NCBI GenBank assembly: GCA_020073465.1
Contig: JAIQFC010000032.1
Coordinates: 1-64,000 of the forward strand
Direction of reading: 5' to 3'
Source: Terriglobia bacterium
GTDB taxonomy: Bacteria > Acidobacteriota > Terriglobia > Terriglobales > Acidobacteriaceae
Length of the DNA: 64,000 nt
Shown: positions 1 to 64,000 of the stretch, one piece after another
Numbering within the stretch: the first letter of the stretch is position 1
Layout of the letters: each line of letters opens with the position of its first letter
Position numbers and translations under genes: made by a program
The notes under the pieces: model-generated
Told to the model about the DNA's origin: nothing
Database searches by the model: none
What the model saw: only the letters and a program-made list of their open reading frames with translations

Positions 1-176
1 GCACCCACACCGAGGAGTTTTATCAAGTCACCCCTTGTTCCCTGCGGATCAACCAACTCAACCGCGAGCTCCGCCATTGGGAAAAGATTTACAACACCGT
101 GCGCCCTCACCAGTCGCTCGGTTACCTCACCCCGCAGCAGTTCCTGCTGCGGGTCTCATCTCAAAGAAAGGAATGA
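1..176 (+). mobile_element. 3' end of an integrase-type transposase (partial)
   Basis: An open frame enters from the left edge (first full codon at base 3) and stops with TGA at 174-176. Its 57 residues contain the C-terminal part of a DDE integrase core, with the hallmark YNTVRPHQSLGYLTP segment followed by a short basic tail. This ending is typical of IS3/IS481-type transposases. The element's 5' part lies outside the window, so intactness cannot be judged. I found no convincing terminal inverted repeat after the stop. It sits about 100 bases before an ECF sigma gene. Confidence 0.8.
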
Positions 177-278
177 AAACTGTCACTGATCTACTGGACG
201 AGTACACTTTCTTGACTAAGCGATTGAAATACGAGACGCTGGTGCGCGCCGGGTCTGGAAGACGCTTGAGGGTGCTGG

Positions 279-845
279 GTGGAACGCACGATTTCGTGGC
301 TGATCGGCGCGGTGGAACGCGGTGATGGCGCCGCGACAGAAGCGCTTTTTGGGGCACTCTACTCCGAATTGCACCGCATGGCGAAGGGGGAACTCGCACG
401 CCAAGGCGGACCGGTCAGCCTCAGCGCTACGACGCTCCTTCACGAAGCCTACCTGGCCATGGCCGCGCGCAGCGGCCCGTCCTTTCCCGACCGGGCCCGG
501 TTCATGGGATACGCAGCGCGGGTGATGCGCGGGCTGATCATCGACCATGCCCGCGAGCGGCACGCTCAGAAGCGCGGTGGCCTGTTCGAGATTACTTCGC
601 TTGACACCGACGCCATGGAAAACGCCGTGGACCACCGCGAACTCGCGCAAATCAGCGAGGCCCTGGACGAGCTGGGCGGCGTGGAGCCTGCGCTTGCCGA
701 GCTCGTCGACTTGAAGTTCTTCTGCGGGTTCTCGTTCGGAGAAATCGCCGCTATGCGGGATGTATCGGAGCGGACGGTGCAGCGGAACTGGGAGAAAGCG
801 CGCATTTATCTTCATCGGAAAATTCGAGCTGACTTGCCGCTCTGA
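279..845 (+). CDS. ECF-type RNA polymerase sigma factor
   Basis: This 188-residue protein belongs to the sigma-70 ECF group of the Acidobacteria/Planctomycetes kind (Sigma70_ECF-like). Residues about 1-95 form region 2, with the LLHEAYLAM and ARVMRGLIIDHAR segments. Residues about 125-182 form region 4, with a helix-turn-helix around FSFGEIAAMRDVSERTVQRN that should read the -35 element. The start is GTG, chosen because a GAGG lies about 7 bases upstream and the frame begins directly at region 2. No anti-sigma gene is adjacent. Instead a Ser/Thr kinase starts 7 bases after the stop, the arrangement known for kinase-linked ECF groups, so phosphorylation may control this factor (inference). Confidence 0.9.
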   Translation: MERTISWLIGAVERGDGAATEALFGALYSELHRMAKGELARQGGPVSLSATTLLHEAYLAMAARSGPSFPDRARFMGYAARVMRGLIIDHARERHAQKRGGLFEITSLDTDAMENAVDHRELAQISEALDELGGVEPALAELVDLKFFCGFSFGEIAAMRDVSERTVQRNWEKARIYLHRKIRADLPL

Positions 846-852
846 GGTGCCC

Positions 853-3597
853 ATGTCAACACTCACCCCTGATCAGTGGCAGGCTCTGAGCCCCTATCTC
901 GACCAGGCGCTCGCTCTGGGGGACGAAGAGCGCGCCGCGTGGCTTTCCTCGCTGCGCGAGCAGAATCCTGCACTGGCTGCACAGTTGGACTCACTCCTCG
1001 AGGAGCACCGTGTCCTCGCACAGCAAGGTTTTCTGGAGAAGAGTCCGGCTGCGCCCCTGAGTACGCCGGGGCTGGCGGGCCAGGCGATAGGTCCGTACAC
1101 GCTGATCTCGCAGATCGGTCAGGGCGGAATGGGAGGCGTGTGGCTGGCCCGGCGCAGCGACGGGCGTTTCGAGCGGCAAGTGGCGGTGAAGTTTCTGAAC
1201 ATCGCGCTGGTTGGCCGCGGAGGCGAAGACCGCTTCAAACGTGAGGGCAGCATTCTGGGACGGCTGTCGCATCCTCATATTGCGGAACTGGTGGACGCGG
1301 GCGTATCGGCGAGCGGCACGCCGTATCTCGTCCTGGAATACGTGGAGGGCGACCATATCGACCGACACTGTGACCGGCACCGGCTCGACGTGGAAGCGAG
1401 GATCCGGCTCTTTCTCGACGTTGCCGCCGCGGTTGCCCACGCGCACGCAAACCTGATCGTGCATCGTGACCTCAAGCCTTCGAACGTGCTGGTAAGCAAT
1501 GACGGACAAGTGAAACTGCTGGACTTCGGCATCGCCAAGTTGCTCGAAGGCGAGGGCCAGGACGGTGCGGCTACTCTGCTGACGGTGCAAGCGGGGCGGG
1601 CTATGACGCCGGAGTACGCGGCCCCGGAACAAGTGACCGGAGCGCCGGTTACAACCGCCACCGATGTGTATGCGCTGGGTGTGCTGTTGTATGTGTTGCT
1701 CACGGGACAGCATCCTGCAGGAGCCGGCCTGCGCTCTCCCGCTGACCTGGTGAAGGCGATCGTGGACACTGAGCCGCGACGCTTGTCCGACATTGTGGCC
1801 CCGTCCAAGGCGCAGGAGGAGGCCCTGACCTCCAACGCCGCGCAACGCACCAGCACTCCCGAGAAGCTTGGCCGGCTGCTTCGCGGAGATCTCGACACGA
1901 TTGCAGCCAAAGCGCTGAAGAAAAATCCGCAGGAGCGCTATACCTCGGTCACAGCCCTGGCTGAGGATCTTGGACGATACCTCAGGAACGAACCGATCAG
2001 CGCGCGCCCAGACACGTTTGCCTATCGTGCGGGCAAATTCGTACGACGGAACCGCACCGCGGTTGCGCTGGCGACTCTGGCGTTTGTCGCCACGATTGCT
2101 GGCGCGGTCGGCACCTTCGTCCAGGCCCGCACCGCCCGCGTACAACGCGATTTCGCTCTCCGTCAGTTGTCGCGCGCCGAAGCCATTAACGATCTCAATG
2201 AATTTGTCTTCACCGAATCGCCTCCGTCCGGCGAAACTCTCGATCGCGCGGAACGCATTCTCGGGCGGCAGCAGCGAGCGAACCTCGCAGATCGAGTGGA
2301 AACCCTTGTTTCGCTCGGCCGCAATACCGGAGTTGAGGAAGGCGACGCCCGACCTCGCCGCATGCTCGAGGAAGCCTACCAACTCTCGCGTGGGCTGCCC
2401 GAACCATCCACCCGCGCGAGGGCGGCGTGTGCCCTGGGAGGAATGCTTTCCCGAGGGGACCAGCTACCGCGCGCAGAGGGTTTTATCCAGGAAGGGCTGA
2501 AGGAACTCCCCGACGAATCCCAATTCGCACTCGATCGAGTCTTTTGTCTCCTGGAAGGCGCCACCGTATCCCGGGCCAATGGTGCTGCACTGGAATCGAT
2601 CTCGCGTTTGCAGTTAGCACAACAATTGTTGAAACAGGCGCCACCCCATTCCGAGATGCTCGACGTACAGGCAGCCATGTATCTGGCGGACTCGTATCGT
2701 CTTGTAGGACGGAATCGTGAGGCCTGTACTGAGTTCGAACAGGCTTTTGCGCGACTAACCGCGCTCGGACGCGACGACACAGGACTTGCGGGATCCGTGT
2801 CCTATAAATGGGGTCTGTCCCTGTATCTGCTCGGCCGTCCCCAGGAAGCGGAGAAATTGATTCACCGGGCCATCGTGATCTACAACGACAGCGAAGACGC
2901 ACCAGACGTGATCCCCTGGCAGCTCGTCAGCCATGCCCGGGTTCTGCGCGACCTCGGACGTTTGGACAAAGCGGCAGAGCAGGCGGAGCGTGGTTACGCC
3001 AGAGCGCAGAAGATTGGCGAGCAGAATACGATCAATCAGTCGTTATTGTTGCGTGCCTCCATCTACCGCATGCGGGGGGACCTTGCCCGCGCCACAGACA
3101 TGCTGGCTGAACTGGAGCCCCGCTTGCGCAGCAATCTTCGTCCCGGGAACATCTATTTCGCGTCGCTCGCTTCGGAACAGGCCCTCGTTGCACAGGCGCG
3201 TGGCAATGTTAGCACTGCATTGGACCTGATCAATCAAGCCCTGGTTATTGCGGAGGCATCAGTAAGAGCCGTCCAGCAAGGCGCCGATCTTGTCCCCACC
3301 CTCCTGACCTATCGATCGGAAATGGAGCGACAACTCGGTCGAACGGATGAGGCGGTAGCGGACGCAACCCAGGCCTTGGGCCAGTTCCAGGAAGCCGCAC
3401 AGCCAGGGACGTTTTCCAGCAACCTCGGGCACGCGTACATGGCTTTGGGGCGCGGCCTGCAAGCCCAAGGCAAACACGACCAGGCCCGCACCGCCTTTCG
3501 CTCGGCCGCCGAGCACCTGCAAAATGCTGTGGGCCCGGATCACCCCGACACGCGCAGCGCCCGGCAACAGGCAGAGTTGGACACCCAGGCTCGATAA
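853..3597 (+). CDS. Transmembrane Ser/Thr protein kinase with TPR-rich C-terminal domain
   Basis: 914 residues. The ATG at 853 has GAGGTG just upstream, and the frame is also open further upstream without a ribosome site. Residues 1-65 are an acidic helical segment common before acidobacterial kinases. The Hanks-type kinase domain spans about 81-385: glycine loop GQGGMGGVW, catalytic Lys113, HRDLKPSN with Asp206, DFG at 224-226 and APEQ. One transmembrane helix lies at about 402-422. The remaining ~490 residues are helical repeats of TPR type, probably outside the membrane for sensing or protein contacts. It is translationally close to the ECF sigma gene (7-base gap), so the pair likely forms one signalling unit. 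Confidence 0.9.
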   Translation: MSTLTPDQWQALSPYLDQALALGDEERAAWLSSLREQNPALAAQLDSLLEEHRVLAQQGFLEKSPAAPLSTPGLAGQAIGPYTLISQIGQGGMGGVWLARRSDGRFERQVAVKFLNIALVGRGGEDRFKREGSILGRLSHPHIAELVDAGVSASGTPYLVLEYVEGDHIDRHCDRHRLDVEARIRLFLDVAAAVAHAHANLIVHRDLKPSNVLVSNDGQVKLLDFGIAKLLEGEGQDGAATLLTVQAGRAMTPEYAAPEQVTGAPVTTATDVYALGVLLYVLLTGQHPAGAGLRSPADLVKAIVDTEPRRLSDIVAPSKAQEEALTSNAAQRTSTPEKLGRLLRGDLDTIAAKALKKNPQERYTSVTALAEDLGRYLRNEPISARPDTFAYRAGKFVRRNRTAVALATLAFVATIAGAVGTFVQARTARVQRDFALRQLSRAEAINDLNEFVFTESPPSGETLDRAERILGRQQRANLADRVETLVSLGRNTGVEEGDARPRRMLEEAYQLSRGLPEPSTRARAACALGGMLSRGDQLPRAEGFIQEGLKELPDESQFALDRVFCLLEGATVSRANGAALESISRLQLAQQLLKQAPPHSEMLDVQAAMYLADSYRLVGRNREACTEFEQAFARLTALGRDDTGLAGSVSYKWGLSLYLLGRPQEAEKLIHRAIVIYNDSEDAPDVIPWQLVSHARVLRDLGRLDKAAEQAERGYARAQKIGEQNTINQSLLLRASIYRMRGDLARATDMLAELEPRLRSNLRPGNIYFASLASEQALVAQARGNVSTALDLINQALVIAEASVRAVQQGADLVPTLLTYRSEMERQLGRTDEAVADATQALGQFQEAAQPGTFSSNLGHAYMALGRGLQAQGKHDQARTAFRSAAEHLQNAVGPDHPDTRSARQQAELDTQAR

Positions 3598-3755
3598 CCT
3601 GTCAATAATCTAATTTTCCCTACCGGCTGTCGTCTTTTCCTGTTGTTTTCCGATATCCCAAGTAGAGTCCAGCAGTTCGGGCCTCATGCACGGTACCCGC
3701 CCCCTGACCCCGGCGTCTGAACCCGCAGCTGACATTTGTAATGAAGGAGATGGCT

Positions 3756-5318
3756 ATGCAAGGTAGTGAGAGAATTTTCAGCTTTGCCAGCGCAGCCCTG
3801 CTGCTATTCGGGATGGCAGCGCAAGCGCAAATGATCGACAATACGCAGGCAACGAGCACGGCCAATGCGGGAATCAACAAGTCACTAACCGATGAGATTG
3901 GAGCGGGGCGCGGCGATGTGCTGACGCCGGGCTCGTCGGTCTACATTATCAATCGTGATCCCTATCGCTCGATCCGGCGGGGGCGGCAGCTGTTCCAGCG
4001 AAAGTTCACGCAGGCACAAGGCCAGGGACCGAATGACGGCGACGGCGTTGGCGACATCAATACCAATCTGGCCCTCGGTGCTGGATTGACCGACAGTTGC
4101 GCGTTGTGCCACGGCCGTCCGCGGGGATCGGCGGGAGCCGGGGGCAACGTCGTAACCCGCCCGGATAGCCGCGACTCACCGCATCTGTTTGGTCTGGGAC
4201 TCAAGGAGATGCTGGCTGACGAGATCACAACTGATCTGCGGAGTACGCGCGATCTGGCGGTGGCGCTGGCGCAGCAGAGGAAGCGGCCGGTCACGCTGAA
4301 GCTGTTCAGCAAGGGTGTGCAGTATGGCAGCATCACGGGAAATCCGGACGGCTCGGTCGATACCTCGAAGGTCGCGGGAGTGGATCCGGATCTGCGAGTG
4401 AAGCCGTTTTTTGCCGAGGGCTCGACGATTTCCATTCGCGAGTTCGTGGTGGGGGCGCTGCACAAGGAGATGGGACTGGAAGCCTCTTCCGATCCCGACC
4501 TGCTGACGGCGAGCGCCGGCGGCCGCGTGGTGACACCTTCGGGCATGGTGCTGGATGGATCGAAAGACAAGATTAGTCCGCCGCCCGCGCCCGATGCGCA
4601 AAACGGAAACGAGATCGACCCGGCGCTGGTCGATCATCTGGAGTTCTATCTGTTGAACTATTTCAAGCCGGGTCACGACCAGCAGAATGCGACCACGGAC
4701 CACGGGCGCGCCATGTTCAACAAGGCTGGTTGCTCGTCGTGTCACATCGCGAACATGACGATCAATCACGATCGCCGCGTGGCCGACGTGGAAACGGCTT
4801 ACGATTCTGTGAATGGGGTGTTCAACAGCCTGTTCGCGACAGCGAGCACTCTGTATTACACAAAGGATGACGGCAGCGGGCAGCCTTACTTGAAGCTGCC
4901 ATTGGGCAATTCTTTCGTGGTGAAAGACATTTTCACGGACTTCAAGCGACATGACGTGGGACCCAGCTTCTACGAGCGCAACTGGGACGGCACGCTGCAG
5001 ACGCAGTTTCTGACCCGGCCGTTGTGGGGCGTCGGAAGCACGGGGCCGTATGGCCACGATGGCCGGAGCATGACGCTGAACGATGTCATTCTCCGTCATG
5101 GAGGAGAAGCGCTGGCAGCCCGGAATGCGTTCGTTGCTCTGAAGCCGAACGATCAGAGCAGCCTGATCGCGTTCCTAAACTCGCTGCTGCTGTTTCCGCC
5201 GGACGACACGGCGTCGACGTTGGATCCGGCGGACCCAACCAAGACGAACTTCCCGCAATTCGGGCACGGCAGCATCAAGCTGACGGTGCTATTCAACGAC
5301 CCAACCGAGTTGGAGTAA
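3756..5318 (+). CDS. Secreted di-heme oxidoreductase (DHOR / cytochrome c peroxidase-like)
   Basis: 520 residues with an N-terminal signal peptide (hydrophobic FASAALLLFGMAAQA, cleavage near AQA). Two heme c motifs are visible: CALCH near residue 110 and CSSCH near residue 325. The C-terminal block with RPLWGVGSTGPYGHDGRS and ILRHGGEA is typical of the di-heme oxidoreductase family (PF06537, once called thiol oxidoreductase). I prefer ATG 3756 to ATG 3741, because AAGGAG lies inside the first codons of the longer version and is spaced correctly for 3756. It probably acts in the periplasm; its substrate is unknown. It stands alone and is followed by a strong terminator-like hairpin. Confidence 0.85.
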   Translation: MQGSERIFSFASAALLLFGMAAQAQMIDNTQATSTANAGINKSLTDEIGAGRGDVLTPGSSVYIINRDPYRSIRRGRQLFQRKFTQAQGQGPNDGDGVGDINTNLALGAGLTDSCALCHGRPRGSAGAGGNVVTRPDSRDSPHLFGLGLKEMLADEITTDLRSTRDLAVALAQQRKRPVTLKLFSKGVQYGSITGNPDGSVDTSKVAGVDPDLRVKPFFAEGSTISIREFVVGALHKEMGLEASSDPDLLTASAGGRVVTPSGMVLDGSKDKISPPPAPDAQNGNEIDPALVDHLEFYLLNYFKPGHDQQNATTDHGRAMFNKAGCSSCHIANMTINHDRRVADVETAYDSVNGVFNSLFATASTLYYTKDDGSGQPYLKLPLGNSFVVKDIFTDFKRHDVGPSFYERNWDGTLQTQFLTRPLWGVGSTGPYGHDGRSMTLNDVILRHGGEALAARNAFVALKPNDQSSLIAFLNSLLLFPPDDTASTLDPADPTKTNFPQFGHGSIKLTVLFNDPTELE

Positions 5319-5331
5319 GCGCTTCCCCACC

Positions 5332-5366
5332 CGGCCGCCGTCCACCATGTGGGCGGCGGCCGTTTC
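5332..5366 (+). terminator. Putative intrinsic terminator after the di-heme oxidoreductase gene
   Basis: A 9-base-pair GC stem (CGGCCGCCG at 5332-5340 with CGGCGGCCG at 5354-5362) is extended by an inner CCAC/GTGG pairing and followed by a short T run. It begins 14 bases after the stop codon. Confidence 0.6.
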
Positions 5367-5483
5367 TCCGTTCAGGCAGTTTAGCCCCAGCCTGCAGCGA
5401 CGCCGAACGCTTCTAACGAAGAGCGGGACTTGAACCTGACCTGGGCGATTGGCGTATCTTCAAGTCGACTTAGGGGGCAGGGG

Positions 5484-6953
5484 ATGAGCGCGAAGTTAGG
5501 GATGCTGGCCACGATGGTCCTGAGTGCAACTGGTCTTCTGGCGGGCCAACAGAACGAAGTGACGCGGCTTGATGGCAGCAAGATCGAAGCGGTTGAGGTT
5601 GACCGGACCGTGACGCAACTGATGAAAGCGGCGGAAGTTACGGGCGTAGGGCTGGCTATTCTGAATGACGGGAAGATTGCGTACCTCAAGGCGTACGGCG
5701 TGCGGGACAAAGAGAACAATCTGCCGATGACGGTGGACTCGGTGATGTCGGCGGCTTCGTTCACCAAGGTGGTGTTTGCCTACCTGGTGATGTGGCTCGT
5801 AGACCGGGGAATGTTGGATCTGGACAAGCCGGTGTACCAGTATTTGCCGAAGGCGCTGCCGGAATATTCGAACTATACGGACCTCGCGGGTGACTTGCGG
5901 TACAAGAAAATTACGGCGCGAATGCTGTTGAGCCACACCAGCGGGTTTCCGAATTGGCGGGCGTTTGAGGAGGATCGGAAACTGAAGATCCATTTTGAGC
6001 CAGGGTCGAGGTACGCATATTCGGGGGAGGGAATCGTCCTGCTGCAACTGGTGGTGGAGACGATCACGAAGAAGGGGCTGGCAGAGTCGATGCAAGAGCA
6101 TGTTTTCGGGCCGCTTGGGATGGCGCGAACCAGCATGGTTTGGCAGGACAGCTTCGAGAAGAACTATGCAAACGGCTATGACGAATACGGCCGCTCTCTC
6201 GGGCCGCAGAAGGCACAGCAGGCGAATGCCGCCGGGTCGATGCAGACGACGGTCAGCGATTTTGCCAAGCTCGTGCAGGCGGCGCGGACAGGCACGGGCT
6301 TGTCAGCGAAGACGAGAGAACAGATGCTTAGTCCGCAGATTCAGATTCTGTCCAAGCATGAGTTCCCAACGTTTGAAAGCGAAACGACTAACGAAAACAA
6401 AGGGATCCGGCTTAGCTATGGCCTGGGGTGGGGTCTTTACTGGACGCCGTACGGCAGGGCGTTTTTCAAGGAGGGCCATGACGGGGGCTGGCGGAACTAC
6501 ACGGTCTGCTTCGACAAGGTGGGAACGGGCATCGTCATTATGACGAATAGCGGCAATGGCGAGGGAATCTACAAGGAGTTACTGGAGAGTTTGCTGAAGA
6601 ATACGTTCACACCGATCGAGTGGGAAGGGTTTACGCCCTACAACCAGTTGCCGCCGCGGCCGCCGCTTAAAGTGCACAAAGAGGTGAAGGTCGATCCTAA
6701 AGTGCTGGAGAAATACGTGGGCCGCTACGGGGATCCGCCTGATCTTATCCTAACCATCCGGCGCGAGGGAGATCACCTGTCGGTCCAGGAAGACGATGAG
6801 CCGAAACAGGAGCTGCTCGGAGAGAGCGAGCGCGACTTTTTCTCCGTCACTGCGGATGATGTGTTCACGTTTGAAGTGGACAGTGAGGGTCGCGTCACGA
6901 AGATGACTTTGCACACGGACGGAAGGGACATTCCGATCAAGCGGATCGACTAG
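5484..6953 (+). CDS. Serine hydrolase of the beta-lactamase class C / penicillin-binding-protein fold
   Basis: 489 residues with signal peptide (MLATMVLSATGLLAG). The catalytic SxxK motif is Ser92-Phe-Thr-Lys95. The second motif is Tyr179-Ser-Gly, where Asn is usual in true beta-lactamases. The third-motif region reads HDGG rather than KTG, as in esterase- or peptidase-like members. The region after about residue 385 resembles the small C-terminal domain often attached to these hydrolases (DUF3471-like). The start at ATG 5484 has a purine-rich GGGGGCAGGGG upstream. Likely periplasmic; the substrate cannot be told from sequence and antibiotic resistance should not be assumed. Flanked by hairpins on both sides, so monocistronic. 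Confidence 0.85.
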   Translation: MSAKLGMLATMVLSATGLLAGQQNEVTRLDGSKIEAVEVDRTVTQLMKAAEVTGVGLAILNDGKIAYLKAYGVRDKENNLPMTVDSVMSAASFTKVVFAYLVMWLVDRGMLDLDKPVYQYLPKALPEYSNYTDLAGDLRYKKITARMLLSHTSGFPNWRAFEEDRKLKIHFEPGSRYAYSGEGIVLLQLVVETITKKGLAESMQEHVFGPLGMARTSMVWQDSFEKNYANGYDEYGRSLGPQKAQQANAAGSMQTTVSDFAKLVQAARTGTGLSAKTREQMLSPQIQILSKHEFPTFESETTNENKGIRLSYGLGWGLYWTPYGRAFFKEGHDGGWRNYTVCFDKVGTGIVIMTNSGNGEGIYKELLESLLKNTFTPIEWEGFTPYNQLPPRPPLKVHKEVKVDPKVLEKYVGRYGDPPDLILTIRREGDHLSVQEDDEPKQELLGESERDFFSVTADDVFTFEVDSEGRVTKMTLHTDGRDIPIKRID

Positions 6954-7046
6954 CAACGACCGGTTGTGGCTTCCCGCGATCGGGAGATTCCGTGAGGCTC
7001 AGCCCCTCGGAGTCCTGATGTTCTCAGGAAAATCAAAGTCAAAGGC

Positions 7047-7073
7047 GGCGGACAAGAGTGTCCGCCCCACACG
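7047..7073. repeat. GC-rich intergenic hairpin with CCACAC tail (copy 1)
   Basis: Perfect 7-base stem GGCGGAC (7047-7053) / GTCCGCC (7060-7066) with loop AAGAGT, followed by CCACACG. It lies between two convergent genes and could end transcription. Similar hairpins followed by CCACACA occur at 18365 and 23075, which suggests a repeat family. Confidence 0.55.
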
Positions 7074-7100
7074 TACCGGCGTCAACAGACTCAAGCTTCT

Positions 7101-7532
7101 CTACTCAGGCTTCTTGGCCGCCGGCTTTTCGAGCGTGATGGTGAGTTGGGCTTTGCAGGTGCTTGCGGGGTCGACGAAGGCGGAGCCTTCCTGGTCATCG
7201 TGGCTGGCGGAGAAGTTGAGGCCGCCGTGCTTGAGTTTGTTGGGGAGGCCTTCGAAGCGCGCCTTGCCGTCGGCGTTGGTTCCCACTTCGAGATCAAGCT
7301 TGCGCGCGTTCATGAAGCCGTAGGCGATGTGAACTCGGATCTTGGCGTTGTAAACGGGAGCGCCAGATGCGTCGTGGACAAGGAAGTCAGCCGAGCAGGG
7401 GCCAATGCCGCCGTCGATGACGGGAACGGTTTTGGGGTCGGGAGAGTTGGTCTGAGGGAAAGCGAGGGGCGAGAGAGCCGCGAGAGAGATAGTCGCAACA
7501 AGTAATGTTGTATGAATGCGGCGGAAGGTCAC
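7101..7532 (-). CDS. Small secreted protein with carboxypeptidase-regulatory-like fold
   Basis: 143 residues. The signal peptide spans about residues 1-27 (LLVATISLAALSPLAF, then PQTN). The mature part has the pattern of a small beta-sandwich like the carboxypeptidase regulatory or FixH-like domains (VHDASGAPVYNAKIRVHI, then NADGKARFEGLPN). It ends in a Lys/Pro-rich tail. Two cysteines (in GPCSAD and STCKAQ) may pair. It probably sits in the periplasm or at the surface. No operon partner; the exact function is not recognisable. Confidence 0.7.
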   Translation of the reverse strand: MTFRRIHTTLLVATISLAALSPLAFPQTNSPDPKTVPVIDGGIGPCSADFLVHDASGAPVYNAKIRVHIAYGFMNARKLDLEVGTNADGKARFEGLPNKLKHGGLNFSASHDDQEGSAFVDPASTCKAQLTITLEKPAAKKPE

Positions 7533-7568
7533 GCGTATAGGTTAACGCAGATGGTCAAGCGAGGCCCA

Positions 7569-7610
7569 CGTCTCGCAAAACCGGCGAGACGCGGGGCACC
7601 CGGCCGTAGG
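7569..7610. repeat. Intergenic hairpin (REP-like)
   Basis: Perfect 8-base stem CGTCTCGC (7569-7576) / GCGAGACG (7584-7591) with a 7-base loop, in the 279-base gap before the diguanylate cyclase gene. The rest of this gap shows no other clear feature. Its GC-rich palindromic make-up matches other intergenic hairpins in this window. Confidence 0.45.
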
Positions 7611-7811
7611 GTCCCTCTCCGTTTGCTTCGCCCACGGATCGGGATGACAAGGTTCCTTCTTCAGAGTCTTCTAATCCAAGATATGCTGGGAACCGGTTCA
7701 TCCCATTGGCTTTGCGGGTTCCTGTTACCAACGTTCATTGCCCCTGCGCAAAAGTCACGAATATAATTTTTGAACACCACCCGTCGAAATCGAGGATAGG
7801 GAAAATCTGGC

Positions 7812-8864
7812 ATGCCCGAGGCAACCGGCACTCAATTGACGCGCCATAGCCAGGAACTAACCATATTCCACGATGTAGCGAAGGCGCTCACGTCGTCGCT
7901 GGACCTCGACTCCATTCTGCAGACCATCATGGAAAAGATGGCGGAGTATTTCCGCCCGGACACGTGGTCGCTGCTGATGGTGGACGAAGAGCACGATGAG
8001 CTCTACTTCGCCATCGCGGTGGGAGACAAAGCCGATGTGCTCAAGGACGTCCGGCTGAAAATGGGAGAGGGCATTGCCGGGTGGGTGGCGAAAAGTGGAG
8101 AGCAGCGGATCGTGCCCGATGTGCGCAACGATCCCTTTTTTGCCAGCCGGGTGGACGACGCCACCAAGTGGGAAACGCGCTCGATTGTGTGTGTACCGCT
8201 GAAGTCGAAGCTGCGGGTGCTGGGCGTGATTCAGTTGGTCAACGTCGACATGTCGCAGTTCGGTGAGCAGGAGATATTCTTCCTGCAGTCGCTGTGCGAC
8301 TACGCCGCGATCGCGATTGAGAACGCGCGCTGGGTGGAGCGGATTCAGGAACTCACCATCACCGACGACTGCACGGGGCTGTACAACGCCCGACATCTTT
8401 ATAAGACGCTGGAGACCGAGGTTTACCGGTCGTCGCGATTTGGCTACGAGTTCAGCGTGCTGTTCATCGACCTCGACCACTTCAAGTCGGTGAACGATAC
8501 GCATGGGCATCTGATCGGGAGCAAGCTGTTGGCGGAAATTGGATACCTGGTTAAGGCCCAGCTTCGGCTCATCGATTTCGCCTTCCGCTACGGGGGCGAC
8601 GAGTTCGTCGTGTTGCTGCCGCAAACCTCGAAGGATTCCGCGCTGGTGGTTGCCAAACGCCTGCAGGACGGTTTCCGGGCCAGCAGTTTCTGCCGCGAGG
8701 AAGGATTAAACCTCAATGTGCGCGCTTCCATCGGGCTGGCGACGTATCCGCACGATGCGAAGGAGGCGCATGACATCATCCGGCAGGCGGACGCCATGAT
8801 GTACATGGTGAAGAATTCGACGCGGGATAATATCGGGATTGCGCAGCGGGGAGTGATGAAGTAG
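7812..8864 (+). CDS. GAF-GGDEF diguanylate cyclase
   Basis: 350 residues, soluble. A GAF sensory domain spans about 15-165 (start LTIFHDVAKALTSSLDLDSIL). A GGDEF domain spans about 185-345 with intact active-site GGDEF at 261-265, so it should make cyclic di-GMP from two GTP. An allosteric I-site RxxD (Arg252, Asp255) lies exactly five residues before GGDEF, so product inhibition is expected. The ligand of the GAF domain is unknown. A PilZ-domain protein, a possible c-di-GMP receptor, is encoded at 20724 but in a separate unit. The ATG start follows ATAGGGA. Confidence 0.93.
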   Translation: MPEATGTQLTRHSQELTIFHDVAKALTSSLDLDSILQTIMEKMAEYFRPDTWSLLMVDEEHDELYFAIAVGDKADVLKDVRLKMGEGIAGWVAKSGEQRIVPDVRNDPFFASRVDDATKWETRSIVCVPLKSKLRVLGVIQLVNVDMSQFGEQEIFFLQSLCDYAAIAIENARWVERIQELTITDDCTGLYNARHLYKTLETEVYRSSRFGYEFSVLFIDLDHFKSVNDTHGHLIGSKLLAEIGYLVKAQLRLIDFAFRYGGDEFVVLLPQTSKDSALVVAKRLQDGFRASSFCREEGLNLNVRASIGLATYPHDAKEAHDIIRQADAMMYMVKNSTRDNIGIAQRGVMK

Positions 8865-8970
8865 GGTTGCTCGGGCTTCGGGCTTCATACCGTGGACTTG
8901 GTTTGGCTGCGTCCTCTGCTTCGGAGCCACTGACTTATCCTTGCCCCAGCTAGACCCGGCTTTGTTTCGC

Positions 8971-8999
8971 TTGACACATTATACGTGTGCACGTATACT
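8971..8999 (+). promoter_or_regulatory. vapBC promoter with embedded palindromic operator
   Basis: The -35 TTGACA (8971-8976) and -10 TATACT (8994-8999) are separated by 17 bases, close to ideal. A palindrome with 8-base arms, TATACGTG-TG-CACGTATA (8980-8997), fills the spacer and enters the -10, where a VapB/VapBC repressor would block RNA polymerase. Transcription should start about at the ATG (9006), so the mRNA is predicted to be leaderless. Confidence 0.75.
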
Positions 9000-9005
9000 G
9001 TGTTT

Positions 9006-9227
9006 ATGAATGTCACCCTCTCCATCGATGAGCAGCTTGTCGCGCGGGCACGGAAGAAGGCGGACGCGCTCGGCAAGAGTTTGAATCAGCTCATCCGCGA
9101 CTACTTGCAGAAGCTGGCCGGGAGCGACGATCCGGAGCGCAGCATCGAAGAGTTCAAGAGCCTTTCGGGCCGGGGAAATTCCCGCGGGTGGCGCTTCGAC
9201 CGCAACGAGATTCATGAGCGCCCGTAG
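9006..9227 (+). CDS. vapB: VapB-type antitoxin (ribbon-helix-helix / CopG-like)
   Basis: 73 residues starting MNVTLSIDEQLVARARKKAD, the usual beta-strand-helix start of ribbon-helix-helix antitoxins, followed by a helix with KSLNQLIRDYLQKL. The C-terminal half (about 45-73) is polar and should wrap the toxin. ATG 9006 is chosen over the upstream ATG at 8985, because the latter would lie inside the promoter/operator. The 3' end overlaps the toxin start by 14 bases, which implies translational coupling. It likely represses its own promoter through the palindrome at 8980-8997. Confidence 0.85.
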   Translation: MNVTLSIDEQLVARARKKADALGKSLNQLIRDYLQKLAGSDDPERSIEEFKSLSGRGNSRGWRFDRNEIHERP

Positions 9228-9627
9228 TTTTTTTGACACGAACGTCCTCATCTACGCGGACGACAAGGCAACTCCGGCAAAGCAAAGGCGTGCGCTGGAA
9301 CTTGTGGCTGAACATCGCCGGGCGGGTAGCGGAGTTGTATCACTACAGGTGCTGCAGGAGTACTTCGTAACCGTCACCGGGAAGCTGCATGTGGATGTAC
9401 GCATCGCGCGCCGTAAAGTCGAACTGCTAGCAGAGTTCGATGTTGCCTCCCCCGATGTCGCCGATGTATTGGCCGCGATTGACCTCCATCGCCTTCACGG
9501 ATTTTCCTTTTGGGACGCGCTGATTTTGCGCGCGGCGAAACAGGCGGGCTGCAGCGTAGTCTTCACCGAAGACTTGCAGAACATGCGAGAAATTGACGGG
9601 CTGAGCATTGTCAATCCGTTCTCGTAG
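9214..9627 (+). CDS. vapC: VapC-type PIN-domain ribonuclease toxin
   Basis: 137 residues, typical PIN-domain length. The acidic metal-binding residues are visible: Asp8 (FFDTNVLIY), Glu49 (QVLQEYF), Asp101 (SFWDALIL) and Glu119/Asp120 (FTEDLQ). The fold predicts an Mg-dependent endoribonuclease, commonly acting on tRNA or rRNA in this family. It overlaps vapB and is certainly co-transcribed. The pair may simply be addictive or stress-linked; nothing nearby shows it guards a mobile element. Confidence 0.92.
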   Translation: MSARSFFDTNVLIYADDKATPAKQRRALELVAEHRRAGSGVVSLQVLQEYFVTVTGKLHVDVRIARRKVELLAEFDVASPDVADVLAAIDLHRLHGFSFWDALILRAAKQAGCSVVFTEDLQNMREIDGLSIVNPFS

Positions 9628-9638
9628 TTTGGGTTGTG

Positions 9639-10697
9639 CTACTTCGCGTGGGAATCAGGCGGCTTGGCAAGTTTGGGGTCGGGCTTCCAGGGGTTGGCGT
9701 TGGCGGGGGCGTTGGGGTTGACGCCGAAATCCCAGACGTAGAGGTTCATGCCTTCTTTGCCCATCATTTCGACGAGGGCATATTCCCCGGGCGCGAGGGG
9801 TTCGGTGGGAGTGATCTTCAGCCAGCCTCCGCTGACGCGGTTGATGGTGGTCTTGACGATGTGCTGCTCCTGGCTGACCTTGCCGGTGATGGCGCGTTTT
9901 ACATCTCCGAGGATGCGCTTTCCTCCCTTCACGTCGGCACGGACGATGCGAAAGCGATCGAAGGGTACGACTGCCTGCTCGGGTTGCTGGGGCTGCTGCG
10001 GGCCCGGATTCGCGTCGCGGGAGGAATCGTTGGGGGATTTTGGGCTTGAGTCTTTTGCAGGATGGTCGTCGGCGGGAGCGTCATCAGGCCTGAGGTAGAT
10101 CGACGGCACGCCAACGTGCGACTGCACCGGAGCGTGCGAGCCTTCGATCTCGATGGTTTGTTTCGCGCTGGCGACGGGATTGATGGCGCCACGAAAGATA
10201 TTGCCCTTAGTGTTGCGGTTGAGATCGCCGGCGGTCTGCTGCACTTCGACCAGTTGGGGCTCGCCTTTGTAGCTGTCGAAGAGGAAGACTCCGGAGTCTT
10301 GCGGGAGGCGAAGGCCGGGAGCGACCTGGGGGAGAGATGCCTCTTCGAGTTCGCGTTCAGCGTCGAGATCCTTGTCGAGCTGGGCAGCTTCGGGGACAGA
10401 CGACCCGGCGGCGCGGTCTTTCTCGTACTTCTCGGTGGCGGGCCAGTCGACGAGCGAGGTGGGCAACTCCTCCCAGTCGTTGCGTTCCGCGCTCAGGTAG
10501 CGGACACGGACGCCTTTCACCTCATACTTCGTGACCAGTTGATAAGAACCGTCTTTGAGGATCAGGCGCCGTGCCAGGTCTTGCGCAGAAGCCGGGAACG
10601 GAGGCGCCAACCAGACGGTGGCCAGGGAAACGGCCAGAAGCGTCAGCCAGGAAAGGCGATGGCGCCATCGGAAGGAACGACCACTTCTGCAGGACAT
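9639..10697 (-). CDS. Secreted protein of unknown function, acidobacterial type
   Basis: 352 residues with an N-terminal hydrophobic segment (LTLLAVSLATVWLAPPFPASA) that looks like a signal peptide. The mature start LILKDGSYQLVTKYEVKGVRVRYLSAERNDW resembles segments common in acidobacterial exported proteins that describe a residue or beta-strand motif, but I know no function. A low-complexity Pro/Gln/Asp-rich linker lies at about 205-245. The C-terminal beta-rich part contains PTEPLAPGEYALVEMMG and may be an Ig-like domain. It converges with vapC (12 bases between stops). Confidence 0.6.
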   Translation of the reverse strand: MSCRSGRSFRWRHRLSWLTLLAVSLATVWLAPPFPASAQDLARRLILKDGSYQLVTKYEVKGVRVRYLSAERNDWEELPTSLVDWPATEKYEKDRAAGSSVPEAAQLDKDLDAERELEEASLPQVAPGLRLPQDSGVFLFDSYKGEPQLVEVQQTAGDLNRNTKGNIFRGAINPVASAKQTIEIEGSHAPVQSHVGVPSIYLRPDDAPADDHPAKDSSPKSPNDSSRDANPGPQQPQQPEQAVVPFDRFRIVRADVKGGKRILGDVKRAITGKVSQEQHIVKTTINRVSGGWLKITPTEPLAPGEYALVEMMGKEGMNLYVWDFGVNPNAPANANPWKPDPKLAKPPDSHAK

Positions 10698-10909
10698 ATC
10701 AGAACAATTATCGGCTCAAGGGGGATCAAGAGTCGAGCCACTGGTGGGTTGGAGGTGGTCAGTGATCAGGGGGTAGTGGGTGCCCGTCAGGAGCACCGCC
10801 AGGGGTCGGAATTTCGAGGGGCACGCGGGCAACCCCGGGTAGACTCCCCAGGTTCTAACCAACCCAGGTTGGAACCTGTTTTAATTCGTTCACTGGACGT
10901 GACTTAGTC

Positions 10910-10939
10910 TTGATTTCACCTGACTCAAGGGCCTAAAAT
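10910..10939 (+). promoter_or_regulatory. Putative promoter of the GWxTD gene
   Basis: TTGATT (10910-10915) and TAAAAT (10934-10939) are spaced 18 bases apart. A small hairpin CAGAC/GTCTG (10943-10959) and a CAGGAG ribosome site follow before ATG 10975. Confidence 0.5.
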
Positions 10940-10974
10940 AAACAGACGCTGTTTGTCTGGCAGGAGTCCCTCTC

Positions 10975-12723
10975 ATGTTCCGGGTTTATTCGCATCACAA
11001 TCTTCTGGTCGTTTTGCTGCTGGTCGCTGGGTTGGCTGGATCTTCCGCCGTGGCCCAAGACCCTAAGCCCGCCGACAAACCTACCGACAAACCCGCCAGC
11101 GCTTCCCAGGATCAATCGGGTCAGGATGTCGACCCTCTGAAGCGACCTATCGAGGCCAAGAAGAAGAAGCAGCAGATGAGGGACTACTCCAAAGAAATCA
11201 AGGGTCCTTACAAGAAGTGGCTCGAGGAGGACGTGGTCTGGATCATCACGGACGAAGAGCGGGCGGCGTTCAAGCAGCTGAGCAACGACGAAGAACGCGA
11301 TCAGTTCATCGAGGCCTTCTGGCAGCGCCGCGATCCTACTCCGGATACGGAAGAGAACGAATACAAGGAAGATCACTACGCACGCATTGCCTATGCGAAC
11401 GAGCATTTTGCCGCGGGCGTTCCGGGATGGAAGACGGATCGCGGGCGAATTTACATCATGTTCGGCAAGGCGGACGAAGTGGAGTCACATCCCTCAGGCG
11501 GGTCGTACGAGCGGCCGATGGAAGAAGGCGGGGGCGAGACCTCAACCTATCCATTCGAGCAGTGGCGCTACCGCTACCTGGAGGGGATCGGACAGGAAGT
11601 CATCATCGAATTCGTCGATACCTGCATGTGCGGCGAATATCACATGACCATGGACCGGTCGGAGAAGGACGCGCTTCTCTATACGCCGAACGCCGGACTG
11701 ACGCTGTATGAGCAGATGGGAATGTCGAATAAAGCCTCGCGCTTCACGGGCAACGGGATTGAGCGGCTGGGACTGGGGCCGATGAGCGCCAACCAGCAGA
11801 CCAAGCAGTTTGACCGCTTGGAGCAGTTTGCGAAGTTGCAGGCGCCGCCGGCAGTGAAGTTCAAGGATCTGGAAGAGGAGATCGTAACCTCGAAAGTGAT
11901 ACTGAATCCGATGCCGTTCGATGTGCGCTCTGACTTCGTGAAAGTGACGAGCGACACGGTGCTGGTGCCGGTGACGATTCAGATGAAGAACCGCGACATT
12001 ACCTTCGTCGACAAGGATGGTGTGCAGCGCGGTACGGTGAACATTTTCGCCCGGCTTACCACGCTGACCGGCAAGATCGTGCAGACCTTTGAAGATACGG
12101 TGCAGGTGGATGTGCCGTCTGAATTGCTGCCGCGCACGGCAGAGAATTCGTCAGTCTACTGGAAGGCGCTTCCGTTGCGGCCGGGGCGGTACAAGCTTGA
12201 CATCGCGGTGAAGGATGTCAACGGGGACCGCAAGGGGCGGTGGAGCCGGGGCATCATGGTGCCCGACTTCTCCGACGACAAGCTGGCGACCTCGACCTTG
12301 ATTGTTGCCGACCAGATGGAGCCGGTGCCGACCAAGTCGATCGGGACGGGGAGTTTCGTGATTGGGGCGATGAAGATCCGGCCGCGAGTGGCGCCGGCCA
12401 ACGGCAAGCCCGCGCTGTTCAAGAAGGATCGGGACCAGAAGCTAAATTTCTGGATGCAGGTCTATAATCTGGGTGTGGACGAAAAAACCCATAAGGCTTC
12501 GGCCACGTTCGAGTACGATATCGTCAATGTGGCGACGAACAAGCAGGTGGTCCAGAAGGTGGAATCCACGGACCAAATGGGCAACGTGGGCGAGCAGGTG
12601 ACGCTGCAGAAATCGATTTCGGCGGCGAGCCTCCAGCCCGGCACGTACAGGATCGAAATCAAGGTGAACGACAACATCTCAAAGCAGACTATTGGTCCGT
12701 CGGCGGTGTTTGCCGTCGAGTAA
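10975..12723 (+). CDS. GWxTD domain-containing exported protein
   Basis: 582 residues. The signal peptide (LLVVLLLVAGLAGSSAVA) is followed by a Lys/Asp/Pro-rich linker. The GWxTD domain spans about 80-215 and has the name motif in PGWKTDRGRIYIMFG, preceded by LSNDEERDQFIEAFWQRRDPTP. After residue ~300 the protein is beta-rich and probably made of Ig-like modules. GWxTD proteins are frequent in Acidobacteria and their role is not established; they are thought to act in the envelope. The next gene starts about 33 bases downstream and encodes a beta-barrel-like protein, so the two are probably one operon. Confidence 0.85.
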   Translation: MFRVYSHHNLLVVLLLVAGLAGSSAVAQDPKPADKPTDKPASASQDQSGQDVDPLKRPIEAKKKKQQMRDYSKEIKGPYKKWLEEDVVWIITDEERAAFKQLSNDEERDQFIEAFWQRRDPTPDTEENEYKEDHYARIAYANEHFAAGVPGWKTDRGRIYIMFGKADEVESHPSGGSYERPMEEGGGETSTYPFEQWRYRYLEGIGQEVIIEFVDTCMCGEYHMTMDRSEKDALLYTPNAGLTLYEQMGMSNKASRFTGNGIERLGLGPMSANQQTKQFDRLEQFAKLQAPPAVKFKDLEEEIVTSKVILNPMPFDVRSDFVKVTSDTVLVPVTIQMKNRDITFVDKDGVQRGTVNIFARLTTLTGKIVQTFEDTVQVDVPSELLPRTAENSSVYWKALPLRPGRYKLDIAVKDVNGDRKGRWSRGIMVPDFSDDKLATSTLIVADQMEPVPTKSIGTGSFVIGAMKIRPRVAPANGKPALFKKDRDQKLNFWMQVYNLGVDEKTHKASATFEYDIVNVATNKQVVQKVESTDQMGNVGEQVTLQKSISAASLQPGTYRIEIKVNDNISKQTIGPSAVFAVE

Positions 12724-12756
12724 TGGCTGCTTGTTCCCCCGGGGGTGGGTGGAGTG

Positions 12757-14430
12757 ATGCTGCATAGGCTCGGGACCTGGGTGGTCGTACTCGGGTTGGC
12801 GTTTCCCATGTGGGCAGCGGACCGGCCCGGCGTGATCTCCGGATACGTCCGGAGTGCCTCGGGTGTGCCGCAGATGGGCGCCGTAGTGGAGGTTCTGGGG
12901 GCGTCCGCGCGCAGCCTTGTCGTATTCACCAACGGAGCGGGATTCTACTCGGCGACAGGCCTGTTGCCGGGTTTCTACAGCATTAAAGTTTCTGCACCTT
13001 CATTCCTGCCGGCTCTGCGGGAGCGGGTGGGTCTGCGCCCCGGCGCCACGGTGAATGTGAATCTCACGCTCAACACGCTGTTGGGCGCGATGCAGCTTGG
13101 TCCGGTCCGCGCGACTCCGGACGATGACGACTGGAAGTGGACGCTGCGCTCGGTGGCGAACCGGCCGATTCTACGCGTGGTGAATGATCCGATCTCGACA
13201 GCCGAGAAGCAGGATCACGAGATGCGGGGGAGCCTTTCGTTTCTGGCGGGCTCGGCGGCGGGCGGCTACGGGAGCGGATCCGACGTGAGCACAGGGTTCA
13301 CGCTGGAGCGCTCGATTTTCTCTGCGGGACGTGTGGGATTCAGCGGAAACGTGGGATACGGCGAAGGCGTGCCCGCGGCAGTGCTGCGTACCTCGTATTC
13401 GCACCGGCTGCCAGACGGGTCCGAGCCGTCGGTGGCACTCACCGTACGGCGTTTCGCTCCGTCGGATCCGAACTTGCACAATGCGGCGCTGCAGGCATTC
13501 GCGCTCTCTGCGGGCGACGATTTCTCGGTGGGCGATGTACTGGAACTGAAGTTTGGCAGCGAGTTGCAGACCATCCAGTTCCTGGGGCGGGTGACGGCAT
13601 TCCGGCCGTACGGCAGCGCGGACCTGCACCTGTCGCCGAACACGGTGCTGGAGTACGACTACGCGACTTCTCTTCCGGACCGACGCAGCGAGAAGGGGTT
13701 CGATACGGCTCCCGCGGACTTGAGCGAAGCGAATCCTCGCGTCAGTCTGGTTGGGTTTGCTCCGAAGATCGAGCGTGCTCATCACCAGGAGTTGAGTCTC
13801 TCCCGGCGAATCGGCAAGAACAATCTTCAATTCGCCGTGTTCAGCGACCGTGTGGGCGATACGGTACTGACGGGTACCGGACAGGTGACGGCCGCAGGTG
13901 GATTCCTGCTGCCGGATGTGTACTCCGGCACGTTCAGCTACACGGGTAAGACGCTGGACACCAACGGTCTGAGAGTCGTGTTGCAGCACAAATTTTCGTC
14001 GGATCTGACGGCGACGCTGGATTATGCGATGGGTGGGACTCTCGATCTCACCAAGCCGGACGTGCCGCTTGAGGATGCGCAGCAGTGGATTCGTACGCAG
14101 CGCCGTCAGGCGGTTGGTGCAAAGTTCAGCGGAACCGTGTCCCGCACCCACACGCGCTGGATCACTTCCTACCGCTGGGTGAGTGGTTCCGCGCTCACGC
14201 CGGTGGATATGTTTAATGCCTCGGCTGGCCAGAGCGATCCCTTCTGGAGTCTCTTCCTCCGCCAGCCAATTCCGAGTATGGGCTTCCTGCCGGGGCACAT
14301 GGAGGCGATCGTCGATGTGCGCAACCTGCTCGCACAGGGATATGTGCCGGTACTGGGACAGGATGGCCAGACTGTGTACCTGGTACAGGCGGCACGATCG
14401 GTGCGGGGCGGCGTAGCGTTTACGTTCTAG
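12757..14430 (+). CDS. Carboxypeptidase-regulatory-domain outer-membrane beta-barrel protein
   Basis: 557 residues. Signal peptide (VVVLGLAFPMWAA), then a carboxypeptidase-regulatory-like domain at about 20-105 (GVISGYVRSASGVPQMGAVVEV), then a long beta-strand-rich region ending in Phe (VAFTF), as is usual for outer-membrane barrels. It resembles a shortened Oar/TonB-dependent receptor without a clear plug. ATG 12757 is preferred over GTG 12745, because GGTGGAG lies a few bases before it. It follows the GWxTD gene closely; the pair may work together at the outer membrane. Confidence 0.75.
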   Translation: MLHRLGTWVVVLGLAFPMWAADRPGVISGYVRSASGVPQMGAVVEVLGASARSLVVFTNGAGFYSATGLLPGFYSIKVSAPSFLPALRERVGLRPGATVNVNLTLNTLLGAMQLGPVRATPDDDDWKWTLRSVANRPILRVVNDPISTAEKQDHEMRGSLSFLAGSAAGGYGSGSDVSTGFTLERSIFSAGRVGFSGNVGYGEGVPAAVLRTSYSHRLPDGSEPSVALTVRRFAPSDPNLHNAALQAFALSAGDDFSVGDVLELKFGSELQTIQFLGRVTAFRPYGSADLHLSPNTVLEYDYATSLPDRRSEKGFDTAPADLSEANPRVSLVGFAPKIERAHHQELSLSRRIGKNNLQFAVFSDRVGDTVLTGTGQVTAAGGFLLPDVYSGTFSYTGKTLDTNGLRVVLQHKFSSDLTATLDYAMGGTLDLTKPDVPLEDAQQWIRTQRRQAVGAKFSGTVSRTHTRWITSYRWVSGSALTPVDMFNASAGQSDPFWSLFLRQPIPSMGFLPGHMEAIVDVRNLLAQGYVPVLGQDGQTVYLVQAARSVRGGVAFTF

Positions 14431-14629
14431 GCTGGCTTCGAACAAACTCAAATCCCCAACTACTGTCTTCTTGAACGAAGCGAACGTGTCCTCGCGTGCC
14501 GGGCGGCCAGACATTCGCTTTTTGTTCTCTTAACATCACGGCGAATCTCAATTGCAATCCCCGGCGGGCATGCCGGGAACGGGGTGTCTTAATCGGTTAA
14601 ATCGATGGCTCTGACGCGTAACTCCGTGG

Positions 14630-14657
14630 TTGACTCTTGGTGTTGGGAACGGATAAT
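14630..14657 (+). promoter_or_regulatory. Putative promoter of the first Oar-like receptor
   Basis: TTGACT (14630-14635) and GATAAT (14652-14657) with 16-base spacing, about 150 bases before the ATG at 14808. It lies in a 377-base gap (14431-14807) that otherwise shows only unstructured GC-rich sequence, so a leader of about 145 bases is predicted. Confidence 0.45.
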
Positions 14658-14807
14658 GTTGAGCCTAATTTCTGCGGACGGGGCGGCGCATCCTGTTAGT
14701 GTGCAAGGAATTGCATGCGGGTTCCAGACAGGCCGGACAGTCCAGCCACACGCAGGGAACGAACCACTCCCCCAAATCTAAAAATGAACAGCTTCCAAGG
14801 AGACCGT

Positions 14808-17800
14808 ATGAGAGCGCGCATCATCGTGGTGTCGATGAGTTTGGTCCTGGTGCTACTGGCCGCGACCGGCCTTTCGGCACAGACGTTCCGTGGCACCATC
14901 CTGGGGACGGTGACCGATCCTTCAGGCGCCGTGATTGCCGGGGCCAAGGTGACGGTGAAGAATGTGGGGACAGGGTTGGAGCGCACGACCGAAACCAGCG
15001 CGGACGGCAGTTACTCGCTGCCGGAACTGCCGATTGGGACCTACACGGTGACAGTCAGCCAGGCGGGCTTTCAGACCTTTGTGGCCACGGGAGTGGCGGT
15101 GGACGTGGCATCGGAACGGCGCGTTGACGCGGCGATGAAGACAGGCGAAGTGTCGACCAAGGTGGAGGTCTCGGCGGATCAGTTGCCGATGGTGGAAACG
15201 ACCACCAACACCCTGGGAGGCGTGCTTACGGCCCAGACCGTGGAAGACATGCCGGTCAACGGGCGCGACTACACGAAACTCATTTATATGAACCCGGGGG
15301 TCTCGGGTTCTCCAGACCAGATTTCGGATTCGCCGGGCTCGTTCGGCGAGTTCTCGATGAACGGCGCGCGCGGACGGTCGAACAACTATCTGCTGGACGG
15401 TACCGACATGAATGACGGGTACCGGAACGACCCGGCGATTAACGAGGCCGGTGTTTTTGGTACACCGTCGACGATTCTGCCTATCGACGCGGTTGCGGAA
15501 GTGAATGTGCTCTCGAACTTCGAGCCGGAGTACGGGCGCAGCGCGGGCGCCATCGTCAACATCGTGACTAAGAGCGGGACGAATGCAATTCACGGCAGCG
15601 CGGGGGAATACTTCCGGAACAGCGCGCTGGACGCGCGCAATTATTTCAATCCGGTCAAGAATGCTGATGGGACGTCCAATCCGAAGGCTCCATTTCACAA
15701 CAATCAATATGGAGCCTCGCTGGGCGGGCCGATCGTCAAAGACAAGACGTTCTTCTTCTTGGACTATGAGGGGCAGCAGGAACCGGTGGGCGTGGTGACG
15801 GTGGCAAACGTTCCCAACACGGGCAGTGGACCGAATGGGCAGCTTACCCCGGCGGATTCCACCAATCCTGTGATTCAGGGCCTGCTGGCGCGCAATCCCT
15901 GGCCAGCCCCGAATTTGCCGACCGGGCAGGCTTCCGTTGTGTCCCCGTCGTTCAACAAGCTGACCAGTTTCATCGCCAAGATTGACCACAGTTTCAACCC
16001 GGCGAACCTGCTCACAGGGCGTTATTTCTTCGGCGACAGCGTGCAATCGTTCCCGTTGGCCCTTACGGCGAGCGGCGGTCAGCTACCCGGGTTCAACACG
16101 TTCACTCCGACGCGGGTTCAGCTGGTTTCCATTTCCTACACGCACACGTTGGGGTCGAACAAAGTCAACGAACTTCGCTTTGGCTGGAACCGGTTTGCAG
16201 AAGGCTTCTTCCCGGCGGACCAGTCGTTTCACCCCAGTTCCATCGGACTATGTGCTGCTACAGACCCGGCCCAATGCAATGGAACTTCTCCCTTTGATTC
16301 CGGGCTTCCCATAATCCTGGTGAGCGGTGTGGCTCAGCTCGGAGCGACCAGCAGCGTGCCGCGGCACCGTTTCGACAGCAACGTGCAGGTCGGTGATAAC
16401 TTCTCGTGGAAGTTCAACAAGCACGATGTGAAGTTTGGGGCTGATTTCCATCGCACATCGATCCAGCAGTACTTCGACAAGTACTTCCGCGGCCGGCTGA
16501 GATTCAAGAACACCGATGACGGCGAAGGCGGAACGATTCCTGCCCTGACGAACTTCCTCAATGGAGATGTCACGGATGGGTTTCAGTATTTCGGGAACTC
16601 AACCCGGCACACGTATGAGAATAATTTCGGGTTTTACATCCAGGACAGCTTCCGGGCCACGTCGCGGCTGACTTTCAATTACGGCTTCCGTTGGGACTAC
16701 TTCGGCGTGGTGAAGGAGAAGAACAACCTGCTGAGCAACATTACGGCCATGGACCCCGGGCCCGCCGGCACGGGTGCCTTTACCTTAACGCAAGTTGGAC
16801 AGCCGGGACTGAGCGATCTGTACAATCCGGATAAGAAGGATTTCGCACCGCGTGTGAGTGCCGCGTGGGACGTGACAGGCAAAGGAAAAACCGTGATCCG
16901 CGCAGGTTTCGGCATGTTCTTCGATGCCTTCTCGCAGGACATGGTGCTCGGCCACCTGCCCTACGCACCATTCTTTGGCCCCGGGCCCGCCTATAACAAT
17001 GTCGGCCCGGCCCCAATTCTTTCCACCGGCCTTTGCGATCCCACCGTCCCGGGTTGCAGTGCCCTCAGCCCCCTCATCGTTCAGGGCAGTCCCGTATTCG
17101 CGCCGACGACCACCTGCACCTTCGAGTGCGATGTTTTTGCCTTCGACCGCAACATCAAGACTCCGTACATGGAGAACTACAACCTGAACATCCAGCAGCA
17201 GCTCTCCAGCAAGGCTGTATTGCAGGTTGGCTATGTGGGATCGCAGGGACATCGCTTGTGGCGGTTCTTTGACATCAGCCAGCCGAGCCAGGCGGAGATC
17301 ACAGCCGCGGACTGCCCGAATGGGATCGCGACCTGTGCCACTACGGGCGCTATTCAGGACTACGGCGTGCCCCGGCGCTTGAGCGGGTACGGCTCCTTTT
17401 ATGTCTTGCAGGAAAACTCGACGGGCAAGTCGAACTACAACGCGCTGCAGGCCAGCCTCCGCATCACTGGATGGCATGGGATAACTTCGATCCTGAATTA
17501 CGTGTATTCGAAGTCACTGGATAACTCCAGCGACGGCGAGGATTTCGAACCCAATGCGGCGCAGCCCAACGACAGCACCCAGCCATGGCTGGAATATGGG
17601 CCGTCGAACTTCAACATCCCGCACCGTTTCACCTGGAACTTCTCCTATGATTTCCCGACCATGGGTGGAAGCTGGCAGAAGCTGAAGAATGGCTGGGGCA
17701 TCAATAGCATCGCCACCCTGCAGAGCGGACAGCCATTCCACCTGAATTACAACTTCTGGGATGACTTCAGCGGCAGCGGAAACGGTTTCGATCGTCCGGA

Positions 17801-18269
17801 TGTGGTAGGGCCGATCGTGTACCACAAGCGGGACCCGCTTAATTTCATCGACCTGAGTTCCTTCGCGATTCCGTGCACAGTCGACCCGACGCTGGGCGCA
17901 AATGGGGCGGCGTCAGATTGCGTGCCAGGGACTCGTCACTTTGGGAACATGGGCCGCAATTCGCTGAGCGGGCCTACCTTCAAAGAGTGGAACTTCTCTC
18001 TCTACAAAAAGACAATGCTTACGGAGCGAGTGAGCATGAAGCTCGGCGTCGATTTCTTCAACATCCTGAATCACCCGAACTTTGCGAATCCGCTGTTGCC
18101 CGCTTTCATCGCTGATCCGGGCGCGGCTGGTTTTGCCATCAATGGTAATCGCGAAGTCGGCGGAGGCGGGTATCCGATCACCGCCACCGGCGACGTGGGC
18201 ATCGGCAACCCATTCATTGGAGGCGGTGGGCCGCGCGGGATCCAGCTGGCAGCCGTTTTCAAGTTCTAA
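14808..18269 (+). CDS. Oar-like TonB-dependent outer-membrane receptor
   Basis: 1153 residues. ATG 14808 is preceded by AAGGAG at ideal distance; upstream in-frame codons are not needed. Signal peptide (VSMSLVLVLLAATGLSAQ), carboxypeptidase-regulatory domain at about 25-105 (GTILGTVTDPSGAVIAGAKV), plug region at about 115-240 (VNGRDYTKLIYMNPG, then SGAIVNIVTKSGTN), then a large beta barrel to the C-terminal AAVFKF. Such receptors take up large or scarce nutrients using TonB energy, and Acidobacteria carry dozens of them. The ligand cannot be inferred here. It is transcribed alone and is followed by a clear terminator. Confidence 0.93.
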   Translation: MRARIIVVSMSLVLVLLAATGLSAQTFRGTILGTVTDPSGAVIAGAKVTVKNVGTGLERTTETSADGSYSLPELPIGTYTVTVSQAGFQTFVATGVAVDVASERRVDAAMKTGEVSTKVEVSADQLPMVETTTNTLGGVLTAQTVEDMPVNGRDYTKLIYMNPGVSGSPDQISDSPGSFGEFSMNGARGRSNNYLLDGTDMNDGYRNDPAINEAGVFGTPSTILPIDAVAEVNVLSNFEPEYGRSAGAIVNIVTKSGTNAIHGSAGEYFRNSALDARNYFNPVKNADGTSNPKAPFHNNQYGASLGGPIVKDKTFFFLDYEGQQEPVGVVTVANVPNTGSGPNGQLTPADSTNPVIQGLLARNPWPAPNLPTGQASVVSPSFNKLTSFIAKIDHSFNPANLLTGRYFFGDSVQSFPLALTASGGQLPGFNTFTPTRVQLVSISYTHTLGSNKVNELRFGWNRFAEGFFPADQSFHPSSIGLCAATDPAQCNGTSPFDSGLPIILVSGVAQLGATSSVPRHRFDSNVQVGDNFSWKFNKHDVKFGADFHRTSIQQYFDKYFRGRLRFKNTDDGEGGTIPALTNFLNGDVTDGFQYFGNSTRHTYENNFGFYIQDSFRATSRLTFNYGFRWDYFGVVKEKNNLLSNITAMDPGPAGTGAFTLTQVGQPGLSDLYNPDKKDFAPRVSAAWDVTGKGKTVIRAGFGMFFDAFSQDMVLGHLPYAPFFGPGPAYNNVGPAPILSTGLCDPTVPGCSALSPLIVQGSPVFAPTTTCTFECDVFAFDRNIKTPYMENYNLNIQQQLSSKAVLQVGYVGSQGHRLWRFFDISQPSQAEITAADCPNGIATCATTGAIQDYGVPRRLSGYGSFYVLQENSTGKSNYNALQASLRITGWHGITSILNYVYSKSLDNSSDGEDFEPNAAQPNDSTQPWLEYGPSNFNIPHRFTWNFSYDFPTMGGSWQKLKNGWGINSIATLQSGQPFHLNYNFWDDFSGSGNGFDRPDVVGPIVYHKRDPLNFIDLSSFAIPCTVDPTLGANGAASDCVPGTRHFGNMGRNSLSGPTFKEWNFSLYKKTMLTERVSMKLGVDFFNILNHPNFANPLLPAFIADPGAAGFAINGNREVGGGGYPITATGDVGIGNPFIGGGGPRGIQLAAVFKF

Positions 18270-18287
18270 GCGGCGGCTTTGTCTAAG

Positions 18288-18318
18288 AGCCCCTGCCTTT
18301 TCGGCAGGGGCTTTTTTT
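18288..18318 (+). terminator. Intrinsic terminator of the Oar-like receptor gene
   Basis: Perfect 10-base stem AGCCCCTGCC (18288-18297) / GGCAGGGGCT (18303-18312) with a 5-base loop and a run of seven T. It begins 19 bases after the stop codon. Confidence 0.92.
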
Positions 18319-18364
18319 CTGTGAGGGGCCGGAATGCGCTCTGCGTTCGTGGTCTCGTCCAGAC

Positions 18365-18390
18365 GCGGGCGAGGGCGCCCGCGCCACACA
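18365..18390. repeat. GC-rich intergenic hairpin with CCACACA tail (copy 2)
   Basis: Stem GCGGGC (18365-18370) / GCCCGC (18377-18382), 6-base loop, followed by GCCACACA. It has the same layout as the hairpins at 7047 and 23075. Confidence 0.5.
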
Positions 18391-18405
18391 ACTCGGGGCG
18401 AAGTT

Positions 18406-18845
18406 GATGGCGCCGACAATTTTCGTCTTGCAGAATTCATCATTAGTGCCGCACCGGCGCCGTTTATGGTATACCGATTAGCCCAAATCCAGGTCAGCAA
18501 GCTTATCGTCGAGGACCTGCCCTGGTTCCCGGACAGTGGAACACCTACGAAATTGAAGTCAGGGGCAACACCCATACCGTACGGCTCAACGGGCAGCAAA
18601 CCACAACGTTCACCAACGCCGACCTGTTCAGGGGCAAGGCGAACACCACCGATCCAGATTCGGGTTATGTCGGGATACAGTCTCACACGGGCCGCGTGAG
18701 GTTCCGGAACATTCAGGTCATGGTTTTGCCGCCTGCTTTGGCCGCGGGGCCGGCTGGAATTGCCGCAGGCGCGAGAGTCTCCCCGACGGAAATGCCGGTC
18801 GCGGACACGGAAACAAGGAAAAGGACGACCAAGAAGACCGCGTAA
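18406..18845 (+). pseudogene. Decayed 3'-part of a DUF1080 (3-keto-disaccharide hydrolase-like) gene
   Basis: Translation of the frame ending at TAA 18843-18845 gives PGQWNTYEIEVRGNTH (from 18528) and, later, DSGYVGIQSHTGRVRFRNI. These are the end of a concanavalin-like DUF1080 domain, normally at the C-terminus of 3-keto-glycoside hydrolase-like proteins. Upstream, this frame has a stop at 18444-18446. The matching earlier piece (DNFRLAEFIISAAPAP, from about 18415) lies in another frame, so at least one frameshift separates them. There is no start, signal peptide or first half. The tail after the domain is Ala/Pro-rich and basic (TRKRTTKKTA). It is a relic, so no activity is expected. Confidence 0.65.
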
Positions 18846-19050
18846 CGGGTTCCGATCCGCGCTTTCGGGGTCAATGTGGCGCGCCTGAATGACGGCGCGT
18901 CACGCATCTTTCTACATTCGACCCGGAACCAGCCCCTCTTCTGCGCCGGCCGTCTTACGCCTTTCGTCACTACAGTGGCTGCTTGGGTGGGTGCTACGCT
19001 CCTTCTGTATCCTCCCCACGATATCTATAGCCTCTGTTCCGGAGACTCCG

Positions 19051-20526
19051 ATGCGTCGCTCGAATTGCGTCCTGGCTACAACGATTTACGCTGTTCTCAT
19101 CCTTGGTCTGTGCGGTGTTGCGCCGGTTTACGCACACCATGTCAAGAAGGCTCAGTCCACCAGCATGCCGGTCACGACCTCCTCGGCTAAGGCCCGCGAG
19201 CTTTACGAGAAGGGCATGGCGGACTACGAGAACCTTTACCTGGAGCGCTGCAATGAGGAGTGGCGGGCAGCGGTACAGGAGGACCCGAAGCTGGCGGTCG
19301 CCTGGGCCTGGATCGCATTCAACAGCAGCAATCCGCAGGAAGTGAGCGCGGCGCGCGCCAAGGCAAAGGAACTGGCACCGAAACTGACGCCGGGCGAGCA
19401 GTTGATGGTGGCCTGGATCGCGAAGGTGCAAGAGGGCGACTTCATTGGCGGCATCGCGGCGATGAACGACCTGCTGGAGATATATCCCCGGGACAAGCAT
19501 CTGCTGTACCTGGCGGCGAACTGGCTGATGCTGGACGACGTCAACGATCAGGCGGAGAGATTGCTGGAGAAGGCTCTGGTCATCGACAAGAATTTTCCCG
19601 CGGCGTTGAACGACCTGGCTTATGTGCAGGCACGCAACCAGCAATTCTCCAAGTCGCTGGCGGCGATGGAGCGGTATGTGTCCCTGTTGCCGAAGGAGCC
19701 GAATCCCCAGGATTCCTACGGGGAGCTACTGAGAATGGCGGGGGACTACCAGGGATCGCTGAAGCACTATCGGGCCGCGTTGAAGATTGATCCGGATTTC
19801 GTGACTTCGCAGCTCGGACTGGCAGACACTTACGCGTTGATGGGCGACCAGGAACAGGCGAGGACGGAGTATGACAAGGCCATCCGCTACGCACACACGG
19901 AGGCGGACCGGTTGACCTACAGCATGCAGCGGGCGGTGACGTGGGTGCGCGAAGGCAAGTACGCGGAAGCCGACCGGGAGTTTGCCACGGTTGCCGAGAC
20001 GGGGCATGCCAAGGGGCAGGACTTGCAGGAGGCCCAGGCATTCCGTCATATGGGCGAATATCAGGCGGACGACAACGTCGCCCTGAAGCACCTGAAGCTC
20101 GCCGAAGACGCTCTCGGGCACAACAGCACGATCTCGAAGTCCGATCACGATGAAGAACTGTCGCGGATCCTGCGCAACCTGGTGGTACGGGCGGCACGGG
20201 CCGGGAATCATCCGCTGGCGGACAAGACCCTGAAGCAGCTGGAAGCGATGGCAACGGGCAGCCGCAACCGGGTGATCCAGAGTTCTTATCACGGAGCCGC
20301 CGGCACGCTGTTGATGGACCAGAAGAAATACGAGGACGCCATCTCAAACCTGGAAGAGGATCGGAACAACCCGTTCACCATGGAGTTGCTGGTGCAGGCT
20401 TATTACGAAACCAGCCAGGTCGACAAGCTGCACGAGATTGAGGCCAAGTTGCGCGCCACGAACGTGCCGACGATGGAGCAGGCCCTGGTGGTTCCGGCGG
20501 TGCGGTCGAAGCGGCCGATCATCTAG
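19051..20526 (+). CDS. Exported TPR-repeat protein
   Basis: 491 residues. ATG 19051 follows CGGAGACTCCG and starts a good signal peptide (TTIYAVLILGLCGVAPVYA). From about residue 45 to 440 the protein is tandem helical repeats of TPR type, with pairs such as AWAWIAFNSSNPQEVSAARA and LNDLAYVQARNQQFSKSLAA. No catalytic domain is visible. It probably acts as a periplasmic scaffold. Frames extending upstream of the ATG lack a ribosome site. After the stop, about 100 bases of GC-rich repeat-like sequence (20527-20625) contain nested CCGGCG palindromes. Confidence 0.8.
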   Translation: MRRSNCVLATTIYAVLILGLCGVAPVYAHHVKKAQSTSMPVTTSSAKARELYEKGMADYENLYLERCNEEWRAAVQEDPKLAVAWAWIAFNSSNPQEVSAARAKAKELAPKLTPGEQLMVAWIAKVQEGDFIGGIAAMNDLLEIYPRDKHLLYLAANWLMLDDVNDQAERLLEKALVIDKNFPAALNDLAYVQARNQQFSKSLAAMERYVSLLPKEPNPQDSYGELLRMAGDYQGSLKHYRAALKIDPDFVTSQLGLADTYALMGDQEQARTEYDKAIRYAHTEADRLTYSMQRAVTWVREGKYAEADREFATVAETGHAKGQDLQEAQAFRHMGEYQADDNVALKHLKLAEDALGHNSTISKSDHDEELSRILRNLVVRAARAGNHPLADKTLKQLEAMATGSRNRVIQSSYHGAAGTLLMDQKKYEDAISNLEEDRNNPFTMELLVQAYYETSQVDKLHEIEAKLRATNVPTMEQALVVPAVRSKRPII

Positions 20527-20723
20527 AAGGATGCCGGAGTGCGGGCCAGAGGCCCCCACGACAGCCGGCGGGACGCCGGCGCTACCACGCCACCAGCCGG
20601 TGGGATGCCGGAACATACCACGCAGCGAGCCGACGATTTTACCTCTCGCAGAATGCGGCGGCGCTGCCACCTTGGAGAATCCTCGTAGAATCGACGCCGT
20701 TGGTGTAGAGTATTCGCACTCTG

Positions 20724-21044
20724 ATGAAGGCCAACGGCGAGCGGCGCTCGGGAAGACGAATCGCAACCCGCGTACCGACGCGGGTGCGGACCGCCCAGGG
20801 AGCCGAGCACTCGGCCCAGACCCGCGACGTCAGCAGCAACGGCGTTTTCCTCTACACGAAATCACGCATCGAGGCCGGCACCGACGTGGAGTTGGTGTTG
20901 ATCCTTCCGCCGGAACTTACCTCAGGCGAGAAGTGCTGGGTATGCTGTCAGGCGACGATCGTGCGGGTCGAGGAATCCGGGCACGAATTTGGGGTTGCGG
21001 CGCAGATCCGGCGGATGGACCTGCTGCCGGAAGTGGCGATTTGA
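20724..21044 (+). CDS. PilZ-domain protein (c-di-GMP receptor)
   Basis: 106 residues, a stand-alone PilZ domain. The c-di-GMP-binding signature is present: the arginine cluster RRSGRR at 7-12 and DxSxxG at 35-40 (DVSSNG). The core ends with EFGVAAQIRRMD. It would relay cyclic di-GMP, for example from the GGDEF protein encoded at 7812, to motility, secretion or exopolysaccharide targets; the target is not visible. There is no good Shine-Dalgarno; a 5-base hairpin AGAGT/ACTCT (20707-20722) touches the start. Confidence 0.88.
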   Translation: MKANGERRSGRRIATRVPTRVRTAQGAEHSAQTRDVSSNGVFLYTKSRIEAGTDVELVLILPPELTSGEKCWVCCQATIVRVEESGHEFGVAAQIRRMDLLPEVAI

Positions 21045-21192
21045 ATTCTCTAATGTGCGCCCTTTCCGGGCGGGTGCTTCGTCCTGTTTTGGGAGTTGGA
21101 CCCGGTAAAGATTCCCGAAATTCGCTAGTTCTGACCGAGTAAAGGTCATCCGTCACGGGGGACCCCCAAAAAACTGTGAAAAAGAGCTTCCC

Positions 21193-21214
21193 ATTGCACC
21201 GCCCGCAGTGCAAT
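21193..21214. promoter_or_regulatory. Inverted repeat ATTGCAC-N8-GTGCAAT, possible operator
   Basis: Perfect 7-base arms separated by 8 bases, about 56 bases before the preferred start at 21270. The spacing suits a dimeric repressor or activator. I know no regulator that fits it. Confidence 0.3.
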
Positions 21215-21269
21215 AATGGCGGCCCTAGAATTGCTCTGGCGAATCTCAGGTACAGGGTGGGCCCGGTTT

Positions 21270-21617
21270 ATGTGGATCGACAAACTGGCTGATGGCGTGG
21301 TGCGAGTGCAGACACCCATTGGTCCGCGTTATGTAATGCCTTCATTTGTTCAGCGCGTGTATCTGCTCTGGATGTTTCGAAACTTCCCGATTCTTCCACA
21401 CGCCGTGCTCAGCCGCCGGCAACAGCGGATGATTGACCACATGTGTGCTGAGCAGCGGTTCGCCTCGATGGCGTATTCGGATGGCATCGATGAGGCGCCG
21501 GTGATTGGCACCGTCGAACGGCGGCCAGTGATCGGTTCGGAGCAGTTGCCTCCGCGGCGTCCGGTGGCCAGCGAGGGTTCCCGTGGTCTGGCTGCCGAGG
21601 TACGGCAGCAGCCCTAG
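21270..21617 (+). CDS. Conserved small protein of unknown function, acidobacterial type
   Basis: 115 residues. The conserved core is MWIDKLADGVVRVQTPIGPRY plus VQRVYLLWMFRNFPILP and VLSRRQQRMIDHMC. I recall this arrangement from acidobacterial genomes without an assigned function. The middle hydrophobic stretch is too short and too broken to be a firm membrane helix. I chose ATG 21270 because CAGGGTGG lies about 10 bases upstream; an in-frame ATG at 21216 directly after the palindrome has no ribosome site. No operon partner. Confidence 0.6.
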   Translation: MWIDKLADGVVRVQTPIGPRYVMPSFVQRVYLLWMFRNFPILPHAVLSRRQQRMIDHMCAEQRFASMAYSDGIDEAPVIGTVERRPVIGSEQLPPRRPVASEGSRGLAAEVRQQP

Positions 21618-21839
21618 CAGCGAATTGCCCCGCCGGTGTCCGTCTAAAAGAGACGAGGCGGACGGCGGCGGACGATCGTCCCGGCTCATCGCCGCCAGGA
21701 CCGGGTCGCATTTCCCTGAGGTTGAGTTTGAGGTTGAGTTGGTAAAGGCGCGCGGCGGGTTATCCCTTAGCTTTCTCCAGTTCTCACCTGTCTTCGTTTT
21801 ATACTCAATGGGCACGGACCATCCGTCTCTTCCTCCCAA

Positions 21840-22991
21840 ATGACAGCCTCTGAGCTAGCAGGTCGCTTCGAACACATCTATGGCAGCGTGCCCAGAATCT
21901 TTCGCGCGCCCGGCCGGGTGAATCTCATCGGAGAACATACGGACTACAACGACGGCTATGTGATGCCGGCGGCCATCGGATTCTTCACGCAAGTTGCGAT
22001 TGCACCGCGCTCCGACCGGAAGCTGGTGGTTCGGTCGGAAGAATTCGAGCGGGACTTTGAATTCGATCTCGATCACCTGCCGCAGAGCCGAGTTGGTGCG
22101 TGGTGCGACTACGTGCTGGGTGTGGCCTCTGTCCTTCAGCAAGAGGGACATGCGCTCCGGGGAGCGAACCTGCTGGTGCGGGGGGAGGTTCCGATTGGCG
22201 CAGGCCTGAGCTCCTCGGCGGCAGTCGAGGTTGCGAGTGCGCTCGCCCTGCTGAGTCTGAACGGCGCAGCCATGGCCCTTCCGGAAGTGGCCAAGCTCTG
22301 CCAGCGATCGGAGAACAATTTTGTCGGGGCAAGAGTGGGGATCATGGACCAGTTCGTCTCCTGCATGGGAAAAGCGGGGCACGCCTTCTTTCTCGACTGC
22401 CGGTCGTTGGAATTCAAACTGGTCCCGATGCCGCCGGATATCCGCCTCGTGGTCTGCAATACCATGGTGAAGCACGCGCTGGCCAGCGGCAGCTACAACC
22501 AGCGCCGCGAAGAATGCGAAGAAGGAGTCAAGATACTGGCGCGATGGGACCCCGCGATTCGAGCGCTGAGGGATGTGTCGCTCGAATTGCTAGAGCGGCA
22601 CGCGAAAGATCTTTCCGAGGACGTTTACAAGCGATGCCTGCACGTTGTCCGCGAAGACCAGCGCGTCCTGGATGCGGCTGAGTGTCTGAGGAAAGGTGAT
22701 TTGAAGCGGCTGGGCGAGTTGATGCGCGATTCACATCGCAGCCTGCGCGACCTGTATGAAGTCAGCTGCCGCGAACTGGACGTCATGGTCGAGGCTGCGG
22801 AAGGTCTCCCGGGGTACTGCGGCGGACGCATGACTGGGGGCGGATTTGGCGGGTGCACGGTGAGTCTGGTGCACTCGGCCAATGCCGAGGATTTTGCACA
22901 GGAGATCGCGAAGAGGTATGAAGCGGCGACCGGAATCAAGCCCAACGTTTATGTCTGCTCGGCGGAAGATGGGGCGCAGGCGTTGAACTGA
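21840..22991 (+). CDS. galK: Galactokinase
   Basis: 383 residues, the usual galactokinase size. GHMP-kinase family: the galactokinase signature at about 23-44 (RAPGRVNLIGEHTDYNDGY), the ATP-binding loop PIGAGLSSSAAVEVASAL at about 119-136, and the C-terminal motif GGRMTGGGFGGC. It phosphorylates galactose with ATP to galactose-1-phosphate, the first step of the Leloir pathway. galT and galE are not adjacent. No strong Shine-Dalgarno before ATG 21840. It converges with the arginine operon, with hairpins between. Confidence 0.95.
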   Translation: MTASELAGRFEHIYGSVPRIFRAPGRVNLIGEHTDYNDGYVMPAAIGFFTQVAIAPRSDRKLVVRSEEFERDFEFDLDHLPQSRVGAWCDYVLGVASVLQQEGHALRGANLLVRGEVPIGAGLSSSAAVEVASALALLSLNGAAMALPEVAKLCQRSENNFVGARVGIMDQFVSCMGKAGHAFFLDCRSLEFKLVPMPPDIRLVVCNTMVKHALASGSYNQRREECEEGVKILARWDPAIRALRDVSLELLERHAKDLSEDVYKRCLHVVREDQRVLDAAECLRKGDLKRLGELMRDSHRSLRDLYEVSCRELDVMVEAAEGLPGYCGGRMTGGGFGGCTVSLVHSANAEDFAQEIAKRYEAATGIKPNVYVCSAEDGAQALN

Positions 22992-23055
22992 GTTGGTTCA
23001 GCGCCTGAACGTTCACCTCGAGAGCTGATTCGACGCCGCCTCATCCAACTCAGGC

Positions 23056-23127
23056 ACCGGGCTGACGCCCGGTCGGACAGCCGAGGGCCTGCCCTGAGGG
23101 AAGTCGAAGGGGCGGCTGTCCCCACAC
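23056..23127. repeat. Double hairpin between convergent galK and argA (copy 3 of CCACACA-tailed family)
   Basis: First hairpin ACCGGGC (23056-23062) / GCCCGGT (23067-23073) with loop TGAC. The second is a 9-base stem GGACAGCCG (23075-23083) / CGGCTGTCC (23113-23121) with a long loop and CCACACA after it. It may act as a bidirectional transcription end. Confidence 0.5.
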
Positions 23128-23132
23128 AAACC

Positions 23133-23651
23133 CTACACGTTCATGCTCTGAAGCTTGACCAGCAGAGTCGCGGGTTCTGGAAGGATCGCGAACTTCGGCA
23201 GTTCGCCGCGGACCATCGCAACCTCGTCGCAGCAGTGAAACCTGGGACAGACATGGCAGTCTTTGTACATCTTGTCGGGAATGTCGGACCGCTGCGCTAC
23301 CTGAAAGCCGAGGCGCGCGAAGAACTGCGGGCTGCGCGTGAACAGGCAGATGCAGGTGACGCGATGTTTCTTCGCTTCGGCCAGCAGCTTTCTTACCAGC
23401 AGGCCTCCGCCACCACGGCCCTGGGCCCAGGGCGCGACCGTGATGGAACGGACTTCAGCGAGGTGAGTGCCATAGAGATGGAGCGCGCCGCAGCCGATGA
23501 TGCGAGCGTCGTCTTCGAGTACGACAAAGTCGCGGACGTTCTCGCAGATCTCCGCCAGGGTGCGCGGCAATAATGTGCCGTCGCCGGAGTATGCAGAGAT
23601 CAGATCATGAATCTGCTGGGCGTCGGGCAAGATGGCTTTACGCGTGCGCAT
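23133..23651 (-). CDS. argA: N-acetylglutamate synthase-type GNAT acetyltransferase
   Basis: 172 residues from ATG at 23651, which has AGGAGG three bases upstream; the longer open frame overlaps argH without a ribosome site. One GNAT domain: VRSITVAPWAQGRGGGG carries the acetyl-CoA loop and FFARLGFQVAQ the last strand. The C-terminal CHVCPRFHCCDEVAM is typical of short, stand-alone glutamate N-acetyltransferases fused to or placed after argH. It acetylates glutamate, the first step of arginine synthesis. Its start overlaps the argH end by 14 bases, so it is the last gene of the arg operon and translationally coupled. Confidence 0.85.
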   Translation of the reverse strand: MRTRKAILPDAQQIHDLISAYSGDGTLLPRTLAEICENVRDFVVLEDDARIIGCGALHLYGTHLAEVRSITVAPWAQGRGGGGLLVRKLLAEAKKHRVTCICLFTRSPQFFARLGFQVAQRSDIPDKMYKDCHVCPRFHCCDEVAMVRGELPKFAILPEPATLLVKLQSMNV

Positions 23652-25044
23652 GGACCTCCTCACGCAGGGAGTCGATTTTCTTTCTGGCGGCGCTGAGTGC
23701 CAGTTGTACGCGAGTGAAAGCCGTCCCGCCGGGAACATCGTGAATTGGGAGTACAGAGGCGAGAGTCAGGGAGTGGTAGAAATCCGGGCCGAACGCCGGA
23801 TTGATGGCGTGCAACTCCTCCAGTGAAAGGTCCTGGAGCTCACAGCCTTTTTCCATGGCAATCTGCACTGCTTTGCCAACTTGCTCATGAGAGAGGCGCG
23901 AAGGAACGCCGTGTCTCACGAGGTAGGTGGCAGCCGCCCACGCATTCATGAATCCTGACTGCGCGGCCTGCTGCATGCGGTCCTGATGAAATTCTGCGGC
24001 CTTCATCCAGCCCGTAACGAGCGGCAACAGCTGCAAAACCGTGTCGGAGGAGTCGAAGAGCGGCTCCTGCGTTTCCTGCAGATCCTTGTTGTAAGCCAGA
24101 GGCAGGCCTTTGAGGGTGATGAGAAGCGCGGTGGCGTGTCCGATGACGCGCCCGCTCTTTCCGCGCACCAGTTCGAGCAGGTCGGGATTCTTCTTCTGGG
24201 GCATCGCACTGCTGCCGGTGGAATAGTTTTCCGGCAGGCTGATGAAGCCGTATTCCTGAGACGAGAACAGGATCATCTCCTCGGCCCAGCGGCTCAGATG
24301 CAGTGTGAGGGCAGTCAGCGCCTGGACGAACTCGAGCGCAAAATCACGGTCGCTGGTGGCGTCAATGCTGTTCGCGGTAGGAGCGTCGAAGCCGAGAGTC
24401 TCAGCCATGAATCCGCGGTCGAGCGGTAGTGTGGCGCCAGCTACAGCGCCCGAACCCAGGGGACAAACGTTGAGGCGCTTGCGGCAATCCGCGAGGCGGC
24501 TGGCATCGCGAAGAAACATTTCGACGTACGCCAGCATCCAGTGGGCCACCAGTACGGGTTCCGCCCTTTGCAGATGTGTGTAAGCGGGCATAGCAGCGTC
24601 GGCGGCCTGCCCGGCGCGGTCCGCCAGCACGCCGCAAAACGCTGCCAATTCTTGACGCAACTCATCGATCGATGCGCGAACGTACAGGCGGAGGTCAGTC
24701 GCGATCTGCTCGTTGCGGCTGCGGCCGCTGTGCAGCTTGTAGCCGGTATCGCCGATCAAGGCGGCCAGCTGCTTTTCGACGAAGTGATGCACATCTTCCG
24801 CTTCGGAGTCGTCGAGAAACGCGGGCGATGCCGCGGCCTTCTCCCCGATCTTCTGCAGGCCCTCAAGGATGCTGATCATTTCGTCGGCGGACAGAATGCC
24901 GGCATTCTTCAGGGCACGGGCATGCGCGCTGCTGGCGGTGAGCTCGTACTTCAGCAGACGCTTATCAAAGCTGAAGGAACGCTGCCAGAGCTCGAATTCG
25001 GGATCGAGTGGCTGCCGAAAGCGTCCCGACCACATCTTCTTCAT
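23638..25044 (-). CDS. argH: Argininosuccinate lyase
   Basis: 468 residues, family-typical. It splits argininosuccinate into arginine and fumarate. The fumarase/aspartase-superfamily signature GSSAMPQKKNP is visible around residue 275, and the start MKKMWSGRF is typical of ArgH. The start codon overlaps the argG stop in an ATGA (25041-25044). Long in-frame sequence upstream of this ATG is only the argG shadow. The order argG-argH-argA with overlaps gives a coupled block for the last arginine steps plus the first. Confidence 0.96.
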   Translation of the reverse strand: MKKMWSGRFRQPLDPEFELWQRSFSFDKRLLKYELTASSAHARALKNAGILSADEMISILEGLQKIGEKAAASPAFLDDSEAEDVHHFVEKQLAALIGDTGYKLHSGRSRNEQIATDLRLYVRASIDELRQELAAFCGVLADRAGQAADAAMPAYTHLQRAEPVLVAHWMLAYVEMFLRDASRLADCRKRLNVCPLGSGAVAGATLPLDRGFMAETLGFDAPTANSIDATSDRDFALEFVQALTALTLHLSRWAEEMILFSSQEYGFISLPENYSTGSSAMPQKKNPDLLELVRGKSGRVIGHATALLITLKGLPLAYNKDLQETQEPLFDSSDTVLQLLPLVTGWMKAAEFHQDRMQQAAQSGFMNAWAAATYLVRHGVPSRLSHEQVGKAVQIAMEKGCELQDLSLEELHAINPAFGPDFYHSLTLASVLPIHDVPGGTAFTRVQLALSAARKKIDSLREEVHAHA

Positions 25045-26246
25045 CGCGCGACCTCCACGCGGGCGCGGGCACGAGAGCGGGAGGGCAAGCCCAGAATCCG
25101 GATGAAGCCGGCCGCATCTTTCTGGTCGTAGCTGTCGCCCATCGTGAAAGACGAAAGGTCGGTGCGATAGAGCGAATGCTCGGACTCGCGGCTGACGACG
25201 GAGACGTTGCCCTTGTACATCGACAACGTGATGCTGCCAGTCATTTCCTTCTGCGTGCTCTCGACGAAGGCATCCAGGGCTTCGCGCAGCGGGGTAAACC
25301 ACAGGCCGAAGTAAACCAATTCGGCATATTTCAGCCCGATATGCTGCTTGAAGTGGGCGACATCGCGCTCCAGGCAGAGCGCTTCGAGTTCGCGATGCGC
25401 TGTGATAAGCAGCGTGCCGCCCGGGGTCTCGTAGCATCCGCGAGATTTGATTCCAACGAAACGATTCTCGACCAGGTCGACGCGTCCGATAGCATTGCGA
25501 GCGCCGATCTCGTTTAGCAATTCCACCAAGGAAACGGGATCCAAGTCCCCGCCGTTCACCGACACGGGAATCCCGCGGCTGAATCCGATCGTGACCTGTT
25601 CTTCCTGGTCCGGCGCGTCCTGTGGCGAGCGCGTGATCTGCCAGGTGGTAGAGAGGGGCGCGTTGGCGGCATCTTCCAACTCACCGCCTTCGTGGCTGAT
25701 GTGCCAGAGGTTGCGGTCGCGACTATGTATCTTTTCGCGGCTGGCGGCGACGGGGATGCCGTGCTGCTCGGCGTAATCAAGGCAGTCTTCGCGCGATTTC
25801 AGCGACCACTCACGCCAGGGCGCGATGATCTTCAACTCCGGAGCGAGCGCCTGGTAGGTCAATTCAAACCGAACCTGGTCGTTGCCTTTGCCGGTGCATC
25901 CGTGCGCGACCGCGGTTGCGCCTTCGCGCAGCGCAACTTCGACCTGATGTTTCGCGATCACAGGCCGGGCGAGCGAAGTGCCGAGCAGGTACTTGTGTTC
26001 GTACACAGCACCCGCTTTCAAAGCCGGGAAGACGTATCCGGTGAGGAATTCCTCGCGCAGGTCTTCCACGACCACTTTCGCCGCGCCCGTGGCATAGGCC
26101 TTCTCGATCACGGCGTCGAGATCGTCACCCTGGCCGACGTCGCCGACCATGGCGATCACGTCGTAGGAATAGTTTTCCTTGAGCCACGGAATGATGATCG
26201 AGGTGTCGAGACCGCCGGAATAGGCAAGAACTACTTTCTCAGGCAT
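25041..26246 (-). CDS. argG: Argininosuccinate synthase
   Basis: 401 residues. It joins citrulline and aspartate using ATP. The N-terminal P-loop-like PP motif AYSGGLDTS sits at residues 8-16 and later blocks such as CTGKGNDQVRFE are intact. ATG 26246 has AAGGAG eight bases upstream. The start lies inside the argF end (8-base overlap). Fits the arginine operon. Confidence 0.96.
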   Translation of the reverse strand: MPEKVVLAYSGGLDTSIIIPWLKENYSYDVIAMVGDVGQGDDLDAVIEKAYATGAAKVVVEDLREEFLTGYVFPALKAGAVYEHKYLLGTSLARPVIAKHQVEVALREGATAVAHGCTGKGNDQVRFELTYQALAPELKIIAPWREWSLKSREDCLDYAEQHGIPVAASREKIHSRDRNLWHISHEGGELEDAANAPLSTTWQITRSPQDAPDQEEQVTIGFSRGIPVSVNGGDLDPVSLVELLNEIGARNAIGRVDLVENRFVGIKSRGCYETPGGTLLITAHRELEALCLERDVAHFKQHIGLKYAELVYFGLWFTPLREALDAFVESTQKEMTGSITLSMYKGNVSVVSRESEHSLYRTDLSSFTMGDSYDQKDAAGFIRILGLPSRSRARARVEVAR

Positions 26247-27252
26247 GGGCGCTCCTTGCGGGCAGGCGAACGGCGCCGCCCAGTAACAAATACAAGATGG
26301 CTTTTTGAACGTGCAGGCGGTTCTCTGCTTGCTCAAAGATGAGCGAGGAGTCGGAGTCCATGATCTCGTCAGTGACTTCTTCTCCGCGATGCGCGGGGAG
26401 ACAGTGCATGAACACCGCGTGAGGCGCGGCTTTCGTCATGAGTTTCCGATTCACCTGATAGGGCGGGAAGATCGAGGAACGCTGGGCGGCTTCGTGCTCC
26501 TGGCCCATGCTTGCCCAAGCGTCGGTGTAAATGGCATCGACGCCGGCGACTGCGGCGCGCGGATCGGTGAACAATTCGATGCGGGCGCCCGTTTGCTTCG
26601 CGAGTTCGCGGGCGTCAGCAACGATGTCGGCCTCGGGCGCATAGCCTTCGGGCGTAGCAATCCGGATGGAAGATCCGAGGCAGGCGCAAGTGAGCAGCAG
26701 CGAGTGAGCGACGTTGTTGCCGTCGCCGACGTAGGCCAGACGAATGCCGCGGAGATCACCAAAGCGCTCCTGCAGCGTGAAATAATCTGCGAGCGCCTGG
26801 CAGGGATGCTCCAGGTCACTGAGGGCGTTGATGACGGGAATCGAGGCGAACTGCGCCATGCCATCGATGGTTTCCTGCGCGAAGGTGCGCAGGACGATGA
26901 CGTCAACCCAGCGCTCGAGGTTGTGGGCGATGTCGCTCAGCTTTTCGCGCGCGTCAAGGCGGCCGTTGGTCTGATCGACAAACATGGCCGTCCCGCCGAG
27001 GCTCGTCATTCCAGCTTCGAACGTGAGCCGGGTTCGCAGAGAGGGCTTCTCGAAAAACATTGCCATCTGCTTTCCGGCAAGAGCCCTCTGGAAGACCGAG
27101 GGGCGGGACTTCATAAGCTCCGCGAGATGCAGCACCGCCTCGACTCCTTGCGGCCCGAGATCGCGAGTTGAGATGAGATCTGGACACCAGAAGGTACCGG
27201 GAAATGTCTCGGGACCAACCGGCGTTCTGTTCTGCAATTGACTGTTCAACAT
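26239..27252 (-). CDS. argF: Ornithine carbamoyltransferase
   Basis: 337 residues. It makes citrulline from ornithine and carbamoyl phosphate. The carbamoyl-phosphate loop reads KPSLRTRLTFE (SxRT with Leu where Thr is more common), and the ornithine loop MHCLPAHRGEEV holds the conserved Cys. The Leu form also occurs in acetyl- or succinyl-ornithine transcarbamylases, so the exact substrate could differ, although argG/H neighbours support ArgF. ATG 27252 follows TAGGAG. A 286-base gap with repeats separates it from argB. Confidence 0.88.
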   Translation of the reverse strand: MLNSQLQNRTPVGPETFPGTFWCPDLISTRDLGPQGVEAVLHLAELMKSRPSVFQRALAGKQMAMFFEKPSLRTRLTFEAGMTSLGGTAMFVDQTNGRLDAREKLSDIAHNLERWVDVIVLRTFAQETIDGMAQFASIPVINALSDLEHPCQALADYFTLQERFGDLRGIRLAYVGDGNNVAHSLLLTCACLGSSIRIATPEGYAPEADIVADARELAKQTGARIELFTDPRAAVAGVDAIYTDAWASMGQEHEAAQRSSIFPPYQVNRKLMTKAAPHAVFMHCLPAHRGEEVTDEIMDSDSSLIFEQAENRLHVQKAILYLLLGGAVRLPARSAHA

Positions 27253-27275
27253 TCACTCCTATCGGGCAAGAACTC

Positions 27276-27337
27276 GTGCCGTCCCTGCGGGACTCGCACC
27301 GCTTTTCCACTTCTACCCGGCACTTCCGTGCCGGGCT
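27276..27337 (-). repeat. Dispersed ~61-base intercistronic repeat, copy 1
   Basis: Read along the arg mRNA, it begins AGCCCGGCACGGAAGTGCCG, giving a strong hairpin, and ends in a second one (AGTCCCGCAGGGACGGCA). A diverged copy lies at 56799-56858 upstream of the Rieske gene. In both places the repeat has the same orientation as the transcript and sits between two genes of an operon. Confidence 0.75.
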
Positions 27338-27446
27338 TTCCTATACCGCCCCGTCGGGGCTGAAAACTGCTGATCGGGCTCACCTCTTCACCCGGAATTC
27401 GGTTCGCGCACACTCTTAAAGCCCCCATATCTCTAAACGCCGCTTC

Positions 27447-27467
27447 GGCACGGCTGGAAGCCGTGCC
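27447..27467 (-). repeat. Hairpin in the argB-argF gap
   Basis: Perfect 9-base stem GGCACGGCT (27447-27455) / AGCCGTGCC (27459-27467) with a GGA loop. With the dispersed repeat at 27276 it fills much of the argB-argF gap. It lacks a T tract, so it could be an mRNA stability or processing element rather than a terminator. Confidence 0.5.
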
Positions 27468-27538
27468 CTTTCAAAACTGTTTGTAAGACCCAGTCCGTAA
27501 CATTCGGCTCGCCACCCCGGGAAACAAGTTCGTCATCC

Positions 27539-28324
27539 TCATGCGCACGTCACTTCGGTGCCGCAAGTCAACTTCGTCAGATAGAACTGAGGCAGCACAT
27601 CCGCTTTGGCGGCGGGCAAAATCCTGACGCGTCCAACGCCGTGTTTCAGAGCCAGTCCACAGGCTTGCAGCTTGGGCAACATACCGCCGCTGATGACCGA
27701 ACCTGCGGCCAGGTCGGCGGCTTGCTTGGTGCTCAGCCACGGGATTACTGTTCCTTGCTGGTCCTTCACTCCGGGGACGTCAGTCAGAAAGATGAGCGCG
27801 TTGGCGTGGCAGGCGGCGGCGCAGGCGGCGGACATCTCGTCGGCGTTGACGTTGTAATACTCGCCGTCGGCGCCCAGCGCCAGGGAACTGAGCACGGGAA
27901 CACCCCGCTGCTGCCAGATCGCTTCCAGCCACGCAGGATCGACGAAGCAAATCTCGCCGACAAATCCCAGGTCGCGGCCCTTGACGTATTTCTTGCGAGC
28001 GCGGAAGGTCATGCCGTCGCCACCGCAGAAGCCGATGGCGGGCATTCCAGCGGCCTGGATGGCGGCAACTAACTTCTTGTTGACGATGCCGCCGAGGACC
28101 ATCAAGGCGACGTCGCGAGTTTCGGCGTCGGTGATGCGGAGGCCGTCTACGAACTCGCTCTTCTTTCCCAGTCGATTCAGAAGCCGGGTGACGGCGCTGC
28201 CGCCACCGTGAACGACGGCCACGTGGTGACCGTCCTGCGCTAACTCGGCGATGGCACGGGTGCACTTGCGCAGGATGGCTGCGTCTTCGAGTGCGGCTCC
28301 CCCGATTTTCACGACGATGGTCAT
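27539..28324 (-). CDS. argB: Acetylglutamate kinase
   Basis: 261 residues. It phosphorylates N-acetylglutamate. Amino-acid-kinase fold with MTIVVKIGGAAL at the start, the substrate loop VVHGGGSAVTRLL and the ATP-site region near DVPGVKDQQG. The ATG overlaps the argC stop (ATGA at 28321-28324). The open frame runs far upstream but that part is argC shadow. The last ~15 residues run to a stop just before the repeat-rich gap. Feedback type cannot be decided; the N-terminal helix of arginine-sensitive forms is absent. Confidence 0.95.
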   Translation of the reverse strand: MTIVVKIGGAALEDAAILRKCTRAIAELAQDGHHVAVVHGGGSAVTRLLNRLGKKSEFVDGLRITDAETRDVALMVLGGIVNKKLVAAIQAAGMPAIGFCGGDGMTFRARKKYVKGRDLGFVGEICFVDPAWLEAIWQQRGVPVLSSLALGADGEYYNVNADEMSAACAAACHANALIFLTDVPGVKDQQGTVIPWLSTKQAADLAAGSVISGGMLPKLQACGLALKHGVGRVRILPAAKADVLPQFYLTKLTCGTEVTCA

Positions 28325-29367
28325 TGCAGGCCTTCGTCCTCTTTCCATCCGTACATCAGGTTCAAGTTCTGGACTGCCTGACCCGCCGCTCCTTTGAGCA
28401 GGTTGTCGATGCAGGAGATCAGCACCAGGCGCCGGCCATCTTCCGCGAGACAGAATCCGAGGTCGCAGTAGTTTGTCTGCAAAGAGAACTGCACCTGCGG
28501 AAGCTTCGGCGTGGCAAAGATACGTACCCAGCGCTTCCCGAGGTAAAAGTTCCGGAAGCAGGATTCCACCTCGAGCGGCGTCATCTGCCGGTTCAGGTGA
28601 ACGTAGACGGTCGACAGAATGCCGCGGGGAATTGGCAACAGATGCGGAGTGAAGATCAACTCCTGGGCTCCGAGATCGAGTTGCTCGACGATTTCGCCCA
28701 CATGCCGGTGGCTGAAGACCGCGTAGGCGGAGAGATTGTCCGCGACTGAGACGAAGTGCGTGCGCGCGCTGGGTTCTTTGCCTGCGCCCGAGACGCCTGA
28801 TTTCGAGTCGGAGATGATTCCATGCTTCCGATCGACGCAGCCCGCCTTGAGCAGCGGCGCCAGGGCAAGAATGACGGAAGTGGCGTAGCAGCCCGGATTC
28901 GCGACCAGCTCTGCGCCAGCGATGCGGTCGGCATTCAGTTCGGGAAGTCCGTAGACGGCGCGCTGGGTGAGTTCCGTGGTGGTGACGGAGTCCGAATCTT
29001 GAAAGTTGTAGATGGCCTGATGCTGAGCCTGCTTCAGCCTCCACGCTCCGCTGAGATCGATGACGCGCAGGCCGTTGGCAAGGGCCTCGGGGACAATCGC
29101 TCGCGAAGCCTCGTGCGGAGTAGCGAGAAAGAGCAACTGCACACCGTGCCGCTTCAAGAATGGCCAGGACAGCGGGTGGAGAGGATGGCCTCCGTTGCCG
29201 GAAAGGGCGGGGAAGACGTCATCCAGATTCGCGGTGCCGTTGCTCTCGCTGTTACGCCGGAGCAGGACCGGCGGCTCAAGCTTGGGATGGCGCAGGAGGA
29301 TGCGGGTGAGCTCCAGGCCCGAGTAGCCCGTGGCGCCCAGCACCGCGGTTTTTAGCTTCGCCGTCAT
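28321..29367 (-). CDS. argC: N-acetyl-gamma-glutamyl-phosphate reductase
   Basis: 348 residues. NADPH-dependent reduction of acetylglutamyl phosphate to the semialdehyde. The Rossmann start VLGATGYSGLELTRIL and the catalytic cysteine in ANPGCYATS are present, as is the later segment HRHVGEI. It starts 27 bases after the argR stop, with a weak ribosome site (AAGAAAG close to the ATG), and is coupled to argB by a 4-base overlap. Confidence 0.95.
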   Translation of the reverse strand: MTAKLKTAVLGATGYSGLELTRILLRHPKLEPPVLLRRNSESNGTANLDDVFPALSGNGGHPLHPLSWPFLKRHGVQLLFLATPHEASRAIVPEALANGLRVIDLSGAWRLKQAQHQAIYNFQDSDSVTTTELTQRAVYGLPELNADRIAGAELVANPGCYATSVILALAPLLKAGCVDRKHGIISDSKSGVSGAGKEPSARTHFVSVADNLSAYAVFSHRHVGEIVEQLDLGAQELIFTPHLLPIPRGILSTVYVHLNRQMTPLEVESCFRNFYLGKRWVRIFATPKLPQVQFSLQTNYCDLGFCLAEDGRRLVLISCIDNLLKGAAGQAVQNLNLMYGWKEDEGLQ

Positions 29368-29394
29368 CTTTCTTGCTCGCGCGTGCGCTTCGCG

Positions 29395-29838
29395 CTAGGT
29401 CAGCATTTCCTCGATTCGAGTTGCGAGCTTCTTCGCCTCGTCCTTGTCGGGGCAGACGATCAGGATGGTGTCATCGCCGGCGATGGTTCCCACGATCTCG
29501 CCCCAGTCGGCTTCATCGAGCGCGGCGGCGACAGGCTGCGCGCTGCCTACGATGGTCTTGATGACCAGCAGATTCTGGGCGGTGCGGACCTCGAGGACGA
29601 ACTCCCGCACCAGGCGCGAAATCGGAGGCAGGGCCAGGCCCGCGGAATTGTCGCCCTGGGGGAGGGAATAGCCATTCGCGGTCTTGCTCAAGTTCAGATC
29701 GTGGATGTCGCGGGAAAGGGTTGCCTGCCCCACCTTGAAGCCGCGCTTGCGCAGGGCGCGCTGCAGGTTCTCCTGGCTGGCGATGGAGCCATGTTTGAGG
29801 GTGTCCAGGATCGCGCGCTGTCTCAGGGTTTTATTCAT
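29395..29838 (-). CDS. argR: Arginine repressor
   Basis: 147 residues. N-terminal winged helix-turn-helix (SQENLQRALRKRGFKVGQAT, then LSRDIHDL) and a C-terminal hexamerisation/arginine-binding domain ending with GTIAGDDTILIVC, where the two Asp residues normally bind arginine. First gene of the arginine operon. No Shine-Dalgarno precedes the ATG, which begins only two bases beyond an ARG box. It should repress its own operon when arginine is plentiful. Confidence 0.94.
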   Translation of the reverse strand: MNKTLRQRAILDTLKHGSIASQENLQRALRKRGFKVGQATLSRDIHDLNLSKTANGYSLPQGDNSAGLALPPISRLVREFVLEVRTAQNLLVIKTIVGSAQPVAAALDEADWGEIVGTIAGDDTILIVCPDKDEAKKLATRIEEMLT

Positions 29839-29840
29839 AG

Positions 29841-29874
29841 TGAATAAATATTCATTTCAGTGAATAAATATTTT
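29841..29874 (-). promoter_or_regulatory. Two ARG boxes of the arginine operon
   Basis: TGAATAAATATTCA (29841-29854) is a perfect match to the E. coli-type ARG box core TGAATWWWWATTCA. A second, TGAATAAATATTTT (29861-29874), matches the left half and is 20 bases away, two helical turns, as in classical tandem operators. They cover the predicted transcription start and early leader, so bound ArgR would block initiation. Confidence 0.88.
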
Positions 29875-29877
29875 GTT

Positions 29878-29905
29878 ATCTTACGGGGTTGAAGGGAAAT
29901 GTCAA
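29878..29905 (-). promoter_or_regulatory. Promoter of the arg operon
   Basis: Reading the minus strand: -35 TTGACA (29900-29905), 16 bases, -10 TAAGAT (29878-29883). Transcription would start about 29871, inside the upstream ARG box, leaving a leader of about 33 bases. Confidence 0.7.
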
Positions 29906-30056
29906 GGGCAAACCGAGGCGGGACGTGACATTTTCAGAACATGCGGCTCCTGGCGGAAGAAGGTCCCTTCCCACGAGGAAAAAGCAGCGCAAAAGCTTCC
30001 GGGCTTGTTAGACTACTCCGCGGTTTGAAACCTGCAACCTCAATGCGAGTCACGGG

Positions 30057-30854
30057 ATGAAAGAGAAACCCACGCTGTTGGCCGAGTTGCTGGCCGAGTT
30101 CCTCGGCACTCTGGTGCTGATTCTGTTTGGGAACGGCGTTGTTGCCATGGTTGTGCTGTTTCCTTCGAAGAATCCCGGAGAAGTCATTCATGGCGGCTTC
30201 ACCAACATCACGCTGGGGTGGGGACTCGGAGTCACGATGGGCATCTACGTCGCCGGAAAGATTTCCGGGGCGCACCTCAACCCAGCGGTGACGCTGTCGC
30301 TGGCGGCGTTTCGTGGTTTCCCCTGGCGCAAAGTGCTGCCGTATTCGCTGGCGCAGACTGCCGGAGCGTTCGTGGCAGCAGCGCTGGTCTATTGGAACTA
30401 TCTGCCGGCGTTCCGGCAGACGGATCCGCTGCTCGAGCGCACCGCCGGCATCTTCACCACGTTTCCGGCGTTCCCGGCATTTCCGCAGGCTGGCTTCCTG
30501 GACCAGGTGATCGGCACAGGATTGCTAGTGCTTCTGGTCCTGGCGATTACCGACGAGTTCAATGCGCCGCCAGGAGCGAATCTCACCCCTTTGATGATCG
30601 GACTGGTCGTGGTGGCCATCGGCATTAGTTTTGGCGGAATGCACGGATATGCCATCAATCCGGCGCGGGATCTGGGGCCGCGGCTTTTCACGGTGGTGGC
30701 CGGATTTCGTAACAATGGCATCACAGATGGCACTCGGGTCTGGTGGGTGCCAGTAGTTGCACCGTTGATCGGAGGCCTGATCGGGGCGGCCGTCTACGAC
30801 TGGGGCATTCGGCGATTCCTCCGCGGAGCAGTAGATGTGCAGGCCGAGAATTGA
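30057..30854 (+). CDS. glpF: Glycerol uptake facilitator (aquaglyceroporin)
   Basis: 265 residues with six predicted membrane helices and the two half-helices of the major intrinsic protein family. First NPA box in SGAHLNPAVTLS (about residue 82), second in GYAINPARDLGPR. The Asp after the second NPA-Arg is the mark of glycerol-conducting members. Passive glycerol entry; the kinase gene next to it traps the product. The stop codon overlaps the ribosome site of glpK. Divergent from argR with a 218-base gap. Confidence 0.94.
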   Translation: MKEKPTLLAELLAEFLGTLVLILFGNGVVAMVVLFPSKNPGEVIHGGFTNITLGWGLGVTMGIYVAGKISGAHLNPAVTLSLAAFRGFPWRKVLPYSLAQTAGAFVAAALVYWNYLPAFRQTDPLLERTAGIFTTFPAFPAFPQAGFLDQVIGTGLLVLLVLAITDEFNAPPGANLTPLMIGLVVVAIGISFGGMHGYAINPARDLGPRLFTVVAGFRNNGITDGTRVWWVPVVAPLIGGLIGAAVYDWGIRRFLRGAVDVQAEN

Positions 30855-30863
30855 GGAGGCGCT

Positions 30864-32357
30864 CTGCCATACCTTCTAGCGCTTGACCAGGGAACAACGA
30901 GTTCACGAGCCATCCTGTTTGATCAGGACGGCGCGGTTCGATCGGTCGCCCAACGCGAGTTCGACCAGATATTTCCCCAGCCGGGATGGGTGGAGCACAA
31001 TCCTGAGCAGATTGTGGCGTCACAGATCGCGGTGGCGTTGGAAGTTCTGGACCAGTCTCAGGTACGACCCGCTGACGTGGCTGCCATCGGTATTGCAAAC
31101 CAGCGGGAAACGACAATTGTGTGGGATCGCGATACGGGGCAGCCGGTCTGCAACGCCATTGTCTGGCAAGACCGACGCACGGCTGATTTCTGTGAGCGAC
31201 TGCGATCCGAGGGGCATGCAGGACTGATCCAGCAGCGTACCGGGCTTCTGATCGACTCCTATTTTTCCGCCAGCAAGATTTCCTGGATTCTCGAAAATGC
31301 ACCCAACGCGCGGCGGCGTGCGGAGGAAGGCAAGCTGGCTTTTGGCACGGTCGACAGCTGGCTGGTGTGGAAGCTGACCGGCGGACGACTGCATGCCACG
31401 GACGCCAGTAATGCTTCCCGGACCATGCTCTTCAACATTCATAGCGGCGCGTGGGACGAGGAACTGCTGCGACTTTTCTCTGTCCCGGCTTCGATGATGC
31501 CCCAGGTACGATCGTCCAGCGAGATTTATGGCCGGGTGAGCGGGGTCCAAGGCCTTGAAGGGATCGCGATCGCAGGAATTGCGGGAGATCAGCAGGCGGC
31601 ACTCTTCGGGCAACGATGCGTGAGGCCGGGTCTTACGAAGAACACTTACGGAACGGGATGCTTCATGCTGCAGAACACCGGGACCCGCGCCGTTCCTTCC
31701 TCGAACCGGCTGGTGACCACAGTCGCCTGGAAGATGGGAGACAGAACCGAATACGCGCTCGAAGGCAGTGTGTTTGTTGGGGGCGCGGTGGTGCAATGGC
31801 TGCGTGACGGATTGGGCCTGATTCGCAACTCAGCCGAGGTCGAAGCGCTCGCGACTTCTGTCGATGACAACGGGGGCGTGTACTTCGTTCCAGCTTTCGT
31901 GGGGCTGGGAGCGCCTCACTGGGATTCCTATGCCCGGGGATCGATTTTCGGACTGACCCGGGGCAGCACCGCAGGTCACCTGGCGCGAGCGGCAGTGGAG
32001 AGCATCGCATATCAGGTTGCGGATCTTCTCGATGCCATGCAACGGGACACGGGCAATCCGGTCGAGGAGTTGCGAGTGGACGGCGGGGCCGCGGCGAACG
32101 ATGGACTGATGCAATTTCAAGCTGACGTACTCGGGGTGCCTGTAGTTCGTCCGGAAGTGACGGAGACTACGGCGCTCGGAGCCGCGTATCTTGCCGGCAT
32201 CGGTGTTGGTTTGTTGCGGGCCTGTCCCGATGATGACGCGGTACGCGCAAGGGAACGGCGTTTTGAGCCGCGGATGCCCCGTTCTCAAGCAGCATCGCTG
32301 CGGCAGCGGTGGAGCGAGGCCGTGGCCAGGTCGAAGGGGTGGGAGGGCAGTCGCTGA
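30864..32357 (+). CDS. glpK: Glycerol kinase with apparent CTG start codon
   Basis: 497 residues if it begins at CTG 30864 (reading [18 protein letters not shown] after the first codon); E. coli GlpK is 502. FGGY-family kinase: the phosphate loop DQGTTSSR is at the very start, later [12 protein letters not shown] and the [16 protein letters not shown] block. An in-frame TGA lies at 30852-30854 and no ATG, GTG or TTG exists between it and the conserved start, while GAGGAGG at 30853-30859 is well placed for 30864. The next in-frame GTG (30990) would delete the phosphate loop. Makes glycerol-3-phosphate. The stop lies two bases from that of the convergent gene. Confidence 0.93.
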
Positions 32358-32359
32358 TT

Positions 32360-34258
32360 CTACGGTACGTACCAGAACACCGCGCCCCTCGCGATGGGTG
32401 GGAGCCGGAATGTCATGGAGTCCTGGTTCCGAATGCCGTCAAGCGACTGAGGTGTGCCCATGAACGGCAGGAAGAAACCCTTGCCGCTGGACTTCGATCG
32501 GATGGTAACTTCTACTCCGGTCTGCGGAGTCTGGATGGGATTCGAGCCTCCGCGGAGGCCGGCGAAATTGGCGAAGAAGCAGTGGATGCGGCCGTCCGGT
32601 GTGCGGGCGATTGAGGTGGCGAGCTGGGATCCCGCCGCGATCTGAACCGTGTCGCCGCCTTTCAGGGCGTCGAGGAACTGTTGTTGTGAGCCAGGAGAGG
32701 CGTGCTCAAAGTCTTTTTCCAGGGCCGCGTCATAGGCTTTGCCGGGGCAGTTTGGGAAACGGGTGGCCGGGGCGGAGGCGTCAAGTCCGGTTGCATCCGT
32801 CCCAGTGATGACCAGCCGCTTTTCGTTACCAACAAACGCACGCAGTCCATTTCTCTCGCTCTCACTGAACTCGCGCACGTCCGGGAGGACCAGCGTCTGG
32901 CCGTGGAAATCCGCGAGCGTGCGGGGAGTGACAATCTGAAACTCAAGATGCTTCTGCATCAGCAGGATCAGAATTCCGCGATAGGACGCGAGGAAATCTT
33001 TGGCATGGAAGTTTCTTGTTTCTGGCGAGAAATAAACGCCGATTGGATCGATCGGCGCTCGCGGCAGATAGAAGGTCTTCTCGTTAGCTTGAATCCACGA
33101 AAAGATTTTTTTGCGAGTCGGCAGGTCATTCGATCCTGCCATGGAATGTCCGGGGGCATCCCAGAAATTCGCGCCCGCCATGACCTGTGACATCGCGAGA
33201 TTCATCATGGCCTCGCGGGCATCGACCTTCTTGTCGCCATCCCACGAGTAGTTGAGAATCCACGTCGCCTTTCCTTGGGCGAACGCGCGGAACGAGTGCA
33301 TCCCAACCTGGTAGCGGAACCAATCCAACGGCGTGCGTGAAGACGCCATGTGGTTTCCATTTCCGAACTCGTACTCATGCGCGATCACGTCCACGACCGA
33401 GTAAAGGCTGTAAACATCGGCGCCCACGCGCACGGCTTCCTCCTCAATTCCCGGATAGATTTCAGGAATCGTCTTGATCTTCGGATTCACTGACTTCGCG
33501 TTCTGGTCAATCTCGTGCATGAAGTCGGTGAAGGTCTGAATCCTGAATTCGACCCACTTGCGGAAGTTCGGATCAGAAAAGTCGCCGAGTTTGAGGTCGT
33601 GTTTCGCATCCAAGCCAGTTTGCTGCTTGAAGGCGGCCACGGTATGTTCGTCGAAGCTTGCCCAGGTGTCTTCCCAGCCGTCAAAGTGGGTCATCCAGTA
33701 AGGAATGTCGACGTAGATGCCGTCAATCCCGGTTGCCGCGATCTGCCGCACTCGCTCCATGTAGGTCTTGCGCCACTCCGCCGCGTAGGGAGTGACCCAC
33801 ACGTCTTCGTCGCCCTTGGCGATCCAGAACGCCGCGCCGCCACCGAAGACGGCGGGCTCGCCCGTGACCTTGCGTTGCAGCCAGTCGGGATGATCTTTGG
33901 CTAGGGTGTGCGGAGTCTGATCGGCATTGGCCGTGATGCACTCCGTCCCGGCAATGTAGACGAAGGCATAATTGCCCACACGGTGTGCCGCCTCCGCGAC
34001 CGCGCGAATCGCCTTCAGCTTTTCCTCGGGATGGAGAAAGCTCTCGTAACGTCCGGGAATGTCGTTGTCCACTTCGCTGCCGAACACGCCGGTCTCCTGC
34101 GCGTTACGCACGATCTGGAGAGCGTTGTCGCGCTTAAGCCCGTAGGCGCCGATGCGGACGAAATGCGTCCAATCCTGTTCCGGTGAGTTGGGAGCCGCCA
34201 CCAGCACCAAGGCGAACACCATCACGACCAACATCGCGAAACAGTGTTTCCATTTCAT
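32360..34258 (-). CDS. Exported TIM-barrel glycoside-hydrolase-like protein
   Basis: 632 residues with signal peptide (AMLVVMVFALVLVAAP). Residues about 40-400 look like a (beta/alpha)8 barrel: EVDNDIPGRYESF, GIDGIYVDIPYW, an acidic IKTIPEIYPG strand end and YSWDGD near 345. The next ~120 residues (ILILLMQKHLEFQIVTP) resemble the glutamine-amidotransferase-like trimerisation domain of GH42-type beta-galactosidases, and a small beta domain ends the chain. The acidic residues could be catalytic, but I cannot name a GH family. It is last in a minus-strand unit after an Oar-like receptor, so polysaccharide use is probable. Confidence 0.65.
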   Translation of the reverse strand: MKWKHCFAMLVVMVFALVLVAAPNSPEQDWTHFVRIGAYGLKRDNALQIVRNAQETGVFGSEVDNDIPGRYESFLHPEEKLKAIRAVAEAAHRVGNYAFVYIAGTECITANADQTPHTLAKDHPDWLQRKVTGEPAVFGGGAAFWIAKGDEDVWVTPYAAEWRKTYMERVRQIAATGIDGIYVDIPYWMTHFDGWEDTWASFDEHTVAAFKQQTGLDAKHDLKLGDFSDPNFRKWVEFRIQTFTDFMHEIDQNAKSVNPKIKTIPEIYPGIEEEAVRVGADVYSLYSVVDVIAHEYEFGNGNHMASSRTPLDWFRYQVGMHSFRAFAQGKATWILNYSWDGDKKVDAREAMMNLAMSQVMAGANFWDAPGHSMAGSNDLPTRKKIFSWIQANEKTFYLPRAPIDPIGVYFSPETRNFHAKDFLASYRGILILLMQKHLEFQIVTPRTLADFHGQTLVLPDVREFSESERNGLRAFVGNEKRLVITGTDATGLDASAPATRFPNCPGKAYDAALEKDFEHASPGSQQQFLDALKGGDTVQIAAGSQLATSIARTPDGRIHCFFANFAGLRGGSNPIQTPQTGVEVTIRSKSSGKGFFLPFMGTPQSLDGIRNQDSMTFRLPPIARGAVFWYVP

Positions 34259-34289
34259 GGGAGCCTCTCGATTGTGTCTTTCTAGCCAC

Positions 34290-34853
34290 TCACAACGCGC
34301 TAGAGACCGGTCGGAGATACGCCGCCAGTCTCATCGTCCTGCCCAACTCGGGCAGGGCGAGGTCGGGAATGTCCGGGTTACTGAGCATCACGCGCAAGCC
34401 GACACGCTTTTGATATCTTCTCGCCAACTCAAAGGTCAGCTTCCAGTGCTCGCACAGATCGAGCCTCCCCGGCTGTTGCTGCACGTCCTTCCAGTTCACG
34501 CGGATGTAGAGTTTTGTCCCCAAGGGCAACTTCACTACGTTTTCCAGAGACTGCGCCAGCGTTTCTCCGTCTTTCTTTGCAGGGCCGACTTCATCGCACA
34601 CGCACGTGATAAGCCCCATCCCGTAGTTAGGCACGATTTCCTGCGACGGGGTCAGAGCCATCACTACATTCCAACTGGGATAGTCGTCGGTCGAGAACGG
34701 TCCCTGGTAAAGACGGTCCGCGACCGGCGGGCCCGCGCCGAAATCGTACTTGTCGAAATTGTGAGTGGGAACGTGCGCCAGAAGGGAATCGGTGCTCAGC
34801 CCCGCAGCCAGCGAGATCGCGCCGCCGGCCTTCAGAAAGGATCTTCTATGCAC
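34290..34853 (-). CDS. Tat-exported protein, probably C-terminally truncated
   Basis: 187 residues from GTG 34853 (GGAGG six bases upstream). The N-terminus HRRSFLKAGGAISLAAGL is a twin-arginine signal. The mature part (YIRVNWKDVQQQPGRLDL, KRVGLRVMLSNPDIPDLALP) looks like the first strands of a TIM-barrel hydrolase. The chain then ends with an unrelated-looking GRTMRLAAYLRPVSSAL and a stop, far too short for a full barrel. A frameshift or deletion after about residue 168 is the simple explanation. The next gene starts 31 bases later with its own signal peptide, so it does not supply the missing part. Possibly inactive. Confidence 0.6.
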   Translation of the reverse strand: MHRRSFLKAGGAISLAAGLSTDSLLAHVPTHNFDKYDFGAGPPVADRLYQGPFSTDDYPSWNVVMALTPSQEIVPNYGMGLITCVCDEVGPAKKDGETLAQSLENVVKLPLGTKLYIRVNWKDVQQQPGRLDLCEHWKLTFELARRYQKRVGLRVMLSNPDIPDLALPELGRTMRLAAYLRPVSSAL

Positions 34854-34892
34854 TCTCAACCTCCGCGGGAGGGGACCGAGGTTAAGGGAAGG

Positions 34893-34918
34893 GGCCGGCC
34901 TCGCTGACGAGCGAGACC
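34893..34918 (-). other. Hairpin between receptor and Tat-protein genes
   Basis: An inverted repeat of about 11 base pairs with one mismatch (CCGG...CTCGCT / AGCGAG...CCGG), 24 bases after the receptor stop. There is no T tract, so it could be an attenuator that lowers expression of the downstream genes. Confidence 0.4.
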
Positions 34919-34941
34919 GGACCCGGAGGTTCTTCAGCCAG

Positions 34942-37900
34942 CTAGAACTGGAACCGCGTTCCAAACTGCATTCTGCGCCAGTTGCCCGTGGTGGACGTGA
35001 CGTTGCCGAAAACGCCATCCCCTGATCCAACATCCGGGAAGGCGAAGCGTTGATGATTGAAGGAATTAAATGTTTCAGCACGCACCTGGAGGACCTTACC
35101 TTCGCGGATCTTGAATTCTTTGGACAGCGAAAGATCCAGGTTACGGATACCGTCGCCTCGCAGGTTGGAGAAGTGCCGGGGCGCATTGCCGGGTATGTTG
35201 TCGCCGGGATCGGCGAAACAGTCCTGATTCAGGTAAGGGAGGTTCGAACTGGCCGCTTGCCGGTAACTCAAGCCGGTCCGGAGTTGGGAGCAAGTCACGT
35301 CCGGCCGCGGGTTGCCATCGCCCAGGCGACCGACGCTGTTGTAGACGGCCAGCGGTTGCCCAGATTGCAGCGTAATCACGCCGTTGAGCGACCAGCCGCC
35401 AACAATGCCGTCCAGCACGCGGTTCATGCTGCCTCCAATCCAACGGTCTTTCCCGAAGGGAAGCTCGAGAATGATGGCTGCCGTCAAGCGGTGCGGGGTG
35501 TCGTTGGAGCTGATTCCATGCTCCGCCTTGAGATTGTCGAGCAGTTGTGGGTTATCCAGCCCCAAGTTACCCAGCCAGGCATTGCGCCCGGCAGAAGAAT
35601 CGTCCGTAGACTTGGAGAAGGTGTAGTTGCCTTCAAAGCTGATGTAGTGGCTGGCACGCTTCTGGAAGCGAATTTGCAGCGAATGGTACCAGGAGGTGGC
35701 ATTCAGCTTCGGCAACCCTTCGAAGCCGCCGTCAAATTGCGGGTAGGGCAACAGGAGGAGGTATTGTGGAATTGTGTCATCGCCGTAGCGGGAGTCCGCC
35801 ACATCGGCCGCGTTGAAGATCGGGCCGTTCTCCGGACACCACGGGCCCGTTTCCACTGGAGACGGAGAGAAGAAGCATTGGAAGGGGTTGAGTACCTCAG
35901 TATTGAAGTAATCCGTTACGGCGTTGTTGTCGGGATCGTGGGTCGGGTTTAGCGTCTGCACCAGTGTATTGCGGATCGAAGAAGGGAGGAAGTTGCGGTT
36001 GCGGGTGGAGATGCCTCCGGCGCCGGCCCAGGGCAAGTGCGTACTGCGGTTGGCGGAGTAGTCTACACCCACCACGATTTGCCCCGGAAACATGTGCTGA
36101 ATTCCCAGGTTCCACTGGTAGATCTCGGCGTTGCGCGCCGTGCCCGTGTCCAGGTCGCTGGAGTTGCCGAAGCCCCACTGCGCCAATTTGCCGTACGTGG
36201 TTCCCTGCGGCGGCGACAGACCCGGCAGCCCAGGTGCGGGGGGTGGGAATGGGCTGTCACAGTTGGGCTGCAGCGGCGAAGGTCCGAGACATGCGAATTG
36301 GGTTGCGTAGTCGTCTTTGGTGAAATACATCTGGGCCGTCTTCGCGAATGTCGGGCCGGCATACTGGAAGTTGGTGGCCACATTCATCCCGTAGAAGAGT
36401 CCAGCGCCGCCCCGCAGCACGGTGTTGGAAGCGAGTTGATAGGCAAAGCCAAGACGCGGAGCAAAATTGTTTCGATCCACGGGCGAGCTGCGATGGCCGG
36501 AGGTGGGGAAGACTGTCGTCCCGACGATGTTGCCAATCTGTCCAAAGTCAAGCTCCGGGTGGTTGGGGTCCCGGTTGCGATTCACGGGCATGCTGATTCC
36601 CGTGTCTCCGGTGAAGTTGCTGAACGTGAGCCGGTTGGAGCCCTCGGTGTAGGGAGTGCTCCACTCATAGCGCAAGCCGAGATTGACCGTCAGCTTGGAA
36701 GTGACCTTCCAGTTATCCTGCACGTAGAAGGCAGTGTCCTTCGACTTGTCCGACACGGCGGGAACTATGTGAAGCGAAGCCCCGTAGGCAAACCCGGTCA
36801 GGATCGTGGCAAACGGGTTCCCTTCATTGTTGTCTCCCTTGCGCGCATTGGGCGCGGAGGTGGTTACGTCCCGTGAGAAATCGAAGATGCCGGTGGGATT
36901 GTCGGGTTGCCAGAAGTAGTTGAAGAAGACGCGCTGCTCCCCTCCGAACGTCACCGAATGAGCTCCCTTTGCCCATTGCAGCGCGGAGGAGTAACTGACC
37001 AGGGTGTGGGCGAAATGAGTATCCACGCAGCACTGATCAAAAAGCGAAGTCATACCGGCATCGACATTGATCGTGGGCATGCGGTGAAGCCCATTGGCGG
37101 CAAGAACCGGCGACAAGCCGACAGAGTCCAGCGTTGGATAGTTGTTACTGATGCCGGGGGCATGCACCCGGTCCACGCTGATGCGGTTGGTCCAAAGTTT
37201 GGTGGGAGTGATCGCCCAGTTGTACTCCGCGCTACCGTTTTGGGCGGTCGTGATGTAAATAACGCCATCGCCGTCGTCGCCGAAAACGGTGGGTTGGGTG
37301 AATATGTCGTGATGACGACTGTAACGCCCGCCGATCTTGTGGTTCGCCGTGATCTGATGATCCAATTTGACATCGAACTGCCATGCCGGAGCGGTGCCCA
37401 AAATGACTTGACGGAAGTTGATATCCGGATAGACTGCGCCCGCTACGTTGGCGTGCGGATAAAGATTCAGAATCGCCTGGCCGATGGGGTCAATCTTGTC
37501 GGCGGGGATTATGTTGCCGGAGAATTGTGTCCGCGGACAAGGCGTGGCAGATCCCTGGTTTCCAGCGCACGGGTCGTAGATGCCGGCGGTTGCGGTCGGA
37601 CCAGTAGGATCGCTGGGGTCTGGCAAGTTTGCCGGGCTCTGGGAGAAATCGCCTGTACGTTCCAGGTCGGTAGGGACGATCCCCTCCAGGGTGCCGGGAT
37701 CCCGCTGGCGAACCTTTTCGAAATCGACAAAGAAGAATGTCTTGTTCTTCTTCAGAGGACCGCCGAGAGAGAAGCCATATTGATCCCGCACGTGGTCGGG
37801 CTTTTCCCCGGAGTTGAAGAAGTCGCGGGCATCAGTGGCCGAGCGTTGCCCATACCACCACCCGCTGCCGTGGAAGGCATTCGAGCCCTGCTTCAAGACC

Positions 37901-38649
37901 ATGTTCACGATGGTGCCGCCGTTGTTGCCAAACTCGGCGGAGAAACCGTTGTTCTGGACCTTGAATTCCTGCACGATCTCGACCGAAGGCTGGTAGTAGA
38001 CGTTGGAGTTGCCGCCCTCGCCCTGTTCCGGCGCGCTGAGAGGACTGCCATCGAGGGTAATCTGGGCGGTGGCGTTACGCTGGCCGTTGGAGACAAAGTT
38101 GGTGCCGGCGGGATAGCCGAGATCGGAACCCGTGGTCTCCGTCACCCCGCCCGCGAGAAAGACCAGCTGAAACGGGTTGCGGCCGTACAGCGGAATGTCT
38201 CGCACGTACTCGTTGGTGACGTCCGTGCCCAGAGAAGCGCTCTCCGTGTCCAATAAGGGCGCAGCCGTCGTGACTTCCACCGTCGTGATTACCCCCAGCG
38301 GATGCAACGTGAAGTCAATCGTGGTCTGCTGGGCGACCTGCAGCACGACATTCTTCGACTCCACAGCCCGAAAACCAGCGGCCTCGGTCTTGATCGTGTA
38401 AACCGCGGGGCGCAGTCCGGTCAGGATGTACTGGCCACGATCATCACTGTGCGCCACCGTCGGAATTCCGGTGGCATCGTTGGTGATGGTGATGGTCGCG
38501 TTGGGCACTACAGCGCCGCTCTGATCCGTCACCACGCCGCGAATCTGTGCGGTATAGCTGGCTTGACCCCAGACCGCCGTCGAGATCAGGAGAAAGGCAA
38601 GAGCGACACAACCTGCGACCGACCACGGACGACCCATATCGACACGCAT
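34942..38649 (-). CDS. Oar-like TonB-dependent outer-membrane receptor
   Basis: 1235 residues. ATG 38649 has GGAGG five bases upstream; a GTG at 38664 is in frame but worse. Signal peptide (AGCVALAFLLISTAVWGQ), carboxypeptidase-regulatory domain at about 25-105 (IRGVVTDQSGAVVPNATITI), plug at about 115-255 (IPLYGRNPFQLVFLAGG, then NNGGTIVNMVLKQGSN), barrel to the end with C-terminal FGTRFQF. It heads a unit with a Tat-exported fragment and a hydrolase, and a GH105 gene lies nearby, so the ligand may be a plant-type oligosaccharide (inference). Confidence 0.93.
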   Translation of the reverse strand: MRVDMGRPWSVAGCVALAFLLISTAVWGQASYTAQIRGVVTDQSGAVVPNATITITNDATGIPTVAHSDDRGQYILTGLRPAVYTIKTEAAGFRAVESKNVVLQVAQQTTIDFTLHPLGVITTVEVTTAAPLLDTESASLGTDVTNEYVRDIPLYGRNPFQLVFLAGGVTETTGSDLGYPAGTNFVSNGQRNATAQITLDGSPLSAPEQGEGGNSNVYYQPSVEIVQEFKVQNNGFSAEFGNNGGTIVNMVLKQGSNAFHGSGWWYGQRSATDARDFFNSGEKPDHVRDQYGFSLGGPLKKNKTFFFVDFEKVRQRDPGTLEGIVPTDLERTGDFSQSPANLPDPSDPTGPTATAGIYDPCAGNQGSATPCPRTQFSGNIIPADKIDPIGQAILNLYPHANVAGAVYPDINFRQVILGTAPAWQFDVKLDHQITANHKIGGRYSRHHDIFTQPTVFGDDGDGVIYITTAQNGSAEYNWAITPTKLWTNRISVDRVHAPGISNNYPTLDSVGLSPVLAANGLHRMPTINVDAGMTSLFDQCCVDTHFAHTLVSYSSALQWAKGAHSVTFGGEQRVFFNYFWQPDNPTGIFDFSRDVTTSAPNARKGDNNEGNPFATILTGFAYGASLHIVPAVSDKSKDTAFYVQDNWKVTSKLTVNLGLRYEWSTPYTEGSNRLTFSNFTGDTGISMPVNRNRDPNHPELDFGQIGNIVGTTVFPTSGHRSSPVDRNNFAPRLGFAYQLASNTVLRGGAGLFYGMNVATNFQYAGPTFAKTAQMYFTKDDYATQFACLGPSPLQPNCDSPFPPPAPGLPGLSPPQGTTYGKLAQWGFGNSSDLDTGTARNAEIYQWNLGIQHMFPGQIVVGVDYSANRSTHLPWAGAGGISTRNRNFLPSSIRNTLVQTLNPTHDPDNNAVTDYFNTEVLNPFQCFFSPSPVETGPWCPENGPIFNAADVADSRYGDDTIPQYLLLLPYPQFDGGFEGLPKLNATSWYHSLQIRFQKRASHYISFEGNYTFSKSTDDSSAGRNAWLGNLGLDNPQLLDNLKAEHGISSNDTPHRLTAAIILELPFGKDRWIGGSMNRVLDGIVGGWSLNGVITLQSGQPLAVYNSVGRLGDGNPRPDVTCSQLRTGLSYRQAASSNLPYLNQDCFADPGDNIPGNAPRHFSNLRGDGIRNLDLSLSKEFKIREGKVLQVRAETFNSFNHQRFAFPDVGSGDGVFGNVTSTTGNWRRMQFGTRFQF

Positions 38650-38692
38650 AGCAGCCTCCGCCACGGATCTTTCATATGCTTACGAGTTAATA

Positions 38693-38721
38693 CTATTACT
38701 TTCGTTTATGGCGGAAGTCAA
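38693..38721 (-). promoter_or_regulatory. Putative promoter of the second Oar-like receptor
   Basis: On the minus strand TTGACT (38716-38721) and TAATAG (38693-38698) lie 17 bases apart, 44 bases before the ATG. This AT-rich patch stands out in a GC-rich gap of 210 bases. Confidence 0.4.
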
Positions 38722-38859
38722 GTCAAATCGCAGGGAAAGCAAAATGCGAAATCTCGGGCCTGAAGCCCTGGTGGGAACCGTGCGGGCGCGTTCGTTCATT
38801 TCGCGGATCTGCCCCGCACAAACGCCCTCTCCGGCGCTCATAATCAGGGGAGTGCTCGA

Positions 38860-39861
38860 ATGAAATGGATGAAAGCCGCGGTTCTTACATCTCCGCAGGG
38901 CGTTGAGCGTCGTCCTCTACGCATTGCAGATATCGGCAGCCCGCTACCGCAGGCAAGGCAAGTCCTGCTACGCGTGCGTGCCTGTGGGGTTTGCCGCACC
39001 GACCTGCACATTGTGGAAGGGGAACTGCCCGTGCAGCAGCCGGGCATCACCCCCGGCCACCAGATCGTCGGCGAAATCGTCGACGGAGCCACAGCGGAAA
39101 TGCCTGTTGGCACGCGCGTGGGCGTCTCCTGGCTGGGAGGCACGGACGGGACCTGCCGCTACTGCCAGCAAGGGATGGAGAATCTCTGCGACTCGCCTAC
39201 CTTCACTGGCTACACCGTCCCTGGCGGATACGCGGAATTTGCGGTTGCGCGTGCCGATTTTGTGTTTCCTCTTCCGGCGGCGCTCAACGACCTGCAAGCG
39301 GCTCCGCTGCTGTGCGCGGGCATTATCGGCTTCCGGAGCCTGCGTGTGGCCGGGGTCGAGCCTGGCGAGCGAGTGGGGCTCTTTGGATTTGGCGCGTCGG
39401 CCCACCTCGCGATCGCGGTCCTGCGCGCGTGGAAATGCGATGTGTACGTGTCCACGCGAGGCGCGTCTCATCGTCAGCTGGCAGCGTCTCTTGGAGCAGC
39501 GTGGGTGGGCAATGAGAAGGAGAAGCCGCCAGTGGAACTTGACCGCGCTATCACCTTCGCGCCCAGCGGAGACGTGGTGGTCGCCGCGCTGGCCAGTCTG
39601 CGCAAAGGCGGCGTGGTGGCGATCAATGCCATCCACCTCGACCGCATTCCTGAGTTCGACTATGACCGGCTGCTGTGGGGCGAGCGGCAACTGCGCAGCG
39701 TGACCAACATGACCCGCACTGACGCTCGCGACTTCCTGCAGTTCGCAGCGCAGATCGGCCTGCAGCCGAAAGTGACTGTATTCTCTCTGGATCAGGTGAA
39801 CGAGGCGTTGCTTGCGGTCAAGAACGATGCGATCGACGGCGCGGCCGTGATCTCACCCTGA
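38860..39861 (+). CDS. Zinc-dependent alcohol dehydrogenase family protein
   Basis: 333 residues, medium-chain dehydrogenase/reductase. Catalytic zinc ligands are likely Cys43 (ACGVCRTDLH), His (PGHQIVGEI) and a later Cys (LLCAGIIGF). The NAD(P) site is GLFGFGASAHLAI. In the structural zinc lobe, GTDGTCRYCQQGMENLC has three of the usual four cysteines; the first is replaced. The family resembles single-domain AdhA-like enzymes. The ATG follows GGGGAGTGC. It is divergent from the receptor gene and upstream of GH105, but the substrate is unknown. Confidence 0.88.
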   Translation: MKWMKAAVLTSPQGVERRPLRIADIGSPLPQARQVLLRVRACGVCRTDLHIVEGELPVQQPGITPGHQIVGEIVDGATAEMPVGTRVGVSWLGGTDGTCRYCQQGMENLCDSPTFTGYTVPGGYAEFAVARADFVFPLPAALNDLQAAPLLCAGIIGFRSLRVAGVEPGERVGLFGFGASAHLAIAVLRAWKCDVYVSTRGASHRQLAASLGAAWVGNEKEKPPVELDRAITFAPSGDVVVAALASLRKGGVVAINAIHLDRIPEFDYDRLLWGERQLRSVTNMTRTDARDFLQFAAQIGLQPKVTVFSLDQVNEALLAVKNDAIDGAAVISP

Positions 39862-39937
39862 AATATGCGGGGACAGAATCGCCAGCATCGACACGGCAAG
39901 AACAAGGGCCGAAGGAAAGAGAATTAGGATCTCCATC

Positions 39938-41122
39938 ATGAGCATCTTCTCGCGGCCGACCTACGGGCTGTTCTGCGTCTTGCTGCTGGCCTCTGCGGTA
40001 TGTGCCGCCCAGGTGCGTACCGCGAAGAATCCCGATCTGGAGTGGTTGCCCGTGGTCGGGGACCAGCCCGATGTTGTGCCTCCGCTGGCCACCGATCTCT
40101 CGCCGGAACTCCGGCAACGCGCCGTCCAAAAAGCCATGCGGAAGGTTGCGGATTGGCAACTGGCACGCGTTCAGGGCCACTACAACACCGACTGGACTAT
40201 GGGCGCTCTCTACACCGGATTCATGGCGGCGACCGACGCGACAGGGGATCCCAAGTACCGCAAGGCCATGCAGGCGATGGGAAAGACCCTGCAGTGGCAA
40301 CTTGGCCCGCGCTTCAACTTTGCCGACGACAACGTCATCGCACAGACGTACCTTGAGCTTTACATGCGCCATCGCGACCCGGTCATGATCGCGACAGTTC
40401 GGGAGCAGTTTGACCGGGCCGTCAAAATCGCGCCGAACGACAAGGACATTCTCTGGTGGTGGTGTGACGCTCTCTTTATGGCTCCCCCAGCCTGGGCACG
40501 CTTGTACAAAGTGACGGGAAGTCGGGTCTACCTCGACTACATGAATCGCGAGTGGTGGACGACTTCCTCCCGGCTCTACGATTCGCGGGAGCATCTCTAT
40601 TCCCGCGATGCGAGCTACCTGAGCAAGACCGAAGCGAACGGGAAGAAGTTGTTCTGGTCGCGAGGCAATGGTTGGGTGCTGGCGGGACTGGTTCGCGTCC
40701 TCGAGTTCATGCCTGAGGATTATCCCGATCGCCCGAAGTTTGTTACGCAGTACCAGGAGATGACGGCGGCGATCGCCAGTTTGCAGGGGGACGATGGGCT
40801 CTGGCGGCCCGGATTGCTCAACGCCGGCGCCTATCCGCTTCCCGAGACTTCCGGGTCTGCTTTCTACACCTTCGCCCTGGCCTGGGGAGTGAACCACGGC
40901 ATGCTGGAATCGTCCTCTTACACGCCGGTGATTGCCCGGGCGTGGAAAGGGCTGATCAGCCACATTTATTCCGACGGCAGGCTGGGCTGCATTCAGCCGG
41001 TGGGCGCGGCGCCCGATCAATACAAGCCCTCATCCAGTTACACATTCGGGGTGGGAGCGTTTCTGCTGGCGGGATCTGAAGTAAGCAGACTGTCTGTCGA
41101 CCTGGCGCAGCACTCGAAGTGA
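39938..41122 (+). CDS. Exported GH105-like unsaturated glycuronyl hydrolase
   Basis: 394 residues with signal peptide (GLFCVLLLASAVCAAQ). The chain is an (alpha/alpha)6-barrel type: DWTMGALYTGFMAATDATGD, FNFADDNVIAQTYLELY, DILWWWCDALFMAPPAWARL and LFWSRGNGWVLAGLVRVLE. The Asp in WCDALFM is the expected catalytic acid of the GH88/GH105 families. Such enzymes remove unsaturated uronic acids from rhamnogalacturonan oligomers after lyase action. Together with the receptor and hydrolase next door this suggests pectin-like polysaccharide use. A weak AGGATC ribosome site precedes the ATG. Confidence 0.88.
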   Translation: MSIFSRPTYGLFCVLLLASAVCAAQVRTAKNPDLEWLPVVGDQPDVVPPLATDLSPELRQRAVQKAMRKVADWQLARVQGHYNTDWTMGALYTGFMAATDATGDPKYRKAMQAMGKTLQWQLGPRFNFADDNVIAQTYLELYMRHRDPVMIATVREQFDRAVKIAPNDKDILWWWCDALFMAPPAWARLYKVTGSRVYLDYMNREWWTTSSRLYDSREHLYSRDASYLSKTEANGKKLFWSRGNGWVLAGLVRVLEFMPEDYPDRPKFVTQYQEMTAAIASLQGDDGLWRPGLLNAGAYPLPETSGSAFYTFALAWGVNHGMLESSSYTPVIARAWKGLISHIYSDGRLGCIQPVGAAPDQYKPSSSYTFGVGAFLLAGSEVSRLSVDLAQHSK

Positions 41123-41142
41123 ATGGGCGCAAGTCGCGGTTG

Positions 41143-42039
41143 TTAGCGGACGACGAAGAATGCGCAGATGAAGAGGATGCAGAACGCCACCGCCTGGCCC
41201 AGTTCACTCCAGCCGAGCCGGCGCACCTGCAATGGCGCGGGTTTCTGAAAGAAGTAGAGGCACCCGCGGAATAAGACAGGGGCGAACGCAAGCAAAGCAA
41301 GCCACGGCATCCATCCGCGCCAGCAGGTGAAAGCCAGCACAAGAATCATGAGGAATTGGCCCGCGGCGAACGCCCATCCCCGGGCAAGCTTCGCATTCAT
41401 CCCCTCGACTCTCGCGGTATGAATCCTGAGCTGCACGTAGTGGATCTGGTTTCCCGCAAATGCGAGATTCGCCAGCCACACCATCCAGCCAGTCACGCCG
41501 AAGTTTCCTGTGACCACGTAGTACGCTGCTGGCGCGGCGGACGTCAGTCCAATCGTCCCGACGATTTCCGAAAGCATGCGGGTGCGGCGTCCCAACCGCT
41601 TCAGAAGCGCCTGCGCCACGAAAGCTGCACCTGCGGCCCCACCTATCAGCCATAAGGCGGGGTTGCGTCCCGCCCACAGCAACAGGCCCAACGCAACCAC
41701 GGCGATCTTTGCCAAGACCAGGATCACCGCCCCAACCATGATCCGTTCCTGCCTCGTCTGTGCGCGCATGGCTGACGTGCCCAGCAGGCTCTCGACGGGA
41801 GTCCTCAGCCAGAAAAGGGTAAGTGCCGCAACCAGCAGCAGCAAGAGTGGAAGGATCCGATCGCTGTCCCGCAGAGCCACGCCCGCGCCCGTGACTAAGG
41901 GGACCAGCAGCATCCCCCAGGCACCGTGCTCGCGCGGAACGATCAGCGCCTGGCGGCGTTCGCGGGCGGCTCTTGCAGTCGCTGCGTCATTCTGCGTTCC
42001 GCCCTGCAAGGTCTCCACACCCCACTGGTTCGCGGCCAT
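41143..42039 (-). CDS. YwiC-like integral membrane protein
   Basis: 298 residues with about eight to nine membrane helices. The YwiC-family hallmark REHGAWGMLLVPLVTG is at about 37-52. It begins with ATG 42039, two bases after the stop of the upstream gene, so it is coupled to it; a GTG at 42051 would overlap. The function of YwiC proteins is unknown; in some bacteria they are linked to nitrate or anaerobic metabolism (ywiC next to nar genes in Bacillus). Here it is the last gene of the nifJ operon. Confidence 0.8.
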   Translation of the reverse strand: MAANQWGVETLQGGTQNDAATARAARERRQALIVPREHGAWGMLLVPLVTGAGVALRDSDRILPLLLLLVAALTLFWLRTPVESLLGTSAMRAQTRQERIMVGAVILVLAKIAVVALGLLLWAGRNPALWLIGGAAGAAFVAQALLKRLGRRTRMLSEIVGTIGLTSAAPAAYYVVTGNFGVTGWMVWLANLAFAGNQIHYVQLRIHTARVEGMNAKLARGWAFAAGQFLMILVLAFTCWRGWMPWLALLAFAPVLFRGCLYFFQKPAPLQVRRLGWSELGQAVAFCILFICAFFVVR

Positions 42040-42041
42040 GC

Positions 42042-43058
42042 TCAGCGCCACCCCGCCATGTGAATGTGCTGCATGCCCTTAACGGCGCGCATATATTGCG
42101 CCCGCTCGAAGGCCCCGGGATCGGGGCAACGGAGCTGGCTCATGCTGCCCTGCATTTGCACGACTGATTCGTACTCGTGGGCTTCCATCCATTCCCGCAC
42201 TTCGCGCTCGATATGACGCAGGTGGTTGATGCCGTTGCGCATCAGCGAGGAGCACAACATGGTGACGTTCGCCCCCACCATGAGCAGTTTGATGACGTCG
42301 TCGGCGCCGTGGACGCCACTGGTCGCAGCCAGTGACGCGCGCACGCGGCCATACAGAATGCCGATCCAGGTAAGCGGCAACCGCAGCGCCTGCGGCGTGC
42401 TCAACAGCACATTGGGCCGAAGTTCCAGTTCTTCCAGGTCGATGTCAGGCTGGTAAAAACGATTAAACAGCACCAGGCCGTTGGCGCCAGCTTCGTCCAG
42501 CCGCTGTGCCATGTTGGCCATGTTACTGAAGAACGGGCTCAGCTTCACGGCGATGGGAATCGACACGGCAGACTTGACCGCCTGAAGGATCTCCACATAG
42601 ACCTTCTCGACGTCCGCGGAGGATCGCTGCGGGTCGGTCGGAATGAAGTAGATGTTGCACTCGATCGCGTCCGCACCGGCCCGTTCGATCTCGCGGGCAA
42701 ATTCCGTCCATCCACCCATGGTCGAGCCGTTCAGACTTGCGATGACGGGAATGTCGACGGCGGCTTTGGCCTTGCGAATGTGATCCAGATAGCCTTCGGG
42801 ACCGGTTTGGAATTCGCTCGGCTGAGGGAAGTAAGTGAGAGATTCGGCGAAGCTTTCGGTTCCGGCGTTCAGGTGATACTCCAAGTCCGACTGTTCCTGG
42901 TGCAATTGCTCTTCGAACAGGGAATAGAGGACCACGGCAGAAGCCCCCGCGTCTTCCGCGCGACGAATGCCGTCGACTTCGCGTGACAGGGGCGATGCTG
43001 AAACGACCAGCGGCGACCGCAAGGCCAGGCCGAGATAGGCAGTTCTGAGATCGATCAC
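42042..43058 (-). CDS. Dihydroorotate-dehydrogenase-like FMN protein
   Basis: 338 residues with a TIM-barrel of the DHODH family: LRSPLVVSASPLSREVDGI, PVIASLNGSTMGGW, IAVKLSPFFSNMANM and GVHGADDVIKLLMVGANV. It lacks an adjacent Fe-S subunit gene and ends in a tail of about 60 residues. This non-pyrimidine subgroup often lies beside pyruvate:ferredoxin oxidoreductase genes, as here. The electron acceptor is unknown, possibly a flavin or ferredoxin partner. It starts 15 bases after the nifJ stop. Confidence 0.85.
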   Translation of the reverse strand: MIDLRTAYLGLALRSPLVVSASPLSREVDGIRRAEDAGASAVVLYSLFEEQLHQEQSDLEYHLNAGTESFAESLTYFPQPSEFQTGPEGYLDHIRKAKAAVDIPVIASLNGSTMGGWTEFAREIERAGADAIECNIYFIPTDPQRSSADVEKVYVEILQAVKSAVSIPIAVKLSPFFSNMANMAQRLDEAGANGLVLFNRFYQPDIDLEELELRPNVLLSTPQALRLPLTWIGILYGRVRASLAATSGVHGADDVIKLLMVGANVTMLCSSLMRNGINHLRHIEREVREWMEAHEYESVVQMQGSMSQLRCPDPGAFERAQYMRAVKGMQHIHMAGWR

Positions 43059-43073
43059 AAGTCCTCCTTCCAG

Positions 43074-46703
<3,630 letters not shown>

Positions 46704-46810
46704 GACATCCCCCATGCAGGTGTAACTGCTGGCAACCACGGTGGTGGCTGCTATGACGTTTTCAGAATGCCGGAAGGGGGTTGTGGATGTCGGGACGCGG
46801 ATTCACAGAG

Positions 46811-46832
46811 GCATGTGATTGAAATCACATGC
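46811..46832. promoter_or_regulatory. CRP/FNR-type palindrome A (nifJ upstream)
   Basis: Perfect 10-base arms GCATGTGATT / AATCACATGC around GA. The core TGTGA-N6-TCACA is at 46814-46829. It lies upstream of nifJ and just after the stop of the cytochrome gene at 46895. Confidence 0.8.
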
Positions 46833-46894
46833 TGGCAGGCTCGATCTTCAGTACGGGCCTACTAAGCCCAGTAAAGTCCTGTGGAGTCAGCTAC

Positions 46895-48346
46895 TTACGG
46901 TCCGACTCCGCCGGTGTGGCAATCACTGCAGTTGACCTGGGTCATGTCTCCCAAATCGACAGGATGCTGGAAGCCGGGCGCAGCAGTGGCGGCAAGGCTG
47001 GTCGTCCCCTCTGTCTCCGACATCAGGCTGTGGCACTGATCGCAGTCCTTGCCAATCACTTTGCCGTCTGCGCTGACGTGCTGACCATCGTGACAGCGGA
47101 AGCAGCCGTTGTAGTAGTAGTGCCCCAGGTTGTTGGGATGCGTCTGCCAGTTCAACTTCATCTCGGGGAACGTGGTCCTACGGAAGATCTGCTGAACTTC
47201 GTCCACCGCATTGCGAATCTCAAGCTGCTTCGTCTTCGCGACTTCGGGATACTTGCTTTCGTAGAACCCGTGCAGCCCGCTGGCGATGGCCTGCATGGCG
47301 GCGTCCGTGGTGGTGTAGGCGCCGGTCAGAACGGTGACCGCCTGCTGCTTGAGGAAGGGGAGAGATGTGTCCAGACGGTGGGCCACGAAAGATTGATCGA
47401 CAGCCTGGTCGGGCGGGACGTAGATGTGGGTGGGCCGGTTGTGGCAGTCCACGCAGTCCATGCGATGGCGGCTGGCCTTGGCAATCTGATCCTTACTGAG
47501 CGTGGAGTCCTTGGCGTAGTACTCGGTCACGCGCCCCTGCGCATCCTCGACCCGGATATAGGAGATCGTTTGCCGCTTCTCATCCGCCGCCACGTAGTCA
47601 ATCTTGTTGCTGATATTCATGTGCCAATGGATGCCCTCGGGCGCTCCAGTGGCCGGATCTCCGCCACCCGTCTTGATCAGCAACCGGATCTGGCGGATTG
47701 TGTTCTTCTCATCGTTGCTGTAATGGGTGAAGACCTTCATCTGCCCGCCATAGAACTTCTTGGGCCAGTGACAGGTTGCGGCGAACACCTGCCGGGCTCC
47801 AGAGAGTTTCGATTTCACATACCAGGTTGCCCCTGACCCCACGTGGCACTCCACACAGCCAACCCGGGCGTGCGGAGAGAGCTGGTACGCGGTGAACTCC
47901 GGATTCATGACGGTGTGGCACAGTTGTCCACAGAACTGGACGGAGTCGGTGAATTCGTAGGCCTTGTAGCTGCCGGCTGCGCTTACCATCGCAAACACGA
48001 TCAGGAACGTGGTGAAGGAAATGACGGCGCTGCGCTGGGTGGGATCGTTGAGATCGATCCGGGGATAGAAAGCAGTCTCGGCGACTTTTCTCCGGCGCTC
48101 GATGATGATGCCGGCAAAGATGAGCAGAATTCCAAGAATCAGGAAGGCGGGCGAAACCATGTAAGCCAGAATCCCGATGTACGGGCTTGGCCTCACGGCG
48201 ATAGCGTCGATCAGGACAAACAGGAAGATGTTGGCCAGGCTGACCAGCCCCAGCGCTACGCCGGCCAAACTGATGGGATCGCGCAACAGCATGCGCAACC
48301 GGCGCCAGGGCCTCGCCGCTTGCGGCGGGGATTTCTCATCATTCAT
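46895..48346 (-). CDS. NapC/NirT-type membrane multiheme cytochrome c (ImcH-like)
   Basis: 483 residues. Three predicted membrane helices (about 28-48, 60-82, 108-126) come first. Then a CX3CH motif, Cys139-GQL-Cys143-His144, followed by TVM, whose Met could be an axial ligand, then five CxxCH motifs (CVECH, CVDCH, CFRCH, CDQCH, CSDCH). Total six likely c hemes on the periplasmic side. Proteins of this type take electrons from menaquinol and give them to periplasmic carriers. The ImcH protein of Geobacter is a comparable NapC/NirT cytochrome. The start overlaps the upstream gene's stop by 8 bases, so the two are tightly coupled. Confidence 0.88.
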   Translation of the reverse strand: MNDEKSPPQAARPWRRLRMLLRDPISLAGVALGLVSLANIFLFVLIDAIAVRPSPYIGILAYMVSPAFLILGILLIFAGIIIERRRKVAETAFYPRIDLNDPTQRSAVISFTTFLIVFAMVSAAGSYKAYEFTDSVQFCGQLCHTVMNPEFTAYQLSPHARVGCVECHVGSGATWYVKSKLSGARQVFAATCHWPKKFYGGQMKVFTHYSNDEKNTIRQIRLLIKTGGGDPATGAPEGIHWHMNISNKIDYVAADEKRQTISYIRVEDAQGRVTEYYAKDSTLSKDQIAKASRHRMDCVDCHNRPTHIYVPPDQAVDQSFVAHRLDTSLPFLKQQAVTVLTGAYTTTDAAMQAIASGLHGFYESKYPEVAKTKQLEIRNAVDEVQQIFRRTTFPEMKLNWQTHPNNLGHYYYNGCFRCHDGQHVSADGKVIGKDCDQCHSLMSETEGTTSLAATAAPGFQHPVDLGDMTQVNCSDCHTGGVGP

Positions 48347-50351
48347 GCTTCACCTCGGCGGGTTCGCCATGGTCCGCGGTTGCAGTTTCCGTTTCCGGTT
48401 GCTCTTCCGTGGAGGCTTCCAGGTTCTCCGCCAAGGTTGCCGTGTCCAGGGCATGTTCTTCGCGGTAGTGGTGCAGGGGCATTTTACCGTCCCACCACGC
48501 CCAATTCATCGGATAAACGTCGGGATCGAGGAAAACCTGGTAGAAGTGCCAGACCACGATCGCCAGCGTGGCCAACACCGCTTCATAGAAGTGAATGGCG
48601 GTGGCTACGTCCAGCCACCAGCGCGGGAGATGGTTGCCCACCGAGACTTTGGCCCAGAGCATAAGACCGGTACCCGCCATCACGATCATGCCCCACACCA
48701 GAGCCCAGTACTCGGCCTTTTCGGCGTAGTTGAAGCGCGCGAAGGCCGGCTTGTGCGAAGCGAATCCCAGATGGTAGAGCAGGTTCTCCCATGCTCCCCG
48801 CACATCGTCGAGCGACGGAATCAGATCGCGGAAGAGCTTTCGCCCGTCCCGGGTGAAGGCCAGATCGACCATGTGATACAGGCTGACTCCGATCAGAAAC
48901 ACCGCCGCGACGCGATGCAGCAGGTGTCGCATCCTCTCACCCAGAGACAGGAACGAGGAGAACCACGAGTCCGGGAACTTCAAAGCGAAGCCCGTCAGCA
49001 CGAGCACGATGAAGCTCAAGAGCAGGATCGCATGCTGCCAGCGGTAGCGCAGGGGCATGCGCTCGACCAGGTTCTGTTCGACCTTGCGCAGGGCAATGAC
49101 CTTGGCGCGCCACAGAATGAAGTTGTGCGCCAGCATCCCGCCTATGACCAGGAGGATCATCGAGAGATAGAACTTGCGAATCCAGCGCACGGCTTTGCTG
49201 CCGACATCGGCCGACAGCGGGGCATCCACGTGCACTCGTGCCGCAGTAAACTTCTCGGTCACGCCGGGATGGCACTGGCCGCAGGTGTGCGCCAAGTTGG
49301 CCCGGTTAATGGTGGAATGAGGATCGCTGGAAGGAAGAATATTGTGAACCCCGTGACAGCTGGCGCAGTTCGCGACCACCTGCGAACCTCCCCTGGCGGC
49401 GAGCCCGTGATAGCTCGCCAGGTAGGTCGTGGTCCGGCGTCCTTCGATGCCGAATTCCTGCGACAGCCTCACGCCTTCATGACACCGTGCACACGTGACC
49501 TGCGCCAGATTCTGGGTTGATACCGGAGAATTCGGATCCAGGTGCGACTTGATGGAATGAATCCCGTGACAGTCCGTGCATACGGGCGCCTGCCAGTTGC
49601 CCTGTGCTACCGCTTTCCCGTGAATGCTCTGCTGAAATTCGCGGGAGACGCCGTCGTGACACTTTCCGCAGGTTGAAGGTACGTTGAACTTGAAGATCGG
49701 CGACTTGGCATCCTTGGCGTCGAGGATCTCGTGGGTGCCGTGGCAGTCGGTGCAGACCGCAGCCCTTTCCGATCCATTGGCCACGGCATGTCCGTGCACG
49801 CTCTGCTTGTACGAGGCCAGCATCTGGGCACCCTGGCCTCCGTCCTCCATCACGAAGTTTTGTCCATGGCAAGCGCCGCAGGTGGCAGGAATATTCGCGT
49901 GGTGGACCCGTGACTTGGGATCACTCGCCGGAAGCAGTTCATGCGCGCTGCCATGGCAATCGATGCACGTGGCCGCGCGACTATTGCCACCCAGCACCGC
50001 CTTAGCATGGAAGCTGCGATCGTAGGTCGCTTGCTCGTCTGCATGGCAAGTCGCGCAATTGACTTTGGCAGGAACCGTTTCGTGCGGAGAGCTCTTGAGG
50101 TCAGTGTGGCAATCCACGCAGGTAAACATGCCACCGTGGATAGAATCCTTGAATGCCTGAGGGTTTACGTAAAGACTGACCTTCTTGCCGTTAACTTCGT
50201 GGCTCAGAGTCGAGTCGCTGTGGCAGACTAAGCAGTCCTCGGCGGAGAGTTTTGCTGGTTGCTTGCCCGGAGCGCCGAGCGCCTCGACAGAAAAAAGCAG
50301 GGTGAGCGCGATTCCAAGCGCAACAAATCTCCTTGTGTTTCGCCTAGACAT
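48339..50351 (-). CDS. 11-heme cytochrome c fused to a b561/FdnI-type membrane domain (CbcL-like)
   Basis: 670 residues. Signal peptide, then eleven CxxCH motifs between about residues 40 and 350 (CLVCH, CVDCH, CATCH, CIDCH, CGACH, CTDCH, CGKCH, CTDCH, CARCH, CASCH, CGQCH) in octaheme-like spacing. From about 385 to 620 there are four or five membrane helices with His residues typical of HydC/FdnI/cytochrome b561 domains (RWQHAILLLSF, HLLHRVAAVF, AIHFYEAVLAT). The same architecture, with nine hemes, is known for CbcL of Geobacter, a menaquinol oxidase for extracellular electron transfer. The C-terminal tail is Glu/Thr-rich. Probably co-transcribed with the NapC-type gene. Confidence 0.88.
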   Translation of the reverse strand: MSRRNTRRFVALGIALTLLFSVEALGAPGKQPAKLSAEDCLVCHSDSTLSHEVNGKKVSLYVNPQAFKDSIHGGMFTCVDCHTDLKSSPHETVPAKVNCATCHADEQATYDRSFHAKAVLGGNSRAATCIDCHGSAHELLPASDPKSRVHHANIPATCGACHGQNFVMEDGGQGAQMLASYKQSVHGHAVANGSERAAVCTDCHGTHEILDAKDAKSPIFKFNVPSTCGKCHDGVSREFQQSIHGKAVAQGNWQAPVCTDCHGIHSIKSHLDPNSPVSTQNLAQVTCARCHEGVRLSQEFGIEGRRTTTYLASYHGLAARGGSQVVANCASCHGVHNILPSSDPHSTINRANLAHTCGQCHPGVTEKFTAARVHVDAPLSADVGSKAVRWIRKFYLSMILLVIGGMLAHNFILWRAKVIALRKVEQNLVERMPLRYRWQHAILLLSFIVLVLTGFALKFPDSWFSSFLSLGERMRHLLHRVAAVFLIGVSLYHMVDLAFTRDGRKLFRDLIPSLDDVRGAWENLLYHLGFASHKPAFARFNYAEKAEYWALVWGMIVMAGTGLMLWAKVSVGNHLPRWWLDVATAIHFYEAVLATLAIVVWHFYQVFLDPDVYPMNWAWWDGKMPLHHYREEHALDTATLAENLEASTEEQPETETATADHGEPAEVKHE

Positions 50352-50408
50352 GCTCTCACCCGCCGATCCTCAGTAATCACGATCCCCGAGCCGCGTTGGC
50401 GGCCAGTC

Positions 50409-50738
50409 TTACTTCTTTAGCGTGCGAATGTAGGCCACGAGGTCCTTGATCTCCGTGTCTTTCAGTTTCCCCTCGTACGCCGGCATCTTGCCCTTGCCCT
50501 TGGTAATGATCTCGGTCAGTTGTGCATCGGTCTGCTTCTGCACATCCGCCGAAGTGAAATCATGGGCTCCCAGCTTTACGCCCATGGGCGAGCCCTTGCC
50601 GTCGGCACCGTGGCAGGCCACGCATTTCGCTTTGAAGGTTGCAGCCGCATCCTGTGCCTGAGCGGATGAGGCACACACCCACAGCAACCCGCTTAGCAGC
50701 AAGGCTGCCAGGCTTACTCGAGAGAAGAGATGTTTCAC
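50409..50738 (-). CDS. Small soluble monoheme cytochrome c
   Basis: 109 residues from GTG 50738, which has AAGGAGG eight bases upstream. Signal peptide (SLAALLLSGLLWVCASSAQA), then one heme site CVACHGADGKG and a Met ligand probably in KGKMPAYEGK. This is the class I, c6/cbb3-like small carrier fold, ending AYIRTLKK. It is first in the minus-strand operon and would shuttle electrons between the multiheme proteins. A TAATAT -10-like box lies at 50771-50776 on the minus strand, with a weak -35. Confidence 0.9.
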   Translation of the reverse strand: MKHLFSRVSLAALLLSGLLWVCASSAQAQDAAATFKAKCVACHGADGKGSPMGVKLGAHDFTSADVQKQTDAQLTEIITKGKGKMPAYEGKLKDTEIKDLVAYIRTLKK

Positions 50739-50925
50739 TTTTGCTTCCTCCTTGGAAGGTTCTACGCAAGATATTACAAAAATTTGCACACTGCACACCT
50801 TGATCCTCGAGAAGCCATGGCCGCGGTGGATCCGGTTCGTTAGCCTGCCGCTTCCAGGAACTTGCTCGACCTGTCAGATTCGCATGGCCTGTTTGGCCGG
50901 ACCTATGGCAGAAGTCACCGCGCCC

Positions 50926-50941
50926 AGTGACGGGAATCACG
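50926..50941. promoter_or_regulatory. CRP/FNR-type palindrome B
   Basis: AGTGA-CGGGAA-TCACG, a near match to TGTGA-N6-TCACA, in the divergent gap (50739-51030) between the cytochrome operon and the radical SAM gene. Centre 34 bases from palindrome C. The rest of this 292-base gap shows a TAGTTT box at 51019-51024. Confidence 0.6.
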
Positions 50942-50959
50942 TCCTCTTTTCCCACTGAT

Positions 50960-50975
50960 TGTGACAGCCGTCACG
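50960..50975. promoter_or_regulatory. CRP/FNR-type palindrome C
   Basis: TGTGA-CAGCCG-TCACG. Its centre lies about 63 bases before the start codon at 51031. If TAGTTT (51019-51024) is the -10, the mRNA would be nearly leaderless and the palindrome would sit at about -63, a class I activator position. Confidence 0.6.
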
Positions 50976-51030
50976 GCGACACGTGCCATTCCGCACTGCA
51001 CGAAGGCCTTTTCGAACGTAGTTTGGCACC

Positions 51031-52182
51031 ATGCCGACAGTGTCCGTCCCTCGGATCCCGGCCAAGAATGCGGGTCACGCCACCGCGAAAAGGACCTCGT
51101 TGCGAGCGTCCGAAACTTCCAGCGGACTTCTGGACGCGCGCGAATTTCATCTCCGTCCCCTGCAAGTCACGTGGGAGGTAACGAAAGAATGCGACTGGAA
51201 GGCGACGCATGCCGGCACGTCCCCGCGCTGGCTGCGACTGCGGCATGGACTTTCGACCGCGGAAGCGTTTCATCTCGTGGATGAAGTTGCGGAAATGCAC
51301 GTCCCGCTGCTGGCCCTCACGGGTGGTGATCCGCTGCTGCGTCCCGACCTGCTGCCGATCGTCTGTTACGCGGCCCAACGCTCAGTGCGCACATCGCTTA
51401 CGGCTCTGCCCACGACGTTGCTCACGCGTGAGGTGATTTTCGAACTCAAACAATGCGGCCTGATGCGAATCGCCTTCTGGCTGCACGGCTCCACGCCCCA
51501 GCTGCACGACAGCTATTGGCATGTACCCGGCTCCCACCGGCGCACGCTGGAGGCGATCGGATGGTGCCACGAGGCGGAACTTCCCGTCCAGATCAACACC
51601 ACGATAGCGCGCCGTAACGTTCACGATCTCGATCCGATCGTCGACGCACTGACGCGTCTGGACGTGGTTTTGTGGAACGTTTTCTTCGTCGTCCCTGCCA
51701 GCTCCGAACAAGCCGGCCAGATGCTCAGTGCCGGGGAGCACGAGGAGACCTTCAACAGACTCTACAGAGCCTCCCGCCGCGTGCCCTTTCAGATCAAGAC
51801 TACCGAAGGCCAGCACTACCAGCGCTACCTGCTGCAGCAAAGCGCCAGCGAATCGCGGAGGAACCTCACAGAAGCGGATCTGAATCCCTGCACTCCCAAG
51901 GGAGTGAACGATGCCAAGGGGTTCGTCTTTGTGAACCGCGACGGCGAAGTCTATCCCAGCCGGTTTCTTCCTCTATCCGCCGGCAACATCACCACTGAAT
52001 CGCTGGCGTCAATCTATGGCGAGTCGCCGTTGTTTGTTACGCTGCGCGACAGCTCCAAGCTGAAAGGGAAGTGTGGCCGTTGCTCGATGCGGAGCGTCTG
52101 CGGCGGTTCGCGCGCTCGCGCCTATGCCATCACGGGCGACCTTCTGGCGGAAGATCCCTCCTGCGCCTATCTGCCTCAGTAA
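51031..52182 (+). CDS. Radical SAM/SPASM-family protein lacking the CX3CX2C cluster motif
   Basis: 383 residues. The family frame is clear: TWEVTKECD, the LALTGGDPLLRPDLLPI block, and a C-terminal SPASM-like domain (KGFVFVNRDGEVYPSRFLPL, then CGRCSMRSVCGGSRARAYA and a final DPSCAY). It resembles the TIGR04053/heme-maturation-like subgroup. However the cluster site reads Cys54-D-W-K-Ala58-T-H-Ala61 instead of C-x3-C-x2-C, so the SAM-binding 4Fe-4S cluster cannot form in the normal way. The Cys residues of the SPASM part remain. It may bind a substrate or cluster without SAM chemistry. It lies between cytochrome genes, under palindromes B and C. Start ATG has no clear ribosome site. Confidence 0.8.
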   Translation: MPTVSVPRIPAKNAGHATAKRTSLRASETSSGLLDAREFHLRPLQVTWEVTKECDWKATHAGTSPRWLRLRHGLSTAEAFHLVDEVAEMHVPLLALTGGDPLLRPDLLPIVCYAAQRSVRTSLTALPTTLLTREVIFELKQCGLMRIAFWLHGSTPQLHDSYWHVPGSHRRTLEAIGWCHEAELPVQINTTIARRNVHDLDPIVDALTRLDVVLWNVFFVVPASSEQAGQMLSAGEHEETFNRLYRASRRVPFQIKTTEGQHYQRYLLQQSASESRRNLTEADLNPCTPKGVNDAKGFVFVNRDGEVYPSRFLPLSAGNITTESLASIYGESPLFVTLRDSSKLKGKCGRCSMRSVCGGSRARAYAITGDLLAEDPSCAYLPQ

Positions 52183-52349
52183 AGGAAATCACACCATTCC
52201 GTCTGGAAAGCCACGGGGTGGTATGATTGCGTCTCTCTGCTGCTTCGCATGTGCCAGGATTTGACTGCTCAGAACGCGGATTCGGAGTCATGGACGCAAG
52301 AAAATCGGCGGCAGCTCCTTGCGCCGCACTCTTTCTATGACACTTAAGA

Positions 52350-52369
52350 ATTGTGATCTCAATCACAAT
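52350..52369. promoter_or_regulatory. CRP/FNR-type palindrome D (Cyc2-like upstream)
   Basis: 8-base arms ATTGTGAT / ATCACAAT around CTCA; core TGTGA-TCTCAA-TCACA at 52352-52367. A -10-like TAGAAT is at 52412-52417, which puts the palindrome about -64 from the likely start. The surrounding gap (52183-52485) shows nothing else beyond a half-site TGTGATT at 52374. Confidence 0.85.
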
Positions 52370-52485
52370 CAACTGTGATTGATTATCCGGTAACCTTTCG
52401 CAGCCTCTAGCTAGAATCGGGCCCATCTTGGAACAAAACTAGAGGCCAAACCCCTCTTGAACTTATGACTGAAGGAGGCGATTCG

Positions 52486-54006
52486 ATGCGTTCCCGCCGT
52501 CCACTGATCTCGCTAACTCTTTTACTTCTAACGCTGGCCGTGTTGAGCAGTAGCAGCTATGCCATCCCGGCCTTTTCCCGGCAGTATGGTACCTCCTGTG
52601 CCACCTGCCACGTGGATTTCCCAAAACTGAACGACTTCGGCAAGGCCTTCAAGGATGCCGGATTCAAGTTCCCCAAGGATGACGAGAGCTTTTTGAAGGT
52701 TCCTCCCGTCATGCTGGGGGCGCCGGCCCAGAAGGACCTGTGGCCGCATACAATCTTCCCGGGCACGATTCCTGGCCTGCCTCCCATCGGTCTTCGCTTC
52801 AACACCTTTTTCCAGGTGGTGAGCAAGAACCGGAATGACATCAATGCCGCCAACCTGGCCAACCCGGGGACCTTTATCCCGCGCACCGATTTCCAGCCCG
52901 GCCTTTTCAGTATCTTCATGGCGGGCAACTTCGGCAGCGACATCGCCTTCTGGGTGGATGAGGACCTCAGCGTGGGTGGTTCCAACGCCGATGGAGGTCT
53001 GGGCGATGGTTACCTCAAGTTTGTGAACGTCGGCCGGTTTTTCAAATTGCCGACGGATTCACTCAGCCTGCGCATTGGCCAGTTTGAACTCGACCTGCCT
53101 TTCAGTCCGGCCCGCAGCCACAATCTGAGCGGCTGGGACATTTTCGATGAGGCAAACATCGGAGCCATGAGTTCGCTGGTCCCCGAGCAGAACGTGAACA
53201 ACGCGTTCGCCATGTCCAGCGCCGCCCAGGGCATTGAGTTCAGCGGCGGACACACGTACCGCGGCTATCACTACTCCCTGGCCATTGTGAACCAGAACAC
53301 CGGCGGAAATCCTTCGTCGGGAGATACGGTTCAGCCGGTGGTGGGCTTTTTCTCCGACTCGAATTTCAAGGACCTGTATGGCCGTTTCTCCTACCGCTTT
53401 AATCTCGAGAGAGACCCGGCCAGCCGCAATGAAGTACAGGCCGCGGGCGCGACCGGCCCACGCGATCACACTTACCTGAACCTGGGTAGCTTCTACTTCT
53501 ATGGCCGGTCCGTACAGCGCTTCCAGGGCGCCAACGGTGTTCTTACCGCCAGGGAACCGTTCTACCGATTGGGAGGCGATTTCAGCTTCAACTATCACGC
53601 TTTCAATCTCTACGGAATGTACATGTACGGCCACGACAAGAACCTGACGCTGTTTCCCGATGCTGAGACGGCGACCGGCTTCCAGAGCGGCGTGCCCGCG
53701 ACCTTCAGTGGCGGCTTCCTGCAAGCCGACTACATGCTGGCGCCGTGGGTGATGGGCATCATGCGCTATGACGTGGTCAAATCAAGTGCAGACCGGATCA
53801 ACACCTTCGGTACCGAACTGTCGCCACTTTCCGCGACCCGGAACCGGTTCACACCGGGGGTGCAATTCCTGATTCACGCCAACATCAAGGCCGCTCTCGA
53901 GTATCAGATTCGGCCCCAACAGACCGTGTTCGATTCTGACGGGAACCGGATCGCAAAGCCGTTCCGAACCAACTCGGCGGTGGCGGATCTGGAGTTTGTC
54001 TACTGA
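52486..54006 (+). CDS. Monoheme cytochrome-porin fusion, Cyc2-like
   Basis: 506 residues from ATG 52486 (AAGGAGG eight bases upstream). Signal peptide (LTLLLLTLAVLSSSSYA), then a short N-terminal cytochrome with the Cyc2-type sequence PAFSRQYGTSCATCHVDF followed by KLNDFGKAFKDAGFKF. The rest (about 80-506) is beta-strand-rich with many Gly/aromatic residues and ends VADLEFVY, as for an outer-membrane porin. Cyc2 of iron-oxidising bacteria has this heme-plus-barrel plan and moves electrons across the outer membrane. This protein is somewhat longer than classical Cyc2, so it is Cyc2-like, not proven orthologous. Palindrome D lies upstream and a terminator-like hairpin follows. Confidence 0.72.
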   Translation: MRSRRPLISLTLLLLTLAVLSSSSYAIPAFSRQYGTSCATCHVDFPKLNDFGKAFKDAGFKFPKDDESFLKVPPVMLGAPAQKDLWPHTIFPGTIPGLPPIGLRFNTFFQVVSKNRNDINAANLANPGTFIPRTDFQPGLFSIFMAGNFGSDIAFWVDEDLSVGGSNADGGLGDGYLKFVNVGRFFKLPTDSLSLRIGQFELDLPFSPARSHNLSGWDIFDEANIGAMSSLVPEQNVNNAFAMSSAAQGIEFSGGHTYRGYHYSLAIVNQNTGGNPSSGDTVQPVVGFFSDSNFKDLYGRFSYRFNLERDPASRNEVQAAGATGPRDHTYLNLGSFYFYGRSVQRFQGANGVLTAREPFYRLGGDFSFNYHAFNLYGMYMYGHDKNLTLFPDAETATGFQSGVPATFSGGFLQADYMLAPWVMGIMRYDVVKSSADRINTFGTELSPLSATRNRFTPGVQFLIHANIKAALEYQIRPQQTVFDSDGNRIAKPFRTNSAVADLEFVY

Positions 54007-54010
54007 GTAT

Positions 54011-54035
54011 GGGGAGGCGTGGCCTCCCCTTCATT
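54011..54035 (+). terminator. Hairpin after the Cyc2-like gene
   Basis: Perfect 8-base stem GGGGAGGC (54011-54018) / GCCTCCCC (54022-54029), loop GTG, then TTCATTT. It lies between two co-directional genes, so partial termination is possible. Confidence 0.55.
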
Positions 54036-54072
54036 TCACGAGTTCGCGAACTTTGCAGTTCAAGGAGAAATC

Positions 54073-54654
54073 ATGAAACGCAATCTTGTAGTGATCGCGG
54101 CATTGCTGAACGCGCTGAGCCTGCTGGCGAGCGCCGGAACGATCAGTGGAAAAGTGTCAGGTGTGAGTGGTGAGTCGGTGGTTTACGTGGAAGCGATCGC
54201 CGGAAAGACCTTCCCGGCTCCGACGGAAAAGCCGGTCATCGACCAGAAGGGCCTGATGTTCCAGCCCCACCTGGTCGTGGTACAGCAGGGCACGACGGTC
54301 GAATTCCTCAACAGCGATAAAGTCGCCCACAACGTTTTCTGGATTTCGGTCGGCGGCAACAAGAAACTCGGTCACAACCTCGGCACCTGGCCGCAAGGAG
54401 AAAAAAAGAGCTTTAAGTTCGATACCCCGGGCGCGGTGCCTCTGCTGTGCAACGTCCACCCCGAGATGTCGGCGTACATTGTAGTCACGCCTACGCCGTA
54501 CTTCGCAACCACGGACAAGTCCGGGAATTACAAGATCGAAAACGTTCCGGACGGCAGCTACACGGTGACCGCATGGCATGAGGGCGCGAAGAACCAGTCG
54601 AAGCCGACCACGGTGGCCGGCGAGGGCAAGGCGGATTTCACCCTGAGCAAATAG
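54073..54654 (+). CDS. Periplasmic plastocyanin-like cupredoxin with C-terminal beta domain
   Basis: 193 residues; ATG 54073 follows AAGGAG. Signal peptide (IAALLNALSLLASAG). The cupredoxin domain is about 30-140, with type-1 copper ligands in KVAHNVFW (His) and LLCNVHPEMSAY (Cys, His, Met). The last 50 residues (KSGNYKIENVPDGSYTVTAW) form a small regulatory-like beta domain. A blue-copper carrier for one electron, placed right after the Cyc2-like porin, so it may accept or supply its electrons (inference). Confidence 0.88.
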   Translation: MKRNLVVIAALLNALSLLASAGTISGKVSGVSGESVVYVEAIAGKTFPAPTEKPVIDQKGLMFQPHLVVVQQGTTVEFLNSDKVAHNVFWISVGGNKKLGHNLGTWPQGEKKSFKFDTPGAVPLLCNVHPEMSAYIVVTPTPYFATTDKSGNYKIENVPDGSYTVTAWHEGAKNQSKPTTVAGEGKADFTLSK

Positions 54655-54665
54655 AATATCAGGAG

Positions 54666-54691
54666 GGGGGCGGCTGACGAATGCCGCTCCC
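54666..54691 (+). terminator. Hairpin after the cupredoxin gene
   Basis: About 9 base pairs, including one G-T: GGGGGCGGC (54666-54674) / GCCGCTCCC (54683-54691), 8-base loop, but only a weak T run. It may separate the Cyc2-like/cupredoxin pair from the bc operon. Confidence 0.45.
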
Positions 54692-54766
54692 TAACTGTTT
54701 CAGCCGGGCTTCATCCCAAACAAGACTCTTGACGTTCAGCCGCATCACAAACTAAAAGTGCTCGCA

Positions 54767-56725
54767 ATGCTGAAGCGATACAAAAACAAGAAGGTTGACG
54801 GGGATTGGCTGAACACGAACTTTCCCTGCATGATGGCCTGTCCGGCCCACACCAATGCCGGGCGCTATGTAGGCCTGATTGCCGAGGGGCGGTTCGAAGA
54901 GGCCTACCGAATCGCGCGCGATCCCAACCCGCTGGCCAGTATCTGCGGGCGAGTGTGCGCACATCCCTGCGAGACCGCGTGCCGCCGCGGCGAAATCGAC
55001 AGGCCCATCTCGATTCGTGCTCTCAAGCGTTTTCTCACCGAGCAGTTTGGGCCGGAGTCGAAGAATCCCATTCCAGTGAATGAAGGCCGGACGCAGAAGA
55101 AACTCCCTTACAAAGTGGCCGTAGTCGGCGGCGGCCCGGTGGGATTATCGGCCGCGCACGACCTGGCGCTGATGGGATATGCCGTCACCATCTTCGAAGC
55201 GGCTCCGGTTGCCGGCGGAATGCTGTACCTGGGAATTCCGGAGTACCGCTTGCCGCGCGACGTGGTCGAAGCGCAGGTCCGCGAGATTCTCGAGACCGGC
55301 GACATCACGCTCAAACTGAATCACGCGGCCGGCCGCGACTTCACCGTTTCCGATCTGCGCCGGCAGGGATTTGACGCCGTGCTGATCGCCGTCGGCGCCC
55401 ACCGCAGCCGCGATCTCAGCATTCCCGGAGTCGATCTCGACGGCGTGCACAAGGGCATCGATTTTCTGCTCAACGTGAACTTGGGATACAAGTTCACCAT
55501 CGGCAAGAAAGTCATTGTGATCGGCGGTGGCAACGTCGCCATGGACGTGGCTCGTTCTGCCGCACGCGAGGTGGTGAAGCAACATGCCGCCGGAGTACTG
55601 GACGCCGAGCCCTCCGCTGAAAATGTCACGGCGGTGGCTACCCGCGAGATGGTCGACATCTCGCTCTCTGCGCTGCGTATGGGCGCGCAAGAGGTGAATC
55701 TGGTTTGCCTGGAACGCCGCGAGGAAATGCCCGCCGCGCTCGAGGAAATAGAAGAGGCCGAGGAAGAAGGGATCATCATGCATCCGGGCCTCGGTCCCAA
55801 GCGCATGATTGGTAAAGATGGCAAGGTTGTCGCGCTTGAAACCCTCAAAACAAAATGGGTCTTCGATCAGAACAGGCGCTTCAATCCGGCGTTCTTCGAT
55901 GGCAGCGAGAGCCAGATCGAGTGCGACACCATCATCATGGCCATCGGCCAGTCCCCGCGCCTCGACTTCTTTACGCCGGAAGACAAAGTCGAACTTTCCC
56001 CGCGCGGCCTGATCGCGGTGAATCCGGAGACTTTGATGACTTCCGCCGAAGGGATCTTCGCCGGGGGCGATTGCGTCTTCGGCCCGCGCCTGATTATCGA
56101 TAGCGTGGGCGACGGAAAGCGCGCCGCGGTCGGAATCGACGAATACCTTCGCAAGCACAAACATCCCGAGCCGATCATCGAAGTCGAGGTACTCAAACGG
56201 CACTCGATGCCGCTGGACTATCTCGACATCAACCGCCAACCGGTGCCGATGCTCCCTCTCGAACGTCGCACGGGTGTCACCGAAGTGGAAGTCGGCTACG
56301 ATGCTCCGGCCGCGATGGAGGAAGCGCAACGCTGCCTGCACTGCTGGGTGAACACGATCTTCGAGGGCACTCCGGAAGACGGCAGCATGTGCATCCTGTG
56401 CGGCGGTTGCGTCGACGTATGTCCGGAGAAGTGCCTGGAACTGGTATCCCTGAATCGAATCGAGTTTGAACCGGAGACCGTGCAGCACATTCGCGAGAAC
56501 CAGGAATGCTTCGGGGTCGAGTTTGACGAGGTAGCGGCCGATGAACTGGGCGTGGTGACGGGGTCGGCTATGTTGAAGGACGAAACCCGCTGCATCCGCT
56601 GCGGGCTGTGTGCCATGCGCTGTCCGGTAGGCACCATCACCATGGAGTCGTACAACTTTCTTCCCGCCGAGCCAACGGGTCTGATCTCGGTGGCGTCCAT
56701 TGGAGCGGGACTGCGTGCTAAGTAG
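54767..56725 (+). CDS. GltD-like FAD/NAD(P) oxidoreductase with N- and C-terminal Fe-S modules
   Basis: 652 residues. The N-terminal Fe-S region has Cys-rich PCMMACPAHTNAGRY and CGRVCAHPCETACRRG as in GltD/DPYD-type proteins. FAD site VVGGGPVGLSAA (about 122-133), NAD(P) site VIGGGNVAMDVARSA (about 265). Two ferredoxin-like motifs, CILCGGCVDVCPEKC and CIRCGLCAMRCP, end the chain. No glutamate synthase large subunit is nearby, so it is more likely an electron-input module (NAD(P)H or ferredoxin) for the bc-type complex encoded next. The start is uncertain: GTG 54758 is in frame, and neither has a ribosome site. Confidence 0.88.
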   Translation: MLKRYKNKKVDGDWLNTNFPCMMACPAHTNAGRYVGLIAEGRFEEAYRIARDPNPLASICGRVCAHPCETACRRGEIDRPISIRALKRFLTEQFGPESKNPIPVNEGRTQKKLPYKVAVVGGGPVGLSAAHDLALMGYAVTIFEAAPVAGGMLYLGIPEYRLPRDVVEAQVREILETGDITLKLNHAAGRDFTVSDLRRQGFDAVLIAVGAHRSRDLSIPGVDLDGVHKGIDFLLNVNLGYKFTIGKKVIVIGGGNVAMDVARSAAREVVKQHAAGVLDAEPSAENVTAVATREMVDISLSALRMGAQEVNLVCLERREEMPAALEEIEEAEEEGIIMHPGLGPKRMIGKDGKVVALETLKTKWVFDQNRRFNPAFFDGSESQIECDTIIMAIGQSPRLDFFTPEDKVELSPRGLIAVNPETLMTSAEGIFAGGDCVFGPRLIIDSVGDGKRAAVGIDEYLRKHKHPEPIIEVEVLKRHSMPLDYLDINRQPVPMLPLERRTGVTEVEVGYDAPAAMEEAQRCLHCWVNTIFEGTPEDGSMCILCGGCVDVCPEKCLELVSLNRIEFEPETVQHIRENQECFGVEFDEVAADELGVVTGSAMLKDETRCIRCGLCAMRCPVGTITMESYNFLPAEPTGLISVASIGAGLRAK

Positions 56726-56798
56726 CGAGGAATTACATCGTGGGCAAAGCATCGTGTCGCCGCCAGCAGAGCTCAGTCGTGCAGCGAAGGCATTCATT

Positions 56799-56858
56799 AG
56801 CCCGGCACGTAAGTGCTGGGTAGACATGGAGAAGGGAATGAGTCCCGTAGGGACGGTA
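56799..56858 (+). repeat. Dispersed ~60-base intercistronic repeat, copy 2
   Basis: Begins AGCCCGGCACGTAAGTGCTG and ends AGTCCCGTAGGGACGGTA, giving two hairpins. It matches copy 1 (27276-27337) at about five of six positions with one indel. It ends ten bases before the Rieske start. Confidence 0.75.
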
Positions 56859-56868
56859 CAAGGTACAC

Positions 56869-57363
56869 ATGGCAGACGACAACAAACCGACGAACGGTAA
56901 CGACGCGGTGAACCGCCGTCAATTCTTCGCAAAGCTGGGCCTCGGTTCTCTGAGCATTGCGGCGGCGGGCACTGCGGTTTTCTCGTATCAGTTTCTGTCA
57001 CCCAACGTTCTCTACGAGCCCTCGCCCGTGGTCAACGCCGGCAAGCCGGATCGTTATCCGCTCGATTCAGTCACGCTCGACGTGAACTCCGGGATCTACA
57101 TCATCCACTCGCAGGAGGGCTTCTTCTCGCTGAGCGCGGTGTGCACGCATCTCGGCTGCCTGACGGCGTGGAAGCCGGAACTGGGCATCATTGCCTGCCC
57201 GTGTCACGGCAGCAAGTTCGAGCAGACCGGGAAAAAAATCGAGGGCCCCGCCCCCAGGCCGCTGCCGTGGAAGCGCATCTGGATCAATGACGATGGGGAT
57301 CTCCTGGTGGACCGCTCCACTGACGTGCCCCCGCTGCAGAGGGATTCCTACGTGAGGGTTTGA
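56869..57363 (+). CDS. Rieske iron-sulfur protein of a cytochrome bc complex
   Basis: 164 residues. The N-terminal [18 protein letters not shown] is a Tat-type signal/anchor. The cluster motifs CTHLGC and CPCHGSKF with the His and Cys ligands are intact (about residues 91-118). It transfers electrons from quinol to the c-type partner. It starts after the dispersed repeat and is followed within three bases by cytochrome b, so they are one operon. The ribosome site is only AAGGT. Confidence 0.95.
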
Positions 57364-57365
57364 GC

Positions 57366-58160
57366 ATGGCTAAGACGGTGGACCAATATTTCGACGATTT
57401 GCGCGGCACGCGCGTGTGGCGCTCAATCTTTCGCAGCGGCACCGGATCGAGCACGCTGAAGCGCGCGCTCGCCATCCAGCAGAACGTGTTCCTGCACCTG
57501 TTCTCGACCAAAGTCCGTACCCGCATGCTGAGCTTCAGCGCGACGTGGTATCTGGGCACGCTGACGCTGGGAACATTTCTGATTCTGGTCGCGACCGGAA
57601 TTCCGCTGATGCTCTACTATCACCCATCGGTGCCGCAGGCCTACGCAGACACAAAGGACTTGCAGTTCGTCGTCTCCTCAGGATTGTTTCTGCGCAACCT
57701 GCACCGCTGGGCCGCCCACGCCATGGTGTTTCTGGTCTTCGCGCATATGTTCAAGGTCTTCTATCGTGGCGCCTATCGCGCTCCACGCGAGTTCAACTGG
57801 GTGATTGGTGTCATCCTTCTGCTGATCACGTTGCTGCTCAGCTATACCGGCTACCTGCTTCCCTGGGACCAGCTGGCCTACTGGGCGATCACGGTCGGAT
57901 CGAACATTGCGTCCGCTGTCCCGCTCATGGGAAACAAGATTCACTTCCTGCTGCTTGGTGGAAACGCGGTCAATGCCAATGCGCTGCTGCGCTTCTACGT
58001 GCTGCACTGCATGATCCTGCCCCTGACCGCGATGTTCTTTGTCGCCATCCACTTCTGGAGGATTCGCAAAGACGGTGGCCTCTACTCTCACGCCAGCGAA
58101 CCCGCAACGCTACGGGCGCGCGCTGCGAGTGGCGCCGCGGCCGGAAAGGAGGCGCAATAG
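57366..58160 (+). CDS. Cytochrome b, N-terminal (b6-like) subunit
   Basis: 264 residues, four membrane helices. Heme His pairs: RNLHRWAAH to VFAHMF (14 apart) and VLHCMIL to AIHFW (15 apart). The 15-residue second spacing is the cytochrome b6 pattern, not that of mitochondrial-type b. The Cys that binds heme c(n) near the N-terminus of b6 is absent. ATG 57366 is used; a TTG six bases earlier overlaps the Rieske stop. Works with the subunit IV-like protein encoded next as quinol:electron-carrier oxidoreductase. Confidence 0.94.
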
Positions 58161-58162
58161 CT

Positions 58163-58870
58163 ATGGCCGACTCCAAGGACCTCGTCGCCGGCATTGACTC
58201 GAACGCGAAGAAGTCTCCGCGCCGCATCGTTTTCATCACCCGCCGCACTTCGGCGCAGGTGAAAGCTGACACCGAAGACCAGCTGCAAACTTTTCCCGAG
58301 GTTCTGTTCCGCGCGGCAGTTGCCATTCAGGTGCTGGCCATCGTTCTGGTCGCGATCGCGCTGATGTTCAACGCACCTCTGGAAGGCTTGGCCGATTCTT
58401 CGCACACGCCGAATCCGGCGAAGGCGCCGTGGTACTTTCTCGGGCTGCAGGAGATGCTGCACTACTTTCCGCCGGTCGTCGCGGGTGTGCTGGCTCCTGG
58501 GCTCGTCGTAATCGCTCTGATTGTGATTCCGTACTTCAAAGTCAATATTGAAGCCGAAGGATTTTTCCTGAAAGATCGCGAGCGCCGCCTGCGCATCTTC
58601 TACGCGGTTGCCGCGGGGCTGATGATCTTTCTGGGTTTCTTCCACGTGCTGGCCGCGCTCGTGCCGACACTGATCATGGCCGGGTTCATGCTGCTGGCGT
58701 CGCAGAGTTCTCCGCAGTCCTCCTCGGCGTTCCGCCGATACCTGGCCGCAAGGCCGCTTTCCTATTGGGTTATGACATGGTTCTTATTCGAGCTGGTGGT
58801 GCTGACCGCCATCGGCACATTTTTCCGCGGACCGGGCTGGTCGTGGGTCTGGCCGTGGCAGGGATCGTAA
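58163..58870 (+). CDS. Cytochrome b C-terminal (subunit IV-like) protein
   Basis: 235 residues from ATG 58163 (GAAAGGAGG upstream). The quinol-site sequence reads KAPWYFLGLQEML, a variant of the PEWY motif, with three to four membrane helices after it. The N-terminal 50 residues are polar and extra compared with plant subunit IV. The open frame extends far upstream only because it overlaps cytochrome b in another frame. Confidence 0.92.
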   Translation: MADSKDLVAGIDSNAKKSPRRIVFITRRTSAQVKADTEDQLQTFPEVLFRAAVAIQVLAIVLVAIALMFNAPLEGLADSSHTPNPAKAPWYFLGLQEMLHYFPPVVAGVLAPGLVVIALIVIPYFKVNIEAEGFFLKDRERRLRIFYAVAAGLMIFLGFFHVLAALVPTLIMAGFMLLASQSSPQSSSAFRRYLAARPLSYWVMTWFLFELVVLTAIGTFFRGPGWSWVWPWQGS

Positions 58871-58877
58871 GGCGCCC

Positions 58878-60923
58878 ATGAAAGAGATACTCAAGTCGTT
58901 CTGGCAGAAGTTGTTCGGAGACAGCGTTCGCGCCTTCGGAGTGGTCAGCCTCGTGTTCCTGGCATCGCTGGCGATCGCTCCGGCAAAGAACTTCTTCAGC
59001 GAGTGGCGTCACTACCAGCACGGCTACCTGAGGATGATCCGCAACCGCAGCGATGCCAACACGCTGCAGCGCCATTTCCAGGGCGGCATTCAACAGATCT
59101 GGTTGCCTGAACTTGGAGTGACCGACCGCTGCACGAGCTGCCACGTTGGTCTCAAAGAGGCTGGGCTCACCGACGTCGGGACACAGCCGTTCCGCAAGCA
59201 TCCCGCGATCCCGCACGCCATCGATCAATTCGGCTGCACCGTCTGTCATCGCGGACAAGGCGCCGCCACCACCGTCGCGGAAGCGCATAACAGCACGCTC
59301 GCATGGGAGCAGCCTATCCTGCCCGCAAAATACATCGAATCGTCCTGCGGCGAGTGCCATCGTGGTTCCGTGCCCGGCACGCCGCAACTCACTCAGGGAC
59401 GGCAGTTGCTGTCGCGCTACGGCTGCGTACACTGCCACACGGTGAAACGTCCCGATGGCAGCACCATGAAGCCGACGGATGATCCGCCGTCGCTCTCCCA
59501 CATCGCCGACAAAACTTCGCGCGAGTGGGTCTACGCCTGGCTGAAGGATCCGCAGGCCTACGCCACTACCGCCACCATGCCGAACTTCAAGCTGAGTGAC
59601 GATGACGCGCGCGACATGTCTGCGTTCCTGATCGCCAACAGCACTCCGCTGCCGGGAGACACGGCCACGCTCACTGCCAAGCCGGCGTCCGATCCCGCCG
59701 CCGGCCCCAGCCTCTACGGCGAATCCTTCTGCGCCTCGTGCCATGCCGTGCAAAATGCAGCGGGCAACCTCGTGGGTGGAGATGTGGGACCGGAACTCAC
59801 CCGCGTGGGCAGTAAGGTCAAGCCAGAGTGGTTGCAGGCCTGGCTGCGCAGTCCGCGCGTTTACGATGCCGAGACCGCCATGCCGCACTACCGTTTCAGC
59901 GATCCGCAGGTCGCGACTCTCTCCGGATTCCTGCTGGCGAAGGCCGACTCGGACCTGCTGGCCAACGTTCACCTCGACGCGGCCACGCCCCAACAGATCG
60001 CGCACGGCAAGCGCCTGGTGTCGGATTACGGCTGCGCGTCCTGCCACGAGATCGCGGGCATCAAGAAGCCGGAGAACTTCGCTCCCGAACTCAGTCGCAT
60101 TGGCAGCAAGCCGGTCACGCAGCTCATCTTTCTTCCCGGAATGCCGCACACCTTGCCTGACTACATCGCGGGCAAGATCAAGCAGCCGCGTGCATTTTCG
60201 CCGGGCCTGAAGATGCCGCAGTACAGCTTTGGTCCGGCGCAGATCGATGCGCTGACCACCGCGCTGCTTGCGTTGAATGACCGGGCCAGCACGTTGCCTC
60301 CATCCTTGACAGTGCCGGCCGTCCCCGAGTCCAGTTACGAACCAGCCGGTAAAGCTGGAAAACTGATGAGCGACCTCGCCTGCTTCAGTTGTCACCGCAT
60401 CAACGGACACGGAGGCACCATGGCGCCCGATCTTACCTGGGAAGGGAGCTCCGTGCAGCGCCAGTGGCTGGTTGAATTCCTGAAGAATCCGAACACGCTG
60501 CGCCCATCGCTGATCCGTCGCATGCCTCGTTTCAATCTCACCGACGGCGAGGTCAAGGAACTCACCGACTACATGATGACCGTGTACCAGAGTCCGTCCG
60601 TCGATCGCGACTCGATGCTCCTGAGCGGGTACACGCCGGGTCAGATCGAACTCGGCAAGCAGCTTTTCTACGGCAAGTATTCCTGCCAGGGCTGTCACAT
60701 CGTGGATACCAAGACGGACAAGGGATACATTGGCCCGACGCTGACGCACGTGGGCTCACGGCTTACCGCTGCGTGGATCTTCGAGTGGATGAAGAATCCG
60801 CAGGCCCTGCGCCCGGGCACGGCCGAGCCGAATCGCGCCATGAGTGACGGCGATGCGCGTGCCTTGACCGCGTTCCTGATCTCTCAGAAGGGCGGAGCCA
60901 AACAGGAGGTCGCAAAGAAATGA
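58878..60923 (+). CDS. Membrane-anchored octaheme cytochrome c of the bc complex
   Basis: 681 residues. One N-terminal membrane anchor (AFGVVSLVFLASLAIAP), then eight CxxCH motifs: CTSCH, CTVCH, CGECH, CVHCH, CASCH, CASCH, CFSCH, CQGCH. The last four sit in typical mono-heme cytochrome c folds with Met regions such as TAMPHY, LKMPQY and RRMPRF. Ordinary bc complexes have one c1 heme, so this eight-heme c1 substitute is distinctive and resembles multiheme bc variants of anaerobes. Seven bases after subunit IV; its stop overlaps the next start. Confidence 0.92.
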   Translation: MKEILKSFWQKLFGDSVRAFGVVSLVFLASLAIAPAKNFFSEWRHYQHGYLRMIRNRSDANTLQRHFQGGIQQIWLPELGVTDRCTSCHVGLKEAGLTDVGTQPFRKHPAIPHAIDQFGCTVCHRGQGAATTVAEAHNSTLAWEQPILPAKYIESSCGECHRGSVPGTPQLTQGRQLLSRYGCVHCHTVKRPDGSTMKPTDDPPSLSHIADKTSREWVYAWLKDPQAYATTATMPNFKLSDDDARDMSAFLIANSTPLPGDTATLTAKPASDPAAGPSLYGESFCASCHAVQNAAGNLVGGDVGPELTRVGSKVKPEWLQAWLRSPRVYDAETAMPHYRFSDPQVATLSGFLLAKADSDLLANVHLDAATPQQIAHGKRLVSDYGCASCHEIAGIKKPENFAPELSRIGSKPVTQLIFLPGMPHTLPDYIAGKIKQPRAFSPGLKMPQYSFGPAQIDALTTALLALNDRASTLPPSLTVPAVPESSYEPAGKAGKLMSDLACFSCHRINGHGGTMAPDLTWEGSSVQRQWLVEFLKNPNTLRPSLIRRMPRFNLTDGEVKELTDYMMTVYQSPSVDRDSMLLSGYTPGQIELGKQLFYGKYSCQGCHIVDTKTDKGYIGPTLTHVGSRLTAAWIFEWMKNPQALRPGTAEPNRAMSDGDARALTAFLISQKGGAKQEVAKK

Positions 60924-61663
60924 CTCGCGCACCGGCAATCGTCTTGTCTGTTGTCGTCGCCTTGGGAGCGTCGCTGGCAACTTCATGCTCGCGCAAGCCG
61001 GCTTCCGCGGCAGCGTTGAAGCCGACTGCATTCGGAGCGGCCATCGTCGAATCCAGCGGCGGAAAGCAGATTGCGCAGACGGGCGGCCTGCTGCCCCAGC
61101 CTGTCATCGTGCAGGTGAATGACGAGCAGGGAACCGCTGTCACCGGAGCGTTGGTCGATTTCAGCGGGCCCGCAGGAGTCAGCTTCGATCCGGCGTCTGC
61201 CCTCACCGACTCCAGCGGCCAGGTCACCACGAATGTTTCTCTAGGCGGGATGGCGGGCCGTTACAAGGTGACCGCTTCGACGATCGACAAAGCTCATAAG
61301 ACAGTCGAAATCACGCTCGACGAGATCGCCCTTGGCTACTCGCAGACTCTGGGACGCCAATTGAACGAGCAGTACTGCGAACGCTGCCACAATCCCGAGT
61401 CCACCGTCGAGCGCGTCTCGAACTACGACAACCTCGAGGTGAAGCCGCATCCGTTCACCGAGGGCGATACCTACAACAAGATCAGCGACGCCGATCTCAC
61501 GGCCATCATCAGCCACGGCGGTCCGGCACTGAACAAGTCCGCGCTGATGCCCGCGTGGGGCAACACGCTGAGCAAGTCCGAGATCCAGGCGCTGATATCC
61601 TATATTCGTGCCGTCTCTGATCCTCCCATTCGCAATGCCGGACCGGTCTATGCCAAGAACTAG
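60920..61663 (+). CDS. Monoheme cytochrome c with Ig-like domain, probable lipoprotein
   Basis: 247 residues. Signal with a weak lipobox (LATSC, Cys23). Residues about 55-145 are an Ig-like beta domain (QPVIVQVNDEQGTAVTGALV). The heme site CERCHNPEST is near 154 and a Met region, SALMPAWG, follows. The ATG overlaps the previous stop (ATGA), so it is coupled to the octaheme protein. It likely hands electrons on to a periplasmic partner. Confidence 0.85.
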   Translation: MTRAPAIVLSVVVALGASLATSCSRKPASAAALKPTAFGAAIVESSGGKQIAQTGGLLPQPVIVQVNDEQGTAVTGALVDFSGPAGVSFDPASALTDSSGQVTTNVSLGGMAGRYKVTASTIDKAHKTVEITLDEIALGYSQTLGRQLNEQYCERCHNPESTVERVSNYDNLEVKPHPFTEGDTYNKISDADLTAIISHGGPALNKSALMPAWGNTLSKSEIQALISYIRAVSDPPIRNAGPVYAKN

Positions 61664-62951
61664 TCTGCTGCTGCTCTGCGTGAGTCTATTGGTCGGGGCA
61701 GCGTTCGCTCAGGTAATTCCTCCCACCGAGATCAAGGATGCGGAACTGCGCGCGCTGCAGGAGCGCAACCTCGACGAACTGAAGAAACTGGGAGCGGACA
61801 TCCTCGCGCTGCCCACCGACTATCCCTTTTATCTGAGCCGCCATCTTGATCTTGACGAAGCCAAACAGAAATGGTCCGACCAGCGCTCCATTCAGTTTGA
61901 CCGCTACAAGGGGAAGGTCGTGCTCGAGATCACCGGCAACTATTACGCTGCCTACTCTGGGGAAAAGATGACCGGCGATCAGCGGGCCCGGGAAACTTTT
62001 CTCAGAATCCTCGAGCCAATGCTGAAGGCCGCCGTCACCCGCTTTCAGAACAATGCCAGCGTGCAGGCTTACGCCTTTGAGATTTCCCATCACGTGCTGG
62101 GAAAAGTTGGCGGAGTCAACGTCGAGCGGCCGGAAAACCTGGTGGTGATTCTTCCGCAACAGGCTGCGACGCGGTTCGTGGCTGCCAACGAAGCGAGCGT
62201 TCAGCAGTCCGCTCTCTTACAGGGCGAAGTTCTGTTGAACGCGAAGCCGGCGACGATCTGGCTGAGTGGGGAAGGCCCGCAACTGGCGCAGCAGACTCCG
62301 GAGGATCCCTCCACAGCCGCACAACCCGCGACTTCCTCCACCGCCGAGGTCGTCCACAACGGCACTGAGCCGGATCTCGACAAGCTGCCCAGTCCCGTGC
62401 ACGTGCCTGCGTTGAAGCCGGTGAAACCGGCGGACCCGCCGCGCCCCGCCCGCGATACCTCTCCGGCCGCGCTGGTCTCGCTGCAATCCGCACTGAAGCC
62501 AGTCCTCGATACGATGGTGAAAGACCTGGATCCGCTGGCGCATTTTGTGACCTACGCTGCGCCTAATTTCGTAGCCTTCCGCAACGGCATCTACCTGGAG
62601 CTTTCCATCAACACCGCACTGGCCGAGCCAACCACCGCCTCGCGCTACCGTCTGGCGGCCCTCGCTTTCGACGAACACGTTTCTCACCTGATTCGCCCCG
62701 TGATCGGCCAATTCAAGGACGACTCGCAGTTCGACGGTATCGGCTTCAGCGCCAACCTTCATCTCAGCGCCAAGCCCGCCGCCAACGCCAGTTCCCAGGC
62801 CGTGGAGTTCTTCTTTCCGTTCTCCGCACTGCGCTGCTACGAGCGCTACGACTGCACCGGCCAGCAATTGCTCGACGCGGGAACGGTCCTGATCAATGGC
62901 GAACGGGTAAGCCTGGACCTGCAGATTGCCGAGGGCGGCGGCAACCGCTGA
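61650..62951 (+). CDS. Secreted protein of unknown function at the end of the bc operon
   Basis: 433 residues from ATG 61650, 14 bases inside the preceding gene; in-frame ATG 61635 is also possible. Signal peptide (LLLLCVSLLVGAAFAQ). No heme or metal motif. A proline/alanine/threonine-rich linker (about 205-280) separates an N-terminal module with YYAAYSGEKMTGDQRARET from a C-terminal module with FNTALAEPT-like beta pattern and FFPFSALRCYERYDC. It may be an envelope assembly factor for the complex. Confidence 0.6.
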   Translation: MPRTSLLLLCVSLLVGAAFAQVIPPTEIKDAELRALQERNLDELKKLGADILALPTDYPFYLSRHLDLDEAKQKWSDQRSIQFDRYKGKVVLEITGNYYAAYSGEKMTGDQRARETFLRILEPMLKAAVTRFQNNASVQAYAFEISHHVLGKVGGVNVERPENLVVILPQQAATRFVAANEASVQQSALLQGEVLLNAKPATIWLSGEGPQLAQQTPEDPSTAAQPATSSTAEVVHNGTEPDLDKLPSPVHVPALKPVKPADPPRPARDTSPAALVSLQSALKPVLDTMVKDLDPLAHFVTYAAPNFVAFRNGIYLELSINTALAEPTTASRYRLAALAFDEHVSHLIRPVIGQFKDDSQFDGIGFSANLHLSAKPAANASSQAVEFFFPFSALRCYERYDCTGQQLLDAGTVLINGERVSLDLQIAEGGGNR

Positions 62952-62973
62952 GCGTGCGCCGAATCACGTAATG

Positions 62974-62991
62974 GCGTGATTGCAATCACGC
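62974..62991. promoter_or_regulatory. CRP/FNR-type palindrome E
   Basis: GCGTGATTGCAATCACGC, an 18-base perfect palindrome; core CGTGA-TTGCAA-TCACG. It lies after the bc operon and before the Cys-rich protein gene. Confidence 0.75.
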
Positions 62992-63060
62992 ATACCGATT
63001 CGGAACCGCTCCCATTTCACGTCAATCCCCAATCTTTCCGGGCCCAGACCGCCGGGCTCC

Positions 63061-63076
63061 TGTGACTTGAATCACA
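63061..63076. promoter_or_regulatory. CRP/FNR-type palindrome F
   Basis: TGTGA-CTTGAA-TCACA, 78 bases (centre) before ATG 63147. It is 86 bases from palindrome E, roughly eight helical turns, so two dimers could bind on the same face. Confidence 0.8.
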
Positions 63077-63146
63077 AATTCCCGTGATGGAATGCACGGA
63101 GTTTCCCGGAGGCCTCTGTCATCCTACGTCGCAATTGAGGTGTCCT

Positions 63147-63524
63147 ATGGCTGAAGACGCTCGCGACATTCTTGAGGTTCTGCGGTTCGAGCTGAGCTTT
63201 CTGGAAGACGGAGGCTACGGCCGCTCTCCCCATACACCCTGGCGTCCTCCCGCGATTTTTGAGGACTCCCCCGCTTGTCCTAACTTTTGCGACCCGGCCC
63301 GGCCACACGCCTGCGACCACTGCCTGCTGGTGAACTTCGTTCCGGAGAGCCGGCGCAGCGAAAGCATTCCGTGCCGGTTTATTCCGATCACCGAGCAGGG
63401 CCAGACGGTCGACGACTTTTATCGCACTGGGACTCAGGTCGAAATGGAAGAGGCCCTGGCTCGCTGGTTGCGCACACAAATTCAGAAGATCGAGCAGGAA
63501 CGCGCCGTCACTGCCAGCAAGTAA
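63147..63524 (+). CDS. Cys-rich small protein of unknown function
   Basis: 125 residues; GAGG is upstream of ATG 63147. Five cysteines lie close together in CPNFCDPARPHACDHC and SIPC, with His nearby, which suggests a zinc or Fe-S site. The C-terminal half is helical (VEMEEALARWLRTQIQKIEQ). No membrane helix or signal. Under palindromes E and F, so it is probably part of the regulon. I do not recognise the family. Confidence 0.65.
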   Translation: MAEDARDILEVLRFELSFLEDGGYGRSPHTPWRPPAIFEDSPACPNFCDPARPHACDHCLLVNFVPESRRSESIPCRFIPITEQGQTVDDFYRTGTQVEMEEALARWLRTQIQKIEQERAVTASK

Positions 63525-63653
63525 GGAAGGGAATCAGCACGGATTGCCGGTGCTCGAACTTGGCCGGGAAGAAAACCCGACGGGTAAGGCGGCAGGCGAA
63601 TCTCTCGGCACTACAACAGTTCCACAAGTCCTTTCAAGGAGATATCAAGCGTT

Positions 63654-64000
63654 ATGGCTGAAGATCACGCATACAGAGTAGCAGCCTGGTGGACGTCGGG
63701 ACGGACCGGTCTTGCCAAGTCAGACTCCGCGCCGAATGCGATTCACTTCACCGCCCCCACGGAATTTGGCGGCCTGGAAGGACGCTGGACCCCGGAAGAG
63801 CTCCTGCTGGCCGCAGTCGCCGGTTGTTACACCACCACCCTGCGCGCCATCGCGGGCACCGCCCAATTCAACTTCACCGATCTGCAGGTGGAGGCCAGCG
63901 GCGTGGTGCGCAAGGCCGAGTCGGGATACAGCTTCACCGAGATTGTGATCCGTCCCAACCTCAAGATCGCGAGCTCGGAAGAGCGCGAGCGTGCGCTCGA
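63654..64000 (+). CDS. OsmC-family protein (N-terminal part, cut by window edge)
   Basis: 115 residues are visible. The reading is AEDHAYRVAAWWTSGRTGLA, then FGGLEGRWTPEELLLAAVAG and CYTTTLRA, where the Cys is the first catalytic cysteine of OsmC/Ohr peroxiredoxins. The region after it (VEASGVVRKAESGYSFTEI) fits the same fold. Organic hydroperoxide detoxification is the family role. AAGGAGA lies about ten bases before ATG 63654. It is 130 bases after the Cys-rich gene, perhaps in the same unit. Confidence 0.88.
   Translation, partial: MAEDHAYRVAAWWTSGRTGLAKSDSAPNAIHFTAPTEFGGLEGRWTPEELLLAAVAGCYTTTLRAIAGTAQFNFTDLQVEASGVVRKAESGYSFTEIVIRPNLKIASSEERERAL

Follow-up and report, generated by a model that had tools for sequence, protein, structure and literature searches.

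The window analysed here is the whole stretch of 64,000 nt from a Terriglobia bacterium (GCA_020073465.1, contig JAIQFC010000032.1, positions 1-64,000, forward strand). Within it, region 46895-62951 consists of two modules, namely a minus-strand pair and a plus-strand cluster of nine genes (52465-62951) that encode, in this order, a porin-cytochrome, a cupredoxin, an FAD/4Fe-4S NAD(P) oxidoreductase, a Rieske protein, a cytochrome b6, a subunit IV, an octahaem c, a monohaem c and a 447-aa protein. The features are as follows:

46895..48346, minus strand: NapC/NirT-type cytochrome, ImcH-like; PF03264, 3 hydrophobic segments, 5 CXXCH and 1 CX3CH
48339..50351, minus strand: undecahaem c / b561 fusion, CbcL-like; 11 CXXCH and PF01292
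50409..50798, minus strand: monohaem cytochrome c, part of a separate neighbouring module
51031-52182: NirJ/AhbD-like protein lacking the radical-SAM cysteines
52465..54006, plus strand: porC, Cyc2-like porin-cytochrome of 513 aa; signal peptide judged by eye, AIPAFSRQYGTSCATCHVDFPKL haem motif, predicted beta-barrel
54019..54654, plus strand: cupredoxin; PF00127, CarboxypepD_reg-like domain, CxxHxxM copper-ligand motif
54758..56725, plus strand: FAD/NAD(P) oxidoreductase of the GltD/NfnB type, 655 aa; N-terminal Fer4_20, Pyr_redox_2, C-terminal ferredoxin clusters
56869..57363, plus strand: Rieske [2Fe-2S] subunit; CTHLGC / CPCHGSKF
57360..58160, plus strand: cytochrome b6-type subunit, ExtP relative; Cys absent from the heme c_n position
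58163..58870, plus strand: subunit IV-like protein, ExtQ relative; 5 hydrophobic segments, Qo motif APWY
58878..60923, plus strand: octahaem cytochrome c (c8); eight CXXCH, N-terminal hydrophobic segment
60920..61663, plus strand: monohaem cytochrome c that includes an Ig-like domain; possible lipoprotein, the lipobox being assigned by visual inspection
61608..62951, plus strand: conserved 447-aa protein with no family match, tied to the porin/cupredoxin pair; its reading frame ends the interval considered in an earlier note on this DNA

That earlier note had listed CbcL-like and ImcH-like proteins, a soluble carrier cytochrome, a cupredoxin, a heme-porin and a split b6 complex carrying eight c hemes, and an intact open reading frame was present for each of them at the coordinates above. 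It had omitted the 655-aa FAD protein, the Ig-domain monohaem c, the 447-aa protein and the NirJ/AhbD-like protein. Since the cluster thus includes an NAD(P) oxidoreductase, its likely mechanism differs from the one originally envisaged.

Conservation of the two modules

Conservation was assessed in a class set of 151 genomes, in which porC orthologues were called at E<=1e-90, in a phylum set of 396 genomes, and in a named set made up of the best 80 of 336 relatives from a scan of genome contigs, all with MAG titles. These sets overlap, several of their contigs being equal in length, so that their counts are not additive, and our claims on conservation are confined to Acidobacteriota; one locus of the named set (L151) is labelled Ignavibacteria. 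A porC orthologue was detected in 27 of the 151 class genomes, and the FAD gene adjoined porC in 26 of these 27. All nine genes were found together on one contig in 22 of the 26 porC-positive class genomes other than the host. The earlier note had suggested looking for its gene set in other Acidobacteriota, and the plus-strand part of it indeed recurs, as all nine genes were present in 45 of the 51 named loci with at least 9.3 kb of downstream sequence (from the best 80 of 336 relatives). In the phylum set, the c8 profile matched in 38 of the 396 genomes, at 40 places; 30 of these were fetched as new loci, and 23 of the 30 cover at least 6 kb of upstream sequence. In 22 of these 23 loci a Cyc2-type haem motif was found beside the octahaem gene and on its strand (in its strict form in 17 of the 22), while the remaining one (L226) showed a tblastn match to porC only. 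No such motif occurred in the control sequences, namely 16 other loci (285,350 bp in total) and 7.24 Mb of base-shuffled sequence. A canonical FARQTG-type gene is instead located at the opposite end of the cluster in two loci (L067 and L201), and in a third (L068) a near form of this gene is located at the far end. The FAD gene was present in 19 of the 23 phylum loci. Among class and phylum loci it was not found in L050, L205, L214, L226 and L228, and it is frame-split in L052, indicating that coupling to NAD(P) is optional.

The recurrence of the plus-strand gene order across the phylum argues that the cluster is more than a chance arrangement. The region 52465-62951 is best explained as the functional unit, and very probably its nine genes together connect the outer membrane with quinone and NAD(P). 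No paper on the nine-gene cluster was found in the literature, as judged by titles and abstract openings. The CxxHxxM motif of the cupredoxin was retained in 32 of 32 homologues, and the 447-aa protein was predicted to fold at a pLDDT of 79, its model having no PDB match at E<=0.001. In 3 of the 51 full-flank loci (from the best 80 of 336 relatives) the porin, cupredoxin and 447-aa genes occur without the complex. Eleven genomes have such a complex-free porC locus; in 8 of them no FAD homologue was found at 1e-100, and the other 3 carry one at a different place.

The ImcH-like/CbcL-like pair (46895-50351) is a separate acidobacterial operon. The earlier note took these genes and the plus-strand genes for one candidate system; in such a system, the CbcL-like and ImcH-like quinol oxidases would feed the Cyc2-like conduit. 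The note itself named a lack of joint conservation in relatives as a ground for refutation. The two groups are adjacent in the window and in one close relative (L109), the only one of 55 named loci reaching 6 kb upstream (from the best 80 of 336) in which the window arrangement was repeated; in addition, L097 carries another NapC-like gene (40%) about 9.5 kb beyond porC. Against such a single system, the CbcL-like gene, which has homologues in 53 of the 151 class genomes, was on a different contig from porC in all 17 other class genomes with both. Moreover, tblastn (E<=1e-4) gave no match to the NapC-like, CbcL-like or rSAM genes in 38 loci from relatives, 27 of which are porC loci (21 of these reaching at least 6 kb upstream), and a NapC-like gene was close by in 9 of 12 CbcL-like loci, as befits an operon of its own. 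By the note's own test the two groups are therefore not conserved together; the single system is highly improbable, and we rejected it on synteny. What stands of it is the conserved association of the Cyc2-like porin, the cupredoxin and the eight-haem Rieske/b6 unit; membership of the CbcL-like and ImcH-like genes in this unit is not supported. Geobacter ImcH is a seven-haem NapC/NirT protein with 3 helices, as compared to six haem motifs and 3 hydrophobic segments here, while Geobacter CbcL combines a nonahaem c with a b-type membrane domain, as compared to 11 haem motifs and PF01292; the window proteins are likened to both by architecture.

Family relations of the porin-cytochrome and the Rieske/b6 complex

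No Pfam or NCBIfam match to PorC was obtained at E<=0.001, nor was there a match when it was compared with PDB sequences and with plasmids. Its AlphaFold2 model was a beta-barrel of modest confidence (pLDDT 62), and the closest PDB match of this model was the porin OprP (2o4v, E 1.7e-10). Published criteria for Cyc2 are a single CXXCH, an upstream AXPXFAR[Q/K][T/Y], a downstream PXL, a length of no less than 365 aa and a beta-barrel porin at the C-terminus (PMC8406198). PorC has one CXXCH, the haem region CATCHVDFPKL includes the downstream PXL, and both the length of 513 aa and the modelled barrel are in the expected range. Upstream, the window protein carries AIPAFSRQY, which is one residue away from the Cyc2 motif; of the 26 class orthologues whose N-terminus is covered, 9 have this motif exactly and 17 deviate from it by one or two residues. 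In the L049 orthologue the motif is exact. In one locus (L204) a stop codon follows the haem motif. In sequence and modelled fold, PorC departs from the published Cyc2 features by one motif residue, in agreement with the Cyc2-like barrel proposed in the earlier note.

The closest PDB matches of the Rieske subunit were 9rk4 and 9rk3, which represent Kuste4569 and Kustd1480 of Kuenenia, with reported Rieske potentials of +303 and +335 mV (PMC12954380). The top PDB sequence group for the FAD subunit was 9bov/9bp5, and 9bp5 is the homologue used for the NAD(P) subunit of the Kuenenia complexes (PMC12954380). These closest matches suggest kinship with the NAD(P)-linked Kuenenia complexes, for which NAD(P)H-forming bifurcation has been argued (PMC12954380); even there, this is a proposal. 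In line with a Kuenenia-type gene set, the Rieske protein, b6, five-helix subunit IV, multihaem c and NAD(P) oxidoreductase are encoded in one cluster. The b6 departs from this type, both in the window and in aligned relatives, by having no Cys at the position assigned to heme c_n by reference to spinach b6. The Rieske motif CPCHGS was found in all homologue rows but one (32 of 33), the exception being cut by the end of its contig, and the window protein has a Phe instead of a Tyr near the cluster; in the Kuenenia-type complexes Ser (and Tyr) near the cluster has been tied to a high potential. The FLH histidine of b6 was considered as a marker for the additional heme b that has been suggested in Kuenenia, but it was dropped as not discriminating, since it is also present in the host's own C21 complex, alongside which no FAD gene was seen.

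The complex is also related to the Ext proteins of Geobacter. In NCBIfam, b6 scored 254.7 bits against ExtP (cut-off 290), subunit IV 59.8 against ExtQ (150) and c8 80 against ExtS (100), so that all three remained under the curated equivalog cut-offs. Conceivably, then, the complex could run an ordinary Q-cycle while the FAD subunit feeds in electrons from NAD(P)H, and the porin could serve mainly to admit an oxyanion or metal for reduction in the periplasm. The Geobacter extHIJKLMNOPQS genes for selenite/tellurite likewise pair an outer-membrane porin with Rieske, ExtP b6, ExtQ and ExtS proteins (PMC5877670). However, the ExtI porin is described there without mention of haem, whereas PorC has a conserved haem motif and a copper protein as partner, and the published ext gene list includes neither an FAD subunit nor a cupredoxin (PMC5877670). 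We regard this Ext-like mode of action as improbable.

Direction of electron flow and comparison with known systems

Building on the observed gene content, cofactor motifs, conserved clustering and family relations, we infer complex assembly, carrier order, bifurcation, substrate and direction as follows. The Rieske/b6/subunit IV complex in the cytoplasmic membrane would oxidise quinol and bifurcate its electrons, one passing via the b hemes and the cytoplasmic FAD/4Fe-4S subunit to NAD(P)+, and the other via the Rieske centre to the octahaem cytochrome. Electrons would next cross the periplasm on the monohaem c and the cupredoxin and arrive at the Cyc2-like cytochrome-porin of the outer membrane; this protein may hand them to an oxidant that is accessible by way of the pore, such as Fe(III) or another high-potential acceptor. 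An extracellular electron-transfer role, as suggested in the earlier note, is plausible, while the full scheme of bifurcating complex, carriers and outward flow is a tentative proposal that we rate at just short of an even chance. The idea of the porin as an outlet, where an outside oxidant pulls one quinol electron and the energy released drives the other to NAD(P)+, is possible, though held with still greater reserve.

The flow proposed here would be opposite to that of the three characterised Cyc2 proteins, which are Fe(II) oxidases and thus conduct electrons inward (PMC8406198). By analogy, the porin could oxidise Fe(II) or another donor and pass electrons via the cupredoxin to the octahaem c, with the Rieske/b6 complex reversed uphill to quinone and terminal oxidases as the sink. 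This inward flow is in line with the haem motif shared with the characterised Cyc2 proteins, with the combination of Cyc2 and a copper protein in the Acidithiobacillus rus arrangement (PMC10654088), with the grouping of Leptospirillum Cyt572 with acidobacterial and Nitrospira homologues (PMC10654088), and with two COX1 matches above cut-off in the host. However, no RuBisCO match was found in the host, and CBB autotrophy on Fe(II) was rejected for it on this ground; PF00016 matched in just 3 of the 27 class genomes with porC, so that CBB autotrophy does not regularly accompany it. In addition, a reversed Rieske/b complex with an NAD(P) arm would, by our reasoning, consume rather than make NAD(P)H. 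Both arms of a bifurcating Rieske/b complex draw on one quinol, and NAD(P)H formation would therefore imply that the c branch delivers electrons. Outward flow also seems favoured, by analogy, by the neighbours of related FAD-linked complexes, which adjoin cbb3-oxidase-like genes in L075 and L076 (ccoN matches of 332.9 and 326 bits, under the equivalog cut-off of 583) and a type II DMSO reductase in the host genome, an enzyme that can also work in the oxidising direction. We consider inward flow less likely.

Cyc2 homologues have been sought as signs of iron oxidation (PMC8406198). The finding, in many acidobacterial families, of a Cyc2-type gene beside a quinol complex that has an NAD(P) subunit and relatives adjoining an oxidase-like pair or a molybdoenzyme cautions that a Cyc2-like match alone is insufficient for calling iron oxidation, and in bacteria of soil and peat it opens the direction and substrate of such proteins to testing. 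The Rieske/b complexes proposed to form NAD(P)H would thereby gain a second system outside anammox. If true, the outward reading would represent a widespread acidobacterial route to NAD(P)H with an extracellular oxidant.

Among known systems, Kustd1480-1485 and Kuste4569-4574 of Kuenenia stuttgartiensis resemble the cluster in their Rieske, b6-type, five-helix subunit IV, hexa-/octahaem c and NAD(P) oxidoreductase proteins; the Kuenenia Rieske proteins are the closest solved relatives of the window Rieske, and the FAD subunits of both share the PDB homologue 9bp5. Unlike the cluster, these complexes are described with none of porin, cupredoxin or Cyc2, and their models have the heme c_n for which the window b6 has no cysteine (PMC12954380). 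Kuste4574 is an HAO-like octahaem protein, whereas no such protein was seen in the window cluster. The rus operon of Acidithiobacillus shares Cyc2 and a periplasmic copper protein with the cluster, but couples them to Cyc1 and an aa3 oxidase instead of a Rieske/b6-NAD(P) complex (PMC10654088). Acidobacterial homologues of Cyt572 have been published before, and the neighbours of the Leptospirillum bc1 are mainly Brocadiales, Desulfobacterota and Nitrospinales (PMC10654088). The Cyc2/Cyt572 iron oxidases and PorC have in common a single CXXCH, the upstream motif in exact or near form, PXL, a length of >365 aa and an OprP-like barrel, a likeness judged by the published criteria; what sets PorC apart from them is its genetic partner, the NAD(P)-linked octahaem Rieske/b6 complex.

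Composition and conservation of the nine-gene cluster

Contig C59 of a 5.9 Mb genome carries the window. All genes named in the earlier note were present and intact, although its inventory had overlooked a 655-aa oxidoreductase (the FAD protein), which, like a 447-aa protein, belongs to the cluster:

54758-56725, plus strand: FAD/NAD(P)/4Fe-4S oxidoreductase, 655 aa, GltD/NfnB family (NF009410 at 459 of 516 bits)
61608-62951, plus strand: 447-aa protein accompanying the porin/cupredoxin pair, even without the bc complex

The top PDB sequence groups for the FAD protein were 9bov/9bp5 and NfnA; the 447-aa protein had no match in Pfam, NCBIfam or PDB. In tblastn searches of 39 fetched loci (the window's own contig end and 38 from relatives), the recurring order was porin-cytochrome (porC), cupredoxin, FAD protein, Rieske protein, b6, subunit IV, octahaem cytochrome c (c8), monohaem cytochrome c with an Ig-like domain, and 447-aa protein.

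A porC orthologue (E≤1e-90) was found in 27 of 151 class genomes, while any match at E≤0.001 was obtained in 72 of the 151, mostly short and N-terminal. The FAD gene adjoined porC in 26 of the 27, with G030 lacking FAD only. All nine genes lay on a single contig in 22 of the 26 class genomes other than the window's, including locus L052 with its FAD gene split between frames; the remaining four were L057 and L063, cut by contig ends, G112, where porC was split across two contigs, and G030. Among the best 80 of 336 relatives, 51 named loci extended at least 9.3 kb beyond porC: 45 held all nine genes, two lacked the 447-aa gene, three had just the cupredoxin and 447-aa genes, and one just the cupredoxin. 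Named loci in this set with cluster genes nearest the window's include L102 (Candidatus Sulfotelmatobacter) and L109 (Acidobacteriaceae palsa_252).

Across the phylum Acidobacteriota, the c8 profile (E≤1e-100) matched 38 of 396 genomes at 40 places. Thirty places were fetched, the other ten being the window and nine same-family genomes read before. The 23 loci with 6 kb or more of sequence upstream of c8 were counted, and seven that ended too early were left out (L203, L207, L220, L224, L225, L227 and L229; L224 and L225 end within a porC match). Of the 23, 22 carried a Cyc2-type motif in the orientation of c8, and L226 gave a porC tblastn match only. As a control, the motif pattern was run on 16 other loci (285,350 bp) and on 7.24 Mb of base-shuffled sequence, with no match in either. 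Genes for Rieske, b6 and subunit IV occurred in 22 of 23 loci (exception L205), and the FAD gene in 19, not being found in L205, L214, L226 and L228. Because a stop codon follows the haem motif in L204, this porC copy may be broken or misassembled. In each of L067, L068 and L201, the monohaem gene was followed by a gene of FARQTG or YARQTG type, and the usual porC was not seen (L068 breaks off shortly after the cupredoxin); this points to its replacement by a different Cyc2-like protein.

Separation from the NapC-like/CbcL-like operon

The earlier note had joined this cluster and the neighbouring NapC-like and CbcL-like genes into a single system, which was not borne out. The NapC-like, CbcL-like and radical-SAM (rSAM) genes had no tblastn match in the 38 relatives' loci, 27 of which were porC loci, 21 of these with 6 kb or more of sequence upstream of porC. 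CbcL-like homologues (E≤1e-40) were found in 53 of 151 class genomes, and in all 17 other class genomes holding both, they and the porC orthologue lay on separate contigs. A NapC-like gene was close by in 9 of 12 CbcL-like loci examined. Among the best 80 of 336 relatives, with 55 loci extending 6 kb upstream, the window's arrangement was repeated in L109 alone; L097 carried a more distant NapC-like gene (40%) past the far end of the cluster, and L101 an rSAM homologue upstream. Judged by gene content and order, the region is two modules, not one.

A pyruvate:ferredoxin/flavodoxin oxidoreductase gene (43074-46739, minus strand) adjoins the NapC-like/CbcL-like operon, as in L109. At 51031-52182 (plus strand), a NirJ/AhbD-like radical-SAM/SPASM protein, scoring under the TIGR04053 cut-off, lacks two of three CX3CX2C cysteines (CDWKATHA), as does its L109 counterpart (CDWRSTPA). 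Among the 20 rows covering this motif (L101 and L232 possibly being a single gene), the other 18 keep it; the L248 row does not extend over it.

The porin-cytochrome and its partners

In line with the criteria in the available text of PMC8406198, porC (513 aa) has one CXXCH, a downstream PXL and a barrel. The window's copy departs from the upstream Cyc2 motif at one residue. Of the 26 class orthologues whose N-terminus is covered, 9 match this motif exactly and 17 miss it by one or two residues; the strict pattern was matched by 17 of 22 phylum motifs. The porC model was of modest confidence (pLDDT 62), and its top PDB match was OprP, one of the porins serving as Cyc2 modelling templates in that text. 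We call porC Cyc2-like, an assignment by these published criteria, and Fe(II) oxidation by it is putative.

Several loci carry porC, cupredoxin and 447-aa genes but not the complex. For 11 loci of this kind (both cupredoxin and 447-aa genes in nine, the cupredoxin only in L124, the 447-aa gene only in L133), the genome was searched for the FAD gene. At 1e-100, no homologue was found in eight of these genomes, MAGs that may be incomplete; those of L124, L131 and L133 held one elsewhere. The outer-membrane part may thus work with other partners. In L072, L073, L074 and L077, from another family of the class, a more distant porin-cytochrome/cupredoxin pair was seen, and the fetched stretches had no match to the bc complex.

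Related complexes, electron flow and known systems

Four cytochrome b loci were identified in the window's own genome, among them:

L084 (contig C12), 6245-15421: second FAD-linked Rieske/b complex (FAD protein, Rieske, fused b, six-haem c), then directly its paired type II DMSO reductase alpha/beta (TIGR03479 and TIGR03478, both over cut-off)
L083 (contig C21), 4798-10856: additional Rieske/b6 complex, its eight-haem cytochrome 1088 aa long; the fetched stretch showed no FAD gene

In the class relatives L075 and L076, an FAD-linked Rieske/b complex with a seven-haem c stands beside cbb3-type ccoN and CcoG, with ccoO in L075; these are best matches, yet under equivalog cut-offs.

Inward flow via the Cyc2-like porC would follow characterised Cyc2 proteins, whose biochemistry stands against outward flow. 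RuBisCO had no match in the host genome; 11 of the 151 class genomes gave one, three of them porC-positive. Fe(III)-reducing Acidobacteria are known, according to the available text of PMC8790237. If the C12 and L075/L076 complexes are the same kind of machine, their c branch would hand electrons to an acceptor, and under bifurcation both electrons would come from one quinol; taken together, these two points would favour outward flow through porC.

The two best PDB matches of the Rieske protein, 9rk4 and 9rk3, are Kuste4569 and Kustd1480 of Kuenenia (PMC12954380, available text). There, the Kuenenia complexes comprise Rieske, b6, five-helix subunit IV, hexa- or octahaem c and NAD(P) oxidoreductase, and NAD(P)H-forming bifurcation is argued for them. 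The window's cluster holds an equal subunit set, and 9bp5, given in the same text as a structural homologue of the Kuenenia NAD(P) subunit, belongs to the top PDB sequence group of the window's FAD protein too. In contrast to Kuenenia, the window's b6 lacks a cysteine at the heme c_n position. The position is that of heme c_n in spinach b6. The b6, subunit IV and c8 also match, all under cut-off, ExtP, ExtQ and ExtS in NCBIfam, a likeness to the Geobacter selenite/tellurite cluster of PMC5877670 (available text).
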